From positions 3,038,001 to 3,102,000 of the forward strand of contig NZ_CP102486.1 in assembly GCF_026261605.1 (NCBI RefSeq): 64,000 nucleotides of DNA. The letters run 5' to 3'. Source of the DNA: Dechloromonas sp. A34. GTDB taxonomy: Bacteria; Pseudomonadota; Gammaproteobacteria; Burkholderiales; Rhodocyclaceae. The position numbers were made by a program, and so were the translations under genes. This document shows positions 1-64,000 of the stretch, piece after piece (within the stretch, counting starts at the first letter, position 1; the number at the start of each line of letters is the position of its first letter). The notes beneath the pieces were generated by a model. The model did not search any database and was not told where the DNA came from. It saw only the letters and a list, made by a program, of their open reading frames with translations.

Positions 1-2511
1 GACAAGGGCACCGTCGTCATCGAAGTTCCGGTGCTGGTCGATGGCAAGCTGCGCTACCGCCTCGGCGCCTGGATCGCTGCCACCGTCTGGCAGGACTTGC
101 TGTACAAGGCCGGGACTCCGGCCGGTGCGGTGGCCGGAGTCTATGACCGGGAACACCGCCTGATTGCCCGAACCACGGCGCCGGCGGCATTTGTCGACGA
201 TACCCTGCCGCCAATGCTGGTCGGCTCGATCGGCAACGCTGCCGCGGGACTCCACCGGACCCAGCGCAGCGCGCAGATCGCCACCTACGATGCCTGGAAA
301 ACCATCGCCGTGGCCGGCTGGGTGGTCGATGTCGGAATGCCGGCCGGGCCGTTCGACGCCCGCCACAAGCGGGCGATCGTCCTGGCGCTGACGACCGGCT
401 TGGCCTGCCTGGTCCTCGGCGTGGTCCTGGCCCTGCTGATGGCCCGCCGGCTGACCCATCCGCTCGATCAGCTGGCAACCGACCCCCGCAGCCAGGCCGG
501 CAAGCGGATCGTGATCCGTGAGGTGGCGCAGTTGCGCGACGCCCTGGTCGCAGCCAAGGATCAGGAGGAAACCGTTCAAGCCCGCTTGAAAGCCAAGCGC
601 GATCTGCTGCAACGCAAGGCCGACGAGTTCGAAACCCTGTTCGAAAGCAGCCCGATCGGCCTGGCCTTTGCCCAGGACCAGGCCTGCCGCGAGGTGCTAC
701 ACAACGCCGCAATGAATGTGCTGATCGGCCCGCCGACGGCGCCGACGGCCCGCTTCCATCAAGGCCGGCAGGGCCGCCTGGAAGACGACAAGCAGCCGCT
801 GCAGCGGGCCGCGGCGCGCGGCGAGTCGGTCCGCGGCCTCGAACTGGAACTGGTCAGCGAAGGCCAGGAACCCCGCTACGTACTGGTCAGCGCGGTGCCT
901 CTATGCGACAACAACGGCCTGCCACGCGGCGCCCTCAGCGCCGTGGTCGACATCACCGTGCGCAAGCGGACCGAAGCTCATCTCGCCAGTGCCGAGAAAA
1001 ATCTCCGCGAAAGCCAGCGCCTGATCGAACTGGCTCAGGAGGCCGGCCATCTCGGCTTCTTCCACTATCGCTTCGAAACCGACACGATGGCATGGACGCC
1101 GGGCCTCGCCCGCCTGTTCGGTATGGCGGCGGTGGCCAGGGAAAGCACCCTCGGCGATTTTCTGGTCAGCGTCGTCGACGGCCATCGCGAACGCATCGAA
1201 GCCGCGTTGCGCCGTGGCTGCGCCGACGAGCAGGACGAAGAGACGCTGGAATTCCCGATCCGGCTGCCCGACGGCACCGAACGCTGGCTGTCCTGCCGCA
1301 TCATGACCAATTACGGCGACCATGGCCGGCCGCTGCAGATAACCGGCGTCAGCCTCGATATCAGCGACCAGAAAGAGGCGGAGCGCGGCCGGGCGGCGCT
1401 GATCCAGCGCGAACATGCGGCGCGCCTCGAAGCCGAGGCGGCGAACCGGGCCAAGGACGAATTTCTCGCCATGCTCGGCCATGAATTGCGCAATCCGCTG
1501 TCGGCGATTGCCGCGGCCATCGAGGTATTGAACCGGGTCGATCCCGGCGCCGACAATGCGACCAGCGCGCGCGCCGTGATCCTCCGCCAGACCCGTCATC
1601 TGGCTCGCCTGATGGACGATCTGCTCGATGTCGGCCGGGTCATCGCCGGCAAGATCCTGCTTGCCCGCCAGCCGCTCAACCTCGTGCCGCTGGTCGAACG
1701 GCTGGTGGCGACCATGCGCCTGACCGGCGTCGCCGACCGCCACCAGTTGTACGTCGCGCTCGACGAGGTGTGGATCGACGCCGACGCGACGCGCATCGAA
1801 CAGGTCGTTAACAACCTGCTGACCAATGCCCTGAAATACACACCGGCCGGCGGACGCATCGACGTCAGGGTCGCCAGCGAGGGGACGCAGGCAGTACTCG
1901 AAGTCAGCGATACCGGGGTCGGCATCCACCCGACGCTGCTGCCCAAGGTCTTCGACCTCTTCGTCCAGGCCGAGCGCACCCTCGACCGGCGCGCCGGCGG
2001 CCTGGGTATCGGGTTGACCCTGGTCCGCCGCCTGGTCGAACTGCACGGCGGCACGGTCGGCGCCGCCAGTTCGGCCGCCGGCACCGTATTCACGGTACGC
2101 CTGCCGGCCGTCGAGGCGCCGGCCGGCGCGCCCCAGCGCCTGCTCGTCCCGCCCTCGCGCCGTCGCCGGATCGGGGTCATCGAGGACAACGAAGATGCGC
2201 TCGACTCCCTGCACAAGCTGCTGGAACTAGACGGCCATTCGGTCTGGTGCGCGACCGACGGTGTCAGCGGGCTGGCCACGCTGCTCGAAAACCGCCCCGA
2301 CGTGGCGGTCGTCGACATCGGCCTGCCCGGGCTGACCGGCCTCGAAGTCGCCAAACGCAGCCGTGCCGCCGGCTATGCTGGGCGGATGATCGCCCTTTCC
2401 GGTTACGGCCAGGACAACTTCGGCGCGCAGGCCATGGCGGCCGGTTTCGACGCCTACATGGTCAAGCCGATCGATGCCGCCGAGCTGCGCCGGATGCTCG
2501 CCGAAGACTGA
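1..2511 (+). CDS. hybrid sensor histidine kinase/response regulator (5' partial)
   Basis: Membrane sensor kinase that phosphorylates itself and its own receiver domain. The frame is open from base 1, so the N-terminus lies outside the window. Visible order in the 836 residues: remnant of an extracytoplasmic sensor, a transmembrane helix near residues 125-150, a HAMP-like linker, a PAS domain (~210-320), a second PAS/PAC (~335-460), HisKA with LGHELRNP (phospho-acceptor His about residue 494), HATPase with N-box NLLTNALKY and G-boxes DTGVGI and GLGIGLTL, and a C-terminal receiver with acceptor Asp about residue 772 (VAVVDIGLPG). A sigma54-type regulator follows 197 bp downstream on the same strand, so the two probably form a phosphorelay. 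Signal unknown. Confidence 0.9.
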   Translation, partial: DKGTVVIEVPVLVDGKLRYRLGAWIAATVWQDLLYKAGTPAGAVAGVYDREHRLIARTTAPAAFVDDTLPPMLVGSIGNAAAGLHRTQRSAQIATYDAWKTIAVAGWVVDVGMPAGPFDARHKRAIVLALTTGLACLVLGVVLALLMARRLTHPLDQLATDPRSQAGKRIVIREVAQLRDALVAAKDQEETVQARLKAKRDLLQRKADEFETLFESSPIGLAFAQDQACREVLHNAAMNVLIGPPTAPTARFHQGRQGRLEDDKQPLQRAAARGESVRGLELELVSEGQEPRYVLVSAVPLCDNNGLPRGALSAVVDITVRKRTEAHLASAEKNLRESQRLIELAQEAGHLGFFHYRFETDTMAWTPGLARLFGMAAVARESTLGDFLVSVVDGHRERIEAALRRGCADEQDEETLEFPIRLPDGTERWLSCRIMTNYGDHGRPLQITGVSLDISDQKEAERGRAALIQREHAARLEAEAANRAKDEFLAMLGHELRNPLSAIAAAIEVLNRVDPGADNATSARAVILRQTRHLARLMDDLLDVGRVIAGKILLARQPLNLVPLVERLVATMRLTGVADRHQLYVALDEVWIDADATRIEQVVNNLLTNALKYTPAGGRIDVRVASEGTQAVLEVSDTGVGIHPTLLPKVFDLFVQAERTLDRRAGGLGIGLTLVRRLVELHGGTVGAASSAAGTVFTVRLPAVEAPAGAPQRLLVPPSRRRRIGVIEDNEDALDSLHKLLELDGHSVWCATDGVSGLATLLENRPDVAVVDIGLPGLTGLEVAKRSRAAGYAGRMIALSGYGQDNFGAQAMAAGFDAYMVKPIDAAELRRMLAED

Positions 2512-2708
2512 GCCGCGGCGGCGCAGGCTTTTCCGCCCGGCCGGGCCGGCCGCTGGCCGCCAATTTCTCCGGGCCGCCGAACTTCGACCGGCTTCGCTGG
2601 TCGACAATCCATCAAGTGTTGATTAATTCGTCATGGCCAACGGTTGTATGCGGACCGGCTAATTGAGCCGGCGTCTGTACCTTTGGTCGCGGAGATGGAG
2701 AGACTGAC

Positions 2709-4178
<1,470 letters not shown>

Positions 4179-4328
4179 ACGCGGTACGGCCGGATTACAC
4201 CAGAAAAATTGAAAGATTCGGCCGGGCGGGGTTCAAACACCCATCTTCGATGTTTTGCCGGGCCTGCCGCTCCGCTGCCGCGGGCGGCGGTGCCCCTCCT
4301 TCGCTTTAATCTTGAGGACCGGGCTGCG

Positions 4329-5678
4329 ATGTCTTTTTCGTTGTGGGCGCTCGTCATCGGGGCGCTGCTGATCACCATGGCCCTTGCCGGTTCCTTGCTC
4401 AAGCGTCTGCCGGTGAGTGCCTCGATGCTCTACCTGGGGGTCGGCTACGGCCTCGGCAGCGCCGATTGGGGGCCGATTCCACCGGACCCCCAGGGCTATG
4501 CCGCCCTCCTCGAACGGGTCAGCGAAGTGGCGCTGCTGATTTCGCTGTTCTCGGTCGGCCTGAAGCTCGGCCTGCCACTGACCAACCGCCAGTGGTACCT
4601 GCCGCTGCGTCTGGCTTTTCTCTCGATGGCGCTGACCGTCGCGCTGATCGCCGCGACCGGCTATTTCCTTCTCGGCCTGCCGCTCGGTGCCGCCATCCTG
4701 CTCGGCGGCATTCTCGCCCCGACTGATCCGGTTCTGGCCTCGGATGTCCAAGTGGACGAGCCCGGCGACCGTGATCGCCTGCGCTTTAGCCTCTCTGGCG
4801 AAGGCGGCCTCAACGACGGCGCCGCCTTCCCCTTTGTCTTTCTCGGCCTTGGCCTGCTCGGCCTGCACGATCTCGGGCCGGGCGGCTGGCGCTGGCTGGG
4901 CGTCGATCTGATCTGGGCCATTAGCGGCGGCCTGACTATCGGCGGCCTGCTTGGCACGATCATCGGCAAGCTCGTGGTCTATCTGCGCACCCACCACCAG
5001 GAAGCCGTCGGGCTCGACGAATTTCTCGCCATGGGCTTGGTCGCCCTCGCCTACGGCACGGCGCAGGTTTCCTACGCCTCCGGTTTTCTCGCGGTTTTTG
5101 CCGCCGGTCTCGCCTTGCAGCGCTGCAAGGGCCAGTCCCAGGAGAAACCGCTGTCCACCGATGGACCGGCCGGGCTGCGCGGCAAGCAAGCCCACCTTGC
5201 GGTCGCGACCGATCCGGAATTGGCCGGTGCCTACATGATGCAGGCCGTGCGCGGCTTTAACGAACAGATGGAGCGCATCGCCGAACTGGTCATCGTCCTC
5301 GTCGTCGGCGCCATGCTGCCCTACAGCCGCTTCGACTGGACGGCAATCAGTTTTATGCTGCTGCTCTTCATCGTACTGCGCCCGCTCTCGGTCTGGCTCG
5401 GCTTGCTCGGCGCCACGGTGTCGCGCGATCAACGGCTGCTGATCTCGTGGTTCGGCATCCGCGGCATCGGCTCGATCTACTACCTGATGTTCGCCCTGCA
5501 CCACGGACTATCCGGCACCACCGCCGACCTGGCGATTACCCTGACGCTGACGACAGTCGCGGTGTCGATCGTCGTTCATGGCATCTCGGTAACGCCCCTG
5601 ATGAAGCTCTACACCAGCCGGCAGTTCCGGAAGAGCCAGCTTCCGGACGGCGAAAATCGCCGCCATGAACCGCGCTGA
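4329..5678 (+). CDS. cation:proton antiporter (CPA1/NhaP-like)
   Basis: Integral inner-membrane Na+ or K+/H+ exchanger. The 449 residues form about 12 hydrophobic segments. Family signatures are APTDPVLASDVQV and LSGEGGLNDGAAF, the latter holding the conserved Asn-Asp ion-binding pair, and the FGIRGIGSIYYL motif late in the protein. An upstream in-frame ATG at 4209 is ignored: it would prepend a Pro/Arg-rich stretch, whereas ATG 4329 starts directly at the first membrane helix and has a GAGGA Shine-Dalgarno. It stands alone after the regulator, 150 bp downstream. The exact ion cannot be read from sequence. Confidence 0.88.
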   Translation: MSFSLWALVIGALLITMALAGSLLKRLPVSASMLYLGVGYGLGSADWGPIPPDPQGYAALLERVSEVALLISLFSVGLKLGLPLTNRQWYLPLRLAFLSMALTVALIAATGYFLLGLPLGAAILLGGILAPTDPVLASDVQVDEPGDRDRLRFSLSGEGGLNDGAAFPFVFLGLGLLGLHDLGPGGWRWLGVDLIWAISGGLTIGGLLGTIIGKLVVYLRTHHQEAVGLDEFLAMGLVALAYGTAQVSYASGFLAVFAAGLALQRCKGQSQEKPLSTDGPAGLRGKQAHLAVATDPELAGAYMMQAVRGFNEQMERIAELVIVLVVGAMLPYSRFDWTAISFMLLLFIVLRPLSVWLGLLGATVSRDQRLLISWFGIRGIGSIYYLMFALHHGLSGTTADLAITLTLTTVAVSIVVHGISVTPLMKLYTSRQFRKSQLPDGENRRHEPR

Positions 5679-5701
5679 GCCGTCCGTCGGACTACCCGAG
5701 G

Positions 5702-6064
5702 CTATTGGTTCGGCGCTTTGTAGATGGCCCACGCCCGGCGGAACTGGGCTCGCGTCAACTTGCCGCTGCGCCGGCTATCGACGCTCCGGAAAGCCTCGCC
5801 GAAGCCGAGCAGGTCTTTGGTGTCGTGGCGAGTCACATAACCCCGGCGGCCGACATCGAGTTCGTCGAATACCGCATCGGCACTTTTCAGATCGCTCGGC
5901 AAGGCCGGTTTGATGATTTCCGGCGGCGTCGTCGGCGGCAGCGGCGATGCCGCCGCCTTCCCGGCATCCGGCGCCCCGCCGTCGGCGCCATGCCCGTTCA
6001 GCGCCGTGAGCAGGACGGCGGTCAAGGCCAGATTCCGGTACCACCTAGAGTTCGCTTCTTTCAT
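5702..6064 (-). CDS. secreted protein with degenerate EF-hands
   Basis: About 120 residues. The start at 6064 gives a classic signal peptide (MKEANSRWYRN then ALTAVLLTALNG) and a Pro/Ala-rich linker. Two helix-loop-helix units follow whose loops (DVGRRGYVTRHD and DSRRSGKLTRAQ) keep the first Asp and the central Gly of an EF-hand but lack most calcium ligands. Calcium binding is therefore doubtful. The start overlaps the 3' end of the upstream diguanylate cyclase gene by about 20 bases, which implies co-transcription. An upstream in-frame ATG at 6085 is possible but would put the signal peptide out of position. Confidence 0.6.
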   Translation of the reverse strand: MKEANSRWYRNLALTAVLLTALNGHGADGGAPDAGKAAASPLPPTTPPEIIKPALPSDLKSADAVFDELDVGRRGYVTRHDTKDLLGFGEAFRSVDSRRSGKLTRAQFRRAWAIYKAPNQ

Positions 6065-8875
6065 GATGTCCACCATCCTGACCACCGTTGCGGGCTGACC
6101 TCCCGGCGGGAGCGTCCGTGCCTGATTCCTTGCCGTTCGTCCGCGCCCCGCCGTTGGCGGCGGTGGCCGATCGATCCGCCGGCGCCGTCCGCTTCGTTTC
6201 CCCGGTGGGTCCGGCCGGGACAGCCGGTTCGTTGCGGTCCGCGCCGTCCGCCACGTCCGTCTCGAGCTCCGCCGTCCACCGCTTGACCCGGTTTCGACCG
6301 CTGTTCTTGGCGGCGTACAGGGCGCTGTCCGCCCGGCGCAGCAGATCGTCCGGCGCGTCGGTATCGAGATCGGCGACGCCGATCGACACCGTGACGGCGG
6401 GCAGTTGCGTCCCTTTGTGGTTCAGCGTGCAGGCGCCGATTTCCTCGCGGAGCTGGTTGAGGCGCGCGACGGCCTCGTCGATATGGACGCGCGGCATGAG
6501 GATCGCCAGCTCCTCGCCGCCGACCCGGCAGGCGATGTCGTAGGCCCGCACGAAGTGGCGCAGATGCTCGGCAACCTTCTTGAGCACCTCGTCGCCGGCC
6601 TCGTGGCCGAAATTGTCGTTGAAGTTCTTGAAATGGTCGATGTCGAGCATGGCCAGGATCAGGCCTTCGCCGGTGCGCTCGGAACGGCTGCGCTCGCGGT
6701 TAAGCGCCTCGTCGAAATAGCGGCGATTGTAGAGATCGGTCATCTCGTCATGGACCGCCTGTTCGCGCAAGGAAATACGCAGGCGCAGGTTGCCGAGCGA
6801 CAGCTTGAGCGCATCGGCAAAGGTCTCGGCGCCCCAGGCGGCGCTCTGCAAAGCTTCTTCATCCATCGTCTCGTAGGCCACCAGATGGAGCACGCCGGGA
6901 CGGTCGAAACTCTTCAGCAGGGGGGCGCATATCGTGTGCTTGATGCCCGGCGGCAGCGCCCGGTCGCCGCCGAAGTGGCTGCACACCGGCGACAGCACAT
7001 GCTGGTCGGGCTCGATGCTGGACTGGTGCAGGCGCCCGCGGCGCACGGCCCAGCAGTCGGCCTCCATGGCGTGCTGGACAGTAAAGGACTCGCCCCAGCT
7101 GGCGGCAACCGTCATCAGGCCGCCATTGTCGGCAAAAGTCAGGGCGCCGCTCCAGCGCGGGAAGAGCTGCGGTCCGCCCTGGACGATGATCTGCTCGCTC
7201 TCGGCCTCGCTCTCGCAAAGTTGCAGCAGTTCGGTGAGCTGCTGCAGGCTCTCCATGAATTGCTGCGTTTCGCCCATCTTGTGGACGACTTGCTGCAGTG
7301 CCGTGTTGTGCTCCGCGGCGTGCGATTCCGCCTCCTTCAGGCCATTGATATCGACCAGGTAGGCGCGCAGCAGCTTGCCGAGGTTTTGCCGCTCGGCGAC
7401 CACGTGGAGCAGATACCAGGGCCAGCTGCCATCGGCTTTCGCCAGTCGCACTTCGCACTGCGCCTGCGCGCCCGGCCGGGCGACGGCGCTCCGCACCGAC
7501 TCGGCCAGACGCGGGGCGTCGTCGTCATGGACCAGCGCGTCGAGCGGCTGGCCGGCCGCCGGATGCGGCTCGGTCTGGCCCAGCGCATCGTGCAGGTTCG
7601 ATGACGCCTGACGCAGCCGATGCGGCGCCTCGGCGTCGAAGGTCAGCACGATTACCGGCCCCGAGGCGAACAGCCGGCGCTCGGCGAACAGCAGGTGTTC
7701 GACGCGCTTGGTCCGGCTGATATCGAGCTGGGTGCCCACTATGCGGCGCGGGCTGCCGTCCGGCTGCCGTTCGACGACCTGGGCATGGACCAGGACCCAG
7801 AGCCAGGCCCCGCTGGCCGAGCGCAGGCGCACTTCGCAATGCACCCGGTCACGTTCGCCGGAAGCGAGTTCGCGCAGCAGGCGCTGGGCCTGGCCCAATT
7901 CACGCGGATGACAGAGCTGCGTCAGGGGATCGCGCGCTTGGCGAAGCCAGTCGCAGTGCGGGTCGTCGTGGCCGAGCAGGCAGGACCAGGCACCGCCGTA
8001 ATCGACTTTTCCCGAAAGCAGATCCCAGTCGAAGACGGCCACATTGGCACTCTGCAACAACTGGTCGCAGCGCCGTTCGTGTTGGCCGATGCTCGCCAGT
8101 TTCGCCTGATCCAGCACCTGCAGGCGGCTGGCCAGCTCGGCGTCGGCGGCGCGCAGGGCGGCGATTTCAGCTTGACCGGTGAGCAGCGCGCGGCCGGTCA
8201 GATGGCGGCTGAACAAGAACAGGCCGATCACGGCCAGCGTATCGAATGCCGCCAGCCAGGCCAGCCCTTCGCCGTCGACCGCCATCGCGCGGCTTGCCAA
8301 AGCCGGCCAGTGCGCCAGGTGCATGAACTGGGGGAGCAGCCAGCCGGTGGTCAGCAGCAGGTTCGCTGCGCTACTGCGCCACAACACCGGCGGACGCCGC
8401 GCCAGCAAGGCCAGGGCCGTCAGCACGGCGGCGAAAGCCAGCAGCGCGGCGAGGGCCAGGCCGTCCGGCGACTCGACCCAGGCCGGGCCGGCGGCGTCGG
8501 CCAGGGCGCCTACGAGCGGCGCCAACAACGCGCTCGCCGTGAGCAGGCCGGCGGCGCCGAGCAGGCGGCGGAGCGAGGGCGGCTCGCTGCTCAGCTGCAA
8601 GGCCGGCACGGTGCAGCCGATCATCGGCAGCAGCAGAAGCAGTGCCAGGTTCCGGCTGGCGGCGATCGTCTCGGGGGCGCGTAGGCCAACCCGGCGATCA
8701 GCGCGGCGGCCGACCAGGCCACGGCCACCAGACTGCCGTCGAGCAGCAGCTGGCCCGGCCGATTGCCGCCCTCGGCTGGCGCCAGCGTCCGGGAGAAAAA
8801 GGCGAAGCAGGCGCTGGCCGCCAGGGCCAGCCCGAAGGACAGCGCACTCAACTCCGCGTTTTGCACAGCCAGCAT
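6045..8875 (-). CDS. membrane PAS-GGDEF diguanylate cyclase (frameshifted)
   Basis: Predicted to make cyclic di-GMP. The reading is broken once. An N-terminal frame from ATG 8875 (MLAVQNAELSALSFGLALAA, good GGAG Shine-Dalgarno) ends shortly after the run of five Cs at 8673-8677 (minus-strand sense). Adding one C joins it to the long frame ending at 6045 and restores a helix reading SRNLALLLLLPMIGC. Repaired order: about 7-8 membrane helices, coiled coil, two PAS/PAC domains, a GAF-like region, and a GGDEF domain. The active site is GGEEL, with an RAYD inhibitory site five residues earlier, so feedback inhibition by the product is expected. The last motif residue is Leu instead of Phe. Without repair the cyclase would start at an internal ATG and lose its first helices. 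Confidence 0.85.
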
Positions 8876-8885
8876 GACGTCTCCA

Positions 8886-9185
8886 TTACCACCCTCCCCT
8901 CTTCTTGACGGCCCGGCGGATCGCTTGCCGGGCGGCTTCGGCTATTTGTTCACATTCACGCCTTCCGGGGGGACCTCGGCGCCCGGCGAATGCTCCGGAT
9001 TCGGCCGGGCCGGGCACGTTGGACGGGGTGCCGTGCAGATCGGTGTCGCGCAGCCCGCGACTGATGTCGCGCGCCGCTTGCTCGATGACCTGGCGTGGCC
9101 CCTTGCTTTCCTCGGTTGCCGGCGCAAGCTTCGCCGGCTCGGGGCGTGCTGCGCCGAAACGGCGCAGTCTTTTGCGTGGTTTCAT
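8886..9185 (-). CDS. hypothetical basic protein
   Basis: 99 residues, start ATG 9185 with a near-perfect AAGGAGG Shine-Dalgarno six bases upstream; the longer in-frame start at 9293 has none. The N-terminus is Lys/Arg-rich (MKPRKRLRRFG), the middle is Pro/Gly-rich, and the C-terminus is a short amphipathic helix rich in Ala and Arg. There is no signal peptide or membrane segment. I recognise no family. A -24/-12-like element lies 97 bp upstream. It sits between the phospholipase-D gene and the diguanylate cyclase, all on the minus strand. Confidence 0.6.
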   Translation of the reverse strand: MKPRKRLRRFGAARPEPAKLAPATEESKGPRQVIEQAARDISRGLRDTDLHGTPSNVPGPAESGAFAGRRGPPGRRECEQIAEAARQAIRRAVKKRGGW

Positions 9186-9281
9186 GGTTTTACCTCCTTG
9201 GGCTGGCCGATTCGCCGGGATTACCCCGCCTTGGCTGCGCCAGAAAGAGTGATCCGGCGAATGGCCCGATGTCCGTAGTCC

Positions 9282-9297
9282 AGCAGAAAGCATGCCG
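9282..9297 (-). promoter_or_regulatory. candidate sigma54 promoter
   Basis: Minus-strand CGGCAT-N5-CTGCT with exact GG-N10-GC spacing, about 100 bp ahead of the basic protein at 8886-9185. Weaker match than others in the island; no palindrome seen upstream. Confidence 0.4.
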
Positions 9298-9314
9298 AGT
9301 TGCCGGGACGCTTT

Positions 9315-10721
9315 TCACAACATGTATTCCCAGAACCCGACCAGCCATTCGAGCAAGCGGCTCTTGACGCCGCGCCGGGACCAGTCGCTGCGCACGACCT
9401 CGTACGAGGCCGACTGGTCGAGCCCGAACAACTGCTGCAGCTCGTTGGCGAAACCGCTGTCCAGTACCAGCAGGTCGGCCTCGAAGTTGTGTACCAGGCT
9501 GCGCCAGTCGAGATTGGTCGAGCCGACGCTGGACCAGACACCGTCGATCACCGCGGTCTTGGCATGGAGCAGCGCATCATGGCGTTCGAAGATGCGGACA
9601 CCGGCTTCCAGCAACTCGCTGTAGCGCGACCGTCCGGCATAGAGCGGCGCCCAGAAGTCGCTGAAGCCGGGCAGCACCAGCCGGACATCGACGCCGCGCC
9701 GGGCGGCATCCTGCAAGGCGAGGCGAATGCGCTCATCGGGCACGAAGTAGCCGTAAGTCAGCCAGACCCGGCGCTGCGCGTGCTCGATGGCCGAGAGCAA
9801 CGCCAGATAGAGTTCGTTGCGTTCGGCCAGCGGATCGGCGGCAACCAGCCGCATCGCCATGCCGCCGGCCCGTACCGCAGGCGGATTGATGCGCGGCTCT
9901 GCCCCGTCGGCGTCGGGGCAGCCCTGGCTGCGCCAGGTGTCGTCGAAGCGTTTCTGGAACTGATCGACGACCGGACCGCGAACGGCGACATGGGTGTCGC
10001 GCCAGCCTTCCGTCCGGCTGGGCGCCGCGCTCCGGCGGCTAAATGAACCGGAACTGTAGACACTGCTGATATTGATGCCGCCGGTGAAGGCGACGCGGTT
10101 ATCGACGATCAGCAGCTTGCGGTGATCGCGGTTGTTCAGGCTCAAGCGGGCATCGCCCTGCAGGCGCAGCGGACTCACCGGATTGAATTCGCAGACGGCA
10201 ATGCCGGCAGCCTTGAGGCGTGCGAAGTATTCATGCGGCGTGGCCAGCGAGCCGATGCTGTCGTAGAGCACGCGTACCGCCACCCGCTCGGCCCGCTTGG
10301 CCTCGAGTGCGCTGGCCAGGCGTTCGCCAATGCCGGCCGGTTCCAGCAGGTAGGTTTCGAGATCGATATGGTGGCGTGCCCGGTTGATCGCGCGCAACAT
10401 GGCCCGCTCCGTCTGAGGGCCGTCGATCAGCAGGCGGGCGCTATTGCCCAGGGCCAGCGGAGCGCTCATTACGGCCTCGACCTCGCCGAGATGGCGGGCG
10501 AGCAGGCCGTGCACATCCTCGCCTTCAATGCGCTTCACCGCGGCGGCGGCTTGCGCAGCGTTCAGCGGTCCCGATTCGTCGTCCACCCTGATCGGCACTG
10601 GCTGCTGGCCGACCTCGGGCAACGGGCGGGCCGGCGGGCGGGTCGCGCAGGCGCCGAGAATCACGCTGAGACACAAAAGCCAAGGCCAACCAGTGGTCAT
10701 CGCGCGATTGTCGGCCCGCAT
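9315..10721 (-). CDS. phospholipase D/cardiolipin synthase-like lipoprotein
   Basis: Phosphatidyltransferase or phospholipase of the PLD superfamily, probably acting on envelope phospholipids. Both HKD motifs are present: HRKLLIVD then GGINISS, and HAKTAVID then GSTNLDWRS. The N-terminus is a lipoprotein signal (WPWLLCLSVILGAC), so the enzyme is predicted to be membrane-anchored outside the cytoplasm, unlike standard ClsA. Start chosen at ATG 10721 because an AAGG Shine-Dalgarno formed by the end of the upstream DUF1328 gene precedes it; ATG 10700 is the alternative. The five-base gap to that small gene suggests translational coupling. Confidence 0.85.
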   Translation of the reverse strand: MRADNRAMTTGWPWLLCLSVILGACATRPPARPLPEVGQQPVPIRVDDESGPLNAAQAAAAVKRIEGEDVHGLLARHLGEVEAVMSAPLALGNSARLLIDGPQTERAMLRAINRARHHIDLETYLLEPAGIGERLASALEAKRAERVAVRVLYDSIGSLATPHEYFARLKAAGIAVCEFNPVSPLRLQGDARLSLNNRDHRKLLIVDNRVAFTGGINISSVYSSGSFSRRSAAPSRTEGWRDTHVAVRGPVVDQFQKRFDDTWRSQGCPDADGAEPRINPPAVRAGGMAMRLVAADPLAERNELYLALLSAIEHAQRRVWLTYGYFVPDERIRLALQDAARRGVDVRLVLPGFSDFWAPLYAGRSRYSELLEAGVRIFERHDALLHAKTAVIDGVWSSVGSTNLDWRSLVHNFEADLLVLDSGFANELQQLFGLDQSASYEVVRSDWSRRGVKSRLLEWLVGFWEYML

Positions 10722-10726
10722 CTCGA

Positions 10727-10888
10727 TTACCTTCGCAGCAGTCCGCCGAGCAGCGAAATCAGCGCCAGCACCAGGAAGATGTAGAAAAGGATCTTGGCGA
10801 TACCGACGGCGCTCGCGGCGATACCGCCGAAGCCGAACAGCGCGGCGATCAATGCGATGATCAGGAATACTGCGGCATAGTGCAACAT
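10727..10888 (-). CDS. DUF1328 (YtjA-like) small membrane protein
   Basis: 53 residues starting [20 protein letters not shown] and containing the family hallmark [17 protein letters not shown]. Two hydrophobic helices are separated by a Gly-rich turn. Shine-Dalgarno AGGAGA lies eight bases before the ATG. Members are small inner-membrane proteins of unknown function, often found with stress genes. It is immediately upstream of the phospholipase-D lipoprotein and probably co-translated with it. A second, divergent family member is at 18137-18310. Confidence 0.88.
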
Positions 10889-10985
10889 GATGGCTTTCTC
10901 CTGTCAGCACCTTGTCGGACTTTTCATCGGCCGGGATCAAGCCGGCCGATGGTCGTTACTGCCGCTCCGGGCAGGCGCCGGCCGA

Positions 10986-11324
10986 TCAGGGCTGCTTGAG
11001 GCGAATGTCGTTGCGCACGGCCTTGACGCCCGGGACCTGATTGGCCAGTTGTGCGGCCCGCTCGATGGCCGTGCTGCTCGACGCAAAGCCAGACAGCTGG
11101 ACCGTGCCCTTGAAAGTCTCGACCTTGACCTCGGTTGCCTTGACTTCCTTGTCCTTGACGAAGGCCGCCTTGACCTTGGCGGTGATCGCCGTATCGTCGA
11201 CATACTCGCCGGCGCTTTCCTTGGCCGGCGGATTCGCGGTGGCCGGCGCCGGATCGTTGGCGATGGCGCCCAGCGGCAGGGCACCGAGAAGCAACAGGGT
11301 GGAAAGGCTGATTTTGTGTTTCAT
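10986..11324 (-). CDS. periplasmic BON-domain protein (OsmY-like)
   Basis: 112 residues: signal peptide (MKHKISLSTLLLLGALPLGA), short Pro/Ala linker, and one BON domain with DDTAITAKVKAAFVKD and GTVQLSGFASS, ending in the typical V(R)NDIRLK. BON domains bind phospholipid surfaces, and OsmY-type proteins support envelope integrity under osmotic stress. Start at ATG 11324 with AAGGAGA. A candidate sigma54 promoter and a shared palindrome lie upstream, opposite the DUF3096 gene. A GC-rich inverted repeat at 10927-10951 follows the gene. Confidence 0.88.
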   Translation of the reverse strand: MKHKISLSTLLLLGALPLGAIANDPAPATANPPAKESAGEYVDDTAITAKVKAAFVKDKEVKATEVKVETFKGTVQLSGFASSSTAIERAAQLANQVPGVKAVRNDIRLKQP

Positions 11325-11502
11325 CGCGAGTCTCCTTGGGTGGGTGAAGGGAAAGTCTCCGGAACGCCATTGCTGCGGCATTGCCGGGAGCTCAATTCAT
11401 GCTAGGCCCTCCCCTGGCGCCTCGCTGTCAGACCTTGCTGAAGCATTTGTAGGAAGGTTCCCGCATGTCCGGGCCACGATACAGCCCCGGTCAACCGGGT
11501 AA

Positions 11503-11518
11503 TGCAAATGCCGCGCCA
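11503..11518 (-). promoter_or_regulatory. candidate sigma54 promoter for BON gene
   Basis: Minus strand reads TGGCGC-GGCAT-TTGCA, one mismatch from TGGCAC-N5-TTGCA with exact GG-N10-GC spacing. Its -12 element lies about 77 bp from the centre of the palindrome at 11572-11590. The BON start is about 170 bp downstream. Confidence 0.65.
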
Positions 11519-11571
11519 CCTGCCGGCGGTCGGCCGTCACGACAGGCTCGCCCAGTAAAATTTGCGGGTTT

Positions 11572-11590
11572 GGCAGTAAGACTTACTGCC
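11572..11590. promoter_or_regulatory. palindrome, candidate activator (enhancer) site
   Basis: Perfect 9-bp inverted repeat GGCAGTAAG-A-CTTACTGCC. It sits roughly midway between two divergent -24/-12 elements (11503-11518 minus, 11650-11665 plus), the position expected of a sigma54 upstream activating sequence. The 450 bp between the two genes holds no coding sequence I can support. Confidence 0.65.
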
Positions 11591-11649
11591 TGGCGCCGGG
11601 CGAGCCGCGTTAACCGCCAGGCGAGGCGGTCTGGTCTGCCCCATCGCCT

Positions 11650-11665
11650 TGGTATGGAATCTGCA
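11650..11665 (+). promoter_or_regulatory. candidate sigma54 promoter for DUF3096 gene
   Basis: TGGTAT-GGAAT-CTGCA with exact GG-N10-GC spacing, about 110 bp before the DUF3096 start and about 82 bp from the palindrome centre. Confidence 0.5.
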
Positions 11666-11774
11666 GGACTGATTACTGTTCGCCCGATCCGGCATTTCCG
11701 CCAACCGGAATCCGCCATGGACGATGAAGCGAATACCCGGAACGACCTGCCCCCTGATATGGAGAGCGATGACT

Positions 11775-11924
11775 ATGACCTTGCACCTTGCCCCCCTGGC
11801 CGCACTGATCGCCGGCATCCTGATCCTGGCTGTGCCCAGCCTGCTCAATTACATTGTCGCCATTTACCTGATCATCATCGGATTGGCCGGAATCTTCGGC
11901 TACCGCTCGACCCGTGTGCCCTAG
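11775..11924 (+). CDS. DUF3096 small membrane protein
   Basis: 49 residues, MTLHLAPLAALIAGILILAV then LLNYIVAIYLIIIGLAGIFG, two hydrophobic helices. This is the whole-family pattern of DUF3096 peptides, whose function is unknown. Start at ATG 11775 is preferred because family members begin just before the HLxPL segment and GGAGAG lies 8 bases upstream; ATG 11769 would add two residues. It is divergent from the BON gene and appears to share its regulatory palindrome. Confidence 0.82.
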   Translation: MTLHLAPLAALIAGILILAVPSLLNYIVAIYLIIIGLAGIFGYRSTRVP

Positions 11925-12028
11925 GCAGGCCGACCCCCGATTGCAGCGCCGGAATTGCTTTCAGGCGACCAAGCCGCCGGGCGGAAGCCCGGCGAGGACC
12001 GAAAAGAGCCGGACGGCATTCCCCGGCG

Positions 12029-12286
12029 CTACTTTCGGACGGCGTTCTTGTACTGTTCCTCAGTGATTTTCCTGACCTCGAAACCACTCAGATTGACTTT
12101 GTCGCCGGTGGCTTTGTCGACAAATCGGGCATGTCCGTCGTCGTGCTCGATATCCCGGGTGTAATACGCCTTGCCGCTGGCCGTATCAGTCACCTGATAG
12201 TAGTGGCCGCCACATGCCGCGAGCAACGGTATTGCTGCCAACGCCGCCCAGCTCCGAAGTCGTTTGCTGGTCATCAACGTTTTCAT
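12029..12286 (-). CDS. small lipoprotein
   Basis: 85 residues with a lipobox (IPLLAACGG) after a basic start, so predicted to be exported and lipidated at the Cys near residue 25. The mature part is short, polar and Tyr/Lys/Asp-rich, with segments YYQVTDTASGKAYYTRDI and GDKVNLSGFEVRKITEEQY. I recognise no named domain with certainty. Start at ATG 12286 with GGGAG. It is last in a minus-strand run that begins at the sigma54-like promoter 13572-13587. Confidence 0.75.
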   Translation of the reverse strand: MKTLMTSKRLRSWAALAAIPLLAACGGHYYQVTDTASGKAYYTRDIEHDDGHARFVDKATGDKVNLSGFEVRKITEEQYKNAVRK

Positions 12287-12359
12287 CTCGCGTCTCCCAA
12301 CGTGTCAAAAATTTCAATCCGTCGACCGTCTTGTCATGGCGCGGCGCCTCTCGCCAGCC

Positions 12360-12701
12360 TCAGATTGCAATCAGGCCTGGCCTGCGCAGCGTTGGATGCT
12401 GCGAATCGATCGTTTCTCCTGGCCTCGGGCGAGGCGGCAGTTCCTGGCTGGCGCCAGGGCCGAGCGGAACGCCAAACCGCTGTTCCCCCTCGATCAATGG
12501 CAAAACGATATCGCTCTTCGGCAGCGGGGTTTCCTGGCGCTGGCAGCCGATCAGGGCGGCGCCCAGCATGGCTGCCACGACCAGGGGCGGCAGCTGGCGG
12601 CAAGACTTACGGGCTGGCCGGTAAGGCTTACCGGCTGTTGACCTCGGCACTTGTTCCGTTTCTCCGTCGCTGCCTGGCCGGTGCTTGAGCAAGGTTGTCA
12701 T
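12360..12701 (-). CDS. putative lipoprotein
   Basis: 113 residues if started at ATG 12701, which overlaps the stop of the upstream zinc-finger gene as ATGA, a sign of translational coupling. The N-terminus is long and basic, followed by a hydrophobic stretch and lipobox (VVAAMLGAALIGCQRQ). The mature part is Pro/Gly-rich with no known domain. The perfect palindrome at 12617-12635 lies inside the N-terminal coding part. This could mean the true start is further downstream (for example the ATG of MLGAALIGC) with the palindrome in its leader. Confidence 0.5.
   Translation of the reverse strand: MTTLLKHRPGSDGETEQVPRSTAGKPYRPARKSCRQLPPLVVAAMLGAALIGCQRQETPLPKSDIVLPLIEGEQRFGVPLGPGASQELPPRPRPGETIDSQHPTLRRPGLIAI
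12617..12635. promoter_or_regulatory. palindrome of the CGGTAAG-n-CTTACCG type
   Basis: Perfect 9-bp inverted repeat GCCGGTAAG-G-CTTACCGGC, the most symmetric copy in the window. I find no convincing -24/-12 element at a useful distance on either strand, so its target is unclear. It lies inside the putative lipoprotein frame. Confidence 0.5.
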
Positions 12702-13105
12702 TTAGTCCACGGTCCAAAATTCAGGGGCCGCCTCATGCTTTCTGACCGCCCTGTAACAGCCTGTTCGCAAAAGACCTGGCAATGCGGACAGCGGGTTGCC
12801 GTCGGCTGTGCCAGCAGGCGCTCGAAGGCGATCGCGCTGCCGCAGTCGATGCAGACGACGGCACTGCCGGCGGCAAGACGGGCGCGGGCGGCCTCGATAA
12901 CGCGCAAGTCGCGGACGTCGCGGACCACGGCGCGGCTCGGGTGTTCGCGGATCAGTTCGATGTCGCCGGTGGTCGGCGTCATGCCGGGCGCACTGCAGTC
13001 GCGCAGGCGGGCGACATGTTCGTGCATCGCGGACTCCAGAACTCTCTCCTGGGCATCGAGCAGCTCGAACAAGGTAGCGCGTTGTTCATTGGTCAGTTGA
13101 TTCAT
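12698..13105 (-). CDS. DksA/TraR-type C4 zinc-finger protein
   Basis: 135 residues. An N-terminal coiled-coil helix (LTNEQRATLFELLDAQERVL) is followed by a C-terminal zinc finger CIDCG...RCPHC of the DksA/TraR type. Such proteins insert into the RNA polymerase secondary channel and modulate stringent-type promoters. The motif after the first Cys pair (AIAFERLLAQPTATRC) matches the family. Start ATG 13105 behind GAGAGGAG; the longer frame to 13165 has no ribosome site. Shorter than DksA, so a paralogue rather than DksA itself. Confidence 0.8.
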   Translation of the reverse strand: MNQLTNEQRATLFELLDAQERVLESAMHEHVARLRDCSAPGMTPTTGDIELIREHPSRAVVRDVRDLRVIEAARARLAAGSAVVCIDCGSAIAFERLLAQPTATRCPHCQVFCEQAVTGRSESMRRPLNFGPWTK

Positions 13106-13122
13106 GGCGCCACTCCTCTCTT

Positions 13123-13477
13123 TTAAAAAAAGTGCTGCCGCACGCTGGCCGCGTCGGTCAGCCATAACGCAAGCGGTTTCGCCATCGCCGGCGGTTCGCG
13201 GACCGGCACGGGCAGGACATCGGGCGGAGGATCATCGATCCCGGGCGGCTCCTTGTCAGGCGGGAACTCCGGGGTCCTCGGTGGTACGGGGGCTTTGGCG
13301 GATCGGCAGGATTCGGCGGGTCGGGCTCGGCCGGCGGTGAAGCCGGAATATTGGCCAGCCAGCCCCTGCCAGCGATTCCCGGGCAGTGCTCCAGAGGAAG
13401 GCGCCGCCCGTTGGCCGGCCATCCGCGTTATCAGCGAACGAGCAATCGCGCGACGCGCGCCATAGACTTTGCTGCAT
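13123..13477 (-). CDS. proline-rich small protein, frame unresolved
   Basis: A minus-strand unit directly upstream of the zinc-finger gene. ATG 13477 has an AAAGGA Shine-Dalgarno and a sigma54-like promoter 95 bp upstream, but that frame (MQQSLWRASRDCSFADNADG) ends at 13256. The frame ending at 13123 carries the C-terminus EFPPDKEPPGIDDPPPDV then WLTDAASVRQHFF. A third frame reads ASPPAEPDPPNPADPPKPP and would join the last one if one C were added to the run at 13288-13292. The real protein is probably a Pro-rich exported or linker-like peptide whose frame is damaged in this sequence. No family recognised. Confidence 0.35.
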
Positions 13478-13571
13478 GTTTTTTTCCTTTCGCAAACGGA
13501 GAGGGTCAGGATGCGTGACAGCTGCTTTGTTTATCCGTCCGGCCCGACCGCGCCGGGATTCATTGCCTTCC

Positions 13572-13587
13572 AGCAAACACCGTTCCA
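13572..13587 (-). promoter_or_regulatory. candidate sigma54 promoter
   Basis: Minus strand TGGAAC-GGTGT-TTGCT, exact GG-N10-GC. Nearly identical to the element at 21970-21985 (TGGAAT-GGTGT-TTGCT), including the following GG. The palindrome 13670-13688 is about 105 bp upstream, and an imperfect inverted repeat (13626-13649) lies between. It would drive the run 13477 to 12029. Confidence 0.7.
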
Positions 13588-13669
13588 CTCCTTGTTTTTC
13601 CGTGCTGCTGGCCGACTGGCGAGCTAAAGGCCGGTCTAAGACCGCCTTTGGCTCGACTTGGCCGCAATT

Positions 13670-13688
13670 TTTACCGATAACCGGTAAA
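13670..13688. promoter_or_regulatory. palindrome, candidate activator site
   Basis: TTTACCG-ATAAC-CGGTAAA inverted repeat within the context GCAATTTTTACCGAT...CGGTAAATCCTTC, which is repeated almost word for word at 22071-22090. It lies about 105 bp upstream of the minus-strand sigma54-like promoter. Confidence 0.65.
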
Positions 13689-13759
13689 TCCTTCGCCGCC
13701 GCCGGCACGGCTGCCCGCCGCTGCTGCAGTCGACCGGAAATACGCCCTGTTTCACCGCA

Positions 13760-16488
13760 TCACCTCGCCGAAATAGGCTGCCCGGGCTGCTCTTCCCTGC
13801 TCCGCAGATAGCGATCCCAGGTGCCGTAGTGGCTGACGATCGCCCCGCGCGGCAGGCAGAGTGCGATCAACGCCAGACCGGCGAAACCGCTGACGAGACT
13901 GCCGGCCACGCTGTAGCCCTCGAGTAGCCAGGGCGCAACCAGCAGCCAGGCCCGAAGGCACCATTTGCAAAGCGCAGTGGCCTGGCGACTTCGGCCAGGG
14001 CCATCACGGCAAAGGTGACAACCAGCGAGCCGATCACGTGGTCGTTATCGGCCGCCGGCCGGAGGTATCGAACAGCGGGCGGGTCAGCATCAGCCCGACA
14101 CCGATGGCGGCGCTGATGGCCACGGTCCACGGTACGGTGACCCCGCCGCGGAGCATTTCGCGTACCACCGCGCCGGGTGGCGCCTCGAAATCGTCCGCGT
14201 AATCGGCGCTGCCGCCGTCGATGGTGTCGCCGTGGACAATCACGTGCCACAGCGATTTCCCCTGCCGCCGGCGTTCGCGGAGAAACTGCAGGGTGGCCAG
14301 GATTTCGTCGAAGGAATACGGGATCTGCAGCAACATGGCGACCGCTGCCAGCAGGCACAGCGTGCACCAGGTGCCGATGACGATCGGCTGGATGATGATG
14401 AAGACAATGCTGACCCCGCCGAGCGGCACGATCATCACGCCGAAGAGCAGCACCAGCCAGGGCATCGTGCGCCAGCGTCGCTTGTCGCCGATGACGCCGG
14501 TAATGATTTCGAGGACATAGGCGGCGCCGCCCAGTCCGGCGTCGGAAACCGGCCAGGCTTCGGAGACGGCCGAGGTGATGATGACCTCGCTGCCGTCGCC
14601 GAAGAAGGGATCCCAGGCGGCGTCGATATGGCCGAGCTGGAAGGCGGCGAGATAGCGCGAAATGAGCAGGCCGACAAGGGCCAGGGCGATGATCGGAATG
14701 CGCTGGTTCCACGAGGATGGGCTGTAATCCCAGCCGGGCGGCGTATCCGGCCCGACCAGCCGGGCGACCGGACTGACCCCGGGCGTCGCCGAAGAAGGGA
14801 TCCCAGGCGGCGTCGATATGGCCGAGCTGGAAGGCGGCGAGATAGCGCGAAATGAGCAGGCCGACAAGGGCCAGGGCGATGATCGGAATGCGCTGGTTCC
14901 ACGAGGATGGGCTGTAATCCCAGCCGGGCGGCGTATCCGGCCCGACCAGCCGGGCGACCGGACTGACCCCGGGCGTCGCCGGCACTCCCACCGCAAACAG
15001 GATGACCAGGGCGCCGACCAGCGTATCGTTGGCATAAGCGACGGCGCTCGGCGTCCAGAAAACCAGCGGCGCGAACAGCAGCCAGCTACCCAATGCGGCC
15101 GTCGCCCAGCGCGCCCAGCCGGTACGGCGGGACAGCGAAAAAAGGGCGAACAGGGTAATCAGCAGGCCGCTCAGGATGTCGCTGGCGGTCATCCAGGTAT
15201 CCGCCAGCGGCAGGCCGCGCTGGTTGGGCGCCGGCAGTTCGCCGGCGATGCCCCAGTGCTCGGCCAGCCCGAAAATGAAGGGGCTGGAAACCAGCCACAG
15301 GCCGAGCGCCGCGTTGGCGAAATGGCACCACACCGTCTGCCCGTGCTGATGCCGATCGAGGGCCTCGAATTCGGCGATCAACTGCGTTTCCGGTGTTGGC
15401 TGCTCGGCCAGATCTTCCAGCCACAGCGGAATCGGGATGCGATTCCGGCGATACCAGGCGGCTGGGCTCTGTTTGAGCTGACCAATCATCCGGGGTAGCG
15501 TGCCGCGCAGGCTGTGGCGCGGTCGCCAGCCGAGCAGACTGGCGGCGCGCGAAATGTCCAGTTCGTAGTGATCGTCGGCCAGCCAGACCATGAAGGGCTT
15601 GATGAAGGGTTCGATGCCGCGGTCGATGGCGTCGGGGATGACGTCCTCGATCACCTCCTGAGCCCAGGCGCCGGTCGCCGCCACCGGCTTCGGGATGCGC
15701 CGCGTCGTCCAGGCTTCGCCATGGATTAGGCGCCCGATCAGGTTCTGCAGCGATTCGTAGCTTTCGCTGACCGGCTCGCCGATCAACACGGTCGTTTCTT
15801 CGCCCAGCTTAGACCGGGACTCCACGGTCAGGCGAAAGGCTGCGGCGACATCGTCGAGATGCACGAAGGCCTGGCCGTGGGCCGGGTCGCCGGGGAAGAC
15901 ATGGCTGAGCCGCTGCCGCTCGTAGATGCGCTGGATCTGGTAGGCCAGCGAGGGAACTTCGCAATCGTCGCTATAGACGCCAGCCAGGCGCAGGATGACT
16001 GCGGGAATCCGCCCGCGCTCGCGGCGCACCACCTCTTCCGCCGCCACCTTGGATTGCGGATACGGCCATTTCGGCGCCAGTTCGGCCGTTTCGTCGAGCG
16101 CCACGCCGGGCCGGGTCGGGGCGTGGACCAGCATGGTGCTGGCGTAGACGAACTGCTCGACTTCGAAACCTTGCAAGGCCTGCAGCAGGTGGCGCGTGCC
16201 CTGCACATTGACCGCTTCATAGCGCGCATCGGGCTCACCGGTGAAGTCGTAGAAGGCAGCCAGATGAATGACCGACGCCAGGCGTCCGCCGTAGCGCTCG
16301 CGCAGACTGCGGCAGGCGGCGGCGAGCGCCGCCTCGACGATGATATCGGCGTCGATGCAGTCGACCGCCTGCCGGCAGTCGAGTTCGAAGCCGACCACGG
16401 TGAAACACTCGGCCAGCGCCGCACCGATCGCGCTGCCGAGCCGCCCAGCCGAGCCGGTGACCAGAACCACAGGTTTTGCCGAAGCCAT
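13760..16488 (-). pseudogene. SDR epimerase-SPW-VKOR-SPW membrane fusion (duplication and frameshifts)
   Basis: Start ATG 16488 with AAGGAGAC. Residues 1 to about 320 are an NAD(P)-binding extended SDR (VVLVTGSAGRLGSAIG; YPQSKVAAEE as the YxxxK site). Then come a SPW-repeat membrane domain, a vitamin K epoxide reductase-like four-helix domain with the redox pair in WCTLCLL, a cytoplasmic-like stretch, and a second SPW repeat ending HYGTWDRYL. Three defects break the frame: an exact 190-bp tandem duplication (14595-14974) and two single-base losses, near 14051-14064 and at the CCC 13951-13953. Repairing all three gives one continuous protein of about 840 residues. A sigma54-like element is 41 bp upstream. 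Confidence 0.75.
14595..14974. repeat. exact 190-bp tandem duplication
   Basis: Two consecutive copies (14595-14784 and 14785-14974) appear identical, and identity continues for six bases after the second copy. 190 is not a multiple of three, so the second copy shifts the frame of the host gene inside its VKOR region. Confidence 0.95.
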
Positions 16489-16528
16489 GTCCGTCTCCTT
16501 CAACCGCGGGTTGTCAAAGTCTGACCGG

Positions 16529-16544
16529 AGCAAATGGCGCGCCC
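16529..16544 (-). promoter_or_regulatory. candidate sigma54 promoter for SDR-VKOR fusion
   Basis: Minus strand GGGCGC-GCCAT-TTGCT, exact GG-N10-GC, resembling 11503-11518. Its -12 element is about 42 bp before the ATG. A single half-site (AGGTAAAT, ~16671) lies about 130 bp upstream; no full palindrome. Confidence 0.5.
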
Positions 16545-16738
16545 GTTGCCGGCCTGCCCGAGCGCGCCGCTGTCGCTTCCTCAGCGGATTCATGGGGATA
16601 GCTCAGGGTCTGTCCGCCTGTTGTTGCGTTGGAAACTTTTTTCCTGCTGCCGGGTCATTGCAGGTAAATGCTTGTTGCAATTACTGCCATGCGGTTGGCG
16701 GTAGCTGGCGTCGCCGGACTGACGTGAGGAGGTGCGAA

Positions 16739-17269
16739 ATGGACGAACTGCTGGCCTCTTTGGTGGCTGCCGCGATTCAGTTCAGCGGTTTGCCGCCCAT
16801 CGAAACGCTGCCGCCTGTTCAGGCCATGCCGTATCAGGCCATGCTGGTCGAAATATGCGCCGACGAGCGCGCCGCTGTGCCGATGCTGCTGGCGCAGTAT
16901 CGGCAATGCTCCGAACAGCACCGGATGATGACGACGGTGTGCGACGAATTGAAGGTCGAAGCCGATAGCCACGCTCAATGCATGCAGCAGCGCGGCTTGG
17001 TCGCGGCGTATCTGATTGAGCAGCGACGGATTGTCTATCGCAACGATCTGAACCTGGACAACGATGCAGATAACTCGTTCCTGGTTCATGAATACGTCCA
17101 TGCCCTGCAAAACCAGTATTTCGGCGAGCAGATGTTCGAAACCTGCCAGGGCGTGATGGCGGCGGAGGAACAGGCTTACGCCGTGCAACAGAAATATCTG
17201 CGCTCGCGCAGCCAACTGCTGCGCGTCGGCGATCGCTTGCGCCTGGTTAGCTGTCGCGACATTCACTGA
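16739..17269 (+). CDS. putative small HEXXH metallopeptidase-like protein
   Basis: 176 residues, start ATG 16739 behind a strong AGGAGG. The key feature is FLVHEYVHALQNQ, a HEXXH zinc-binding motif of gluzincin-type peptidases, at about residue 118, with Glu residues downstream (MAAEEQAY) that could supply the third ligand. The N-terminus is a mildly hydrophobic helix, possibly an uncleaved anchor. Four Cys residues precede the motif. I do not recognise a named family. It is alone on the plus strand between minus-strand neighbours. Confidence 0.65.
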   Translation: MDELLASLVAAAIQFSGLPPIETLPPVQAMPYQAMLVEICADERAAVPMLLAQYRQCSEQHRMMTTVCDELKVEADSHAQCMQQRGLVAAYLIEQRRIVYRNDLNLDNDADNSFLVHEYVHALQNQYFGEQMFETCQGVMAAEEQAYAVQQKYLRSRSQLLRVGDRLRLVSCRDIH

Positions 17270-17449
17270 TGGTTCGCCCGTAGCCGCCTGCACGGAGTCG
17301 GAGTAACTCATAAAAGCAAGCGGCTGACGAATACCCGGCTTTTTCCCGCCGAGCGGAAACGACAGCCGGCAATCGGCACCGGAAACTAGTCAAAAGGGCC
17401 AGTTTCATGGCCGGTCCCGCCCAGCGAATCAGCCGACGTTTCCCGTCCT

Positions 17450-17956
17450 TCAGCCGCCGCTGCGTCGGGCCGCCCGGGTTTGCGCCGCTTTACGGGCGAC
17501 GGCGGAACGCCCGGCAGCTCCCTTGGTCTGCGCCCCCTGGCGGGCCGCAGCGGAGCGCTCGGCGGGACTGCGCTGGCGGGCAGCGGCCCGGCCTTGCTTG
17601 GCGAGCGCCGCCGGCGTTGCGGCGGCGTCCCCTTCGCGTTCCAACGCTCCCAGCGTGGCCTTGGCGCGGCGGCGGGAAACGCTGGTTCCGCCCGGCGCGC
17701 CATTTTTCAGGTCGCGTTCGGCCTTGCGCCGGGTTGCCTCGCTGCCGCTTCCTGCCTTCGGTGGCGGAAGCTTGACTCCGGCCCGGCGCGCTTCGGACAG
17801 GCCAATGGCAATGGCCTGCTTGGTCGAGCGGGCGCCGTGCCTGCCCTCGCGGATATGGTGTATTTCTTCACGAACGAATTCGCCGGCCTGTGTCGACGGC
17901 GACTTTCCTTCGCGCTTGTCCTTTTCGGCCCGTTCGATGGCTTTTCTGTCCGGCAT
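17450..17956 (-). CDS. DUF6496-type basic protein
   Basis: 168 residues. The conserved part is residues 1-60 (REGKSPSTQAGEFVREEI, then HHIREGRHGARSTKQAIAIG and LSEARRAGVKLP). The C-terminal half is a low-complexity Ala/Arg/Gln/Lys tail (RAAARQRSPAERSAAARQ) resembling histone-H1-like tails, so nucleic-acid binding is possible. Start ATG 17956 is preferred over 18001 because the conserved block begins there. A sigma54-like promoter lies just upstream, divergent from the DUF1328 gene. Confidence 0.7.
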   Translation of the reverse strand: MPDRKAIERAEKDKREGKSPSTQAGEFVREEIHHIREGRHGARSTKQAIAIGLSEARRAGVKLPPPKAGSGSEATRRKAERDLKNGAPGGTSVSRRRAKATLGALEREGDAAATPAALAKQGRAAARQRSPAERSAAARQGAQTKGAAGRSAVARKAAQTRAARRSGG

Positions 17957-17996
17957 CGCAACACCTCGCAAGATTAGTGGATCACGGGACAGGTCT

Positions 17997-18012
17997 GGCA
18001 AAACACATGCCC
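17997..18012 (-). promoter_or_regulatory. candidate sigma54 promoter for DUF6496 gene
   Basis: Minus strand GGGCAT-GTGTT-TTGCC, exact GG-N10-GC, about 42 bp before the ATG. It is divergent from 18073-18088. Confidence 0.5.
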
Positions 18013-18072
18013 AGCCGCGGCCTGCCGGACAACATCCATTTTAGGTGGCTTGACTTGCCAACTGCGGCAACG

Positions 18073-18088
18073 GGGCATACGACTTGCT
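18073..18088 (+). promoter_or_regulatory. candidate sigma54 promoter for DUF1328 gene
   Basis: GGGCAT-ACGAC-TTGCT, exact GG-N10-GC, about 50 bp before the start codon. A TTGCC/GGCAA inverted repeat overlaps just upstream (18056-18071). Confidence 0.6.
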
Positions 18089-18136
18089 CCGGTATTGGCT
18101 GGTGCCGGTGAACCAAGGCACAAGGAGCAAAGAGCC

Positions 18137-18310
18137 ATGATCAAACTAGCCATCATCTTTTTCATTATTTCCCTGGTCGCCGGGCTGCTGGGCTTCACCA
18201 ATATCGCGGCCGGGGCGGCAGGCATTGCTAAAATCCTATTCTTCATCGCCCTGACCATCTTCCTCATCGTGCTGATCTTCGGCGTGCTGCTGGGGCTGTT
18301 GGCGTTTTAA
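18137..18310 (+). CDS. DUF1328 (YtjA-like) small membrane protein
   Basis: 57 residues, [20 protein letters not shown] then [20 protein letters not shown] and a second long hydrophobic helix. Start ATG 18137 with AAGGAGC seven bases ahead. Second family member in the window (compare 10727-10888), but only about half identical by eye, so not a recent duplicate. A sigma54-like promoter lies directly upstream. Confidence 0.88.
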
Positions 18311-18417
18311 GCGGATTGCGCTGCCGGCGGCTGACTCCGTCGGTCAATTGAAAAAAATGCTGTACCGTTTGAAAGAATTACCTGTTTCCCGCCTGTTGCG
18401 CCCGTCCGAACTGGCGG

Positions 18418-18454
18418 AAAAAAACGCGGCCAGGCGTCACCGCCTGGCCGCGTT
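18418..18454 (-). terminator. rho-independent terminator of PRC-barrel gene
   Basis: Perfect 14-bp stem AACGCGGCCAGGCG with a four-base loop, followed on the minus strand by seven Ts. It lies 33 bp after the PRC-barrel stop. Confidence 0.85.
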
Positions 18455-18487
18455 CGAGTCCGGTATTAACCGGCTTTCAGGCATTGA

Positions 18488-18913
18488 CTACCAGTAGGTC
18501 TGCTGCCCGTAATAGTCATGTACTTGCCGCGCCCAGGTGACGTCCGCCATGGCCGGCCAGTGGTCCTTGTCGAAACCCGGGGCGTTCTCCAGCTTTTCCT
18601 TGTCGGCGTCGAGAATGAAGCACTTGTGGTCCGCATCCAGCGTCAGTGCGCCCCACGGAATGGCGAACAGCTTGTCGGCAATGCCGAGAAAACCACCCGA
18701 CGACAACACCGCGTAGGCTACCCGACCGCTCTGCACATCGATCATGATCTTCTTGATTTCGCCAAGATTCTCGCCCTCGTGATTGACCACATCGTCACCC
18801 TCGAGGGTGTCTGCCGCCATGACTTCGGGGCCGGGGCCTTCGCACGGGACACCACCGACGATTCTGGCCTGCTGGCTACTACTGCTGCTACCTGCATAAG
18901 TTGAACTTGCCAT
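18488..18913 (-). CDS. PRC-barrel domain protein
   Basis: 141 residues with a Ser-rich N-terminus, then a PRC-barrel: DTLEGDDVVNHEGENLGEIK, KIMIDVQSGRVAYAVLSSGG and LFAIPWGALTLDAD are family signatures. Such single-domain proteins are often stress-induced and scaffold-like, with function largely unknown. Start ATG 18913 behind AGGAGAG. A sigma54-like element lies about 125 bp upstream and a strong terminator follows, so this is a monocistronic unit. Confidence 0.87.
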   Translation of the reverse strand: MASSTYAGSSSSSQQARIVGGVPCEGPGPEVMAADTLEGDDVVNHEGENLGEIKKIMIDVQSGRVAYAVLSSGGFLGIADKLFAIPWGALTLDADHKCFILDADKEKLENAPGFDKDHWPAMADVTWARQVHDYYGQQTYW

Positions 18914-19036
18914 TTCATCTCTCCTAGATCAATACCAAGAAGCTGCTATCGGCACCATTGCCGACTTGGTGGGTTTGCGCTTCCATGGGAAGACTAATTG
19001 CCTTCAATCGCCCCTCGGGAATCGCCATTTGGCTTT

Positions 19037-19052
19037 AGCAATCGGCATGCCT
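19037..19052 (-). promoter_or_regulatory. candidate sigma54 promoter for PRC-barrel gene
   Basis: Minus strand AGGCAT-GCCGA-TTGCT, exact GG-N10-GC, about 125 bp before the PRC-barrel start. Confidence 0.55.
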
Positions 19053-19122
19053 TCGCTTAGTCATTGGCGATGCGCCCGCCATTCGGATGAATCACCTGGC
19101 CGGTGATGGAGGACGAAGCTTC

Positions 19123-19138
19123 GGGCATGCCCATTGCT
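19123..19138 (+). promoter_or_regulatory. possible sigma54 promoter near DUF421 gene
   Basis: GGGCAT-GCCCA-TTGCT matches well, but the expected transcription start (~19149) falls only a few bases before the proposed DUF421 start, leaving no room for a ribosome site. It may be fortuitous, or the gene start may be GTG 19198. Confidence 0.35.
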
Positions 19139-19152
19139 CTCAAATGCAAACC

Positions 19153-19656
19153 ATGTCACCCGATTGGCCCAGCCTCTTCGTTCTGAGCGTTTCGCCTGTG
19201 GAACTGTTTGTTCGCGGCAGCATTGTCTATCTTTTTCTGTTCGCTGTTTTCCGAACCATTCTGCAGCGCGACATCCGCACCGTCGGCATCGCCGACGTGC
19301 TGCTGGTGCTGGTCGCCGATGCCGCCCAGAATGCGATGGCCGCCTAATACCGCTCGGTGAGCGATGGAATCATCCTGATCTCGACCATCATCGGCTGGAA
19401 CCTGCTGTTCGATTTCCTCGCCTACCGCTCACCCCGCTTGCGCCGCCTGCTCCAGCCGCCGGAAATCTGCCTTGTCCGCGATGGCCGGATCATTCATCGC
19501 AACCTGCGCCGCGAATATCTGAGCGAGGACGATCTCTACGCCCAGTTGCGCGAGCACGGTATTGCCGACTTGTCCGAGGTTCGCACCGCTTACATGGAAA
19601 GCGACGGCAAGATCAGCGTCATCCCCCGCCAGCCAGGGAAAACGTCGGCGAAATGA
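19153..19656 (+). pseudogene. DUF421 (YetF-like) membrane protein with internal stop
   Basis: Three N-terminal hydrophobic segments (FVRGSIVYLFLFAVFRTILQ, then VGIADVLLVLVADAAQNAMA) and a C-terminal cytoplasmic domain (PEICLVRDGRIIHRNLRREY, then GIADLSEVRTAYMESDG) are both typical of DUF421. They are in the same frame but separated by TAA at 19345-19347, where relatives usually have Glu (AQNAMAGEY). One base change (GAA to TAA) explains it. The N-terminus is uncertain: ATG 19153 fits family alignments but lacks a Shine-Dalgarno. If the stop is real the protein is a truncated membrane stub. Confidence 0.75.
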
Positions 19657-19903
19657 TCGCCGCGCCCCGGCGTCACGATTCGGTATCTTTTGCCACGCCC
19701 GGGTGGAAGTTGCAGTCACTATTTCCAGCCGGTCGCTTCAACGGCTGGCGGGCTATGGCAGGCCTGTCCTAGACCATGCCGAGCAACCACAGGATCAGGA
19801 GCACAATCTATCCCTGCCCTGCCCGACCCGGGAGCCAGCAAGCTTCCACTCGCCGGAGCGGGCCGGGCAATGCTGGCGAGGGGATCGCCCCCCGCCCACC
19901 GTC

Positions 19904-20215
19904 CTATCTCAGGCGGATGTCATTGACCACGGACTTGACGCCCTTGACCTTGCGCGTCACTTCGGCGGCCCGCTCGATCTGATCGCGGGAACTGACGAAG
20001 CCGCTCAACTGAACCCGGCCCTTATAGGTCTCGACATTGATCTCGCTAACTTTCAACGCCGAATCCTCGAGGATGGCCGCTTTCACCTTTGTTGTGATCA
20101 CGGTGTCGTCGACATAGTCCCCGGTGCCTTCGTGTCGCGGGGACGAGGCGCAACCGAGCACAAAGGCATAAAGAAGCGCAACAAAAAAGTAGGACATTCG
20201 ATTCAACTGGTTCAT
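19904..20215 (-). CDS. BON-domain lipoprotein
   Basis: 103 residues: lipoprotein signal (MSYFFVALLYAFVLGCASS) and one BON domain (DYVDDTVITTKVKAAILEDS, GRVQLSGFVSSRDQIERA, ending SVVNDIRLR). Close in sequence to the BON protein at 10986-11324, but lipidated instead of soluble. Start ATG 20215 with GGAGG. A sigma54-like promoter lies about 72 bp upstream. The 247 bp between this gene and the DUF421 gene shows no further coding sequence. Confidence 0.87.
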   Translation of the reverse strand: MNQLNRMSYFFVALLYAFVLGCASSPRHEGTGDYVDDTVITTKVKAAILEDSALKVSEINVETYKGRVQLSGFVSSRDQIERAAEVTRKVKGVKSVVNDIRLR

Positions 20216-20286
20216 GGCAAACCTCCTCCGTTACTGGTAATTGGGTAGATGCCGGCCAAGCTCAAATGGCACCCAATCCAGATACC

Positions 20287-20302
20287 TGCAAAACCCGAGC
20301 CA
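20287..20302 (-). promoter_or_regulatory. candidate sigma54 promoter for BON lipoprotein
   Basis: Minus strand TGGCTC-GGGTT-TTGCA, exact GG-N10-GC. A lone half-site in the context AATTTTTACC (~20360) lies upstream. Confidence 0.6.
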
Positions 20303-20416
20303 GTGTGCTTCCGGCCGGGGTAGCCATCCATTCCTGCCTTGATTTGCCCGTTGACCTGAATTTTTACCAGCCATCCAGAAAAAAATACAAAGTCGGCGCC
20401 CGGCTGGGAAGCCCGT

Positions 20417-21277
20417 TCAATTGGCCCACGACGCAGCGGGCAGAAGGCGTTCGGTTTCGCGCTTGATCACGGAATAGCATTCGCAGGCGTGATCTTCCAG
20501 GCCCGGACGATCGAGCACGGTGATATGTCCGCGGCTATAACGGATCATGCCGAGCCGTTGCAGCTTGCCGGCCGCCTCGGTGATCCCTTCGCGGCGGACG
20601 CCGATCATTTTCGAAATGTGTTCGTGGGTAATCGTCAGATCGTCGCCCGGCAAGCGGTCGAGGCTCGCCAGCAGGCAGCGGCACAGCTGCTGCTCGATCG
20701 AATGAAGGCGGTTGCAGCCGGCACTCTGCATCACCTGGGTGATCAACGACTGTGTGTAGCAGAGCAGTAGCCGGGTTACGGCCGGCGTCCGCTCAAACTC
20801 GTGCATCAGCACTCTGGCCGGCAGCCGGAAGGCATAGCCGGCGCTGAGCACGACGGCGCTGCAGGCCGACGTTTCAATGCCCATGAAGCGCGACAGGCCG
20901 ACCATGCCTTCGATGCCGACCATCGCGGCCTGGGCCGAGGCCCCGTTTTCCATCATGCAGAGCAGCGAAACGATCGCGTTGGTCGGGAAGTAGACTTGGC
21001 TGTACAAGCCGCCGGCTTCCTCGATCAGGCAACTGCCGAGCGGCAGTTCGCACAGTTGCAGGTGGGGAGAAATGCGATTCCACACCTCGTCCGGCAGGGC
21101 CTTGAGCAGGCGGTTTTGGCGCGACAGTCGGTCGATGCTGACGACAGGCGCCCGTCCTGGCTGCGCCTGCAATGGCTGCCGAGTCTCAAGGTGCAGGCTA
21201 GTGATGGCGCTGCTCCTGCCGCTATTGATCGTCTTATGATCGGGTAGGCTGGTGGCTTTTCGCAAGGTCGACAACAT
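20417..21277 (-). CDS. Crp/Fnr-family transcriptional regulator
   Basis: 286 residues: N-terminal extension, cyclic-nucleotide-binding-like jelly roll (~60-180; YFPTNAIVSLL, GIEGMVGLSRFMG) and a C-terminal winged helix (ITHEHISKMIGVRREGITEA then LQRLGMIRYSRGHI). No Fnr-type iron-sulfur Cys cluster is visible and cAMP-contacting residues are not obvious, so the ligand is unknown. Start at the second Met (21277), which is seven bases after AAGGAGA; the first Met (21283) overlaps the ribosome site. Seventeen bases separate it from the upstream stress-protein gene, so it may be the second gene of that operon. Confidence 0.88.
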   Translation of the reverse strand: MLSTLRKATSLPDHKTINSGRSSAITSLHLETRQPLQAQPGRAPVVSIDRLSRQNRLLKALPDEVWNRISPHLQLCELPLGSCLIEEAGGLYSQVYFPTNAIVSLLCMMENGASAQAAMVGIEGMVGLSRFMGIETSACSAVVLSAGYAFRLPARVLMHEFERTPAVTRLLLCYTQSLITQVMQSAGCNRLHSIEQQLCRCLLASLDRLPGDDLTITHEHISKMIGVRREGITEAAGKLQRLGMIRYSRGHITVLDRPGLEDHACECYSVIKRETERLLPAASWAN

Positions 21278-21294
21278 GGCCATTCTCCTTCGTA

Positions 21295-21819
21295 TCAGGC
21301 GACGCGCTGTTCATCGCGCACGGTCAAGGAATCACCGATGATCTTGGTCGCCAGGTTCTTTTCCGTCGCGGTCGGGGTTTCGACGATCAGCGTTACATGG
21401 CCGCTGCGGATGGCGTAGTGCACGAGATCGGCAAATTTCCCGTCACGCTTTTTCGCGCCCTTGTTGGCCCCGGCAGCTGCCCCGACCACGCCGCCGAGAA
21501 CGGCGCCCCAGCCGAGCATGGCCAGCGGTGCGAGGAGCGGACTGGCAACGAACAGCGTCACGTTGGCCGCCACCAGCGCCACTTGTCCCAGGGCGCCAAG
21601 GCCGGTACCGACCAGTGTGCCGACGGTGCCGTCGATCAGCACCTCCTTCAACACCTCGTCGTCGTCGGCGAGCTGGGGATTGTCATCTTCGGCCCGCACC
21701 CGTTCGACCACCTTGATATGCTTGCGCAGGATGCCCTGTTCGATCAGTCGGCTGCGCACCGTCTCCGCTTCGGCACGGCTGGCGTAAATCCCGGTGACAA
21801 TATGGCTCTCTGTTTTCAT
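21295..21819 (-). CDS. general stress-type membrane protein with glycine-zipper
   Basis: 174 residues. The N-terminal ferredoxin-like domain resembles the YflT/heat-induced stress domain (VTGIYASRAEAETVRSRLIE, KHIKVVERV). A Gly/Ala-rich hydrophobic centre (GTVGTLVGTGLGALGQVALV, MLGWGAVLGGVVGAAAGANK) looks like a glycine-zipper membrane insertion. The C-terminus returns to alpha/beta (GHVTLIVETPTATEK). Start ATG 21819 with AAGGAGA. A sigma54-like promoter and shared palindrome lie upstream, divergent from the four-cysteine protein gene. Function unknown. Confidence 0.72.
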   Translation of the reverse strand: MKTESHIVTGIYASRAEAETVRSRLIEQGILRKHIKVVERVRAEDDNPQLADDDEVLKEVLIDGTVGTLVGTGLGALGQVALVAANVTLFVASPLLAPLAMLGWGAVLGGVVGAAAGANKGAKKRDGKFADLVHYAIRSGHVTLIVETPTATEKNLATKIIGDSLTVRDEQRVA

Positions 21820-21969
21820 AATGATTTCTCCTTGGTTCAATGAACGATCCGGCTTGTCAAATTCACGGATTGGGCCGGGGTGAGCGGTTCCGGAAGGTGT
21901 TGAGGGCCATGGCCAACTTTGTGCCAACTGCAGGCCGCTGGCGCGGCATGGATCCCGGTACTGACTACC

Positions 21970-21985
21970 AGCAAACACCATTCCA
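21970..21985 (-). promoter_or_regulatory. candidate sigma54 promoter
   Basis: Minus strand TGGAAT-GGTGT-TTGCT, exact GG-N10-GC, about 150 bp before the stress-protein start and about 109 bp from the palindrome centre. Confidence 0.7.
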
Positions 21986-22070
21986 TTGACTGACTTTCCT
22001 CGCCCCGCCTGGCAGACGGTCGGTGAAGGCGCGGGCAAGGAGTCGCACGATGCATCGCCTTATCGCAATT

Positions 22071-22090
22071 TTTACCGATCATTCGGTAAA
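22071..22090. promoter_or_regulatory. palindrome between two divergent sigma54 promoters
   Basis: Perfect inverted repeat TTTACCGA-TCAT-TCGGTAAA. It lies ~109 bp from the minus-strand -12 element (21971-21972) and ~133 bp from the plus-strand one (22213-22214). Classic upstream-activating-sequence geometry within a 514-bp non-coding interval. Confidence 0.75.
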
Positions 22091-22199
22091 TCCTTCTTGG
22101 TCGCCGTTTTGTTGAGTTTCGGAAAAACAGCGCCGGATCTTCGGCCCTACGCCGACTGCCGTTGTCTGCGCCAGCGAAGACGCTAGGCTGGCTGGCGCA

Positions 22200-22215
22200 T
22201 GGCACGCCGCTTGCT
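22200..22215 (+). promoter_or_regulatory. candidate sigma54 promoter
   Basis: TGGCAC-GCCGC-TTGCT, a full consensus -24/-12 match, about 120 bp before the four-cysteine protein gene. The leader after it resembles that at 30276-30367. Confidence 0.8.
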
Positions 22216-22333
22216 GAAATTAGAGCAAGACTGTCCTGAATTCGAACCCTTCCCCTTTGGCCGCCGGGTGACGCTCTGCTGGCGCCGAGGCGTTGTGGCC
22301 GGTGCCCCGAATCGACAACATTAAGGAGGTAGC

Positions 22334-22750
22334 ATGAAGGAACTCAATATCAACCTGTCCATAACCGCGTTGACCGTTGGCCTCGCCTTCTGCATCACCG
22401 GGCTGGCCGAAGGCCTGTCGAAAGACAGCTACAAGGCGGACAAGGAGTCGATCGCTGCCGAGTACAAGGCGGCCAAGAGCGCCTGTGGCGCCATGTCCGG
22501 CAACCAGAAGGATATCTGCGTCGCCCAGGCGAAAGGCAAGGAGAAGGTCGCCCTCGCCGAACTGGAAGCCAATTACAAGCCGTCGCCCAGGAACGACTAC
22601 CAGGTTCGGGTCGCCAAGGCCGAGGCCGACTATGCGGTTGCCAAGGAGCAATGCGACGACAAGGCGGGCAATGCAAAGGACGTCTGCGTCAAGGAAGCCA
22701 AGGTGGCGGAAGCTGCTGCCAAGGCCGAGGCCACGGCAGCCATGAAGTAG
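22334..22750 (+). CDS. secreted four-cysteine Lys/Ala-rich helical protein (paralogue 1)
   Basis: 138 residues: signal-like N-terminus (NINLSITALTVGLAFCITGL), then a highly charged, Ala/Lys/Glu-rich helical mature part. Two repeats each contain C-x10-C: CGAMSGNQKDIC followed by VAQAKGKEKVA, and CDDKAGNAKDVC followed by VKEAKVAEAAA. Paired disulfides in helical hairpins are plausible in the periplasm. Start ATG 22334 behind AAGGAGG. A close paralogue lies at 30368-30787 with the same promoter type. Databases sometimes label such sequences TolA-like because of composition only; I do not assign a function. Confidence 0.72.
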   Translation: MKELNINLSITALTVGLAFCITGLAEGLSKDSYKADKESIAAEYKAAKSACGAMSGNQKDICVAQAKGKEKVALAELEANYKPSPRNDYQVRVAKAEADYAVAKEQCDDKAGNAKDVCVKEAKVAEAAAKAEATAAMK

Positions 22751-22831
22751 GCGCCTGGCACTTGCCGGACGATCGGGGCGCAGGCCAAACATCCGGTGCC
22801 CCAGGTTTCATTCTCGATCAGGAAGACCAAT

Positions 22832-23185
22832 ATGAAACATAGTGCAGAAAATTTGCCGCTCCCCGTCGCCAAACTGGCAATCACCGCCGAGCAGGCGCAT
22901 CAAGCCATCGATCAGCTTTCCGAAGCTGCCCGTCCGGCAGTATGGCGCACGGCGGCGAGCGCGCATCAGATGGTGGATCGCATTAGCGGCGCCTCCGACC
23001 GCGTGGCGCAACGGCTGGAGCGAACCGCCACCCGGCTGAAAGATGCCGAGCAGCATCTGCTTGGCGCCAGCCGCAGCTATGCCCACGACAATCCGCTCAA
23101 AATGGCAGGCATCGCATTGGCCGCCGGTTTTCTGATCAGCCTGCTGATCAGTTCCGGCAAGTCGACCCGAGGCAGCGCCAAGTAG
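22832..23185 (+). CDS. DUF883/ElaB-YqjD-like protein
   Basis: 117 residues. A long amphipathic helical N-terminal part (AEQAHQAIDQLSEAARPAVW, SDRVAQRLERTATRLKDAEQ) is followed by a C-terminal transmembrane segment preceded by YAHDNPLKMAGIALAAGFLI, the usual end of ElaB/YqjD tail-anchored proteins that tether ribosomes in stationary phase in E. coli. Start ATG 22832 with AGGAAG. It follows paralogue 1 by 81 bp and probably shares its sigma54-like promoter. Confidence 0.78.
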   Translation: MKHSAENLPLPVAKLAITAEQAHQAIDQLSEAARPAVWRTAASAHQMVDRISGASDRVAQRLERTATRLKDAEQHLLGASRSYAHDNPLKMAGIALAAGFLISLLISSGKSTRGSAK

Positions 23186-23243
23186 CCGGCATCGGCCGGC
23201 TCACAGTGGCGCGACAAGGCCGGCCCGGAAACGGCTTGAAGCC

Positions 23244-23378
23244 ATGGCGACCTGGGAATATACCGTTTGGCTGTTCATGCTGATCGCGCTGTTTGTCGGC
23301 GTCGTGATCTGGGCCTTCGGTCGCAAGCGCAAGAAGCGCTTCGAACAGGATTCCCGGATACCGTTCGATGATGAATAG
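23244..23378 (+). CDS. orphan CcoQ/FixQ-like small membrane protein
   Basis: 44 residues: MATWEYTVWLFMLIALFVGV then VIWAFGRKRKKRFEQDSRIP and FDDE at the C-terminus. One membrane helix, a basic stop-transfer patch and the acidic (R/L)PF-D/E-DE tail match the CcoQ (FixQ) subunit or assembly factor of cbb3-type cytochrome c oxidase. No other cco gene lies in the window, so it is outside its normal operon. It may serve oxidase stability under low oxygen, or be a relic. No strong Shine-Dalgarno. Confidence 0.7.
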   Translation: MATWEYTVWLFMLIALFVGVVIWAFGRKRKKRFEQDSRIPFDDE

Positions 23379-23468
23379 ATCTTCAGCCGCCGCGCCGCTT
23401 TTACCTCTTCACGGCAGCCGCGGTTGCCTCGGGGCGATGGGTGGTTACAAGGATCAAGGAGGCGTCAA

Positions 23469-23831
23469 GTGACCGGGAATAGCGCTACAGACATCAAGAC
23501 CAAGGCACTCCTGGCGTTGTGCGGGAGCATTCTTGCCGGCGGCCTCATGCTTGGCGGCTGCGAGCGCGCGAACACCGAACCGGCGAGCCAGGTGCCGAGC
23601 GCCGCCGCTCCGCGCAGCAACGACGATGCCATCAATGCCCGGGTCAAAGCCCGGCTGGCATCCGATGCCGAACTGTTGCCGCTCCCCATTGCCGTTGAAA
23701 CCCAGGACGGCAGAGTCACCCTGCGTGGCGTCGTACCGCAAGCCATGATCGCGCGAGCCGAGCAGCTGGTCGGGAATGTCGAAGGGGTTCGCGCCGTAGA
23801 CAACCGGCTCGAGCCAGCCGCCGCTTCGTGA
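23469..23831 (+). CDS. BON-domain lipoprotein
   Basis: 120 residues from GTG 23469, chosen because AGGAGG is six bases upstream; upstream ATG 23424 lacks one and spoils the signal. Lipobox GGLMLGGCERA gives a lipidated Cys. One BON domain follows (DDAINARVKARLASDAELLP, GRVTLRGVVPQAMIARAEQL, GVRAVDNRLEP). Third BON protein in the island and the most divergent. It lies between the CcoQ-like peptide and the transglutaminase gene on the plus strand. Confidence 0.82.
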   Translation: MTGNSATDIKTKALLALCGSILAGGLMLGGCERANTEPASQVPSAAAPRSNDDAINARVKARLASDAELLPLPIAVETQDGRVTLRGVVPQAMIARAEQLVGNVEGVRAVDNRLEPAAAS

Positions 23832-23912
23832 TCGAAAGGATTCTCCATGCCTGCCCGGCCCGATGGCCGGCGGTATCGGTTGATCGCCGTTAGCGGACCC
23901 TGACCCCCTCCG

Positions 23913-24842
23913 ATGCTGACCATCCGCCACATCACTATTTACCGCTACGCCCGGCCGGTGCAGATCGGAAGCCATCGACTGATGTTCCGGCCACGTGACA
24001 GCCACGATCTGCGGCTCTTTAGGGCGACCCTGACGATCAGCCCGCCGGCCGCCTCGATCCGCTGGCTGCATGATGTTTTCGGCAATTCGGTGACAATTGC
24101 CGAATTTTCCGCCGAAACAGCCGAACTGCGCTTCCAGAGCGATATCACGCTCGAGCACTATGCCCTTGATGCGCCGTATTTTCCGATCGAGGAATACGCC
24201 CGCACCTACCCTTTCAGTTATTCGAACGACGAAATCCCCGATCTCGCCCGGATGATCGAGCGCCACTACCCGGACCCCGAGCACAAGGTGGATAACTGGG
24301 CCAAGCAGTTCGCCACGCCGGAACCGGGCGCGGCGCCGAGTCTGGTCCAGACGCAGCCGATGCTCGAACGCATGATGCTGGCGATCAAGAACGGTTTTGC
24401 CTATGCGTTCCGTGTTGCCGAGGGCACGCAGACGCCGGTCGAAACGCTCGAGCGCGGCGCGGGCAGTTGTCGCGACTTCGCGCTGCTGATGATCGAAGCG
24501 GTCCGCAGCCTCGGCCTGGCCGCCCGTTTCGTCAGCGGCTACCAATACGACCCGGCCATCGATAACGGCATCGTCGATACGCCGGCCACCGGCGCGACCC
24601 ATGCCTGGGTGCAGATTTACCTGCCCGGCGCCGGCTGGGTCGAATTCGACCCGACCAACGCCATCGTCGGCGGCAAGAACCTGATCCGCGTCGCCGTCGC
24701 CCGCGACCCGCGGCAGGCACTGCCGCTGACCGGAGAATGGGCGGGAAGCCCGGGCGACTATCTGGGTATGGAGGTGTCGGTCGTGGTCTGCGCGGTCAAC
24801 GTCGAGTGCGACGGTCAGGCGCTGCCCCTCACGGACTCGTAA
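23913..24842 (+). CDS. transglutaminase-like cysteine peptidase family protein
   Basis: 309 residues. The N-terminal beta domain (LTIRHITIYRYARPVQIGSH) belongs to bacterial transglutaminase-like proteins. The catalytic core has Cys in GSCRDFALLMIEAVRSLG, His in ATHAWVQIYLPGAGW and Asp in EFDPTNA. No signal peptide, so probably cytoplasmic. The reaction (amidase, peptidase or ligase) cannot be told from sequence. Start ATG 23913 gives the family-typical N-terminus. It ends about 310 bp before the PLD-VTT gene. Confidence 0.88.
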   Translation: MLTIRHITIYRYARPVQIGSHRLMFRPRDSHDLRLFRATLTISPPAASIRWLHDVFGNSVTIAEFSAETAELRFQSDITLEHYALDAPYFPIEEYARTYPFSYSNDEIPDLARMIERHYPDPEHKVDNWAKQFATPEPGAAPSLVQTQPMLERMMLAIKNGFAYAFRVAEGTQTPVETLERGAGSCRDFALLMIEAVRSLGLAARFVSGYQYDPAIDNGIVDTPATGATHAWVQIYLPGAGWVEFDPTNAIVGGKNLIRVAVARDPRQALPLTGEWAGSPGDYLGMEVSVVVCAVNVECDGQALPLTDS

Positions 24843-24855
24843 GATTTTCCCTGTT

Positions 24856-24870
24856 CGGTAAGATTTACAC
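24856..24870. promoter_or_regulatory. imperfect palindrome, candidate activator site
   Basis: CGGTAAGATTTACAC, near-symmetric around GTAA-GAT-TTAC, with a second half-like motif (CGTAAGATTTTCC) 20 bases upstream. It lies in the 311-bp non-coding stretch before the PLD-VTT gene, about 153 bp from the -12 element at 25016. Confidence 0.45.
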
Positions 24871-25002
24871 CCGCGCACGCCGGTTGGATGGCCCGGGAGT
24901 ACCGGCCGTGCGTTGGTTCCATGACCAGGAAATCGTGCCACCCACGCTGCAGCCCCGCGGCGCCTGCGATGCCGGTCGGCCGGGGTGGCAAATGGCGCCC
25001 TT

Positions 25003-25018
25003 GGGCATGCACATTGCA
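25003..25018 (+). promoter_or_regulatory. candidate sigma54 promoter for PLD-VTT gene
   Basis: GGGCAT-GCACA-TTGCA, exact GG-N10-GC. It places transcription start near 25029 and so argues against the long upstream open frame as coding. Confidence 0.6.
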
Positions 25019-25153
25019 GAAGGCTTTACATCCAGTTCAGCCGCGAAGTCGATGATGACCGCCTCCTGCCGCACGCCACTGACAACACTTGACTACCGGC
25101 TTATGGAAAATTGCGCTCTGCCTGCAGCCAGACTGCACCTTCGACAAGAAAAT

Positions 25154-27391
25154 ATGGACGAAAACGGCGCCGCGGCGATCGAAGCCGAGTGGTCGCCGGC
25201 CGCTCCGGGAAGCCTGTTCGCCATCGACCGGAACTGCTGCGCGGTCGGCCGTGCACACCATGTCGGATTGCTGGTGGATGGAGAGGAATATTTTCGCGCC
25301 TTCATCGTCGCTGCCGAACAGGCAACGCACTCGATCAACATCCTGGCCTGGGACTTCAACAGCAAGACCCAACTGCATTTCGCCGAAGATAAGCACGGCC
25401 CGCCGGCCCAACTCGGCGACTTCCTGAACTGGCTGGCGCGCCGCCGGCGCGGCCTGCAGATTCATGTTCTCGACTGGGACTATCCGCTGGTCTTCGGCAC
25501 CGACCGCGAGTTCCGGACGCTCTATGGCTTCGGCTGGAAACCCCATCGCCGCGTCCATATAGCCTACGACAACACCCACCCGGTCGGCGCTTCGCACCAT
25601 CAGAAGATCGTGGTCATCGACGACAGCATAGCCTTCATCGGCGGCTTCGACCTCACCGTGCGGCGTTGGGATACTTGCGCGCATCAGGCCGACGACGACC
25701 GCCGCAGCTATGGCAGCAAGCCCTACCCGCCGTTCCACGACCTGATGCTTGCCGTCGACGGCGAAGCGGCCGGGCAGGTGGCAGAGATTGTTCGCAGTCG
25801 CTGGCTCGCCGCGACCGGCCGCCATTTGCCTCCGGCCCCGCCACAGGAATTGCCCTGGCCGTCCGGCCTGCGCGTCGATCTCCATGAGGTCGACGTGGCA
25901 TTCGCCCGCACCCTGCCCGAGACACCAGGCCAGCCGGGCGTCGCCGAAGTTGAAGCGCTCTTCTTCGACATGATCGCTGCCGCCCGGAAATTCATTTATA
26001 TCGAAAACCAGTATTTCACCGCCCACTGTATCGGCGATGCACTGGCGGCAAGGCTAGACGAGCCTGACGGGCCCGAGATCATCATCGTCGTGCGCCGGTT
26101 CAGCCACGGCTGGCTCGAGGAGTACACCATGCATGTGCTGCGCAGCCGCCTCGTCCAGCGCCTGCGCGCCGCCGACCGCTACGGCCATTTCCATATTTTT
26201 TACCCGCATATCGAGGGGCTGGCCGACAGGACCTGCATCGACCTGCACTCCAAGCTGATGATCGTCGACGACGAAATCCTGCGCATCGGCTCGGCCAACC
26301 TGTCCAACCGTTCGATGGGCCTCGACAGCGAATGCGACGCTGCCATCGAGGCCCGCGGCGACCGGCGCATCGCCAGCGCCATCCGCGACTTCCGCAACCG
26401 TCTGCTCGGCGAACATCTCGACGTGCCAGCCGGCGAGGTCGAGGCGGCAGTCCACCACCAAGGCAGTCTGCACGGCGCTATCGCGGCCCTGGCCGGCCGG
26501 GAGCGGACGCTGCGCCCGCTTGAGGAACTGCCCGATTGGCCGCCGGCCGTGCTCGAACTGGCCAGCGTCGGCGACCCCGCACAGCCGGTGTCACTGGAAG
26601 GCTTGATCGATGAATTCAGCCCGGAGCGATTGACCAGCAGCGAGGACGAGTCCGAAGAGAATGCCCCCTCAGCCGCCCAATCTCGCCTCCGCACCCTGAT
26701 CCGGCGTCTGGCACCGCGCCTGGCGGCGGCCATCCTCGCTGTCGCGGCACTGACTGCGTTGTGGCGCTATACGCCGCTGGCCGAGTGGCTGAACGCCGAT
26801 CACGTCAGCGCCTGGGCGCGTGAGTTTGGCGGCCACTGGTGGGCGCCGCTTGTCATCGTTGCCGCCTACACGCCAGCCTGCATCGTGCTCTTCCCACGGC
26901 CGCTGATAACCTTCGCCGCGGTCATCGCCTTCGGCCCCCACCTCGGCTTCGCCTATGCGCTTTCAGGGATACTGCTCGCCGCGCTGCTCAGCTACCAAGC
27001 CGGCCACCACCTTCCACGGCATACCGTGCGCGACATGGCCGGCCCGCGCCTGCTGCACTTTGCCGAGATTTTGCGACGCCGCAGCCTGCTGACTGTGACG
27101 GCGCTACGCCTGGTGCCGCTGGCACCGTTTGCAGTCGAAGGACTGGTCGCCGCGGCCATTGGCATCCGCCTTTCGCCATTCATGCTCGGCACGCTGATCG
27201 GCATGCTGCCGGGCACCCTGACGACGACGATTTTCGGGCACCAGATCGAAGCCGCGCTGCATGATCCGTCGCAGGTCAATTACGGCCTGCTGGCGGCTGC
27301 CGTTGGTGTCGTTGCCCTGCTCTCGCTGGCCGTCCGCCACTGGCTGGTGGCCCAGCGCCGCCAGCATTCGGATCATGGCCACAAAATCTAA
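25154..27391 (+). CDS. phospholipase D fused to VTT (DedA/TVP38-type) membrane domain
   Basis: About 745 residues. The N-terminal 460 are a PLD enzyme with two HKD motifs: HHQKIVVIDDSIAFIGGFDL, and HSKLMIVDD then GSANLSNRSMGLDSE. A linker of about 110 residues follows, then a C-terminal VTT domain with several helices (CIVLFPRPLITFAAVIAFGP, LSYQAGHHLPRHTVR, LRLVPLAPFAVEGLVAAAIG). The family includes lipid scramblase-like proteins, so the fusion could couple phospholipid cleavage or transfer to membrane movement (inference). The frame is open upstream to 24737 but overlaps the transglutaminase. Starts at 25154 or 25103 both lie after the sigma54-like promoter. Its stop overlaps the next gene by 17 bases. 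Confidence 0.87.
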   Translation: MDENGAAAIEAEWSPAAPGSLFAIDRNCCAVGRAHHVGLLVDGEEYFRAFIVAAEQATHSINILAWDFNSKTQLHFAEDKHGPPAQLGDFLNWLARRRRGLQIHVLDWDYPLVFGTDREFRTLYGFGWKPHRRVHIAYDNTHPVGASHHQKIVVIDDSIAFIGGFDLTVRRWDTCAHQADDDRRSYGSKPYPPFHDLMLAVDGEAAGQVAEIVRSRWLAATGRHLPPAPPQELPWPSGLRVDLHEVDVAFARTLPETPGQPGVAEVEALFFDMIAAARKFIYIENQYFTAHCIGDALAARLDEPDGPEIIIVVRRFSHGWLEEYTMHVLRSRLVQRLRAADRYGHFHIFYPHIEGLADRTCIDLHSKLMIVDDEILRIGSANLSNRSMGLDSECDAAIEARGDRRIASAIRDFRNRLLGEHLDVPAGEVEAAVHHQGSLHGAIAALAGRERTLRPLEELPDWPPAVLELASVGDPAQPVSLEGLIDEFSPERLTSSEDESEENAPSAAQSRLRTLIRRLAPRLAAAILAVAALTALWRYTPLAEWLNADHVSAWAREFGGHWWAPLVIVAAYTPACIVLFPRPLITFAAVIAFGPHLGFAYALSGILLAALLSYQAGHHLPRHTVRDMAGPRLLHFAEILRRRSLLTVTALRLVPLAPFAVEGLVAAAIGIRLSPFMLGTLIGMLPGTLTTTIFGHQIEAALHDPSQVNYGLLAAAVGVVALLSLAVRHWLVAQRRQHSDHGHKI

Positions 27392-28157
27392 CGCCCTCGC
27401 CAACTGGCACAGCCTGAATCAGACCCTCGGCGGCGACTGCCTGCGCGTCGCTTCCTACAACATCCACCGCTGCATCGGCCGCGACCGGCTCCTCGATGTC
27501 GAGCGGGTGGCACAGGTGATCCGCGAACTCGGCTGCGACGTCATTGGCTTGCAGGAAGTGGACAACCGCTCCGACGGCCGCCACGATTCGATGCAACTCG
27601 ACTACCTGGCACAGGCGACAGCGACAACGCCGGTCGCCGGCAACACCATCGTGCACCATCAAGGCAGCTACGGTAACGCGCTGCTCAGCCGCCACCCCGT
27701 CGTCGCCATCCGCCGTCACGATTTCAGCTACCTGGGCCGCGAGCCGCGCGGCGCCCTGGAAGTCGATGTCGCAGTCGGCGACCGAGTGATCAGCATCGTC
27801 GTCACCCACCTTGGACTGCGCCCGATCGAGCGCCGTTTCCAGGTCCGCCAGATGCTCGGCCTGCTGCGCGAAATCCCGGCCGACCAGATGACCGTCGTCC
27901 TCGGGGACATCAACGAATGGCTACCCATGGGGCGGCCCTTGCGCTGGCTGCATGGCATGCTCGGCCACTCCCCGGCCGAACGCTCCTTCCCGTCCGGATT
28001 GCCGCTGTTCGCCCTGGACCGGGTATGGGTCCGACCGCGCCGCTCGCTGCTCGCCTTTACCACCCATCCCTCGCATACCGCCCGCGTCGCTTCGGACCAT
28101 CTGCCGGTCAAGGCACTGATCGCCACCGGGCTGGCGCCCGAAGCGGAAAAGCAGTGA
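27375..28157 (+). CDS. endonuclease/exonuclease/phosphatase family protein
   Basis: 260 residues of the EEP fold: RVASYNIHRCIGRDRLLD, catalytic Glu in VIGLQEVDNRS, LLSRHPVV, VTHLGLRPIERRFQVRQM, GDINEW with the metal-binding Asp/Asn, and C-terminal SDHLPVKA. Such proteins cleave nucleic acids or dephosphorylate lipids and sugars. The overlap with a phospholipase-D/VTT gene favours a lipid-related substrate (inference). Start ATG 27375 sits inside the 3' end of that gene. Confidence 0.85.
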   Translation: MATKSNALANWHSLNQTLGGDCLRVASYNIHRCIGRDRLLDVERVAQVIRELGCDVIGLQEVDNRSDGRHDSMQLDYLAQATATTPVAGNTIVHHQGSYGNALLSRHPVVAIRRHDFSYLGREPRGALEVDVAVGDRVISIVVTHLGLRPIERRFQVRQMLGLLREIPADQMTVVLGDINEWLPMGRPLRWLHGMLGHSPAERSFPSGLPLFALDRVWVRPRRSLLAFTTHPSHTARVASDHLPVKALIATGLAPEAEKQ

Positions 28158-28299
28158 ATTTTGCGGCATCAACGCCGTCAACTGCCCCGTCAACTGCCGG
28201 CTCTGGGGGTTTTCCCCCCATTTGCGACGTCGGCGTTATGAACAGCTAACGGCTACGACTCGCGTGCCGCCCCGGCAGCCCGGACTGGCCGCTGCGGGC

Positions 28300-28764
28300 T
28301 CAGGTTTCGGCGGCATAAACGTCATTGCCGGCCCCGTCGACCACCTTGACATGCACCGGGATGCCCCGCCGGATGCTGTCGGTGACCACGCAGTAATTCT
28401 CGAATTGCTGCATGCAGCGACCGAAATTCGCCACTTGCCCGGCTATCTCCTGCAGCCGGATGACTACCTCGATGCCGCCGATCCGCTGGTGACCATGCTC
28501 GTTCGGGGCCAGTGTCGTCGTCACCTCGGCCTGCAGCGTGGCCGGCTCCTGCTGGAACTTGCGCAAGCAGAACAACAGGCTGGCGGTCAGGCAGTTGCCT
28601 ACCGCCACCGCCAGCACCTGGCTGGCATTGGGGCCTTCGCCGGCGCTCAGAGGGCCGGGTTCGTCGAGCACAATATCCGGCACGCCGGGCTGCCCGAAGC
28701 TGGCTTCGAACTGATAGCCCTGCTTCTGTGCCAAGTGCACCGTGAAAACCGTCGGTTCGAACAT
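28300..28764 (-). CDS. OsmC family protein
   Basis: 154 residues with both redox-active Cys of the OsmC/Ohr family in context: first in VGNCLTASLLFCL, second in ENYCVVTDSIRRGIPV. These enzymes reduce organic hydroperoxides with thiols. The PGPLSAGEGPNASQVLAVA segment is typical of the YhfA/OsmC-like branch rather than Ohr. It is 20 bp downstream of the ferritin-like gene, probably one operon. In the 142 bp to the preceding plus-strand gene only a G5-TTTT-C6 hairpin (28204-28220) is notable. Confidence 0.87.
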   Translation of the reverse strand: MFEPTVFTVHLAQKQGYQFEASFGQPGVPDIVLDEPGPLSAGEGPNASQVLAVAVGNCLTASLLFCLRKFQQEPATLQAEVTTTLAPNEHGHQRIGGIEVVIRLQEIAGQVANFGRCMQQFENYCVVTDSIRRGIPVHVKVVDGAGNDVYAAET

Positions 28765-28784
28765 GACGTTATTCTGCGGACCGC

Positions 28785-29348
28785 TCAGGCGGCCGGCGTG
28801 TGGCTGGCACCGATCTGGTGGATCAGGGTGCGCAGGTCTTCGGCATGCTCTTCCTCGACCGCCAGCACCTCCTCGAACAGACGACGGGTGGTCGGGTCGG
28901 CATCACCCAGGTAAGCGATGATTTCCTTGTAGCTTTCGATGGCGATGCGTTCGGCCACCAGGTCTTCGCGAATCATGTCGACGATGCTCTTGCCCTCGAG
29001 ATATTCAGCATGGCTGCGGGTACTCAGGGTGTCGGGCGAATAGTCCGGCTCGCCGCCCAACTGTGTGATGCGGTTGGCGAATTTCTCGGCATGCAGTTCT
29101 TCCTCTTGGGCATGCTGCAGGAACTCCTGCGCGATGCTCAGCGAAGTTAGACCCTTGGCCGAATGATAGTGGCGCTTGTAGCGCAGACTGCAGACGATCT
29201 CGGTGGCCAGTGCTTCATTGAGCAGGCGGAGGACGGTATCCCGATCGGCACCGTAGTCGTCGGTAATGGCGCCCTCCTCGATATGACGGCGGGCGCGGAA
29301 ACGAATCGTCGCGATGGACGAAAGATTGGTGGTGCTTGGTGCAGGCAT
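28785..29348 (-). CDS. ferritin-like (bacterioferritin-type) protein
   Basis: 187 residues forming a four-helix bundle with diiron ligands spread over NEALATEIVCSLRYKRHYH, LQHAQEEELHAEKFANRI, LVAERIAIESYKEII and AVEEEHAEDLRTLI. The ExxH pairs (EELHAE, EEEHAE) are the signature of ferritins and bacterioferritins that oxidise and store iron. Longer than typical bacterioferritin by an N-terminal extension. Start ATG 29348 with AAGGAGC; the longer frame to 29690 runs over the CBS gene. With OsmC it suggests oxidative-stress defence. Confidence 0.88.
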   Translation of the reverse strand: MPAPSTTNLSSIATIRFRARRHIEEGAITDDYGADRDTVLRLLNEALATEIVCSLRYKRHYHSAKGLTSLSIAQEFLQHAQEEELHAEKFANRITQLGGEPDYSPDTLSTRSHAEYLEGKSIVDMIREDLVAERIAIESYKEIIAYLGDADPTTRRLFEEVLAVEEEHAEDLRTLIHQIGASHTPAA

Positions 29349-29490
29349 TTGATGCTCCTTGCCGGATAGCCCGAAACGCCTCCCGTCGGCCGGGAAGGGC
29401 GGAATTACGGCTCGCCCCGACTGGACGTGCAGGCGGGCCAGGCCCCAGCTTTTCTTGATGGAAAGGGATGGCAAACCGAGCTCGTTGCCG

Positions 29491-29913
29491 TCAGTGGCCG
29501 CGCGGCACAGACAGCCCGCACACTGTGTCGCCCGCCACTTCCGATCCTTCGCAATTGGCGATATCCGCCAGTGCCAGGATGCCGACCAGATGCTTGTCAT
29601 GGTCGACGACAGGCAGCCGGTGCAGCTGGATGTCGCCCATGTTCCGGGCGACATCCGAGAGTTCGGCGTCGTCGAAACAGTATTTGACATCCTGGCTCAT
29701 CACCTCGCGCACCGTGGTCGCATTGGGCGATTTTCCATTGGCCACGGCCCGGATGGCGATGTCGCGATCGGTGATCATGCCGACCAACAGGTCATTCTCA
29801 CCGACCGGCAGACTGCCGAGGTCGCACTCGGCCATGATCGTCGCGACGTCGCGAATGCTCTGGTCGGGATTGGCGATGTGGACCTGGCGGGTCATTGCTT
29901 CGCTTACTCGCAT
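29491..29913 (-). CDS. CBS-domain pair protein
   Basis: 140 residues comprising two CBS domains: MTRQVHIANPDQSIRDVATI with LVGMITDRDIAIRAV, then REVMSQDVKYCFDDAELSDV with LHRLPVVDHDKHLVGILA. Stand-alone CBS pairs bind adenine nucleotides and act as energy sensors or regulators. Start ATG 29913 with AAGGAGA. A sigma54-like promoter lies about 42 bp upstream and shares a palindrome with the divergent paralogue-2 gene. Confidence 0.9.
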   Translation of the reverse strand: MRVSEAMTRQVHIANPDQSIRDVATIMAECDLGSLPVGENDLLVGMITDRDIAIRAVANGKSPNATTVREVMSQDVKYCFDDAELSDVARNMGDIQLHRLPVVDHDKHLVGILALADIANCEGSEVAGDTVCGLSVPRGH

Positions 29914-29953
29914 GATGGTTCTCCTTCACGTTGGTCAATCGAGCTTGTTGCGC

Positions 29954-29969
29954 AGCAAGGACTATTCCT
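29954..29969 (-). promoter_or_regulatory. candidate sigma54 promoter for CBS gene
   Basis: Minus strand AGGAAT-AGTCC-TTGCT, exact GG-N10-GC, ~85 bp from the palindrome centre. Confidence 0.6.
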
Positions 29970-30032
29970 GCACCGGCCAGGGCGACCAGCCGGTCGAAGA
30001 GGCAAACAGTCCGCCCGGATTTGCCGGCGGGT

Positions 30033-30047
30033 CGGTAAAACTTACGG
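30033..30047. promoter_or_regulatory. palindrome between two divergent sigma54 promoters
   Basis: CGGTAAAACTTACGG, CGGTAA/TTACCG half-sites with one mismatch. Flanked by 29954-29969 (minus) and 30147-30162 (plus), in a 454-bp non-coding interval. Confidence 0.6.
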
Positions 30048-30146
30048 CAACTTTGGTATCCGGCCGGCACCATTGCCCAGGTCGCTGGCGCGGCCATCGC
30101 CAGGCCAAGCTCGCGGCGACCTGCCGCGTCTTGGCAGCCGGCGATT

Positions 30147-30162
30147 TGGCACGGCGTTTGCT
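30147..30162 (+). promoter_or_regulatory. candidate sigma54 promoter
   Basis: TGGCAC-GGCGT-TTGCT, full consensus -24/-12 match. The four-cysteine paralogue starts about 205 bp downstream after a leader resembling that at 22247-22333. Confidence 0.8.
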
Positions 30163-30367
30163 GGACAGCGGGCGAGAGCGTCCTGCGCAAGGCACTCCGG
30201 AAATTCATCCGCCACGGACATTTGTCGCCCCCCCACCGGCGACCTGTCGGCGAATGACCGGACCCTTGGCCCAAGCCCTTCCCTTTTGGCTTACGGGCGA
30301 CGCTCTCTTCGCGAGACAAGCCGGGCTTCGCGCCCCCCAATCGACGACATCAAGGAGCTACAACATC

Positions 30368-30787
30368 ATGACGGAACTCAACCGCAAACTGACCATCGCC
30401 GCGCTTACGCTCGGCCTCGCCTTCAGCATCAACGTGGTCGCCGCAGAAGGCCTTTCCAGCGATAGCTACAAGGCGGGCAGGGACAAGATCGCCGCCGATT
30501 ACAAATCAGCGTCGGCCCCCTGCAAAACGATGTCCGGCAACGCCAAGGATGTCTGTATGGCCGAGGCAAAAGGCCAGGAGAAAGTCGCCAAGGCCGAGCT
30601 GAAAGCCACTTACAAACCGACCGCGAAGAGCCGGTATGAGGTGAGTATCGCCAAGGCCGAGGCCGAATACGAGGTCGCCAAGGAAAAATGTGACGATCAG
30701 GCAGGGGCTGCCAAGGATTCCTGCGTCAAGGAAGCGAAGTCGGCGCGAGCTGCTGCGAAAGCCGATGCCAAGGCGGCCAAGAAGTAG
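30368..30787 (+). CDS. secreted four-cysteine Lys/Ala-rich helical protein (paralogue 2)
   Basis: 139 residues, clearly homologous along its length to the protein at 22334-22750. Signal peptide (KLTIAALTLGLAFSINVVAA) with a better cleavage site, then two C-x10-C repeats: CKTMSGNAKDVC followed by MAEAKGQEKVA, and CDDQAGAAKDSC followed by VKEAKSARAAA. Start ATG 30368 with AAGGAGC. The PHA synthase gene begins 43 bp after its stop, so they are probably co-transcribed. Function unknown; periplasmic location and disulfide pairing are inferred. Confidence 0.72.
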   Translation: MTELNRKLTIAALTLGLAFSINVVAAEGLSSDSYKAGRDKIAADYKSASAPCKTMSGNAKDVCMAEAKGQEKVAKAELKATYKPTAKSRYEVSIAKAEAEYEVAKEKCDDQAGAAKDSCVKEAKSARAAAKADAKAAKK

Positions 30788-30830
30788 CGCGCAAGCTTAG
30801 GCCGTCGATCAACGTCGAGGAGCAATCGGC

Positions 30831-32714
30831 ATGGGAAAATCTTCGGACGCCGAAGGCATCAGATCCGAGGCCGAGCGGGAACTCACCGCCAATCACCTGG
30901 CGCAGGCGAGTAGCGCGCTGCCAGCCCACACCCAGCCCCTGACCGGCGAAGGCACCGGCTACAGCCACAAGCGGGTGGCGCCGAAAATCGGCCCGGTGCT
31001 GCGCACCACCGATTTCGACCGCGTACTGCACGCCATGATCGGCCGCCTGACCGGCGGCGTTTCACCGACCGCCCTCACCCTTGCCTATCTCGACTGGATT
31101 GCCCATCTGGCTATCCAGCCCGGCAAGCAGAGTGACCTGGCGCAGGCTGCTATCGAGAAATTCAACCATCTGGTCCGTTTCGCCACCCGTTGCGCCCTGC
31201 ACTACGACCGGAAGGACTGTGCCGAACTGCGCGACAGCGACGCCCGCTTCCGGACCGAAAGCTGGGGGCGATGGCCGTTCAATGTCTTTGCCGAGGCCTT
31301 TCTGCTCGGCGAGGAATGGTGGCAGCAGACCACCTCGACCGTGCAGGGCGTCAGCCAGCATCACCGCGACCTGCTTTCCTTCCTCGCCCGCCAATTGACC
31401 GACACCTGCTCGCCATCGAATTTCCCGTGGACCAACCCGGATATCCTGAAAACCACGCAGGAGCAGCTCGGAACCAATCTCCTGAAGGGGGGCGTCCATG
31501 CCATCGAAGATCTCGCCCGCCATTTCAACCACCGCCAGCCGGTCGGCGCCGAGCCCTTTGCGCCGGGCAGTGGCGTGGCGCTGACGCCGGGCAAGGTGAT
31601 CTACCGCAACCGCCTGATGGAACTGATCCAGTATTCGCCGCAGACCGGGCTAGTTCATGCCGAGCCCCTGCTCATCGTGCCGGCCTGGATCATGAAGTAC
31701 TACATCCTCGACCTCTCGCCGCAAAATTCTCTGGTCCGCTACCTGGTCGAGCACGGCCACACCGTGTTCATGATTTCCTGGATCAATCCGGGGCAGGACG
31801 AAGGCTGCTTCGGCCTCGACGACTATCGCCGGATGGGCATCATGGAAGCACTGGACGCGGTGCAGGCGGTACTGCCCGGGCAAAAGGTCCATGCCGTCGG
31901 CTATTGCCTCGGCGGCACCCTGCTGACCCTGAGCGCGGCGGCCATGGCCCGCGAAGGCGACGACCGGCTGGCAACGGTTTCGCTCTTTGCCGCCCAGGTC
32001 GATTTCGAGGAGGCCGGCGAACTGCTGCTCTTCATCGATGAAGCGCAGCTCACTTTTCTCGAAAACATGATGGCCGAGCAGGGCTATCTTGACAAGGACC
32101 AGCTCTCGGCCGCCTTCAACCTGCTGCGCTCGAAGGACCTGGTCTGGTCGAAGGTGGTGGATGAATACCTGGAAGGCGAACGCCAGCCGATGTTCGACCT
32201 GATGGCATGGAGCGCCGACGCGACGCGCCTGCCCTTCCGCATGCATTCGGAGTACCTGCGCAGCCTCTTCCTCAATAACGACCTGGCCGAGGGACGCTAT
32301 ATCGTCGACGGCGACGGCATCGCGCTGACCGACATCCGGGTGCCGATCTTCGCGGTCGGCACAGAAAAGGACCACATCGCGCCCTGGCGTTCGGTCTACA
32401 AAGTGCATCTCTACACCGATACCGAGGTGACCTTCGTGCTGACCAGCGGCGGCCACAACGCCGGCATCATCAGTGAGCCGGGGCGGGCCCGTCGCGGCTA
32501 CCGGATGACCTCACACGAAGCTCGCGACCACTACCTGCATCCGGCACGCTGGTATGCCACCGCTCCGGCCTATGGCGATTCATGGTGGTCGGCGTGGCTG
32601 GACTGGCTGGCCGAACGATCGCACGGCAGGATCACTCCGCCGGCCATCGGGGCACCGGAAAAAGGCATTGTCGCCCTTGACGATGCACCAGGCAGTTACG
32701 TGCATCAGGCCTAG
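30831..32714 (+). CDS. class I-type poly(3-hydroxyalkanoate) synthase
   Basis: 627 residues. Polymerises hydroxyacyl-CoA into PHA granules. PhaC signatures: SPSNFPWTNPDILK, LLIVPAWIMKYYILDLSPQN, lipase-like box GYCLGG with nucleophile Cys at about residue 359, DxxxxP region (TDIRVPIFAVGTEKDHIAPW) and catalytic His in TSGGHNAGII. The N-terminal 90 residues differ from canonical PhaC. There is no phaA, phaB or phasin gene nearby, so this is probably an extra synthase. Its position directly after a sigma54-driven stress-type gene suggests storage linked to that regulon (inference). Confidence 0.9.
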   Translation: MGKSSDAEGIRSEAERELTANHLAQASSALPAHTQPLTGEGTGYSHKRVAPKIGPVLRTTDFDRVLHAMIGRLTGGVSPTALTLAYLDWIAHLAIQPGKQSDLAQAAIEKFNHLVRFATRCALHYDRKDCAELRDSDARFRTESWGRWPFNVFAEAFLLGEEWWQQTTSTVQGVSQHHRDLLSFLARQLTDTCSPSNFPWTNPDILKTTQEQLGTNLLKGGVHAIEDLARHFNHRQPVGAEPFAPGSGVALTPGKVIYRNRLMELIQYSPQTGLVHAEPLLIVPAWIMKYYILDLSPQNSLVRYLVEHGHTVFMISWINPGQDEGCFGLDDYRRMGIMEALDAVQAVLPGQKVHAVGYCLGGTLLTLSAAAMAREGDDRLATVSLFAAQVDFEEAGELLLFIDEAQLTFLENMMAEQGYLDKDQLSAAFNLLRSKDLVWSKVVDEYLEGERQPMFDLMAWSADATRLPFRMHSEYLRSLFLNNDLAEGRYIVDGDGIALTDIRVPIFAVGTEKDHIAPWRSVYKVHLYTDTEVTFVLTSGGHNAGIISEPGRARRGYRMTSHEARDHYLHPARWYATAPAYGDSWWSAWLDWLAERSHGRITPPAIGAPEKGIVALDDAPGSYVHQA

Positions 32715-32778
32715 TCGCTCGCCCTCGGCAAACCCGGGCAGGCTTCCTTTCGATCTCGCCACCACGAGGAGCAAACCC

Positions 32779-33210
32779 ATGAGCACGTTGCCATTGAAAA
32801 CGACGGCATTGACGATCAGCCGCACGATAGCGGCCAGTCCCGACGAAGTGTTCGACCGCTGGCTCGACCCCAGCAAGCCCGGAAGCCCGTGGTTCGGCGT
32901 CGCACAAGCCGTTGTCCAGCCGGCAGTCGGAGGACTCTTCTATCATGTGGTTCAGTTCGAAGGTCACGACTGGGCGCATTACGGACGCTTCATCGCGCTC
33001 GATCGACCCCGGCGCGTCGCGCATACCTGGGTCTCCGAGGCAACCCGTGGCCTCGAGTCCGTCGTCGAGTTGACTCTTGAGCCCGAGGGCGACCAGACCC
33101 TGGCCACCTTGCGCCAGACGAATGTTCCGGATGACGAAATGGGCCGTCGCCACGAAGCGGGTTGGGGCTATGTCCTTGATGCAATCGCCGGGCACCTCGC
33201 CAGCCGCTGA
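32779..33210 (+). CDS. SRPBCC/AHSA1-type protein
   Basis: 143 residues. START-like hydrophobic-pocket fold of the Activator of Hsp90 ATPase homologue 1 group: ISRTIAASPDEVFDRWLDPS at the N-terminus, then GLFYHVVQFEGHDWAHYGRF, HTWVSEATRGLESVVELTLE and a C-terminal helix GWGYVLDAIAGHL. Ligand unknown. Start ATG 32779 with AGGAGC; the frame is open further upstream inside the PHA synthase gene but lacks a site. It follows that gene by 64 bp. Confidence 0.82.
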   Translation: MSTLPLKTTALTISRTIAASPDEVFDRWLDPSKPGSPWFGVAQAVVQPAVGGLFYHVVQFEGHDWAHYGRFIALDRPRRVAHTWVSEATRGLESVVELTLEPEGDQTLATLRQTNVPDDEMGRRHEAGWGYVLDAIAGHLASR

Positions 33211-33239
33211 AGCGCTGATTGCCATGGAGCAACAACGCC

Positions 33240-33797
33240 ATGACGGAGATTGCCAAAGCTAAGCGGTTTGCCATGGCCTTCGCGATCTGGGCATCCGTCG
33301 CCGTGGCAAGCGGGCTCGTACCGGAAATCTGCCCGGCCGCGAATGCCACTGAGCAGCAATCGGCCCTGGCCCGGCAGCATGTCTCGCGGGCACCGTCGCG
33401 AGCACTCGACCACTCGGGCCGTCCGCGCATCGGCAAGGCTTCTTTCTATGCGAAAAAATTCGCCGGCAGAAAGATGGCGAACGGTCGATTAATGAACCCG
33501 CATGGCGACAATGCGGCAAGCCGGACACTGCCTTTGGGCACCACGGCCCGTGTCACTAACCTCAAGACCGGGCAGAGCGCGGTGGTCAATATCGAGGACC
33601 GCGGCCCCTATGTAAAGGGCAGGATCATCGATCTCTCGCCATCGACCGCCAGGAAAATCGGGATCGATCGCGAGGAAGGGATCGGCATGGTCGAAGTCGC
33701 TCCGCTCACCATCCCAGTGCCAAACGGCAGTCTGAAAGCCGGGGCCGCCGCCAGGGAGATGAAAGCAGACCAGCGCCCCATCGCTCAAGGCGGTTAG
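33240..33797 (+). CDS. RlpA-like septal ring lytic transglycosylase domain protein
   Basis: 185 residues: signal peptide-like segment (RFAMAFAIWASVAVASGLVP), linker, then a double-psi beta barrel typical of RlpA: GKASFYAKKFAGRKMANGRL, ASRTLPLGTTARVTNLKTGQ, VNIEDRGPYVKGRIIDLSPS with the catalytic-type Asp. No SPOR domain, so targeting to denuded septal peptidoglycan is not indicated. Start ATG 33240. Predicted to act on periplasmic peptidoglycan. Confidence 0.85.
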   Translation: MTEIAKAKRFAMAFAIWASVAVASGLVPEICPAANATEQQSALARQHVSRAPSRALDHSGRPRIGKASFYAKKFAGRKMANGRLMNPHGDNAASRTLPLGTTARVTNLKTGQSAVVNIEDRGPYVKGRIIDLSPSTARKIGIDREEGIGMVEVAPLTIPVPNGSLKAGAAAREMKADQRPIAQGG

Positions 33798-33814
33798 CCC
33801 CTGAGCACACCGCT

Positions 33815-34318
33815 ATGCTTCCCGGAACCGTGCTCAAACGGATAGCCAACGGCCCCCGCTCAGTCTACTTGGGGATCATCTGTTTCGTCATTGCCGGTAG
33901 CGCATTCACGGAAGATGCGACTTTCTCGACCACGCTGGGCACGGCCGTTCTGTGTCTTGACGACCTGGCGCCTGGCTATTTCTACAACTACCTGAACCAG
34001 AAACAAGACCCCTACAAGGCCGAACAGGGAGCCTACTGGTTCAAGACCTCGGAACAGCTTTTCGGGGCGCCGCTCACCGAGGTCTTCATCAGCGACGGGA
34101 GTAGCCGGTATGCCTTCGTTGGCGCAGTTTCCTCACTGTCGCCGGACGAACTGGCGGAAGCTGTCTCGGCAGCCGCGCCGGCCGGAGCCGGTTTCAAAAG
34201 ACTCAGCCCAACGGACCGCTATTCGATTTTTGTTTCCCCGACCGGTTCGGAGATCGCCTATCAAGGAAGAAAAGCGAAGATATTCTGTCGTCAGGACCGG
34301 ACTCAACTGTCCAATTGA
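33815..34318 (+). CDS. hypothetical secreted protein
   Basis: 167 residues with an N-terminal hydrophobic segment (VYLGIICFVIAGSAF) consistent with a signal peptide, and one Cys pair in the mature part (TAVLCLDDL; KIFCRQDR). The remainder is mixed alpha/beta with no recognised domain. Start ATG 33815 is 17 bases after the RlpA-like stop without a clear Shine-Dalgarno, so a later start is possible. Lower GC towards the 3' end, where it meets an AT-rich spacer. Confidence 0.6.
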   Translation: MLPGTVLKRIANGPRSVYLGIICFVIAGSAFTEDATFSTTLGTAVLCLDDLAPGYFYNYLNQKQDPYKAEQGAYWFKTSEQLFGAPLTEVFISDGSSRYAFVGAVSSLSPDELAEAVSAAAPAGAGFKRLSPTDRYSIFVSPTGSEIAYQGRKAKIFCRQDRTQLSN

Positions 34319-34395
34319 AGCGGGTTACGATCTAGAATATAGTTTAATAAATAACTGTAACAAATTGAATTAACTAATTAAATCGTAATTAACGA
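34319..34395. other. AT-rich intergenic spacer
   Basis: About 75 bases of A/T-dominated sequence between convergent genes in an otherwise GC-rich region, marking the boundary between the accessory island and the conserved tRNA/uvrC block. No clear terminator stem or attachment site is visible. Confidence 0.6.
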
Positions 34396-34854
34396 TCAGT
34401 TCAATTCACTTTCGTTGATATTGGCCAAGCGCAGTATGGCGATGCCCTCTTCGCCCAAGGCTTCGCATTCCTCTTCCGTCGCGTTGCCTCTGATCGGACG
34501 TTCGGGAGCCTCTTTGTAATGGATCTTGCGTGCTTCCTCGACAAACGATTGACCGACGTCCTCGCACTTGTTGACCATCTCCTGCACCAGTTGCCGATAC
34601 ATGGCCATTACCTGAGTGCCGGCCGGCATCATCGCGGTGCTCGCACCACTTTTCGTATGGGCGGATTCGTGATGGCTTTCCTCTACGTGATGTGAGCCAA
34701 TGGCAACAGCCGAAGGCACCCGCTTGACGACATGAATGTCGCACTGCGGGCAGCAGACGAGAAGGCGTTCCTGTTGCGAGTCGTAATCGGTCGCACTTTG
34801 AAACCAGCCCTCGAATCGATGGCCGTTTTCACAGCAAAGGTCGTAGATAATCAT
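34396..34854 (-). CDS. DUF1178 family protein
   Basis: 152 residues beginning MIIYDLCCENGHRFEGWFQS, the invariant start of this proteobacterial family, with a CPQC zinc-binding-like pair at residue ~37 and C-terminus EAPERPIRGNATEEECEALG then EEGIAILRLA. Function unknown. Start ATG 34854 chosen by family; the longer frame overlaps the tRNA-Leu gene. It lies directly downstream of tRNA-Leu on the same strand. Confidence 0.9.
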   Translation of the reverse strand: MIIYDLCCENGHRFEGWFQSATDYDSQQERLLVCCPQCDIHVVKRVPSAVAIGSHHVEESHHESAHTKSGASTAMMPAGTQVMAMYRQLVQEMVNKCEDVGQSFVEEARKIHYKEAPERPIRGNATEEECEALGEEGIAILRLANINESELN

Positions 34855-34863
34855 TGATGGTCC

Positions 34864-34949
34864 TGGTGCCCGGGACGGGAATCGAACCCGTACAGCCAAA
34901 GGCCGAGAGATTTTAAGTCTCTTGTGTCTACCAATTTCACCACCCGGGC
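34864..34949 (-). tRNA. tRNA-Leu (TAA anticodon)
   Basis: Minus strand reads GCCCGGGTGGTGAAATTGGT... with encoded CCA; acceptor GCCCGGG/CCCGGGC, anticodon loop CTTAAAA, long variable arm, T-loop GGTTCGATTCC. Confidence 0.95.
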
Positions 34950-34983
34950 GGCATGTCGATTATATCGGTGGTGTCCCGATACG

Positions 34984-35013
34984 AAAAAGGGAAAGCGCTC
35001 GGCGCTTTCCCTT
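34984..35013 (-). terminator. rho-independent terminator after tRNA-Gly
   Basis: 12-bp stem AAGGGAAAGCGC with 3-base loop, followed by Ts on the minus strand, between tRNA-Gly and tRNA-Leu. Confidence 0.8.
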
Positions 35014-35020
35014 CGTATTT

Positions 35021-35096
35021 TGGAGCGGCAGAAGAGTCTCGAACTCTCGACCTCAACCTTGGCAAGGTTGCGCTCTACCAACTGAGCTACTGCCGC
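35021..35096 (-). tRNA. tRNA-Gly (GCC anticodon), copy 2
   Basis: Minus strand GCGGCAGTAGCTCAGTTGGT...; anticodon loop TTGCCAA, T-arm GAGTTCGAGAC, encoded CCA. Identical to the copy at 35235-35310. Confidence 0.96.
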
Positions 35097-35103
35097 AAAT
35101 TCT

Positions 35104-35177
35104 TGGAGGCGCGAGCCGGAGTCGAACCGACCTACACGGATTTGCAATCCGGTGCATAACCGCTTTGCTATCGCGCC
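35104..35177 (-). tRNA. tRNA-Cys (GCA anticodon)
   Basis: Minus strand GGCGCGATAGCAAAGCGGTT...; anticodon loop TTGCAAA, encoded CCA, seven bases upstream of tRNA-Gly copy 2. Confidence 0.96.
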
Positions 35178-35234
35178 AAGAATACTAATTATGCGATACA
35201 ACAAGAAAGAAGGCGTTGCTTCTCTCAGCAAAAC

Positions 35235-35310
35235 TGGAGCGGCAGAAGAGTCTCGAACTCTCGACCTCAACCTTGGCAAGGTTGCGCTCTACCAACTGAG
35301 CTACTGCCGC
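35235..35310 (-). tRNA. tRNA-Gly (GCC anticodon), copy 1
   Basis: Same sequence as 35021-35096, first in the tRNA string downstream of pgsA. Confidence 0.96.
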
Positions 35311-35360
35311 GTCAAACAGAGCGCGCATTATAGACGCCCCAAGGGGGTTGTCAACATCGG

Positions 35361-35942
35361 CTACTGTTTTTCCGCGCTACGCTTGGCAATTTCCGGCCAG
35401 GCCATGCGCAGGTAGTAGCCCATCGACCAGAGGGTCAACAAGGCTGCAATCCAGATCAGCCAGTTGCCGATGATGCGAACATCGAAGCCGAACAGTGGCG
35501 CCGAATACAACAGCAGTGGAATCGCCGTCATTTGCGCGGCTGTCTTGATCTTGCCAAGCATGGACACCGCCACGCTTTTCGCGGCCCCAATCTTGGCCAT
35601 CCACTCACGCAGGGCGGAAATGGTGATTTCGCGTCCGATGATGATGGTGGCGACGATGGCATCGGTTCTACCGAGTTGGACCAGGATAATCAGTGCTGCC
35701 GCCACCATCAGCTTATCTGCAACTGGATCGAGAAAGGCACCAAAAGCCGATGTCTGGTCCAGCTTTCGCGCCAGATAGCCGTCAGCCCAGTCAGTGAACG
35801 CTGCCGCCACAAATAGCCAGGTGGCGGCAAAATCGCGCTCGTGGGGTGTCGCCCAGCCTGCTGGCAGGAAATAGACGGCGATAAGCAGCGGTATCGCGAC
35901 AATACGGAGCCAGGTAAGGAGAATGGGCAGGTTGAAGGGCAT
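35361..35942 (-). CDS. pgsA: CDP-diacylglycerol-glycerol-3-phosphate 3-phosphatidyltransferase
   Basis: 193 residues, integral membrane. Makes phosphatidylglycerol phosphate, the first step towards phosphatidylglycerol and cardiolipin. The CDP-alcohol phosphotransferase motif is present with all Asp residues: DWADGYLARKLDQTSAFGAF then LDPVADK. N-terminus MPFNLPILLTWLRIVAIPLL is typical. Three bases separate it from the uvrC stop, so the two form the common uvrC-pgsA operon leading into the tRNA cluster. Confidence 0.96.
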   Translation of the reverse strand: MPFNLPILLTWLRIVAIPLLIAVYFLPAGWATPHERDFAATWLFVAAAFTDWADGYLARKLDQTSAFGAFLDPVADKLMVAAALIILVQLGRTDAIVATIIIGREITISALREWMAKIGAAKSVAVSMLGKIKTAAQMTAIPLLLYSAPLFGFDVRIIGNWLIWIAALLTLWSMGYYLRMAWPEIAKRSAEKQ

Positions 35943-35945
35943 GTG

Positions 35946-37757
35946 TCAGTGTAATGCGGAATAAATCTTTTCGGCCATTTCCCGACTGATGCCGGGCACC
36001 TCTGTCAATTGTTCGAGGCTCGCCGCGAGTACTCCGGTCAGCCCCCCAAATCTTGAAACCAGTGCTTTCCGTCGTGCGGGGCCAATGCCGGGAAGACTTT
36101 CGAGCGTCGACGTTTTCCTGGTCTTGCCACGTTGGGCACGATGGCCGGTGATGGCGAAACGGTGGGCTTCGTCGCGAATTTCCTGGATCAGATGCAATGC
36201 CGGGTGTTCCGGCGGCAATTGTAGCGGCTCCCGGCCGATCGGAAAAATTAGCGTTTCCAGGCCTGGCTTGCGTTCCACCCCTTTGGCCACGCCCAGCATC
36301 GGGAGGTGCGCCAGTCCGAGATCGGCCAGCGCGCTGTAGGCTGAACTGACCTGTCCTTTGCCGCCATCGATCAGAATCAGGTCTGGTGCCGTCCCCTCCC
36401 CGGCTGCGATGCTGTCATAGCGTCGGGTTACTGCCTGACGCATGGCGGCATAATCGTCACCGGGCTGGATATCGCGGATGTTGAAGCGACGGTAATCGGA
36501 CTTCTTCATGGCGCTTCCCTGATAAACCACACAGGAGGCAACGGCAGCCTCGCCCATGGTATGGCTGATATCGAAGCATTCGATCCGAACGATCGGCTCG
36601 GCTAGCTGCAGGGCTTCCTGCAGAGCGGCCAGGCGTTGCTCCTGCTGGGCAGTCGCCTGATTGCGGGCAAGAATGGCAAGGCGACCATTCTGCATGGCCA
36701 TCTCGACCCAGGCTTTTTGCGTGACCGAGCGCGCTTCCTGGATCGGCACCGGTCGACCGGCAAGTTCACTCAACGTCGATTCGGTTTCGCTCCCCTCCTC
36801 TTCCGACGGCAACGGGGACACGAGCAATCGGGCGGGCGCCGGGTGCGCGGCATAGTGCTGACGGATGAACGCCGCAACCGCGTCGGCTCCCGTTGATTCA
36901 CCGACGTTGCTCGGAAACAGCGGACGGTCACCGAGATGCCTGCCGCCGCGAACCATGGCGAGATTGACGCACAACTGCCCGGCTTCCTTGAGCGCCACCA
37001 CGATATCGACGTCTTCGCCCTTGCTGCTGGAGACGTACTGTTTTTCCTGCACTTGGTGCAGCGACTGGATCTGGTCGCGATAGACGGCCGCCTGCTCGAA
37101 GGCCAGGCGCTCGGCGGCCTCTTCCATTGACCGGGTCAGGCGCTTGGTGACTTCCTGTTGTTTGCCGAGCAGGAACATCGTCGCCAACTGGACATCGGCC
37201 GCATAGTCTTCCGGCGCAATGAGGTCAACGCACGGTCCGCTGCAGCGCTTGATCTGATAGAGCAGGCAGGGGCGGGAGCGATTGGCGAAAACCGAGTCTT
37301 CACAGGTCCGCAGGCGAAACATCTTTTGCAGCAATTGAATACTGTCACGCACGGCCCACGAGGAAGGGTACGGTCCGAAATAGTCGGCTTTGCGGTCCGG
37401 ACTGCCCCGATAGAACCCCAGACGTGGATACTTGCCCTTCGTTACAACGATGTAAGGATAGGATTTGTCATCGCGAAACAGGATGTTGTAGCGCGGCGCC
37501 AGCGACTTGATCAGATTGTTCTCGAGCAGCAGCGCTTCGGCCTCGGTGCGCGTCGCCGTCGTCTCGACAACCGCAATCTGGCTGACCATATGGGCGATGC
37601 GCGGGCTCGACAGATTTTCGCGAAAGTACGACGACACCCGCTTTTTCAGATTCTTGGCCTTGCCGACGTAAAGGACGTAGCCGGAGGCATCCAGCATGCG
37701 GTAAACACCCGGCAACTCGGTCAACGAGGCGAGAAATGCCTTGGCATCGAACCCCAT
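35946..37757 (-). CDS. uvrC: excinuclease ABC subunit C
   Basis: 603 residues. Makes the dual incisions in nucleotide excision repair with UvrB. GIY-YIG nuclease at the N-terminus (PGVYRMLDASGYVLYVGKAK), a Cys cluster (SRPCLLYQIKRCSGPCVDL), UVR helix, RNase H-like endonuclease domain (RIECFDISHTMGEAAVASCV; DLILIDGGKGQ) and a C-terminal helix-hairpin-helix pair (LESLPGIGPARRKALVSRFG). Full length. Start ATG 37757. Confidence 0.97.
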   Translation of the reverse strand: MGFDAKAFLASLTELPGVYRMLDASGYVLYVGKAKNLKKRVSSYFRENLSSPRIAHMVSQIAVVETTATRTEAEALLLENNLIKSLAPRYNILFRDDKSYPYIVVTKGKYPRLGFYRGSPDRKADYFGPYPSSWAVRDSIQLLQKMFRLRTCEDSVFANRSRPCLLYQIKRCSGPCVDLIAPEDYAADVQLATMFLLGKQQEVTKRLTRSMEEAAERLAFEQAAVYRDQIQSLHQVQEKQYVSSSKGEDVDIVVALKEAGQLCVNLAMVRGGRHLGDRPLFPSNVGESTGADAVAAFIRQHYAAHPAPARLLVSPLPSEEEGSETESTLSELAGRPVPIQEARSVTQKAWVEMAMQNGRLAILARNQATAQQEQRLAALQEALQLAEPIVRIECFDISHTMGEAAVASCVVYQGSAMKKSDYRRFNIRDIQPGDDYAAMRQAVTRRYDSIAAGEGTAPDLILIDGGKGQVSSAYSALADLGLAHLPMLGVAKGVERKPGLETLIFPIGREPLQLPPEHPALHLIQEIRDEAHRFAITGHRAQRGKTRKTSTLESLPGIGPARRKALVSRFGGLTGVLAASLEQLTEVPGISREMAEKIYSALH

Positions 37758-37769
37758 GGCCGTACCTGA

Positions 37770-38417
37770 TTAACCTAGCCGAGCCTTGACGCCGGCAAAA
37801 ACGGCTTCGAAACTCTCGCGAGATAGACGCCCGGTGCGCCAGTTGTAGCCACTGCAGTGATAGCTGTCGATGAGCAGACGACCATCCGGCAAGGCGTGGC
37901 TAACGTTGTGCCCAAAAACAAAACTCTTCGGCTTGAGGCTATAGCTCCAGAGCAAAGCCTGGTGTGCGATGGCGCCCAAGGCAACGATGACTTTCAAGGC
38001 TGGCATCGCGGCCAGTTCGGCTTGCAGATGGCTATTGCACTGGCGGATTTCGGCTGTAGTCGGCTTGTTGGCCGGGGGCAGGCAACGCACGGCATTGGTA
38101 ATACGGCAGTTGTGCAACTGCATGGCCGGATTGGCCCAATTGTCCGACCCGAGCGGCTCCGCGGCGCTGGCAAAGCCGAAACGATGCAGGGCCGGGTAAA
38201 GCAGTTCGCCGGCGACGTCACCGGTAAATGGGCGACCGGTACGATTCGCTCCTTTTTCACCGGGGCCGAGGCCGACGACGAGCAGTTCGGCATCGAGGGC
38301 GCCGAAGGCGGGAACGGGCAACGCGTGCCAGTCGGGGTCGCGCCGACGAATGTTCGCCAGGTGTTCGGCCAGGCGCGGACAGGCAATGCAGTCTTGAGGA
38401 TCGGTAAAGGCAGGCAT
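37770..38417 (-). CDS. uracil-DNA glycosylase (family 5/UdgB-like)
   Basis: 215 residues from ATG 38417. Removes deaminated bases from DNA. A likely iron-sulfur Cys set begins at CIACPRLAEH. Motif 1 GLGPGEKGANRTGRPFTGD lacks the polar catalytic Asn or Asp of families 1 and 4, as in family 5. NAVRCLPPANKPTTAEIRQC follows, then motif 3 HCSGYNWRTGRL. The longer frame to 38537 overlaps the divergent earP gene. Only 24 bases separate the two divergent starts. Confidence 0.85.
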   Translation of the reverse strand: MPAFTDPQDCIACPRLAEHLANIRRRDPDWHALPVPAFGALDAELLVVGLGPGEKGANRTGRPFTGDVAGELLYPALHRFGFASAAEPLGSDNWANPAMQLHNCRITNAVRCLPPANKPTTAEIRQCNSHLQAELAAMPALKVIVALGAIAHQALLWSYSLKPKSFVFGHNVSHALPDGRLLIDSYHCSGYNWRTGRLSRESFEAVFAGVKARLG

Positions 38418-38441
38418 GGCGGCGATGTTAGCATGGCGGCC

Positions 38442-39523
38442 ATGCAGCTTCATTGGGACATCTTTTGCCGCGTGATCGACAACTATGGTGACATAGGCGT
38501 CTGCTGGCGGCTCGCCCGGCAACTGGCCGCGGAACATGGCAAGCAGGTTCGCTTATGGCTGGATGACCTGGATTGCCTGCAGCCCCTCTGCCCGGCTATC
38601 GATGTGACCCAGGCCCGACAGCAATGCCAAGGCGTCGACATCATTCATTGGACTGAAACACCAACCGTCGACCGCGTTGGCGAGGTTGTAATCGAGGCTT
38701 TTGCCTGCGAGCTTCCGACAGCCTATCTCGACGCCATGACGCAAACGCTACCCAAGCCGTGTTGGATCAATCTCGAATACCTGACCGCGGAGTCCTGGAC
38801 TGTGAGCTGCCATGGCCTGGCTTCGCCCCACCCTTCCCTGCCGCTGACCAAATACTTCTTTTTCCCCGGCTTCTCGGCAGGCACCGGCGGCTTGTTGCGG
38901 GAAGAAGGCCTGCTGGCCGAGCTCGAGCGCGAAATGGCGCAGCTTCAAGACCGTAGCGGCCTCGAGATCAGCCTTTTTTGCTACGACACGCCCCCGTTGG
39001 TGCACTGCTCGACCTGCTCGCCAAATCGCCGACCGAAATTCGCCTGCATGTCGCACCCGGCAAACCGCTGGCAGCCGTCGCTTCACATCTGGGCGGTAGC
39101 GGTCCGTGGCAACGTGGCATGCTCAGCGTGCTGCCGTTCGCCTTCCTGCCCCAGGATGAATATGATCGCCTGCTATGGCGCTGCGACGTCAATTTCGTGC
39201 GCGGTGAGGACTCTTTCGTTCGCGCCCAGTGGGCTGGGCGGCCTTTCGTCTGGCAGATTTACCAACAGCAGGAAGCGGCGCACCTAGTCAAGCTGGAGGC
39301 TTTTCTGGATATATACGCCAGCGAATTGAAGCCGTCGGCGGCGAGCGCCACTCTCAATCTCTTCAGGGCATGGAATTCTGGTGGCGACTTGCGGCAACCG
39401 TGGGCCGATTTTCTCACGGCAAGGAGCGAAATCGCCCGTCACAGCAAGGCTTGGGCGATTCACCTGGCGCAAAATCCGAATCTTGCCGAATCGCTCGTCA
39501 AGTTCTGCGCCGCCAAGGTATAA
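38442..39523 (+). CDS. earP: EF-P arginine rhamnosyltransferase EarP (frameshifted)
   Basis: Transfers rhamnose from dTDP-rhamnose to Arg32 of elongation factor P. The N-terminal frame starts MQLHWDIFCRVIDNYGDIGV and runs to LFCYDTPP. The C-terminal frame resumes VGALLDLLAKSP and continues through RGEDSFVRAQWAGRPFVWQI, which holds the family's nucleotide-sugar-binding motif, to the stop at 39523. The break is at five Cs, 38991-38995; one extra C makes a single protein of about 360 residues. It sits immediately upstream of efp, as usual for EarP-type organisms. Confidence 0.9.
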
Positions 39524-39562
39524 TCCGACGCTTTTATTTTTCAGCTTTTTTGGGAATCCCGA

Positions 39563-40120
39563 ATGAAGACCGCAATGGAACTCCGCTCCGGCAACGTCAT
39601 TATGGTTGGTGCCGACCCGCTCGTCGTCCAGAAGACCGAGTACAACAAGTCTGGCCGTAACGCCGCTGTGGTCAAGATGAAGCTCAAGAACCTGTTGTCC
39701 GGCGCTGCTTCCGAAGCCGTCTACAAGGCTGACGACAAGTTTGAAGTGGTTCAGCTCGACAAGAAGGAAGTGACCTACTCCTACTTCGCTGACCCGATGT
39801 ACGTTTTCATGGATGCCGAGTACAACCAGTTCGAAGTCGAAGCCGAGAACATGGTCGATGCGCTCAAGTATCTGGAAGATGGTCTGGCCTGCGAAGTCGT
39901 TTTCTACGACGGCAAGGCCATTTCGGTCGAACTGCCGAACAGCGTGGTGCGCGAAGTGATCTACACCGAACCCGCTGTCAAGGGCGATACCTCGGGCAAG
40001 GTCTTGAAGCCTGCCCGCCTGGCTACCGGTTTCGAGCTGCCAGTTCCGGCTTTCGTCAGCATTGGCGACAAGATCGAAATCGACACCCGTACCGACGAAT
40101 ACAAGAGCCGCGCCAAGTAA
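39563..40120 (+). CDS. efp: elongation factor P
   Basis: 185 residues, three beta-barrel domains. Relieves ribosome stalling at polyproline. Arg32 in the KSGRNAAV loop is the rhamnosylation site, in place of the Lys34 of enteric EF-P, which agrees with earP upstream. C-terminal signature [18 protein letters not shown]. Followed by a strong hairpin terminator. Codon use is strongly biased, as in highly expressed genes. Confidence 0.97.
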
Positions 40121-40143
40121 TCCGCGATCTTCTTAGTTGGTTC

Positions 40144-40169
40144 AATCGGGCAGCTTCGGCTGCCCGATT
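40144..40169. terminator. hairpin terminator between efp and nagZ
   Basis: 11-bp stem AATCGGGCAGC closed by a TTCG tetraloop, between convergent genes. T-rich tract after it on the plus strand (ATTTCATTTC). Confidence 0.75.
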
Positions 40170-40174
40170 TCATT

Positions 40175-41194
40175 TCAGGCCGTCAATTGCGCGATGCTTT
40201 GCAAGGCCGCCTGATACCGCGGCTCGGCCTGAAGGGCTGGCCAAGCTTTTGCCGGTTGCCCGGAGAGCAGCACCTCGACCCGCTTGCCTCGTCTGGCATC
40301 AATCTCCGGCTTCCACTCAGCCAGAACTTCCGCCACGGCCTCAGGTGCGTTGCACACCAGCAACATGTCGCAACCGGCACGGTAGGCGGTGTCGACTCGA
40401 TTGAGCATGCTGCCGACGATGCCAGCCCCAGCCATCGAGAGATCATCGGTGAAAACGACACCCTCAAAGTTAATGTCGTTTCTTAGATAATTTATCCATT
40501 TATTTGAAAATACAGCTGTATTGCAATCCATACAGTTGTAAATCACATGTGCTGCCATCACCGCATCCAGATCGAGGCGACGATAAGGAACGAGGTCTTC
40601 CTGCATTGCTTCCAGGCTACGGTCGTCGACCGGCAACTCGACGTGCGAGTCGGGAATCACATAGCCGTGACCGGGAAAATGTTTGCCGCAGGAACCCATT
40701 CCAGCCTCGCGCAAGCCGCCATTCAAGGCATCGGCCAGCGCCACCACGGCGGCAGGCTGACGGTGGAAGGCGCGATCGCCAATGACCCGTGACGGGCCGT
40801 AGTCAAGATCAAGAACAGGCGTAAATGAGTAATCGACACCACGCGCCCGCAACTCAGCAGCAAGCACGTAGCCGACATCGCGGGCAGCAGCCAGGCCGGC
40901 CTCCGGGCTCCGATCCCATAAACGGCCGAGCGCGGCCATCGGTGGCAGGCGGGTAAATCCGTCGCGGAAACGCTGTACCCTGCCCCCTTCGTGATCGACA
41001 GCGATCAGCAAGGCGGGCGAGCGCAAGGCGTGAATTTCCCCGGTCAGCACTTCCAGTTGCTGCGGATTGGCATAGTTTCGACTGAAGAGAATGATGCCGC
41101 CCACCAAGGGATGACAAAGGCGCTCGCGGTCGAGGTCGGTAAGTTGAAGACCGGCGATGTCGATCATCAGCGGGCCGAGGTCGAGGTACATCAT
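40175..41194 (-). CDS. nagZ: beta-N-acetylhexosaminidase
   Basis: 339 residues, glycoside hydrolase family 3, cytoplasmic. Removes N-acetylglucosamine from anhydro-muropeptides in cell-wall recycling. Signatures: IAVDHEGGRVQRFR, CGKHFPGHGYVIPDSHVELP with the catalytic His/Asp loop, and VVFTDDLSMAGA holding the nucleophile Asp. Start ATG 41194 overlaps the acpS stop as ATGA. A stretch at about 40469-40552 is unusually AT-rich for this gene. Confidence 0.95.
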   Translation of the reverse strand: MMYLDLGPLMIDIAGLQLTDLDRERLCHPLVGGIILFSRNYANPQQLEVLTGEIHALRSPALLIAVDHEGGRVQRFRDGFTRLPPMAALGRLWDRSPEAGLAAARDVGYVLAAELRARGVDYSFTPVLDLDYGPSRVIGDRAFHRQPAAVVALADALNGGLREAGMGSCGKHFPGHGYVIPDSHVELPVDDRSLEAMQEDLVPYRRLDLDAVMAAHVIYNCMDCNTAVFSNKWINYLRNDINFEGVVFTDDLSMAGAGIVGSMLNRVDTAYRAGCDMLLVCNAPEAVAEVLAEWKPEIDARRGKRVEVLLSGQPAKAWPALQAEPRYQAALQSIAQLTA

Positions 41195-41568
41195 GGACGT
41201 TCCAGAATGACGTAGGCGATGGCGTAATCAGCTTCATCGCTCAGCGAAAGGTGAGCCTTGAGGCCCTGGGTTTCGATCATTTCAGCCAGCTGACCGCAAA
41301 AAACCAGGATCGGTTTGCCCAGTTCGTCATGGCTGACGGCAATGGCCGGCAAGACCGCAGGCGGCCGCACGCCGGTGCCCAGCGCCTTGCTGAAAGCCTC
41401 CTTGGCGGCAAAGCGCTTGGCAAGAAACCGTCCCTTGTTGGCGGCTCGGGTGAATTCGACAATTTCCTGCGGCGCCAGCAACTTCTCCACCGCCCGGTCG
41501 CCATGCCGATCCCACATGCCTTGCAGGCGCTTGACAGCGACGATGTCGGTGCCAATTCCGTAGATCAT
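41191..41568 (-). CDS. acpS: holo-[acyl-carrier-protein] synthase
   Basis: 125 residues. Transfers 4'-phosphopantetheine from CoA to Ser36 of acyl carrier protein. Motifs: MIYGIGTDIVAVKRLQ with the metal-binding Asp, and RFLAKRFAAKEAFSKALGTG. Start ATG 41568 overlaps the pdxJ stop (ATGA), preferred over 41577. Its partner acpP lies at 53814-54050. Confidence 0.96.
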   Translation of the reverse strand: MIYGIGTDIVAVKRLQGMWDRHGDRAVEKLLAPQEIVEFTRAANKGRFLAKRFAAKEAFSKALGTGVRPPAVLPAIAVSHDELGKPILVFCGQLAEMIETQGLKAHLSLSDEADYAIAYVILERP

Positions 41569-42320
41569 TCGCCGCACTCAGCTGCTTCGCGCATCAGTTG
41601 CTTCATTTCGCGCACCGCTTCGCGCAGGCCGACAAAAATGGAGCGGCTGACAATGGCATGGCCGATATGCAGTTCGCGCACCCCGGCCAGCCGCGCCACG
41701 GGCTGCACGTTGTAGTAGTTCAAGGCATGGCCGGCGTTGAAGCGCATGCCGAGGTCGCGAATGCGCTGACCGGCCCGGCGAATCTTCGTCAGCTCGGCGA
41801 GTACGGCCGGCGCTTCGGCATCGCGACCGCGCGCATGGAAGGCATGGGCATAAGGGCCGGTATGGATTTCACAGACGCTGGCGTCGATCCGCGCGGCAGC
41901 TTCGATTTGCGGCAACTCGGCATCGATGAAGACGCTGGTGACGATGCCGGCCTCAGCCAACCGGGCAATGACGTCTTTGAGTCGCGACTCCTGGGCAACG
42001 ATGTCGAGGCCGCCCTCGGTGGTTACTTCATGGCGGCCTTCGGGAACCAGCATGGCCATTTCCGGCTGCAATCCGCAGGCGATGCCGACCATCTCGTCAG
42101 TCGCCGCCATTTCCAGGTTGAGCTTGACCTGCGTCAGTTCGCGCAGGCGCCGCACATCGGCATCCTGAATGTGTCGACGATCTTCGCGCAGATGGACGGT
42201 AATGCCGTCAGCGCCGCCGAGATGGGCTTCAACGGCTCCCCACACGGGATCTGGCTCATAGGTCTGGCGCGCCTGGCGCAGTGTGGCGATGTGGTCGATA
42301 TTGACGCCGAGTTCGATCAT
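41565..42320 (-). CDS. pdxJ: pyridoxine 5'-phosphate synthase
   Basis: 251 residues, TIM barrel. Condenses 3-amino-2-oxopropyl phosphate with deoxyxylulose 5-phosphate. Signatures: ELGVNIDHIATLRQARQT, GADGITVHLREDRRHIQD, CEIHTGPYAHAF and LHIGHAIVSRSIFVGL. Start ATG 42320 overlaps the recO stop as ATGA. Confidence 0.97.
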   Translation of the reverse strand: MIELGVNIDHIATLRQARQTYEPDPVWGAVEAHLGGADGITVHLREDRRHIQDADVRRLRELTQVKLNLEMAATDEMVGIACGLQPEMAMLVPEGRHEVTTEGGLDIVAQESRLKDVIARLAEAGIVTSVFIDAELPQIEAAARIDASVCEIHTGPYAHAFHARGRDAEAPAVLAELTKIRRAGQRIRDLGMRFNAGHALNYYNVQPVARLAGVRELHIGHAIVSRSIFVGLREAVREMKQLMREAAECGE

Positions 42321-43045
42321 AGTTCCTGCAACTCCCTGAATATCTTGCGTGTTTCGAGTTCCTTGCCGGCCAGATAATAAGCCATCAATGTCCGCATCAG
42401 CTGTTTGGCTTCGAGACGTGAACGCGGGTCGGCGAAGTCCTCCGCCTCCAGGTCGAGCAGCGTCTTGCCGCACAGCACCTGGGCGGCGGCTTCGGCATGC
42501 TCCAGGCGGACCGGCCCCTGCTCCATCTGATAGTGGTAGAAGGCGGCAGGGTAGATAGGCAGGCCTTCGTTGTCGTGGGTCAGGGTCAAGCCATAGCCCA
42601 GTTCCTGCAACAGCGCTTTTTCGAAGCGACGCAGGTCGGCTTCACGTACCCTGCCGGCCGGATCAGACCCCAAGCGAGCCAGCATTTCGGCATAACGGGC
42701 AAACAGTTGCTCATGAGAGTCCTCACGCGGCAGCAGGTGCATTAGCAATTCGTTCAGGTAGTAGCCGCAGAACAGGGCTTCACCGGCCAGCAGCGGTTGC
42801 CCACCTTGCCATTCGGCCTTCATCAGGGTCAGGACTTCGCCTTTGCCGGCCCAGCCGACTTCAAGCGGCTGAAAAGCCATCAGCAGGCCGCGGATCGCCG
42901 ACCGCGGGCGCCGGGCGCCGCGTGCCAACAAGGCCATGCGTCCGAAATCGCGGGAAAAAACTTCGACAATGAGGCTGGTTTCGCGAAACGGATATGTGTG
43001 CAAGACGTAGGCCGGCTGGCCATCGACTTTGCTGCGCAGATTCAT
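42317..43045 (-). CDS. recO: DNA repair protein RecO
   Basis: 242 residues. Loads RecA with RecR. N-terminal OB fold ([40 protein letters not shown]), then the helical domain. The zinc-finger Cys residues of some RecO proteins are absent, as in many Gram-negatives. Start overlaps the era stop (ATGA). Confidence 0.95.
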
Positions 43046-43926
43046 TCGTAACCGAGACTCTTCAGCAAACGTTCGTCATCGTTCCAGCCGGATTTGACCT
43101 TGACCCAGACCTCGAGATAGACCTTGCCGGCAAACAGGCGCTCCATGTCCTGGCGGGCTTCGCTGGCAATGCGCTTGAGCGACTCGCCGCCCTTGCCGAT
43201 GACGATGGCCTTGTGGCCGTCACGGTCAACAACGATGGCGGCGAAGATGCGCCGTAGATTGCCCTCGACCTCGAAGCGTTCGATCTCGACAGTGGTGGCA
43301 TAAGGCAATTCGTCGCCGAGCAGGCGAAAGACCTTTTCGCGAATGTACTCGGCGGCCAGAAAGCGTTCGCTTTTGTCGGTCAGGTCATCTTCCGGGAACA
43401 TCAGGCCTTCGTTGGGTAAGTGCTTGCGCGCCTCGGCCAGCAATTCATCGGTTTGTCGTCCCTTGGTCGCGCTGATCGGGACGATGGCCGCATAATCGTG
43501 TTCTGCCGCAACCTGCGCCAGGAAAGGCAGCAAGGCATTGCGCTCCTTGAACTGGTCGGTCTTGTTGACCACCAGAATGACCGGACGGTCCTTCGGCAAT
43601 AGTTTGACCACCGCCTGATCCTTGGCGTCATAGCGGCCGGCCTCGATAACGAACAAAACCAGATCGACGTCGCTCAGGGTCTGCGTGACGCCACGATTCA
43701 TCGCCCGGTTGAGCGCATTGGAAAACTTGGTCTGAAAACCCGGGGTATCGACGAATACGTACTGTGCATCCTCGTTGGTGACGATGCCGGTGATTCGGTG
43801 GCGGGTGGTTTGCGCCTTGCGCGAAACGATACTGATTTTCTCGCCGACCAGTCGGTTGAGTAACGTGGACTTGCCGACGTTGGGGCGACCAACGATGGCG
43901 ATATATCCGGAGCGGATTTTTTTCAT
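43042..43926 (-). CDS. era: GTPase Era
   Basis: 294 residues. GTPase that assists 16S rRNA maturation and 30S assembly. G1 [11 protein letters not shown]3 DTPGFQ, G4 NKTD, G5 SATKG; C-terminal KH domain with the RNA-binding [20 protein letters not shown] loop. Start overlaps the rnc stop (ATGA), giving the conserved rnc-era pair. Confidence 0.97.
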
Positions 43927-44591
43927 ACTAGCAGTTCCTTCAAGGCTTTTTCGGCAGCGACCTGTTCGGCAATCCGGCGACTGGCGCCGTGACCAATGGT
44001 GCGTAGCGGTGGATTGTCTATTTCGCAGGCCACCTCAAAGCGCTGCTCGTGAGCGGCACCGGAGGCTTCGAGCAACTGATAGCGCGGTAGAGGCTTCTTT
44101 CGCCCCTGCAGCCATTCTTGCAAGCTGGTTTTGGGATCCTTCTGGACCTGTCCGGGCTTGAGTTCGTCCAGCAACGGCGCGTAGAGATTGACGACTACGG
44201 CATGCGCTGCATCAAAACCGGCGTCGAGGTAGATTGCGCCAAACAGGGCTTCGAGGGCGTCCGCCAGAATGGAGGGGCGCTGGGCTCCGCCGCTTTTCAA
44301 TTCGCCCTCGCCGAGGCGCAGACTGTCGCCGAGATTTAATTGAGTGGCCAGCCGATGCAGCGCTTCCTGGCGGACCAGATTGGCCCGCAAACGCGAGAGA
44401 TCGCCCTCCGGCAGATTGGGAAAGCGGTGAAACAACGCAGCGGCGATCACGCAATCGAGTATGCCGTCACCGAGGAATTCCAGCCGCTCGTTGTTCGGCG
44501 TGCCAAAGCTGCGGTGCGTCAGGGCGGTTCGGAGAAGAAGCTGATCCGAAAAGTTGTGGCCAAGTTTCTGGGCGACAGACAGCGCAGTCAT
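43923..44591 (-). CDS. rnc: ribonuclease III
   Basis: 222 residues. Cleaves double-stranded RNA, including the rRNA precursor. RNase III signature [17 protein letters not shown] with catalytic Glu/Asp, second acidic site [15 protein letters not shown], and C-terminal double-stranded RNA-binding domain ([39 protein letters not shown]). Three bases separate it from the DUF4845 gene upstream. Confidence 0.97.
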
Positions 44592-44594
44592 CCC

Positions 44595-44948
44595 TTATTG
44601 CCCGACACTGCTTCCCTTGTAGTCAATAAGCAGGCTGACGTTCCAAAAGAGCGGGATCCGCTTTTCGTAGGCGAATTCGATAACGATCTTTCCGCCATTC
44701 TTGGAAATCTCAAGTTCTTTGCCCGAAAACTCCAGCATGTCGATTTCCGCGAAGCGGTCGAAAGTATTGCGGACATCGGCCACCGTTGATTCCGGCCCCA
44801 TTTTGGCCGCGGTCGCTTTGACATCCTTCAGAATCTTGGAGTACTCGATGACGCTGGGGGTTACTTTCATACCGAGTACGGCGACCAGAATGAAAATGAT
44901 GCCCCAGAAGATCAAGCCAGAAAGCGCTACGCCGCGTTGATATTTCAT
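44595..44948 (-). CDS. DUF4845 membrane protein
   Basis: 117 residues: MKYQRGVALSGLIFWGIIFI gives one N-terminal membrane helix; the rest is a small extracytoplasmic domain (VTPSVIEYSKILKDVKATAA then FSGKELEISKNGGKIVIEFA). The family lies between lepB and rnc in many beta- and gammaproteobacteria and has no known role. Start ATG 44948 rather than 44990 by family and hydrophobicity. Confidence 0.92.
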   Translation of the reverse strand: MKYQRGVALSGLIFWGIIFILVAVLGMKVTPSVIEYSKILKDVKATAAKMGPESTVADVRNTFDRFAEIDMLEFSGKELEISKNGGKIVIEFAYEKRIPLFWNVSLLIDYKGSSVGQ

Positions 44949-44958
44949 TTGATATCCC

Positions 44959-45747
44959 TTACTTGAACGAACCAATTCGGCCAAGATCACTGAAATTCAG
45001 CCAGATGAAGAAAGCCTTGCCGACGATATTCTCTTCAGGTACGAAACCCCAGGCGCGACTGTCGCGGCTGTTGTCCCGGTTGTCGCCCATCATGAAGTAA
45101 TGCCCGGCAGGAACCTTGCAAGTCACGCCAGCGGCATTGTAAATACAATTTTCGCGATGCGGAAAGCGTCCGCCGTCCGGCACGAATGCCGGAGCATCGG
45201 TATCGTTGAGCAGTCGATGTTCGACATTGCCCATCTTGGCGAGATATTGCTCCGAGTAGTAAAGGCGCTCCGGATGAAGAAAATCGGCCGTCTTGGTCAT
45301 TTCAACCGGCTGACCGTTGATCGTCAGGCGCTTGTTCTGATAGCTCACCGTATCACCCGGCACCCCGACGACGCGCTTGATGTAATCGAGCGAAGGGTCT
45401 TCCGGGTAACGAAAAACCATGACATCGCCGCGTTGCGGCTCATTGATGCTGATGATCTTCTTGTTGATCACCGGCAGGCGGATACCGTAGGTGTATTTAT
45501 TGACCAGAATGAAGTCGCCAACCAGCAGGGTCGGAATCATCGAACCCGAGGGAATCTTGAATGGTTCAAAGAGGAAGGAACGGAGTACGAAAACGATCAG
45601 GATTACCGGAAAAAAACTAGCCCCCCACTCTACCCAGAATGGCTCAGGTCCATTCTTGCTACGCAGTTTCCGGAACTTCAGAACATCGACTGCGTAAAGC
45701 ACGCCGGTCACCACCAGCAATACAAACAGTATCAAGGCAAAGTTCAT
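44959..45747 (-). CDS. lepB: signal peptidase I
   Basis: 262 residues. Cleaves Sec and Tat signal peptides at the periplasmic face. Two N-terminal membrane helices, catalytic Ser in IPSGSMIPTLLVGD, Lys in RGDVMVFRYPEDPSLDYIKR, and the conserved GHYFMMGDNRDNSRDSRAWG. Start at ATG 45747; a GTG one codon earlier is possible. It is coupled to lepA, with a gap of about 8 bases. Confidence 0.97.
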   Translation of the reverse strand: MNFALILFVLLVVTGVLYAVDVLKFRKLRSKNGPEPFWVEWGASFFPVILIVFVLRSFLFEPFKIPSGSMIPTLLVGDFILVNKYTYGIRLPVINKKIISINEPQRGDVMVFRYPEDPSLDYIKRVVGVPGDTVSYQNKRLTINGQPVEMTKTADFLHPERLYYSEQYLAKMGNVEHRLLNDTDAPAFVPDGGRFPHRENCIYNAAGVTCKVPAGHYFMMGDNRDNSRDSRAWGFVPEENIVGKAFFIWLNFSDLGRIGSFK

Positions 45748-45755
45748 CACAATTC

Positions 45756-47546
45756 TCAGTTATCGACGCGCAGTACTGCAAGGAAGGCTTCCTGCGGGAT
45801 TTCCACGCTGCCAACCTGCTTCATTCGTTTCTTGCCGGCCTTCTGCTTTTCCAACAGCTTCTTCTTGCGGGTAATGTCGCCGCCGTAACACTTGGCCAGC
45901 ACGTCCTTGCGCATGGCTTTGACATTTTCGCGGGCGATGATGTGCGAGCCAATGGCTGCCTGGATCGCGACGTCGTACATCTGGCGCGGGATCAATTCGC
46001 GCATCTTGGAAGCGAGTTCCCGACCGCGATATTGCGAGTTGGCGCGATGGACGATCAGCGATAGCGCATCGACTTTTTCGCTATTGATCAGGATGTCGAG
46101 CTTGACGACATCGGCTGCCCGGTATTCCTTGAAGTCGTAGTCGAGCGAGGCATAGCCCTTGGAGCACGACTTTAGCTTGTCGAAGAAGTCCATCACCACT
46201 TCAGCCATTGGCATCTCATAGACCACTTTGACCTGGCGGCCGTGGTAATGCATGTCGACCTGATTGCCCCGCTTCTGGTTGCAGAGCGTAATGACATTGC
46301 CCAGATAATCCTGCGGCACGAAAATCGTCGCCGTAATGATCGGTTCGCGAATTTCTTCGATCTTGCTGAGCTCGGGGAGCTTGGCAGGATTCTCAATCTG
46401 GATCAGCGAACCATCCCGCATGACCACTTCGTAAACCACAGTCGGTGCCGTGGTAATCAGATCCTGATCGAACTCGCGCTCCAGGCGCTCCTGGACGATT
46501 TCCATGTGCAGCAAGCCAAGGAAGCCGCAACGGAAGCCGAAACCGAGCGCCTGCGAAACCTCTGGCTCGTATTGCAGGGAAGCGTCGTTGAGCTTGAGCT
46601 TTTCCAGTGATTCGCGTAGCAAGTCGTACTGATTGGACTCGACCGGATAGAGGCCGGCAAAGACCTGTGGCTTGATTTCCTTGAAGCCGGGCAAGGCGGC
46701 GGCGGCCTTGCGATCGACCCGAGTAATCGTGTCGCCGACCTTGGCTGCCGTCAGTTCCTTGATGCCGGAAATGACGAAACCGACCTCGCCGGCACGCAGT
46801 GCATCGCGTGAAACCGATTTCGGCGAGAAGACACCGACCTGCTCGCACAATTGAAGTGCGCCGGTTGCCATGAACAAGAGCTTGTCCTTTGGGCGCATCA
46901 CGCCATCGACAACGCGAACCAGCATCACAACACCGACGTAGTTATCGAACCACGAGTCGATGATCAGGGCCTTGAGCGGGGCATCCGGATCGCCCTGCGG
47001 CGGCGGCACGCGGGCGACCACTGCCTCGAGAATATCCTCCACGCCAAGACCTGTCTTGGCCGAGCACAAAACTGCATCGGTCGCATCGATACCGATCACA
47101 TCCTCGATTTCCTGGCGCGCGTTGTCCGGGTCAGCCGACGGCAGGTCAATCTTGTTCAGCACCGGCACGACTTCGACATCCAGCTCAATTGCGGTGTAGC
47201 AGTTGGCCACCGTTTGTGCCTCGACGCCCTGCGAGGCATCAACCACCAGCAGCGCTCCTTCGCAGGCCGACAACGAGCGGGACACCTCATAGGAGAAGTC
47301 TACGTGCCCCGGGGTGTCGATCAGGTTCAAGTTATAGATCTTGCCGTCACGCGCTTTGTATTGCAGAGACGCCGTCTGCGCCTTGATGGTGATCCCGCGC
47401 TCACGCTCGATATCCATCGAGTCGAGAACTTGGGCTTCCATTTCGCGGTCGGATAGTCCGCCACAGAGGTGAATGATGCGATCGGCGAGTGTGGACTTGC
47501 CGTGATCGATGTGGGCGATGATCGAGAAATTACGGATGTGATCCAT
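45756..47546 (-). CDS. lepA: elongation factor 4 (LepA)
   Basis: 596 residues, membrane-associated translation GTPase that affects initiation and back-translocation. G1 [14 protein letters not shown]3 DTPGHVDF, G4 NKIDLP, then the LepA-specific C-terminal domain ([40 protein letters not shown] basic tail). Full length. A terminator directly upstream separates it from the glutaredoxin-like gene, so it should have its own promoter. Confidence 0.97.
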
Positions 47547-47556
47547 TGATGCGAGT

Positions 47557-47583
47557 AAAAAAGGGCGCTTTCTCAGCGCCCTT
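47557..47583 (-). terminator. rho-independent terminator upstream of lepA
   Basis: 9-bp stem AAGGGCGCT with five-base loop, followed by six Ts on the minus strand, between the glutaredoxin-like gene and lepA. Confidence 0.82.
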
Positions 47584-47606
47584 CCCTGTTCAGAAGACCC
47601 TGAATT

Positions 47607-47852
47607 TTAGCGGATTCCGGCCAAATATTCACGGGTTTTAGGCTCGTCCAGGAAGTAATGGCAAATCTCGTTGTCGCCATGTAGCAATACCGGTACCAGT
47701 TCGTCGTACTTTGCCTCCAAAGCTGGATCGGCATCGACATCCAATACGCACACGGTAGCTCCGAATTCGGCAGCCAGCGGAGCCAGCGCCAGTTCCATGT
47801 CATGGCACAGGTGGCAATAACTGCGGCTCATCACGGTCAGTTCAATTCCCAT
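47607..47852 (-). CDS. glutaredoxin-like thiol protein
   Basis: 81 residues of thioredoxin fold (glutaredoxin family DUF836-like): SYCHLCHDMELALAPLAAEF has the CxxC redox pair, followed by VCVLDVDADPALEAKYDELV and VPVLLHGDNEICHYFLDE with the cis-Pro. Likely a small cytoplasmic thiol-disulfide protein. It overlaps the 3' end of the mucD gene by 11 bases. Confidence 0.85.
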   Translation of the reverse strand: MGIELTVMSRSYCHLCHDMELALAPLAAEFGATVCVLDVDADPALEAKYDELVPVLLHGDNEICHYFLDEPKTREYLAGIR

Positions 47853-49263
47853 TCAAACCCTTGATCGTGACAAAGGTTTGCATGTCGCCTCGCCGGATGA
47901 GCAAGGTGACATTACTGCCCTTCTCGAACTGGGCCAACAGCTTATTGAACTGATCGACCGTTTTTACCTCGGTGGTCGCCCCTTTACTGATTACTGCGAT
48001 AACGATGTCCCCTGGGCGCAAATCGGTACGCACCCCAGCGCTTCGCACGTCCTCGATGAGCAGACCTGAATTCATTTTCAGCTCCCGCTTCTGCTCGGCG
48101 TTGAGTTCGCTGACGACCAGACCAAGACGATTCGCGACCTGCTCGGGAGGCTTACCACCCCGCGACGGCCGGGCATTGGCTAGTTTCTCCTCCTGCATCT
48201 CGCCAACCGTGATGCTTATCTCACGCGTCGCCCCCTTGCGCCAGATCTGAGCCACCGAGCGCGCTCCTGGCCGGGTGGAGCCAACCATACGCGGCAAGTC
48301 AGCGGAATTGTTGATAATTTTGCCGTCAAATCTCAGGATCACATCGCCGGGCTCCAATCCAGCCTTTTCTGCCGGCCCTCCTTTCTCGACGGCGTTCACC
48401 ACGGCACCGATCGGCTTGCCCAACCCCAGCGAGTCGGCCAGTTCTTTGCTGACTTCCTGAATGACAACCCCAAGGCGCCCTCGGCTGACCTTGCCCGAGG
48501 TGCGAAGCTGATTCTGAACCTCCATAGCCACGTCGATGGGAATGGCAAACGAAACTCCCATGTAACCACCGCTGCGGCTATAGATCTGCGAATTGATACC
48601 GACCACTTCGCCGCGCATGTTGAAAAGCGGACCGCCCGAGTTGCCAGGGTTGATGGCAACATCGGTCTGAATGAAAGGAACATAGTTTTCCTGCGGTAGC
48701 GAGCGCCCCTTGGCCGAAACGATTCCAGCCGTTACCGAGTTGTCGAATCCGAACGGCGAACCGATGGCGACCACCCATTCGCCCACCTTCAGTTGGGCGG
48801 GATCGGCCAGCCTGACCGCCGGTAAACCACTAGCCTCGATCTTGATCAGCGCCACGTCGGTCCGCTTGTCGGCACCTATTGTCTTGGCCTTGAACTCGCG
48901 CTTGTCGGTCAGACGGACGGTGACCTCGTCGGCACCGTCGACCACATGGGCATTGGTGAGAATATATCCATCGCTACTGATGATAAAACCGGAGCCGAGC
49001 GACTTGTTCTCGAACTCACGCGGCGTCGCCCCACTGGGCGGACGCGGAATGAAACGCTTGAAAAACTCGAAAGCGGGGTCGTTCTCATCAAACGGGAAGG
49101 GCATCAACTGACTCTGTCCGCGGGTCACCTGGGTCGTACTGATGTTAACGACCGCTAGCCCCTGCTTCTCGGCCAGTTCAGTAAAGTCGGGTAGCCCGCG
49201 AGTCTGCGCGCTGGCGAAGGAGCACAAAAAAACAAGCGAAAGAAGTGCAATGAAGCGTTTCAT
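47842..49263 (-). CDS. mucD: DegP/MucD-type periplasmic serine endoprotease
   Basis: 473 residues: signal peptide (RFIALLSLVFLCSFASAQ), trypsin-like domain with triad His in LTNAHVVDG, Asp in DKRTDVALIKIEA and Ser in NPGNSGGPLFNM, then two PDZ domains (LGVVIQEVSKELADSLGLGK; RLGLVVSELNAEQKREL). Degrades misfolded envelope proteins. Start ATG 49263 with AGGAGG; the TTG at 49269 is too close. It follows rseC and rpoE, as in the sigmaE regulon locus. Confidence 0.95.
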   Translation of the reverse strand: MKRFIALLSLVFLCSFASAQTRGLPDFTELAEKQGLAVVNISTTQVTRGQSQLMPFPFDENDPAFEFFKRFIPRPPSGATPREFENKSLGSGFIISSDGYILTNAHVVDGADEVTVRLTDKREFKAKTIGADKRTDVALIKIEASGLPAVRLADPAQLKVGEWVVAIGSPFGFDNSVTAGIVSAKGRSLPQENYVPFIQTDVAINPGNSGGPLFNMRGEVVGINSQIYSRSGGYMGVSFAIPIDVAMEVQNQLRTSGKVSRGRLGVVIQEVSKELADSLGLGKPIGAVVNAVEKGGPAEKAGLEPGDVILRFDGKIINNSADLPRMVGSTRPGARSVAQIWRKGATREISITVGEMQEEKLANARPSRGGKPPEQVANRLGLVVSELNAEQKRELKMNSGLLIEDVRSAGVRTDLRPGDIVIAVISKGATTEVKTVDQFNKLLAQFEKGSNVTLLIRRGDMQTFVTIKGLNGN

Positions 49264-49286
49264 AGGCAACGTACCTCCTGATTCGA

Positions 49287-49721
49287 CTAGGGCCTGGAAA
49301 CGATATGAGGACGATCCGCAATATTTCCAGAGTCAGCACGAGAACGAATTCCGACATAAAGAATGGAAAGAGCCAGGCAGCTAACAGCCCCCATCATGGC
49401 TCCGACATCACCGTTCATTGACATGCCAAGGACGGCACCTGCAATGGTTGCCAGCAATGGGAATCCATAGGCAAAATTCGCCGTGCGTCGAACGCTGCCA
49501 GCCGAGATGGCCACGGTCACCTGGTCACCAACCCCAGCGCCGGCGGAGTTGTCAACCCGATATGTCTTGTGTCCGCTGCAGAACATCTGCGTCAGGCTCT
49601 GACCACCACAGCCGCCCTCCTCGTGGCACCGGCCGCAGCCGCCTGCTTCGACTTCAACGACGGCCTGATTGCCGTTAACCGCGCGAACAATGGCGCGGAT
49701 GGTGCTCATTTCTTGATTCAT
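49287..49721 (-). CDS. rseC: SoxR-reducing system protein RseC
   Basis: 144 residues. The N-terminal Cys-rich part (VEAGGCGRCHEEGGCGG...MFCSG) and two membrane helices (NFAYGFPLLATIAGAVLGMS; MMGAVSCLALSILYVGI) define RseC/MucC. It modulates sigmaE signalling or SoxR reduction elsewhere. It overlaps the region just after the rpoE stop. Start ATG 49721; ATG 49709 is an alternative. Confidence 0.88.
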   Translation of the reverse strand: MNQEMSTIRAIVRAVNGNQAVVEVEAGGCGRCHEEGGCGGQSLTQMFCSGHKTYRVDNSAGAGVGDQVTVAISAGSVRRTANFAYGFPLLATIAGAVLGMSMNGDVGAMMGAVSCLALSILYVGIRSRADSGNIADRPHIVSRP

Positions 49722-49723
49722 GC

Positions 49724-50323
49724 TTACCACCGTCGGTCCGGTGCGGTATCCAGTAAGGGGCGGAGCTTGGCGGCGACCGCTTCGCGGGCGCGAAAGATGC
49801 GGGAGCGCACGGTGCCTATCGGGCAGTCCATGATGGCGGCGATTTCCTCGTAGGACATGCCATCGATTTCGCGGAGTACGATCGCAGTCCGCAACTCGTC
49901 TGGCAACGCTTCCATTGCAGCATTCACGGTCTGGCCGATCTGCTTGGAGAGCAACAGGCTTTCCGGGGTGTTGATGTCACGCAACTGGCTAGCGTCCTCA
50001 AAGCCTTCCGCTTCTTCGGCATCGTATTCGGTCGTCGTTGGCGCACGGCGGCCCTGTGAAACCAGGTAGTTCTTTGCCGTATTGATACCGATGCGGTAAA
50101 GCCAGGTATAAAAAGCACTATCCCCGCGAAAGGACGGCAAGGCGCGATATGCCTTGATGAATGCCTCTTGCGATACATCTTCGACTTCCGCCTGGTCACG
50201 AATGAAACGTGAAAGCAAACGTCCCAACTTACGCTGGTACTTGCTCACCAACTGGTCGAAGGCGCGCTGATCTCCGCCTTGTGCCCGTTCGACCAGTGCC
50301 TGATCGATCTCGCGCTCACTCAT
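49724..50323 (-). CDS. rpoE: RNA polymerase sigma factor RpoE (AlgU)
   Basis: 199 residues, ECF sigma factor for envelope stress. Region 2 (FDQLVSKYQRKLGRLLSRFI then DVSQEAFIKAYRALPSFRGD) and region 4 (IVLREIDGMSYEEIAAIMDC then PIGTVRSRIFRAREAV) match RpoE/AlgU closely. Normally followed by the anti-sigma genes rseA and rseB; here the next gene is rseC, so both appear to be missing from the locus. Divergent from nadB with 172 bp between. Confidence 0.95.
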   Translation of the reverse strand: MSEREIDQALVERAQGGDQRAFDQLVSKYQRKLGRLLSRFIRDQAEVEDVSQEAFIKAYRALPSFRGDSAFYTWLYRIGINTAKNYLVSQGRRAPTTTEYDAEEAEGFEDASQLRDINTPESLLLSKQIGQTVNAAMEALPDELRTAIVLREIDGMSYEEIAAIMDCPIGTVRSRIFRAREAVAAKLRPLLDTAPDRRW

Positions 50324-50495
50324 GTCTCACTTATTCCCTGGGGGTGGTCGTTGGTATGGTTATCAGAAACAGTATAGCGCAGCATTTTTTGTGCAGCGGA
50401 TCACTAATTATCCTTAATTGTGACACTCTGTAACGGGGTAAATCGTTTCTTGCATGCTATATTTCTCGCAAAACTATCCTAATTAGAGAACCGCC

Positions 50496-52072
50496 GTGCA
50501 GAATTTTGATGTAATTATCATTGGCAGTGGTCTGGCTGGACAATCGGCCGCCCTCAGATTGGCTAAAGACCACCGTGTCGCCTTGGTCAGCAAGCGTAGT
50601 CTTGAAGATTCTGCTTCGGGTTGGGCTCAGGGAGGTATTGCGGCGGTTCTCGATAGCAAGGATTCGATCGAGGCGCACATTCAGGACACGCTGATTGCCG
50701 GCGCCTGGCTCAATGATGAACCGGCAACCCGTTTCGTAGTGGAAAATGGCCGGCGAGCCATCGATTGGCTGATCGAACAGGGAGTCCCCTTCACCAAGGA
50801 CGAGGCGGGCTATCACCTGACCCGCGAAGGTGGCCACAGCGCTCGCCGCGTCATTCACGTCGCAGATGCAACAGGCTTTGCCGTGCAGGATACGCTGACC
50901 AAAAAAGTCCGCGCCAATCCCAATATCACGGTACTGGAAAGCCATATTGCCATTGATCTGATCACCGGCGAGAAACTAGGTACCGGCGAGAACCGCTGCT
51001 TTGGGGCTTATGTTCTTGATAGTCGAAACGGCGAAGTCATCACCATTGGCGCGCCAAACACCTTGCTGGCCACAGGTGGCGCCGGCAAGGTCTATCTCTA
51101 CACGACTAATCCGGATACATCGACCGGCGACGGGATCGCCATGGCTTACCGGGCTGGTTGCCGGGTATCCAATATGGAGTTCATCCAGTTTCATCCAACC
51201 TGCCTCTACCACCCGCAGGCCAAGTCTTTCCTGATATCGGAAGCAGTGCGCGGAGAGGGGGGGTGCTCCGTCTGCCCGACGGTACCCGTTTCATGCCTGA
51301 GCATGACGACCGGGCGGAACTCGCGCCGCGTGATATCGTCGCCCGCGCCATTGACTTCGAGATGAAGAAGCGTGGCCTCGATTGTGTTTTTCTTGACATA
51401 TCGCACAAGGGTGAAGCCTTCATCCTTAACCACTTTCCGAATATTCATGCCCGTTGCCTCGAACTGGGTATCGATATTGCCCGGGAGCCAATCCCTGTCG
51501 TCCCGGCGGCGCATTACACCTGTGGTGGAGTGATCAGCGATCTCCATGGGAGAACTGATGTCGCCGGCCTCTATGTTGCCGGCGAGGCCTCCTGCACCGG
51601 TCTGCACGGGGCGAATCGTCTGGCATCGAATTCACTGCTGGAGTGCCTCGTCTTCTCCGAAGCCGTGGTCAAAGACATTCTTGGTCATAGTCCGCTGCCA
51701 CTACCCGCCCTGCCGCGCTGGGATGAAAGTCGCGTCACCGATGCCGACGAGGAAGTGGTCATCTCACATAACTGGGATGAGCTTCGCCGTTTTATGTGGG
51801 ACTACGTCGGGATTGTGCGAACGACCAAACGCCTGAAACGTGCCGGGCACCGTATTGGTCTGTTGATGCGGGAAATCGAAGAGTTTTACGCTAATTTCAG
51901 GGTTAGCCACGACCTGATCGAACTGCGCAACCTGGTGGCAACAGCCGACCTCATCGTTCGCTGCGCCATGCAGCGCAAGGAGAGCCGCGGGCTTCACTTC
52001 TCGCGCGACTATCCGGACATGTTGAAAAAGGCAAAAAGCAGCGTCCTCAGGCGTCGTCGTTCGGCGCGCTGA
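50496..52072 (+). CDS. nadB: L-aspartate oxidase (frameshifted)
   Basis: Flavoenzyme, first step of de novo NAD synthesis (aspartate to iminoaspartate). From GTG 50496: FAD-binding [34 protein letters not shown], then EAVRGEGG, where the frame breaks in the seven-G run 51258-51264. The second frame gives [50 protein letters not shown] and [15 protein letters not shown]. One extra G joins them into about 525 residues. Its 3' end overlaps the convergent ygfX-like gene by 26 bases. Confidence 0.93.
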
Positions 52073-52484
52073 AATCCGCCTGCCAGCGCAGGAAGACGCG
52101 AAGGCGGCGGAAATCTTCCGCTTCCAGATTATCGATTGTCGCAATCAGCGTACACACTCGCCCACCATCGGTCTTCAGGCGAGCGATAGTCAGCCAGGGA
52201 TGAACAATCGCGCCTGGCCTGAGTTCGGCCGTGGAAAACTCTTCCATGCCGGCGAGCGCAACCGAAAGATGCCCCGTTCGCTCAAAGTGAATAGCGGCAC
52301 ATTGCGGTGACAATCTATGCCATGTGTAGGCGGCGCAATACCAGACCGCCAGCAGCATTGCGCCCTGCACAACAATCGATTGCGGGAATGCGATAACGAC
52401 CAGGCTGGCCAACAACGCGCTAAGAAAAACTAGGCTATCCAGCAAACGCGAACGGTGCAGTCCGATGGTGATCGGAAGCTGCAC
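52047..52484 (-). CDS. YgfX-like small membrane protein
   Basis: 145 residues: two N-terminal hydrophobic helices ([40 protein letters not shown]), then a cytoplasmic beta-rich region ending [12 protein letters not shown]. Matches the YgfX/CptA family found beside nadB and rpoE in many proteobacteria; E. coli YgfX has been linked to cell-division protein inhibition. No SdhE-type partner here. Confidence 0.75.
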
Positions 52485-52505
52485 CGTTCTAACTCAACAG
52501 CCAGA

Positions 52506-53741
52506 TCAGATACGCTTGAAAACCAGCGAACCGTTGGTTCCGCCGAAACCGAAGTTGTTCTTCAGCGCGACGTCAATCTTCATCGGCCGCGCCGCATTGG
52601 CGCAGTAATCCAGATCGCACTCCGGATCCTGATTGAAGATGTTAATGGTCGGCGGCGAAATCTGGTGATGGAGAGCAAGCACCGTAAACAGTGACTCGAT
52701 ACCACCAGCACCGCCCAAGAGATGGCCGGTCATCGACTTCGTCGAATTGACCACCAGCTTATAAGCCGCTTCACCAAAGGCTTGCTTGACCGCTTCGGTT
52801 TCGTTCTTGTCGCCAAGTGGCGTCGAGGTGCCATGGGCGTTCAAGTACTGGACGTCGGACGGAGCGACACCGGCATTCTTAAGCGCATTGAGCATCGAAC
52901 GGCGTGGGCCGTCCGTATTCGGCGCGGTGATGTGATAGGCATCGCCGCTCATGCCATAGCCGGCCAGTTCGGCATAGATTTTCGCGCCACGCGCTTTGGC
53001 ATGCTCGTACTCTTCCAGCACGAGGACGCCGGCACCCTCGCCCAGGACGAAACCATCACGATCCTTGTCCCATGGGCGACTTGCCGTGGCGGGATCATCA
53101 TTGCGGGTGGACAATGCCCGGGCGGCACAGAAACCTCCCATGCCGAGCGGAGAAATCGTCGACTCGGCACCACCGGCAACCATCACATCAGCGTCGCCAT
53201 ATTCAATGATGCGCGCGGCTTCGCCAATCGAGTGCGTACCCGTCGTACAGGCCGTCACCAGGGCGATATTCGGTCCCTTGAAGCCATACTCGATCGATAG
53301 ATTGCCGGAGATCATGTTGATAATCGAACCCGGGACGAAGAACGGGGAAACCTTGCGGACACCGCCGGCAGCGTACTCGTCCTTGGTCGCTTCGATCAGT
53401 GGCAAACCGCCGATACCGGAACCAATGGCAACACCGACCCGTTCCAGGTCTACTACATTTTCCTTGTCGAGCCCGGCATCGCGCACGGCCTGAATACCGG
53501 CCGCCAAGCCGAAATGGATAAAATCATCCATGCGACGGGCGTCTTTGGCGGAAATATAGCTGGTGATATCAAAATTCTTGACCTCGCCGGCGAACCGGAC
53601 AGGGAAGGTGGAGGTGTCGAACTTGGTGATATTGGCGATGCCGGAGCGGCCTGCCAGAATATTCTGCCAAGCTTCTTCGACGGTGTTTCCGACTGGACTA
53701 ACGAGGCCCAGACCGGTAATTACGACTCTGCGACGTGCCAA
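52506..53741 (-). CDS. fabF: 3-oxoacyl-[acyl-carrier-protein] synthase II
   Basis: 411 residues. Elongates acyl-ACP with malonyl-ACP. Catalytic Cys in [12 protein letters not shown], His in [12 protein letters not shown] and [15 protein letters not shown], and C-terminal [14 protein letters not shown]. The start is probably TTG 53741 ([18 protein letters not shown]), which has GGAG six bases upstream; the longer TTG start at 53768 lies in a hairpin. Last gene of the fab cluster. Confidence 0.96.
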
Positions 53742-53763
53742 GGTGCACTCCGAAAACAAATGT

Positions 53764-53794
53764 GGCAAGGCCGGCCAAGGGGGCCGGCCTTGCC
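53764..53794 (-). terminator. 13-bp hairpin between acpP and fabF
   Basis: Perfect stem GGCAAGGCCGGCC with five-base loop; weak T tract after it on the minus strand. Could attenuate read-through so that acpP message exceeds fabF. Confidence 0.6.
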
Positions 53795-53813
53795 TTAGTC
53801 AACCAGAATTGGA

Positions 53814-54050
53814 TTACTTCTTGTTGGCGAGGATGAAATCGACAGCCTGCTGTACCGTCGTGATCTTTTCAGCCTGGTCATCAGGAATTTCAGTCTCGAA
53901 TTCCTCTTCCAGTGCCATGACCAGTTCGACGGTGTCCAGGGAATCCGCGCCCAGATCGTCCACAAAAGAGGACTCGTTCTTGATGTCCGCTTCGTTCACG
54001 CCCAGTTGTTCGGCGACGATCTTCTTGACGCGCTCTACGATGTTATCCAT
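53814..54050 (-). CDS. acpP: acyl carrier protein
   Basis: 78 residues, very acidic. Carries growing acyl chains on 4'-phosphopantetheine attached to the Ser in [19 protein letters not shown]-terminus [18 protein letters not shown]. Substrate of AcpS encoded at 41191-41568 and partner of all fab genes around it. Confidence 0.98.
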
Positions 54051-54124
54051 TAGAAAAGCTCCTTCCCCTCAGGGGTACGAAAAAAAACGTTACAAGTTTA
54101 CCAAAAGCCTGGGGCTTCGGGAAA

Positions 54125-54865
54125 TCAATCCATGAACATGCCGCCATTCACATGCACTGTCGTGCCCGTGACATAGGCAGCAGCCGGGGATACGAGAAAA
54201 CCGACGGCACCGGCAATATCTTCCGGTGTGCCGGCGCGGCCAAGCGGAATCGCTGCCAGCATGGCCTGCTTCTGTTCTTCCGTCAAAGCATGCGTCATGT
54301 CGGTAGCGATAAAGCCTGGCGCGACGCAATTGACGGTGATGTTGCGACTACCCAACTCGCGGGCCAGCGAACGACTCATGCCCGCAACCCCGGCCTTGGC
54401 CGCGCAATAATTGGCCTGACCGGCATTTCCGGAGTAGCCGACCACCGAAGTGATGTTCACGATACGACCAAAGCGGGCCTTCATCATGCCACGCATGACA
54501 CCGCGCGAAAGCCGGAAAACTGCCTTCAGGTTGGTGTCGATCACGGCATCCCACTCATCGTCACCCATGCGCATGGATAGATTGTCGCGAGTGATGCCGG
54601 CATTGTTGACCAGGACGGTGATCGCACCAAATTCTTTGTTGAGGTCAGCGAGCACAGCATCGGTCAGGGTTGAGTCACATACATTCAATGTAACCCCTCT
54701 CCCCTTGATGCCGGCTTCCGCCAAGTAGCCGGCAATCTTGCCTGCGCCGTCGTCGCTGGTTGCTGTACCGATTACGGTCGCACCCTGTCTCCCTAGTTCC
54801 AGTGCAATGGCGCGACCTATGCCGCGCGTGGCGCCCGTTACCAAGGCAATTTTTTCGTTCAGCAT
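54125..54865 (-). CDS. fabG: 3-oxoacyl-[acyl-carrier-protein] reductase
   Basis: 246 residues, short-chain dehydrogenase using NADPH. Cofactor motif VTGATRGIGRAIA, NNAGITRDNL, catalytic Ser/Tyr/Lys in ITSVVGYSGNAGQANYCAAK, and C-terminal AAYVTGTTVHVNGGMFMD. Three bases from the fabD stop. Confidence 0.97.
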   Translation of the reverse strand: MLNEKIALVTGATRGIGRAIALELGRQGATVIGTATSDDGAGKIAGYLAEAGIKGRGVTLNVCDSTLTDAVLADLNKEFGAITVLVNNAGITRDNLSMRMGDDEWDAVIDTNLKAVFRLSRGVMRGMMKARFGRIVNITSVVGYSGNAGQANYCAAKAGVAGMSRSLARELGSRNITVNCVAPGFIATDMTHALTEEQKQAMLAAIPLGRAGTPEDIAGAVGFLVSPAAAYVTGTTVHVNGGMFMD

Positions 54866-54868
54866 GAA

Positions 54869-55795
54869 TTACTCCAGACCAAGATTGGCATCGATGGAGG
54901 CGGCATCGGCCAGTGCAACGCCTGTCACGCCATCGGCACAGCGCTTGGTCAGGCCTGCCAGGACTTTGCCCGGACCGCATTCAGCTACAGTGGTGATGCC
55001 CATGGCGGCCATCGACTGAATGGTCTCAACCCAACGCACGGGATTGTAGGCCTGACGAATCAGTGCATCCTTAATGCGCGAGGTATCGTTTTCGATCGTG
55101 ACGTCAACGTTGTTGATGACCGGAATCTGCGGTGCATTCAATGTCAATTCGGCAAGACGGGCCGCCAGCTTGTCGGCGGCTGGCCGAATCAGCGAAGAAT
55201 GGAACGGTGCGGAAACCGGCAGTGCCTTGGCCATCTTGGCACCGCGTGCCTTGCAGGCTTCCATGGCGCGCTCGACGGCTGCCTTGTGGCCGGCAATCAC
55301 GGTCTGGCCATTGGCGTTGAAATTGACTGGTTCGACCACTTCACCCTGCGCCGCTTCGGCGCAGGCAGCCCCAATACCGGCATTATCCAACCCAAGCACC
55401 GCGGCCATGGCACCAGTACCAACTGGCACGGCCTCTTGCATGGCAGCCGCCCGCAGGCGAACCAGCGGCACGGCATCCTTAAAGTCAATGACGCCGGCAG
55501 CAACCAGTGCTGAATACTCGCCAAGACTATGACCGGCGACAACCGTCGGCTTGCGTCCGCCCTTTTCCAGCCAAAGGCGCCAAGCGGCAATGCCGGCGGT
55601 CAACATGACCGGCTGGGTATTGATCGTTTGCGTCAGGATTTCGGCAGGACCTTCGGCGACCATGGTCCACAGATCGTCGCCCAGGGCAGCCGAAGCCTCA
55701 TCGAAGGTGGCGCGAACCACGGCAGCATCGCCGTAGGCGGCCATCATGCCAACGCTCTGCGAGCCCTGGCCGGGAAATACAAAGGCAAAAGACAT
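54869..55795 (-). CDS. fabD: malonyl-CoA:ACP transacylase
   Basis: 308 residues. Loads malonate onto ACP. Signatures: FVFPGQGSQSVGM, nucleophile Ser in VAGHSLGEYSALVAAG, and His in SAPFHSSLIRPA. Between fabH and fabG in the usual order. Confidence 0.97.
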   Translation of the reverse strand: MSFAFVFPGQGSQSVGMMAAYGDAAVVRATFDEASAALGDDLWTMVAEGPAEILTQTINTQPVMLTAGIAAWRLWLEKGGRKPTVVAGHSLGEYSALVAAGVIDFKDAVPLVRLRAAAMQEAVPVGTGAMAAVLGLDNAGIGAACAEAAQGEVVEPVNFNANGQTVIAGHKAAVERAMEACKARGAKMAKALPVSAPFHSSLIRPAADKLAARLAELTLNAPQIPVINNVDVTIENDTSRIKDALIRQAYNPVRWVETIQSMAAMGITTVAECGPGKVLAGLTKRCADGVTGVALADAASIDANLGLE

Positions 55796-55813
55796 GTTGT
55801 CCAGTCTCCTGAA

Positions 55814-56773
55814 TCAGAATTCAAGCAGGGCTGCGCCCCAGGTAAAGCCGCCGCCCACACCTTCCAGCAGAACCTTCTGGCCGCGCTGGATACGTCCATC
55901 ACGGACCGCTTCGTCTAGCGCCAGCGGGACCGATGCAGCTGAAGTGTTGCCGTGGCGATCAACGGTGACGATTACCCGCTCACGGCCAATTCCGAGCTTC
56001 TTGCCCGTGGCGTCGATGATGCGAATATTCGCCTGATGAGGAATTAGCCAGTCGACATCACTGGTCAGGATGCCTGCCGAATGACAAACCTCTTCGGCAA
56101 TATCCGCCAGCACGCGCACGGCAAATTTGAAGACTGCCTGACCATCCATGCGCAGGAAGGGGTCGCCGATGACTTGGCCGCCGCAGATTTGGCCAGGAAC
56201 GTTCAGAATACTGTTCTGGCTGCCATCTGCGTGCATGGCGGTAGCCAGAATACCCGGTTTCTCGGAGGCCTCAAGGACAACCGCACCTGCTCCATCGCCG
56301 AACAATACGCAGGTTCCACGATCTTTCCAGTCGAGAATGCGCGAAAAAATTTCGGCACCAATAACCAAGGCCTTTTTATGGCTACCGGAAATGATGAACT
56401 TCTCAGCAATCCCGAGTGCATAGGTGAAACCGGCGCAAACAGCCTGCACGTCGAAAGCGGTGGCGCCCCGGTTGCCCAGCTTGCCCTGAATCAGGCAGGC
56501 CGTACTCGGGAAGATGAAATCTGGCGTCGACGTGGCGACGATAATTAGATCGAGCTCGCTGGCAGCAATCCCAGCCATTTCCAGCGCTCGCTGCGCGGCA
56601 ACCAAACCCAGTTCGCTAGAGGTGGTACCTGGCTCAGCCAGATAACGGCTGCGAATACCGGTGCGGGTAACGATCCACTCGTCGTTGGTATCGATACCGC
56701 GAGCGGCCAGATCGTCGTTGCTCACGGGATTGCCGGGGAGGCAACTGCCGGTTCCGATCAGACGTGCATACAT
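55814..56773 (-). CDS. fabH: 3-oxoacyl-[acyl-carrier-protein] synthase III
   Basis: 319 residues. Starts fatty acid synthesis from acetyl-CoA and malonyl-ACP. Catalytic Cys in [20 protein letters not shown], His in [14 protein letters not shown], Asn in [13 protein letters not shown]. Abuts the plsX stop directly (56773/56774). Confidence 0.97.
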
Positions 56774-57802
56774 TCAGAGAGTCTCCACAGCAACGGCTGA
56801 AGCCGCGGCCATTTGGGCGATACGCCCAGTTATGCGTTCCAGAACCCGGTTTTCCGCCGCATCGTAGGCGCGGGAAAGGGCATTACCAAAGGACAGTACG
56901 TCTGCAGAACCATGGCTCTTGACTGAAATGCCCTTGAGGCCAAGCAGAATGGCACCGTTGTAACGCCGGTGGTCGAAACGCTTCTTGAAATTATTGAGCA
57001 CCGAAATGGCAATCAGTGCGGCAATCTTGGTCAGCCAGTTACGCTTGAACTCGCTACGTAAGGACGAAGCCAGCATTTGGGCCAAGCCTTCGGAGGTCTT
57101 CAAGGCGACGTTACCAACAAATCCGTCGCAGACGATTACATCGGCGTCGCCATTGTAAATTCCATCGCCTTCGACATTGCCGATGAAATTGAGATCCGAG
57201 GCGCGTAGCAATTCCGCCGCGGCCTTTACGACCTCGTCTCCCTTGATTTCTTCCTCGCCGATATTAAGGATACCGACCGTCGGGCGCTCGATATGCTCCA
57301 TGGCAGCCACCAGCATGGCCCCCATGATGCCGAACTGCAGCAGATGCTCAGGCCCGCAATCGACGTTCGCGCCAAGATCGAGCATATGGGTATGCCCCTT
57401 GACCGTCGGTAACGGGGCACAAATGGCCGGGCGATCGATGCCAGGCAGCATTTTCAGAACAAAGCGGGAAATAGCCATCAATGCGCCGGTATTCCCAGCC
57501 GAGACGCAAGCGTCCGCCTCCCCGGCCTTGACCAGGTTAACGGCAACTCGCATGGACGAGTCCTTCTTGTTACGCAGGGCGAGCGCTGGCGATTCGTCCA
57601 TTGCCACAACTTCGGAGGCGTGAACGATACGGAGGCGGGGATTTTCAGCATGGCTGCCGAGCAATGGGCGCAAGACCCCCTCCTGACCGACCAGGATGAG
57701 ATTGGCTGCCGAATGCTCCGCAAGAAACTGGATAGCCGCCGGCACCGTCACTGACGGACCGTGGTCACCCCCCATGCAATCGATGGCGATGCGGGTTGTC
57801 AT
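56774..57802 (-). CDS. plsX: phosphate acyltransferase PlsX
   Basis: 342 residues. Makes acyl-phosphate from acyl-ACP for phospholipid synthesis. Signatures: [80 protein letters not shown]. Upstream hairpin separates it from rpmF. Confidence 0.97.
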
Positions 57803-57814
57803 GGCAAAAGAAAA

Positions 57815-57843
57815 GGCAGGCAGCCCGAAACGAACCGCCTGCC
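57815..57843 (-). terminator. hairpin between rpmF and plsX
   Basis: Stem GGCAGGC/GCCTGCC with 15-base loop, followed on the minus strand by TTTTCTTTT. Probably a partial terminator that leaves rpmF in excess over plsX. Confidence 0.55.
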
Positions 57844-57856
57844 CCTCAATGAATGA

Positions 57857-58036
57857 TTACTCGCCTTTTGCCTTCAGGACTTTCTTGCCACGGTAAAAAC
57901 CATTGGGAGAAATATGGTGACGCAGATGCGTTTCACCGGTGGTCGGCTCGACGGCCAGCGGCGGGGCAACCAGGAAGTCGTGGGCGCGGTGCATGCCACG
58001 CTTGGAAGGGGATTTTTTGTTCTGCTGAACGGCCAT
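57857..58036 (-). CDS. rpmF: 50S ribosomal protein L32
   Basis: 59 residues: [20 protein letters not shown] then [20 protein letters not shown]. Zinc-binding Cys residues of some L32 proteins are absent, as usual in this lineage. Located between the YceD gene and plsX, the conserved yceD-rpmF-plsX order. Confidence 0.97.
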
Positions 58037-58054
58037 GTTGATACTCCAATAAAA

Positions 58055-58543
58055 TCAGTTCGGCTTGCCTTTAAGCCCAGCCAACTTTGCGAACGGATTA
58101 ATCCGTTCGCCAGCGTCAGCTGCGCCAGGCAAACCACATTTTTCGTGCCGCGGCGCGACTGGCAGGGTCAGAAGGATTTCATCCTCCACCAGATCGACCA
58201 CATTCAGTTCGCGAGCCACCGGCAAGAAATCCCGGGTGTCGTCTTCCAGCTCATCCTGCGACAACTCGGCACCTTCGGGGACGAGCTGCAGCAAATTGTC
58301 GACATCGAGATCAAAAGCAACGGATTTCAGGCAGCGCTGACAGGCCAGCGGGAGAACTCCCGAAACCTCCAGATGCAGCATGAGTTCGCCGTTTGCCCCC
58401 TTGAACCCCTCCAGGCGAAAAGTCACCTCTCCTGACACCTCTGCAAGCAGATCGTGCAGGCGTTCAAGTGCCGAAACCGCCAATGTTCCTTCTAGAACAC
58501 GACCTTCCCGGGCAAATACGAAAGCGTCCGAAATTCTTTTCAA
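58055..58543 (-). CDS. YceD/DUF177 family protein
   Basis: 162 residues with the Cys pair LACQRCLKSVAFDLDV and the acidic DLDVDNLLQLVPEGAELSQD typical of YceD (DUF177), a protein linked to 23S rRNA accumulation and always next to rpmF. Eighteen bases upstream of rpmF. Start ATG 58543. Confidence 0.93.
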   Translation of the reverse strand: MKRISDAFVFAREGRVLEGTLAVSALERLHDLLAEVSGEVTFRLEGFKGANGELMLHLEVSGVLPLACQRCLKSVAFDLDVDNLLQLVPEGAELSQDELEDDTRDFLPVARELNVVDLVEDEILLTLPVAPRHEKCGLPGAADAGERINPFAKLAGLKGKPN

Positions 58544-58653
58544 TCTGAGCTGTTGCGACTTAAACCCGAGATGATATTATTTTTGGCTTTCCAAGTCAAA
58601 ACAAAGTGCTGCTTCAAGAACTATCTGCAACACCTTGTTGTAATGAGTCTTTC

Positions 58654-59235
58654 ATGTCACAGAAATTGATTCTCGCCTCAACCTCCCCTTACCGGCGGGA
58701 GTTGCTGGGCCGCCTGGGCCTGCCGTTCGACGTCGCCAACCCGCAAACCGACGAAAGCGCCTTACCGGGGGAAATGCCCGAGTCGCTCGCTTTGCGGCTA
58801 TCCGAAGCCAAGGCCAGGGCAGTTGCGGAAGCCTATCCAGATGCCTTGATTATCGGCAGCGACCAGGTTGCCACGGTGGGTAGTCAGATCTACGGGAAAC
58901 CCGGCTCACACGAACGTGCCGTCAAGCAGTTGCGCGCCCTTTCTGGGAAAACTGTCAATTTCTTTACTGGCCTGTGTTTGTTCAACGCCCGCACCGGCGC
59001 AGCCGACGTACGAGGCATACCAACCTTGGTAACCTTCCGCGAGCTGAGCGATGCGGAAATCGACAACTATTTGCGCCGCGAACCGGCCTACAACTGCGCC
59101 GGTTCGGCCAAATCAGAAGGGCTGGGCATCGCATTGCTGCGCAGCATGAACGGTGACGACCCGAATGCCCTGGTCGGCCTGCCATTGATCGCGCTTTGCG
59201 ATATGCTGCGCCAGCAAGGCGTGGCGGTGCTTTAA
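58654..59235 (+). CDS. Maf-like nucleoside triphosphate pyrophosphatase (YceF type)
   Basis: 193 residues. Hydrolyses non-canonical nucleotides, probably m7GTP as for YceF. Signatures: [80 protein letters not shown]. Start ATG 58654; the longer frame to 58606 lacks a site. Divergent from the yceD-rpmF operon. Its stop overlaps the next start (TAATG). Confidence 0.93.
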
Positions 59236-59942
59236 TGACTGGGAATCTCTACCTGATTCCCGTCCCCCTTGGTCCGACACCTCCGCAGGAGTCCTTGCCA
59301 GCCAGTGTACTGGCTGTCATCAAGCCGCTGACCCATTTTGTCGTTGAGCAAGCCAAAACCGCCCGCGCCTTTCTGAAAGCGGTGGGCACCGATACCCCGC
59401 TGCAGGAATTGCAGCTGACCGAGTTAAATGAGCACACTAAGGCCGATGCACTGGATCGCCTACTGGCCCCTTTGCGTAACGGCCAGGACGTCGGCTTGCT
59501 TTCCGAGGCGGGCTGTCCAGCCGTCGCCGACCCCGGAGCCAATCTGGTCGCACTAGCCCAGAGCGAGAATATTCGGGTCGTACCCTTGATTGGCCCCTCT
59601 TCCCTGCTTCTGGCCCTGATGGCTTCGGGCCTGAACGGCCAGCGTTTTGCCTTCCAGGGTTACCTGCCAGCAAAAGAGGCCGGGCGAACGAAGGCCTTGC
59701 GCGACCTCGAAAGCGAATCACGCAAACGGAAGCAGACGCAGATCTTCATCGAGACGCCCTATCGCAACCGGCAGATGTTCGACAGCATCTTGCAGTCTTG
59801 CCAACCCGGAACCCGGCTTGCCGTCGCGACCGACCTGACCCTACCGGCCGAGTCGGTACTGACGCGGTCAATAGAGCAGTGGAAAAAACAAACGCCGCCC
59901 GAAATCGAGCGGCGTCCGACTGTGTTCCTGATGCTTGCATGA
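59235..59942 (+). CDS. SAM-dependent methyltransferase, RsmI-like tetrapyrrole methylase fold
   Basis: 235 residues: NLYLIPVPLGPTPPQESLPA, VVEQAKTARAFLKAVG, DVGLLSEAGCPAVADPGANL, VPLIGPSSLLLALMASGLNG, FIETPYRNRQMFDSIL. Resembles RsmI (16S rRNA ribose methylation) but is shorter and has diverged in the first motif, a known paralogue found next to maf in betaproteobacteria. Substrate unassigned. Coupled to maf. Confidence 0.88.
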   Translation: MTGNLYLIPVPLGPTPPQESLPASVLAVIKPLTHFVVEQAKTARAFLKAVGTDTPLQELQLTELNEHTKADALDRLLAPLRNGQDVGLLSEAGCPAVADPGANLVALAQSENIRVVPLIGPSSLLLALMASGLNGQRFAFQGYLPAKEAGRTKALRDLESESRKRKQTQIFIETPYRNRQMFDSILQSCQPGTRLAVATDLTLPAESVLTRSIEQWKKQTPPEIERRPTVFLMLA

Positions 59943-59945
59943 GCT

Positions 59946-60908
59946 TTATTGAAGGCGCACGCTATGGGCGCCCTCTGAAACACCGTTCCAGAAACCGGCG
60001 AAGGTACTAGCCCCCAGTCGCTTGGCAAAGCGTTCGGCAATATTGTCCTTCACGGAATAGTCGAGTACTTTTTCCGCTTTCACAATGTCTCGTGCCACCG
60101 AGTCTACGCTGCCAAAGTCATCGGCCAGGCCGAGTTCGACACTCTGCACCCCGGTCCACATCAACCCCGAAAACATATCGGGAGACTCCTTGAGCCGCTT
60201 ACCGCGCCCAGCCTTGACGACTTCAATGAATTGTTTGTGGATATCGTTGAGCAAGACTTGAGCGTGTTCTTTATGCTGGGGCGCCTGGGGCGAGAAAGGA
60301 TCGAGAAAACCTTTGTTGTCGCCGGCTGTCAGCAGACGGCGCTCGACCCCCAGTTTGTCCATCGTCCCGGTAAAGCCAAAACCGTCCATCAGCACACCAA
60401 TCGAGCCGACGATACTGGCCTTGTTGACATAAATCTTGTCCGCGGCCGCTGCCACGAAATAGCCGCCCGAGGCGCACATGTCCTCGACCACTGCATAAAG
60501 CACCTTGTCCGGGTACTTGACCCGCAGGCGACGGATCTCGTCACTGATGATTCCAGCCTGCACAGGGCTTCCGCCCGGGCTATTGATGCGCAGGATAATG
60601 CCGACCGAATTTTTTGCCTCGAAAGCACTATTGAGGGCGGCGATCATATTTTCCCCGTTGGCCTCCCCCTTGGACTGAATGACGCCATTCAGGTTAACCA
60701 GCGCCGTATGGCGCTCCTGGTGCTCGACATCAGCCCCCCAATCGACGACGGCAACCAGAACAACGAGCAAGTAGGCAAAACCCAGGAATTTGAAAAAAAC
60801 ACCCCAGCGCCGGCGGGAGCGCTGCTCCTCGAGCGCCGCGAAGGCGAGCTTTTCAAGGGTCTGACGCTCCCAGCCGGGAGTGCCATTAGTGGGTTGGGGG
60901 CTATCCAT
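59946..60908 (-). CDS. S49 family signal peptide peptidase (SppA-like)
   Basis: 320 residues, short-form SppA. One N-terminal membrane anchor (FFKFLGFAYLLVVLVAVVDW), then a crotonase-like protease domain with nucleophile Ser in VEDMCASGGYFVAAAADKIY and the general-base Lys region in NKASIVGSIGVLMDGFGF. Degrades cleaved signal peptides in the membrane. Its start overlaps the stop of the Rieske gene. Confidence 0.95.
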   Translation of the reverse strand: MDSPQPTNGTPGWERQTLEKLAFAALEEQRSRRRWGVFFKFLGFAYLLVVLVAVVDWGADVEHQERHTALVNLNGVIQSKGEANGENMIAALNSAFEAKNSVGIILRINSPGGSPVQAGIISDEIRRLRVKYPDKVLYAVVEDMCASGGYFVAAAADKIYVNKASIVGSIGVLMDGFGFTGTMDKLGVERRLLTAGDNKGFLDPFSPQAPQHKEHAQVLLNDIHKQFIEVVKAGRGKRLKESPDMFSGLMWTGVQSVELGLADDFGSVDSVARDIVKAEKVLDYSVKDNIAERFAKRLGASTFAGFWNGVSEGAHSVRLQ

Positions 60909-61260
60909 GATTATTTTGTTGGTCCAGAAAAATGTTGCCTTCGATCTCGCTGACGCTGAGAGGTTTCAAACCCTTCCCCTGGCACCGTCCACCGAGACAT
61001 CTGCCCGTTTCCGGAGCATAAAGCGCGCCATGAATCGAGCAAATTAAGTATAGCTTGGAATCATCGAAGAACTGTCCGGGCAACCAGTCGAGTTGCGCCG
61101 GAACGTGGCCGCATTCATTCAAATAGCCATAAACCCGGCCATGGAAACGAACCACGAAGGCTGGTACGTCTCGCTCGTAACGTTTGATGGTAAAGCGGAC
61201 ACCGTTGCCCGCTTCGACAAGGTCTTGACTGGCGCAGATCAGGCGAAGCTCGTCAGCCAT
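60901..61260 (-). CDS. Rieske [2Fe-2S] ferredoxin-like protein
   Basis: 119 residues. Rieske cluster ligands C-x-H in YLNECGHVPAQLDW and C-x2-H in LYLICSIHGALYAPETGRCL, with further Cys residues nearby. Soluble single-domain electron carrier; the partner is unknown. It overlaps both the HAD gene upstream and sppA downstream, so the rluC-HAD-Rieske-sppA set is one operon. Confidence 0.92.
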   Translation of the reverse strand: MADELRLICASQDLVEAGNGVRFTIKRYERDVPAFVVRFHGRVYGYLNECGHVPAQLDWLPGQFFDDSKLYLICSIHGALYAPETGRCLGGRCQGKGLKPLSVSEIEGNIFLDQQNNHG

Positions 61261-61889
61261 TGGTCGAGTTCCCGAACGCTATGCAGACAAGCCAATGGCT
61301 TGTGCTCAAGCAGATGCTCGTGCGGATGCGCACCGTAAGTTACTGCCAGGCTGTCGACACCGGCATTGCTCGCCATCAACAGGTCGTGCGAAGTATCGCC
61401 AATCATCACCGTCGAAGCAGCCGCAACGCCAAACTCCGCCATCAGTTCGTCGAGCATCTGCGGGTGCGGTTTGGACTGGCATTCATCGGCGCAGCGCGAA
61501 GCCTGGAATAGCGGCCGCAAACCGGAGTGATCGAGCGCTCGATCAAGACCTTGGCGACTCTTCCCGGTCGCCACACTCAGAATATGGCCGGCTGCCTGGA
61601 GGCGAGCCAGCATTTCACGAACACAGGGGAACAAGGTCAGTTGATGATCACCAGACAGATAATGGAAGCGATAGCGCTCGACCATGGCCTGATAGCTATC
61701 CGGCTGAAGGTCGGGCACGGCGTGGCGCAGGGCGTCGGCCAAGCCAAGCCCGATCACATGGCGGGCGCGTGCATCATCGGGAATCGCCAGTCCGAGGTCG
61801 CGACAGGCCGACTGGATCGCCAAAACAATCGCGCCCGCGGAGTCAAGCAGTGTGCCATCCCAATCAAAAACAACAAGCTCGTATTTCAT
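61239..61889 (-). CDS. HAD-family hydrolase (phosphoglycolate phosphatase-like)
   Basis: 216 residues. HAD motif I VVFDWDGTLLDS, motif II ILSVATGKSRQGLDRALD, motif III Lys in CQSKPHPQML, motif IV VMIGDTSHDLLMASNAGVDS. Helical cap of the Gph/PGMB group. It follows rluC with an ATGA-type overlap, an arrangement seen widely in proteobacteria. Substrate not certain. Confidence 0.9.
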   Translation of the reverse strand: MKYELVVFDWDGTLLDSAGAIVLAIQSACRDLGLAIPDDARARHVIGLGLADALRHAVPDLQPDSYQAMVERYRFHYLSGDHQLTLFPCVREMLARLQAAGHILSVATGKSRQGLDRALDHSGLRPLFQASRCADECQSKPHPQMLDELMAEFGVAAASTVMIGDTSHDLLMASNAGVDSLAVTYGAHPHEHLLEHKPLACLHSVRELDQWLTSFA

Positions 61890-62902
61890 TTGCCTGACGT
61901 ACCCTTTGCAAAAATATCGCCAACATTCTCAGCGCTGAATTCCCGTGCCTGTTGCTGGTCGACCGCAGCAATATAGGATTTGATCCCGTCAGGTAGTGCT
62001 GCGACGCATTCCATCGGTGTCGCTGTCAGCGGATGGCGGAAAACCATCCGCCAGGCATGCAGCGCCATACGTTTTAGTCCGTCGCGCTTCAGGCTCCTAT
62101 TGAGTATGAAATCGCCATATTTTTCGTCACCCAGAATCGGGAAGCCAAGGTGCGAGAGATGAACGCGTATTTGATGCGTCCGTCCGGTTTTTAGTTGCGC
62201 TTCAAGCAGGCTCATCTCGGGCCAACGCGCCAGCAGCCGAAAAACAGTATGCGACGGCTTGCCTTCGGAATTGACCGAAACCCGCCGCTCGCCGCTTTCA
62301 GTAAGGAATTTGTATAAAGGCAGTTTGACGTGCTGGGTATTGTTCATCCAGCGCCCCTTAACCAATACCAGGTAACGTTTGTCAGCACCGGCGCCGTGCT
62401 CGCGAAACATATCGTGTAGCGCAGTCAGGGCGAGTCGTTTTTTTCCGACGAGAAGAATGCCGGAGGTTTCGCGGTCGAGTCGATGCGCCAGTTCCAAAAA
62501 CTTGGCCAGTGGTCGTTGTCGACGCAAGGCTTCGATGACGCCGAAGCTGACCCCGCTGCCACCATGCACCGCGATACCTTCAGGCTTGTCGATGACCAGC
62601 AGCGCATCGTCTTCATAGATGATTGGGAGATCGACGCGCTGCTTGGCAGCCTCGTCGACTTCGTTTTGTGGACGCTCGGCGAGGCGAATCGGCGGAATGC
62701 GTAATTTGTCGCCGGCACGTAGGCGATAGGTCGCATCGACCCGCCCGCTATTCACCCGTACTTCGCCGCTACGCAGAATGCGATAGAGATGACTCTTCGG
62801 CACCCCCTTGCAAACGCGAATCAAAAAGTTGTCGAGACGCTGGCCCTGCTCTTCTTCGCCGATCACCAGATGGGTGACGGAATTGTTACCAGCACTGTTC
62901 AT
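61886..62902 (-). CDS. rluC: 23S rRNA pseudouridine synthase RluC
   Basis: 338 residues. Makes pseudouridine at 23S rRNA positions 955, 2504 and 2580 in E. coli. N-terminal S4 domain (QRLDNFLIRVCKGVPKSHLY), catalytic Asp in AHRLDRETSGILLVGKKR, and C-terminal AQLKTGRTHQIRVHLSHLGF. Divergent from rne, an arrangement conserved in gamma- and betaproteobacteria. Confidence 0.95.
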   Translation of the reverse strand: MNSAGNNSVTHLVIGEEEQGQRLDNFLIRVCKGVPKSHLYRILRSGEVRVNSGRVDATYRLRAGDKLRIPPIRLAERPQNEVDEAAKQRVDLPIIYEDDALLVIDKPEGIAVHGGSGVSFGVIEALRRQRPLAKFLELAHRLDRETSGILLVGKKRLALTALHDMFREHGAGADKRYLVLVKGRWMNNTQHVKLPLYKFLTESGERRVSVNSEGKPSHTVFRLLARWPEMSLLEAQLKTGRTHQIRVHLSHLGFPILGDEKYGDFILNRSLKRDGLKRMALHAWRMVFRHPLTATPMECVAALPDGIKSYIAAVDQQQAREFSAENVGDIFAKGTSGK

Positions 62903-63299
62903 TTTCTAATATACTGCCCACGTTTTACGTCTCGGTTTGCAAGAGATTCCGAACCATCAGACCGTTTGCCTCGCACTGAAAGCGCGACCGCCACGCGGCA
63001 GGCTCCGAAGTCTCTCTTGCGCGACTTGCACAAGCCAGACCAACGTAAAACGACTGGTTAAGTTCACTCACCAAAAGTAGTGATGTTAATGGATTAGCCC
63101 GCCGTAAGCACGCACGGATTGCCCGTTGCAGGAATTTTCAGGTTGCGCATTTCAAGAAAAAGCACGCAACCGTTGTTGATCAGCACTTTCATCGTCGCCA
63201 TCGCCATTTACCTATGACGCAACCCGATAACTGAAACTGTCGCTGCCCTGTACGGGTGTTCCGTTGCAGCGTGCCCTGGTGCGCTGGAGCCCCAAAACA
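62903..63299. promoter_or_regulatory. rluC-rne intergenic region/rne leader
   Basis: 397 bp without a supportable gene. In E. coli the matching region holds the long rne 5' leader through which RNase E autoregulates; a similar role is likely by position. I could not fold it reliably. Confidence 0.5.
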
Positions 63300-64000
63300 A
63301 TGAAACGCATGCTATTCAATGCGACACAGGCGGAAGAACTCCGTGTCGCCATTGTCGATGGTCAGAAACTGATTGATCTCGACATTGAATCCGCCAGCAA
63401 AGAGCAACGCAAGAGCAACATTTACAAGGGTGTCATCACCCGCATCGAACCCAGCCTCGAAGCCTGCTTCGTCGACTATGGTGCCGATCGCCATGGTTTC
63501 CTGCCCTTCAAGGAAGTCTCGCGCGCTTACTTTCAGCCCGGTGTCGAAGTTTCCCGCGCCAAGATCAACGAAGCGCTGAAAGAAGGCCAAGAACTGATCG
63601 TCCAGGTCGACAAGGACGAGCGTGGCAACAAGGGTGCCGCCCTCACCACCTATGTTTCCCTGGCTGGCCGCTATCTGGTTCTGATGCCGAACAACCCGCG
63701 CGGCGGCGGCGTCTCCCGTCGAGTTGACGGTGACGAGCGCGCCGAATTGCGCGACACCATGGATCAACTCGAAGTGCCCAACGGCATGAGCCTGATCGCA
63801 CGCACTGCGGCCATCGGCCGCCAGGCTGAAGAACTGCAGTGGGATTTGAACTATCTGCTGCAACTATGGACTGCCATTGAAGGCGCCGCCAAGCAACAGA
63901 ACGGGGCTTTCCTGATTTATCTCGAAGGTAGCCTGGTAATTCGCGCCATTCGCGACTACTTCCATTCGGAAATCGGCGAAATCCTCATCGACACCGACGA
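63300..64000 (+). CDS. rne: ribonuclease E (3' partial)
   Basis: The first 233 residues are visible and the gene runs off the window. Core of the RNA degradosome, endonuclease for mRNA decay and rRNA/tRNA processing. N-terminus [21 protein letters not shown]1 domain ([20 protein letters not shown] then [17 protein letters not shown]), RNase H-like part ([20 protein letters not shown]). ATG 63300 follows a divergent rluC. Could in principle be RNase G, but the position and the S1 start favour RNase E. Confidence 0.95.

Follow-up and report, generated by a model that had tools for sequence, protein, structure and literature searches.

A tandem dyad site and sigma54-type promoters mark a probable stress regulon beside a proposed kinase–activator pair in Dechloromonas sp. 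A34

The question

Families of small envelope and stress proteins that elsewhere are hallmarks of RpoS lie together in a 20-kb block, the island, of the Dechloromonas sp. A34 genome. What turns them on? We analyzed the 64-kb stretch of DNA around them (the window; Table 1). Very probably the genes of this block form a single dedicated stress regulon, a conclusion we draw from its many sigma54 promoters and from a tandem site that recurs beside the same uncharacterized response regulator in other genera. We are largely confident that a hybrid kinase and an NtrC-type enhancer-binding protein (EBP) drive it, through tandem dyads and sigma54 promoters.

Table 1 Features of the window (positions count from its first nucleotide)
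Feature	Position	Strand	Remarks
Hybrid histidine kinase, C-terminal part	1..2511	+	PAS-PAS-HisKA-HATPase-REC
Sigma54 enhancer-binding response regulator (EBP), 489 aa	2709..4178	+	REC, AAA+, Fis-type HTH; proposed activator
Small protein g8886	8886..9185	-	no Pfam match; homologue adjoins EBP in 4 other genomes
-24/-12 element CGGCATGCTTTCTGCT	9282..9297	-	weak, 10.0; before g8886
DUF1328 small membrane protein	10727..10888	-	
BON-domain protein 1	10986..11324	-	
-24/-12 element TGGCGCGGCATTTGCA	11503..11518	-	before BON1
Tandem dyad A	11555..11586		1 of 16 mismatches; flanked by divergent promoters, 36 and 63 bp away
-24/-12 element TGGTATGGAATCTGCA	11650..11665	+	score 11.0; before DUF3096 gene
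DUF3096 small membrane protein	11775..11924	+	
Tandem dyad B	12600..12631		1 mismatch; -24/-12 site absent within 200 bp
DksA/TraR-type zinc-finger protein	12698..13105	-	
-24/-12 element TGGAACGGTGTTTGCT	13572..13587	-	
Tandem dyad C	13664..13694		3 mismatches; 76 bp from 13572
-24/-12 element GGGCATACGACTTGCT	18073..18088	+	before DUF1328 gene 18137-18310; upstream tandem dyad not found
Possible tandem dyad, doubtful	18350..18381		4 mismatches; flanked by convergent genes, with no nearby promoter
PRC-barrel protein	18488..18913	-	
-24/-12 element AGGCATGCCGATTGCT	19037..19052	-	before PRC-barrel gene; tandem dyad not found
BON-domain protein 2	19904..20215	-	
-24/-12 element TGGCTCGGGTTTTGCA	20287..20302	-	before BON2
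Tandem dyad D, weaker	20357..20388		4 mismatches; 54 bp from 20287; absent from the earlier note's list
Crp/Fnr-type protein	20417-21283		HTH_Crp_2 domain
-24/-12 element TGGAATGGTGTTTGCT	21970..21985	-	before gene 21295-21820
Tandem dyad E	22065..22096		3 mismatches; flanked by divergent promoters, 79 and 103 bp away
-24/-12 element TGGCACGCCGCTTGCT	22200..22215	+	perfect
Four-cysteine secreted protein 1	22334..22750	+	no Pfam or NCBIfam match
DUF883 (ElaB-like) protein	22832..23185	+	
BON-like lipoprotein 3	23471..23832	+	its homology matches coincide with BON matches
Phospholipase D / VTT-domain protein	24737..27391	+	start probably about 25.15 kb
Tandem dyad F	24839..24868		1 mismatch; 134 bp from 25003
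-24/-12 element GGGCATGCACATTGCA	25003..25018	+	
OsmC-like protein	28303..28764	-	no -24/-12 promoter assigned
Ferritin-like protein	28788..29348	-	no -24/-12 promoter assigned
CBS-domain protein	29491..29913	-	
-24/-12 element AGGAATAGTCCTTGCT	29954..29969	-	weak, 9.8; before CBS gene
Tandem dyad G	30014..30045		5 mismatches in total, one of the two dyads good; flanked by divergent promoters, 44 and 101 bp away
-24/-12 element TGGCACGGCGTTTGCT	30147..30162	+	perfect
Four-cysteine secreted protein 2	30368..30787	+	no Pfam or NCBIfam match
PHA synthase (PhaC)	30831..32714	+	43 bp behind four-cysteine secreted protein 2

Promoter-like elements crowd the island

With a -24/-12 matrix whose weights follow the consensus TGGCACG-N4-TTGCW, and strong defined as a score of at least 13, nine strong matches fall between 9000 and 30200 and two in the other 42.8 kb of the window. 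Dinucleotide-based resampling of the island, repeated 60 times, gave a mean of 0.83 and a maximum of 5. Eight of the nine are intergenic; the ninth, at 23616 on the minus strand, sits within the BON3 gene and is probably a chance match. Once weaker matches are added, 12 elements are both intergenic and directed at a gene, so the earlier note's count of about 14-15 was slightly high. A further element at 19123 (plus strand) is too close to its ATG to leave room. The genome holds two perfect plus-strand matches, 22200 and 30147, both in the island. A whole-genome search with TGGCACGNNNNTTGCW at up to two mismatches was uninformative (752 vs 688 in the control). The host has one rpoN gene (G000:C1:4713173-4713634, E 5e-66), and PhaC is probably carried on one transcript with the four-cysteine secreted protein ahead of it.

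One tandem element behind six palindromes

The earlier note had seen six CGGTAA/TTACCG palindromes in the island, five of them near a -24/-12 site. All six places are real and the five pairings hold, with 12600 as the exception; what changes is the nature of the site, for these are not copies of one palindrome but views of one tandem element. It consists of two 11-bp dyads, GTAAnnnTTAC, 19-21 bp apart from centre to centre, and can be read in two arrangements, as the inverted GTAAnnnTTAC or the everted TTAC-N8-10-GTAA. A model trained on tandem sites from other genomes ranked eight places of the window highest (24839, 11555, 12600, 18350, 22065, 13664, 20357 and 30014, in that order), all within 9-30.2 kb. 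The first six outscore every one of 100 resampled windows (highest, 22.2), 20357 at 19.8 exceeds only their 95% level (19.4), and 30014 at 16.7 lies below it. Six of the eight are 36-134 bp from a -24 box and the other two have no promoter in range; dyad sites of group I EBPs typically lie roughly 70-150 bp upstream of the promoter. For the promoters at 9282, 18073 and 19037 a tandem site was not found in the window.

The element is also rare. Across the 4.76-Mb genome, allowing up to 3 of 16 mismatches and gaps of 8-10, there are 10 tandem sites (5, 2 and 3 for the three gaps), five of them in the island, and the three sites with at most one mismatch are all there. Four of the five island sites have a -24/-12 partner, as against none of the five elsewhere, which have no sigma54 site (score at least 11.5) within 300 bp. 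This was the genome-wide check that the earlier note had named as a possible refutation, and the refined element proved rare outside the island.

Two other motifs were tried and rejected. The single palindrome CGGTAAGNCTTACCG, at up to two mismatches, gave 19 genome sites, four in the island; its reversed control gave 52, so by itself it is unconvincing and too loose a model. CGGC-N5-GCCG came top when palindromes were counted in the 10 upstream regions of the window itself (6 vs 0.32, with GTAA-N3-TTAC second at 3 vs 0.00), and it is a common G+C-rich word, as dense in controls as in relatives (30 vs 33 per 100 kb).

A kinase and its neighbor

The probable activator, which the earlier note does not mention, is encoded 7-27 kb from the tandem sites and directly behind the hybrid kinase. 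The complete kinase gene, which encodes 999 aa, begins some 490 bp ahead of the window (L223:1513-4509); the putative N-terminal membrane/sensor region of the protein, read from the sequence only, has no Pfam match. The EBP carries the three domains that define group I, the NtrC family: REC (PF00072), AAA+ (PF00158, Sigma54_activat) and a Fis-type HTH (PF02954). Its sigma54-contact loop reads GSFTGA for GAFTGA, as in seven of seven aligned homologues, and its recognition helix is SLKTLYNRL. The solved structures that best match its sequence are NtrC-family proteins. Among NCBIfam models it scores below the cut-off of all 25 listed of 101 matched, including AtoC (400.5/714), NtrC (373.9/558.6), NtrX (330.5/600) and ZraR (326.1/760), and among the 120 homologues listed the only names given are 'AtoC', 'NtrC family' or 'sigma-54 dependent regulator'.

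The same company in other genera

We examined one set of 43 relative loci from 38 genomes, same-genus ones included, and compared a set of 46 loci with stretches from the same genomes; five of the intended controls yielded no such stretch, and L228, L239, L241 and L258 are short. Tandem matches overlapping within 15 bp were merged before these counts and those by helix class. Island gene families (BON/PRC/PLD/ferritin-type) stand beside EBP homologues in 30 of 40 other genomes and in none of 35 control stretches. The loci compared in this way hold 22 tandem sites in 875 kb, as against one in 638 kb of controls, and 66 strong sigma54 sites as against 13; the lone control tandem site, in L243, is without a nearby sigma54 site. 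A sigma54 site lies 20-140 bp from eight of the 22 tandem sites, compared with 2.7% of random places (p=6e-8, optimistic, as are the other p values here, because the genomes are related); the remaining 14 lack a good sigma54 site at such a distance. Perfect tandem sites occur in loci L057, L178 and L221, and in L186, L190 and L056 the site lies upstream of the EBP gene itself. When palindromes were counted without bias upstream of the 97 sigma54 sites of the 43-locus set, TACA-N6-TGTA came first (5 vs 0.00) and GTAA-N3-TTAC next (5 vs 0.07).

The pattern has its gaps. Of 77 island-type genes in relatives, only 15 have a strong sigma54 site no farther than 450 bp away, compared with 6% of other ORFs (p=5e-4). 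Burkholderia multivorans (L259) has no tandem site at up to four mismatches; Cupriavidus (L261) has one, with two mismatches, and a sigma54 site was not found near it. An exact tandem search of the order found 13 of 399 genomes, three with the EBP, about equal to the reversed control. Among the matches listed for a scan of genome contigs with the EBP alignment, otherwise unrelated EBPs, two proved informative: Gulbenkiania mobilis (72%) and a Burkholderiales MAG. The same-genus genome G545 (86% EBP identity) offers a contig of 10.8 kb that bears no island genes. The co-occurrence of tandem and sigma54 sites is kept in other genera and, with the concentration of the site in the island, supports the earlier proposal of one sigma54 regulon; one amendment is that the shared site does not cover every gene, since the PRC-barrel, DUF1328 and 9282 promoters are without it.

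The recurrence also tracks the recognition helix. When all 256 half-sites were counted in the 28 loci with helix SLKTLY, GTAA was the most enriched (22 vs 1.24 expected, p=3e-20; next best, p=1.6e-6). Tandem sites occur in 12 of 23 genomes with an SL helix and in none of 17 with other helices (p=3e-4), the class being that of the homologue found by search: G464, for which the automated reading gave no helix, is counted as SP, and G255 and G351, classed SP, each encode another EBP, one with SLKT, and lack a site. The 11 SL-helix genomes without a site at up to three mismatches in the stretch examined include the closest (G043, G545 and Gulbenkiania); G043 has one with four mismatches that precedes a strong promoter by 55 bp. 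A search for alternative sites in loci of the other helix classes turned up mainly G+C-rich motifs that resemble base composition, and we trust none of them.

Other ways to read the sites

Might the tandem site belong to a different activator of the host? There are 19 strong EBP matches to choose from, and in those 11 SL-helix genomes the linked EBP has no site nearby. Yet the sites follow this EBP and its helix type across genera, and SLKTLYNRL together with GSFTGA is found in no other host EBP with a readable HTH (that of one, L028, is unreadable), so we think another activator improbable. A binder encoded within the island is less probable still. Crp-type proteins bind palindromes, and the Crp/Fnr-type protein has the domain for it, but its homologue was found in none of 43 (E 1e-4) or 46 (E 1e-5) relative loci although the sites are there, and we set it aside for that reason; in-phase tandem dyads at 36-134 bp before -24/-12 promoters are, moreover, the habit of EBPs.

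The dyads could instead be negative sites, bound by a repressor of the same genes while the sigma54 promoters are activated from elsewhere. Site 12600, with no promoter nearby, and 11555, just 36 bp from a -24 box, would suit such a role; most paired sites lie well upstream, where repression is less expected, and the element follows an EBP, so we consider this, like the Crp-type binder, very unlikely. That AT-rich palindromes and loose GG-N10-GC matches were simply read into intergenic DNA has in its favor that relaxed patterns are no commoner genome-wide than reversed controls. The tight element is enriched, however, and the same-genome controls already reject chance, which leaves this explanation with next to no credibility.

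How the switch may work

On the preferred reading, activation through the linked EBP, the membrane hybrid kinase would pass phosphate to the adjacent regulator, whose dimers would bind the two in-phase dyads upstream of the -24/-12 promoters. The bound regulator would form an AAA+ ring and, by DNA looping, prompt sigma54 polymerase to open the promoters of the envelope and stress genes, with one common site serving divergent promoters at several targets. The inducing stress is probably envelope or osmotic.

Group I relatives such as NtrC, AtoC, ZraR and NtrX share the REC-AAA+-Fis HTH architecture, a neighboring kinase gene, upstream dyads and sigma54 promoters; they differ in family scores and in having GAFTGA. 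To our knowledge, the tandem site and target genes here are unlike theirs. The RpoS-dependent general stress genes of E. coli include osmY, osmC, elaB and ytjA, and the families BON, OsmC, DUF883 and DUF1328 are shared, whereas the island has sigma54-type promoters and an activator site. PrsK/PrsR-RpoN, which serves PEP-CTERM genes in floc-forming betaproteobacteria (for example PMC9850573), resembles the island system in combining sigma54 with a response-regulator EBP, in its envelope or exterior genes and in bacterial class; the EBP here falls below the cut-off for PrsR (TIGR02915, PEP_resp_reg; 356.4 vs 502.6) and its targets are BON/PRC/DUF883-type stress genes. The low-oxygen-activated (lxa) locus of Burkholderia cenocepacia likewise groups stress genes together, a BON protein and six universal stress proteins among their products, and is discussed with an Anr/FixK-like (Crp-type) regulator, and the excerpts of those papers mention no sigma54 activator (PMC6127331, PMC9104464). 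No universal stress protein matched among the island proteins scanned, a subset of ORFs. A general proposal, given in the title of one paper, has sigma54 regulons acting for the cell exterior (PMC3162934); in the main text of that paper the term 'PRC-barrel' is absent and 'BON' matches just once, in 'bonds'. Among the open-licence PMC papers listed by literature searches, none ties sigma54 or RpoN to BON, PRC-barrel or DUF883 targets.

What it may mean

A wider view is possible, and we hold it tentatively: across Burkholderiales (sensu GTDB), a sigma54 envelope or general-stress response with a dedicated kinase–EBP pair and its own tandem-dyad code may run parallel to RpoS, the DNA code shifting with one recognition-helix residue (SL vs SP, SA or CV before KTLYNRL). 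One generically named EBP subfamily is now tied to a DNA site and a probable regulon, together with a directly testable rule leading from recognition helix to site. Genes that are RpoS hallmarks would here require ATP-driven, signal-gated activation by sigma54, a stress response held off until it is signaled.

Putative sigma54 promoters and a tandem site in the island

Our sigma54 matrix took its weights from the consensus TGGCACG-N4-TTGCW, and we called a site in the window strong at a score of 13 or above. By this measure, nine strong sites fall between 9000 and 30200 against two in the other 42.8 kb of the window. Resampling the island 60 times on a dinucleotide basis yielded 0.83 such sites on average and never more than 5. 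The earlier note had counted 14–15 such elements by eye; the observation held up, but the intergenic, gene-directed -24/-12 elements number 12, weaker ones counted in. Behind them lie genes for BON proteins, DUF3096, DUF1328, a PRC-barrel protein, four-cysteine proteins, PLD-VTT and, with a weak element, a CBS protein. The PhaC gene is 43 bp downstream of a four-cysteine gene.

The same note had listed six palindromes as activator sites. All are indeed part of a recurring element, but they turned out to be two arrangements of one tandem site, which emerged once neighboring palindromes were read jointly: GTAAnnnTTAC-N8..10-GTAAnnnTTAC, with dyad centers 19–21 bp apart, about two helical turns. 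A model built from other genomes' sites ranks the eight tandem sites tabulated below first across the 64 kb, a test that is not fully blind since its training places were found with the core first noticed in the window and relatives. Six of the eight score above the best of 100 resampled windows (22.2); 20357 scores 19.8, under that best and above the 95% level (19.4), and 30014 scores 16.7, below both. The distance from tandem site to -24 box is 36–134 bp in six of the eight, and three window promoters have no tandem site.

Features of the window (positions in nucleotides; tandem sites named by start)
Feature	Position	Remarks
Linked sigma54 enhancer-binding protein (EBP)	2709-4178	response regulator
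Tandem site	11555	≤3 of 16 mismatches; flanked by divergent promoters
Tandem site	12600	≤3 of 16 mismatches; no promoter in range
Tandem site	13664	≤3 of 16 mismatches
Tandem site	18350	weaker and doubtful; no promoter in range
Tandem site	20357	weaker
Tandem site	22065	≤3 of 16 mismatches; flanked by divergent promoters
Tandem site	24839	≤3 of 16 mismatches
Tandem site	30014	weaker; flanked by divergent promoters
Promoter region	13572-13694	CGCAATTTTTACCGAT...CGGTAAATCCTTC; near-duplicate of 21970-22096
Promoter region	21970-22096	TGGAAYGGTGTTTGCTGG
Epimerase/SPW-domain gene	13867-16593	
Perfect 190-bp tandem duplication	14594-14973	two copies, inside the epimerase/SPW-domain gene
Crp/Fnr-type regulator gene	20417-21283	

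Three local features deserve mention. The near-duplicate promoter regions indicate that a promoter was duplicated inside the island. The Crp/Fnr-type regulator, whose gene lies in the island but did not turn up next to the EBP in any relative we looked at, is a possible local modifier. As the 190-bp unit does not hold a whole number of codons, the reading frame of the epimerase/SPW-domain gene is lost after the second copy of the duplication, which is either a recent mutation or an assembly artifact.

The site across the genome and in relatives

At three or fewer mismatches, the host genome (4.76 Mb, a single contig) carries three tandem sites at gap 10, two at gap 9 and five at gap 8, of which the island holds three, one and one. 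A sigma54 site accompanies four of the five island sites, and none of the five outside has a correctly oriented one (≥11.5) within 300 bp. The control for composition, the same pattern reversed, gave 14, 4 and 12 sites respectively, as counts with no list of positions.

For relatives we took 10–40 kb around EBP homologues in 40 other genomes (875 kb), with 35 same-genome stretches (638 kb) as controls. Island families (BON, PRC, PLD, ferritin, four-cysteine, g8886 and others) adjoin the EBP in 30 of 40 genomes and occur in none of the 35 control stretches. Sigma54 sites scoring at least 14 number 66 against 13, and tandem sites 22 against 1, spread over 12/40 genomes versus 1/35 controls (p=0.002). 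In three genomes (loci L186, L190 and L056) the site also lies upstream of the EBP gene itself.

When all 4-bp palindromes with gaps of 0–12 were enumerated upstream of 97 sigma54 sites in 43 relative loci, TACA-N6-TGTA and GTAA-N3-TTAC headed the list. In the window's own 10 upstream regions CGGC-N5-GCCG came top (6 vs 0.32), followed by GTAA-N3-TTAC (3 vs 0.00); we set the former aside as a general G+C-rich word, whose density per 100 kb is 33 for relatives and 30 for controls. Among 64 half-sites of equal composition GTAA came first, with nine matches at two or fewer mismatches and at most one for the others listed. Around unrelated EBPs it had no match in the 34 loci of matching GC content, and six, each with three mismatches, in all 78 loci.

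The linked regulator and its recognition helix

PF00158 has 27 matches in the host, 19 of them strong, and the combination of GSFTGA with the helix SLKTLYNRL belongs in the host to the linked EBP only (the EBP at locus L028 has no readable HTH). A hybrid kinase of 999 aa precedes it, its gene starting outside the window. The EBP does not reach the cut-off of any of the 25 NCBIfam models listed, out of 101 matched. Its closest organism-named homologues among the matches listed are from Azonexus MAGs (88% and 86%), which makes the host probably a relative of Azonexus. Counting the window's own, homologues occur in 7/121 family genomes at E≤1e-120 and, at E≤1e-140, in 34/399 order genomes and 3/60 genus genomes; the EBP is therefore patchy even within the genus.

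Tandem sites at three or fewer mismatches are confined to genomes whose homologue has the SLKT helix (12/23 vs 0/17 with SP, SA or CV as its first residues, p=3e-4). Scanning all 256 half-sites in 28 SL loci gave GTAA 22 times against 1.24 expected from control stretches (p=3e-20; next-best half-site, p=1.6e-6). Because the helix groups are related, with the 17 non-SL genomes forming some five clades, these p values overstate the association. Two of those non-SL genomes carry an additional EBP of the SLKT type and still have no tandem site. This tie between helix and site is the best evidence here, from sequence, for the linked EBP as the putative binder.

In many genomes two EBPs of the family lie close together, mostly divergently (L182-L185, L187-L189, L191, L193, L194, L196 and L259), which suggests a form of the system with paired activators. 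On a Comamonadaceae plasmid (L260, CP099607.1, 13101-16437), a 61% homologue sits near a plasmid-borne rpoN, a single small gene separating the two; they may form a private sigma54-activator pair.

Extent of the probable regulon and a proposed mechanism

Several results count against a single regulon run by the linked EBP. Eleven of the 23 SL genomes, nearest relatives among them, have no tandem site at three or fewer mismatches in the fetched DNA; a Burkholderia multivorans replicon with BON genes and an EBP homologue of 54.6% identity has none at four or fewer; a Cupriavidus replicon has a single site, without a promoter. Of the relatives' 22 tandem sites, 14 lack a good promoter in range, and an order-wide pattern search found no enrichment of the site by genome. 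A strong sigma54 site lies close upstream of only 15/77 island-type genes in relatives versus 6% of other ORFs (p=5e-4). The regulon may therefore extend to genes whose sites are weak or lacking, or other activators may serve part of it.

Sigma54/EBP regulons as such are known; for this EBP subfamily, its tandem site and its stress-gene targets, we found no report in our searches of the open-licence PMC literature. Phosphorylation by a kinase, dyad binding and sigma54 opening are all standard for group I EBPs. Here the kinase would phosphorylate the linked EBP, which would then bind the tandem dyads and, so bound, open the sigma54 promoters; our tests addressed only the DNA parts of this scheme and their association. 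The gene families suggest that the inducing signal is envelope or osmotic stress.
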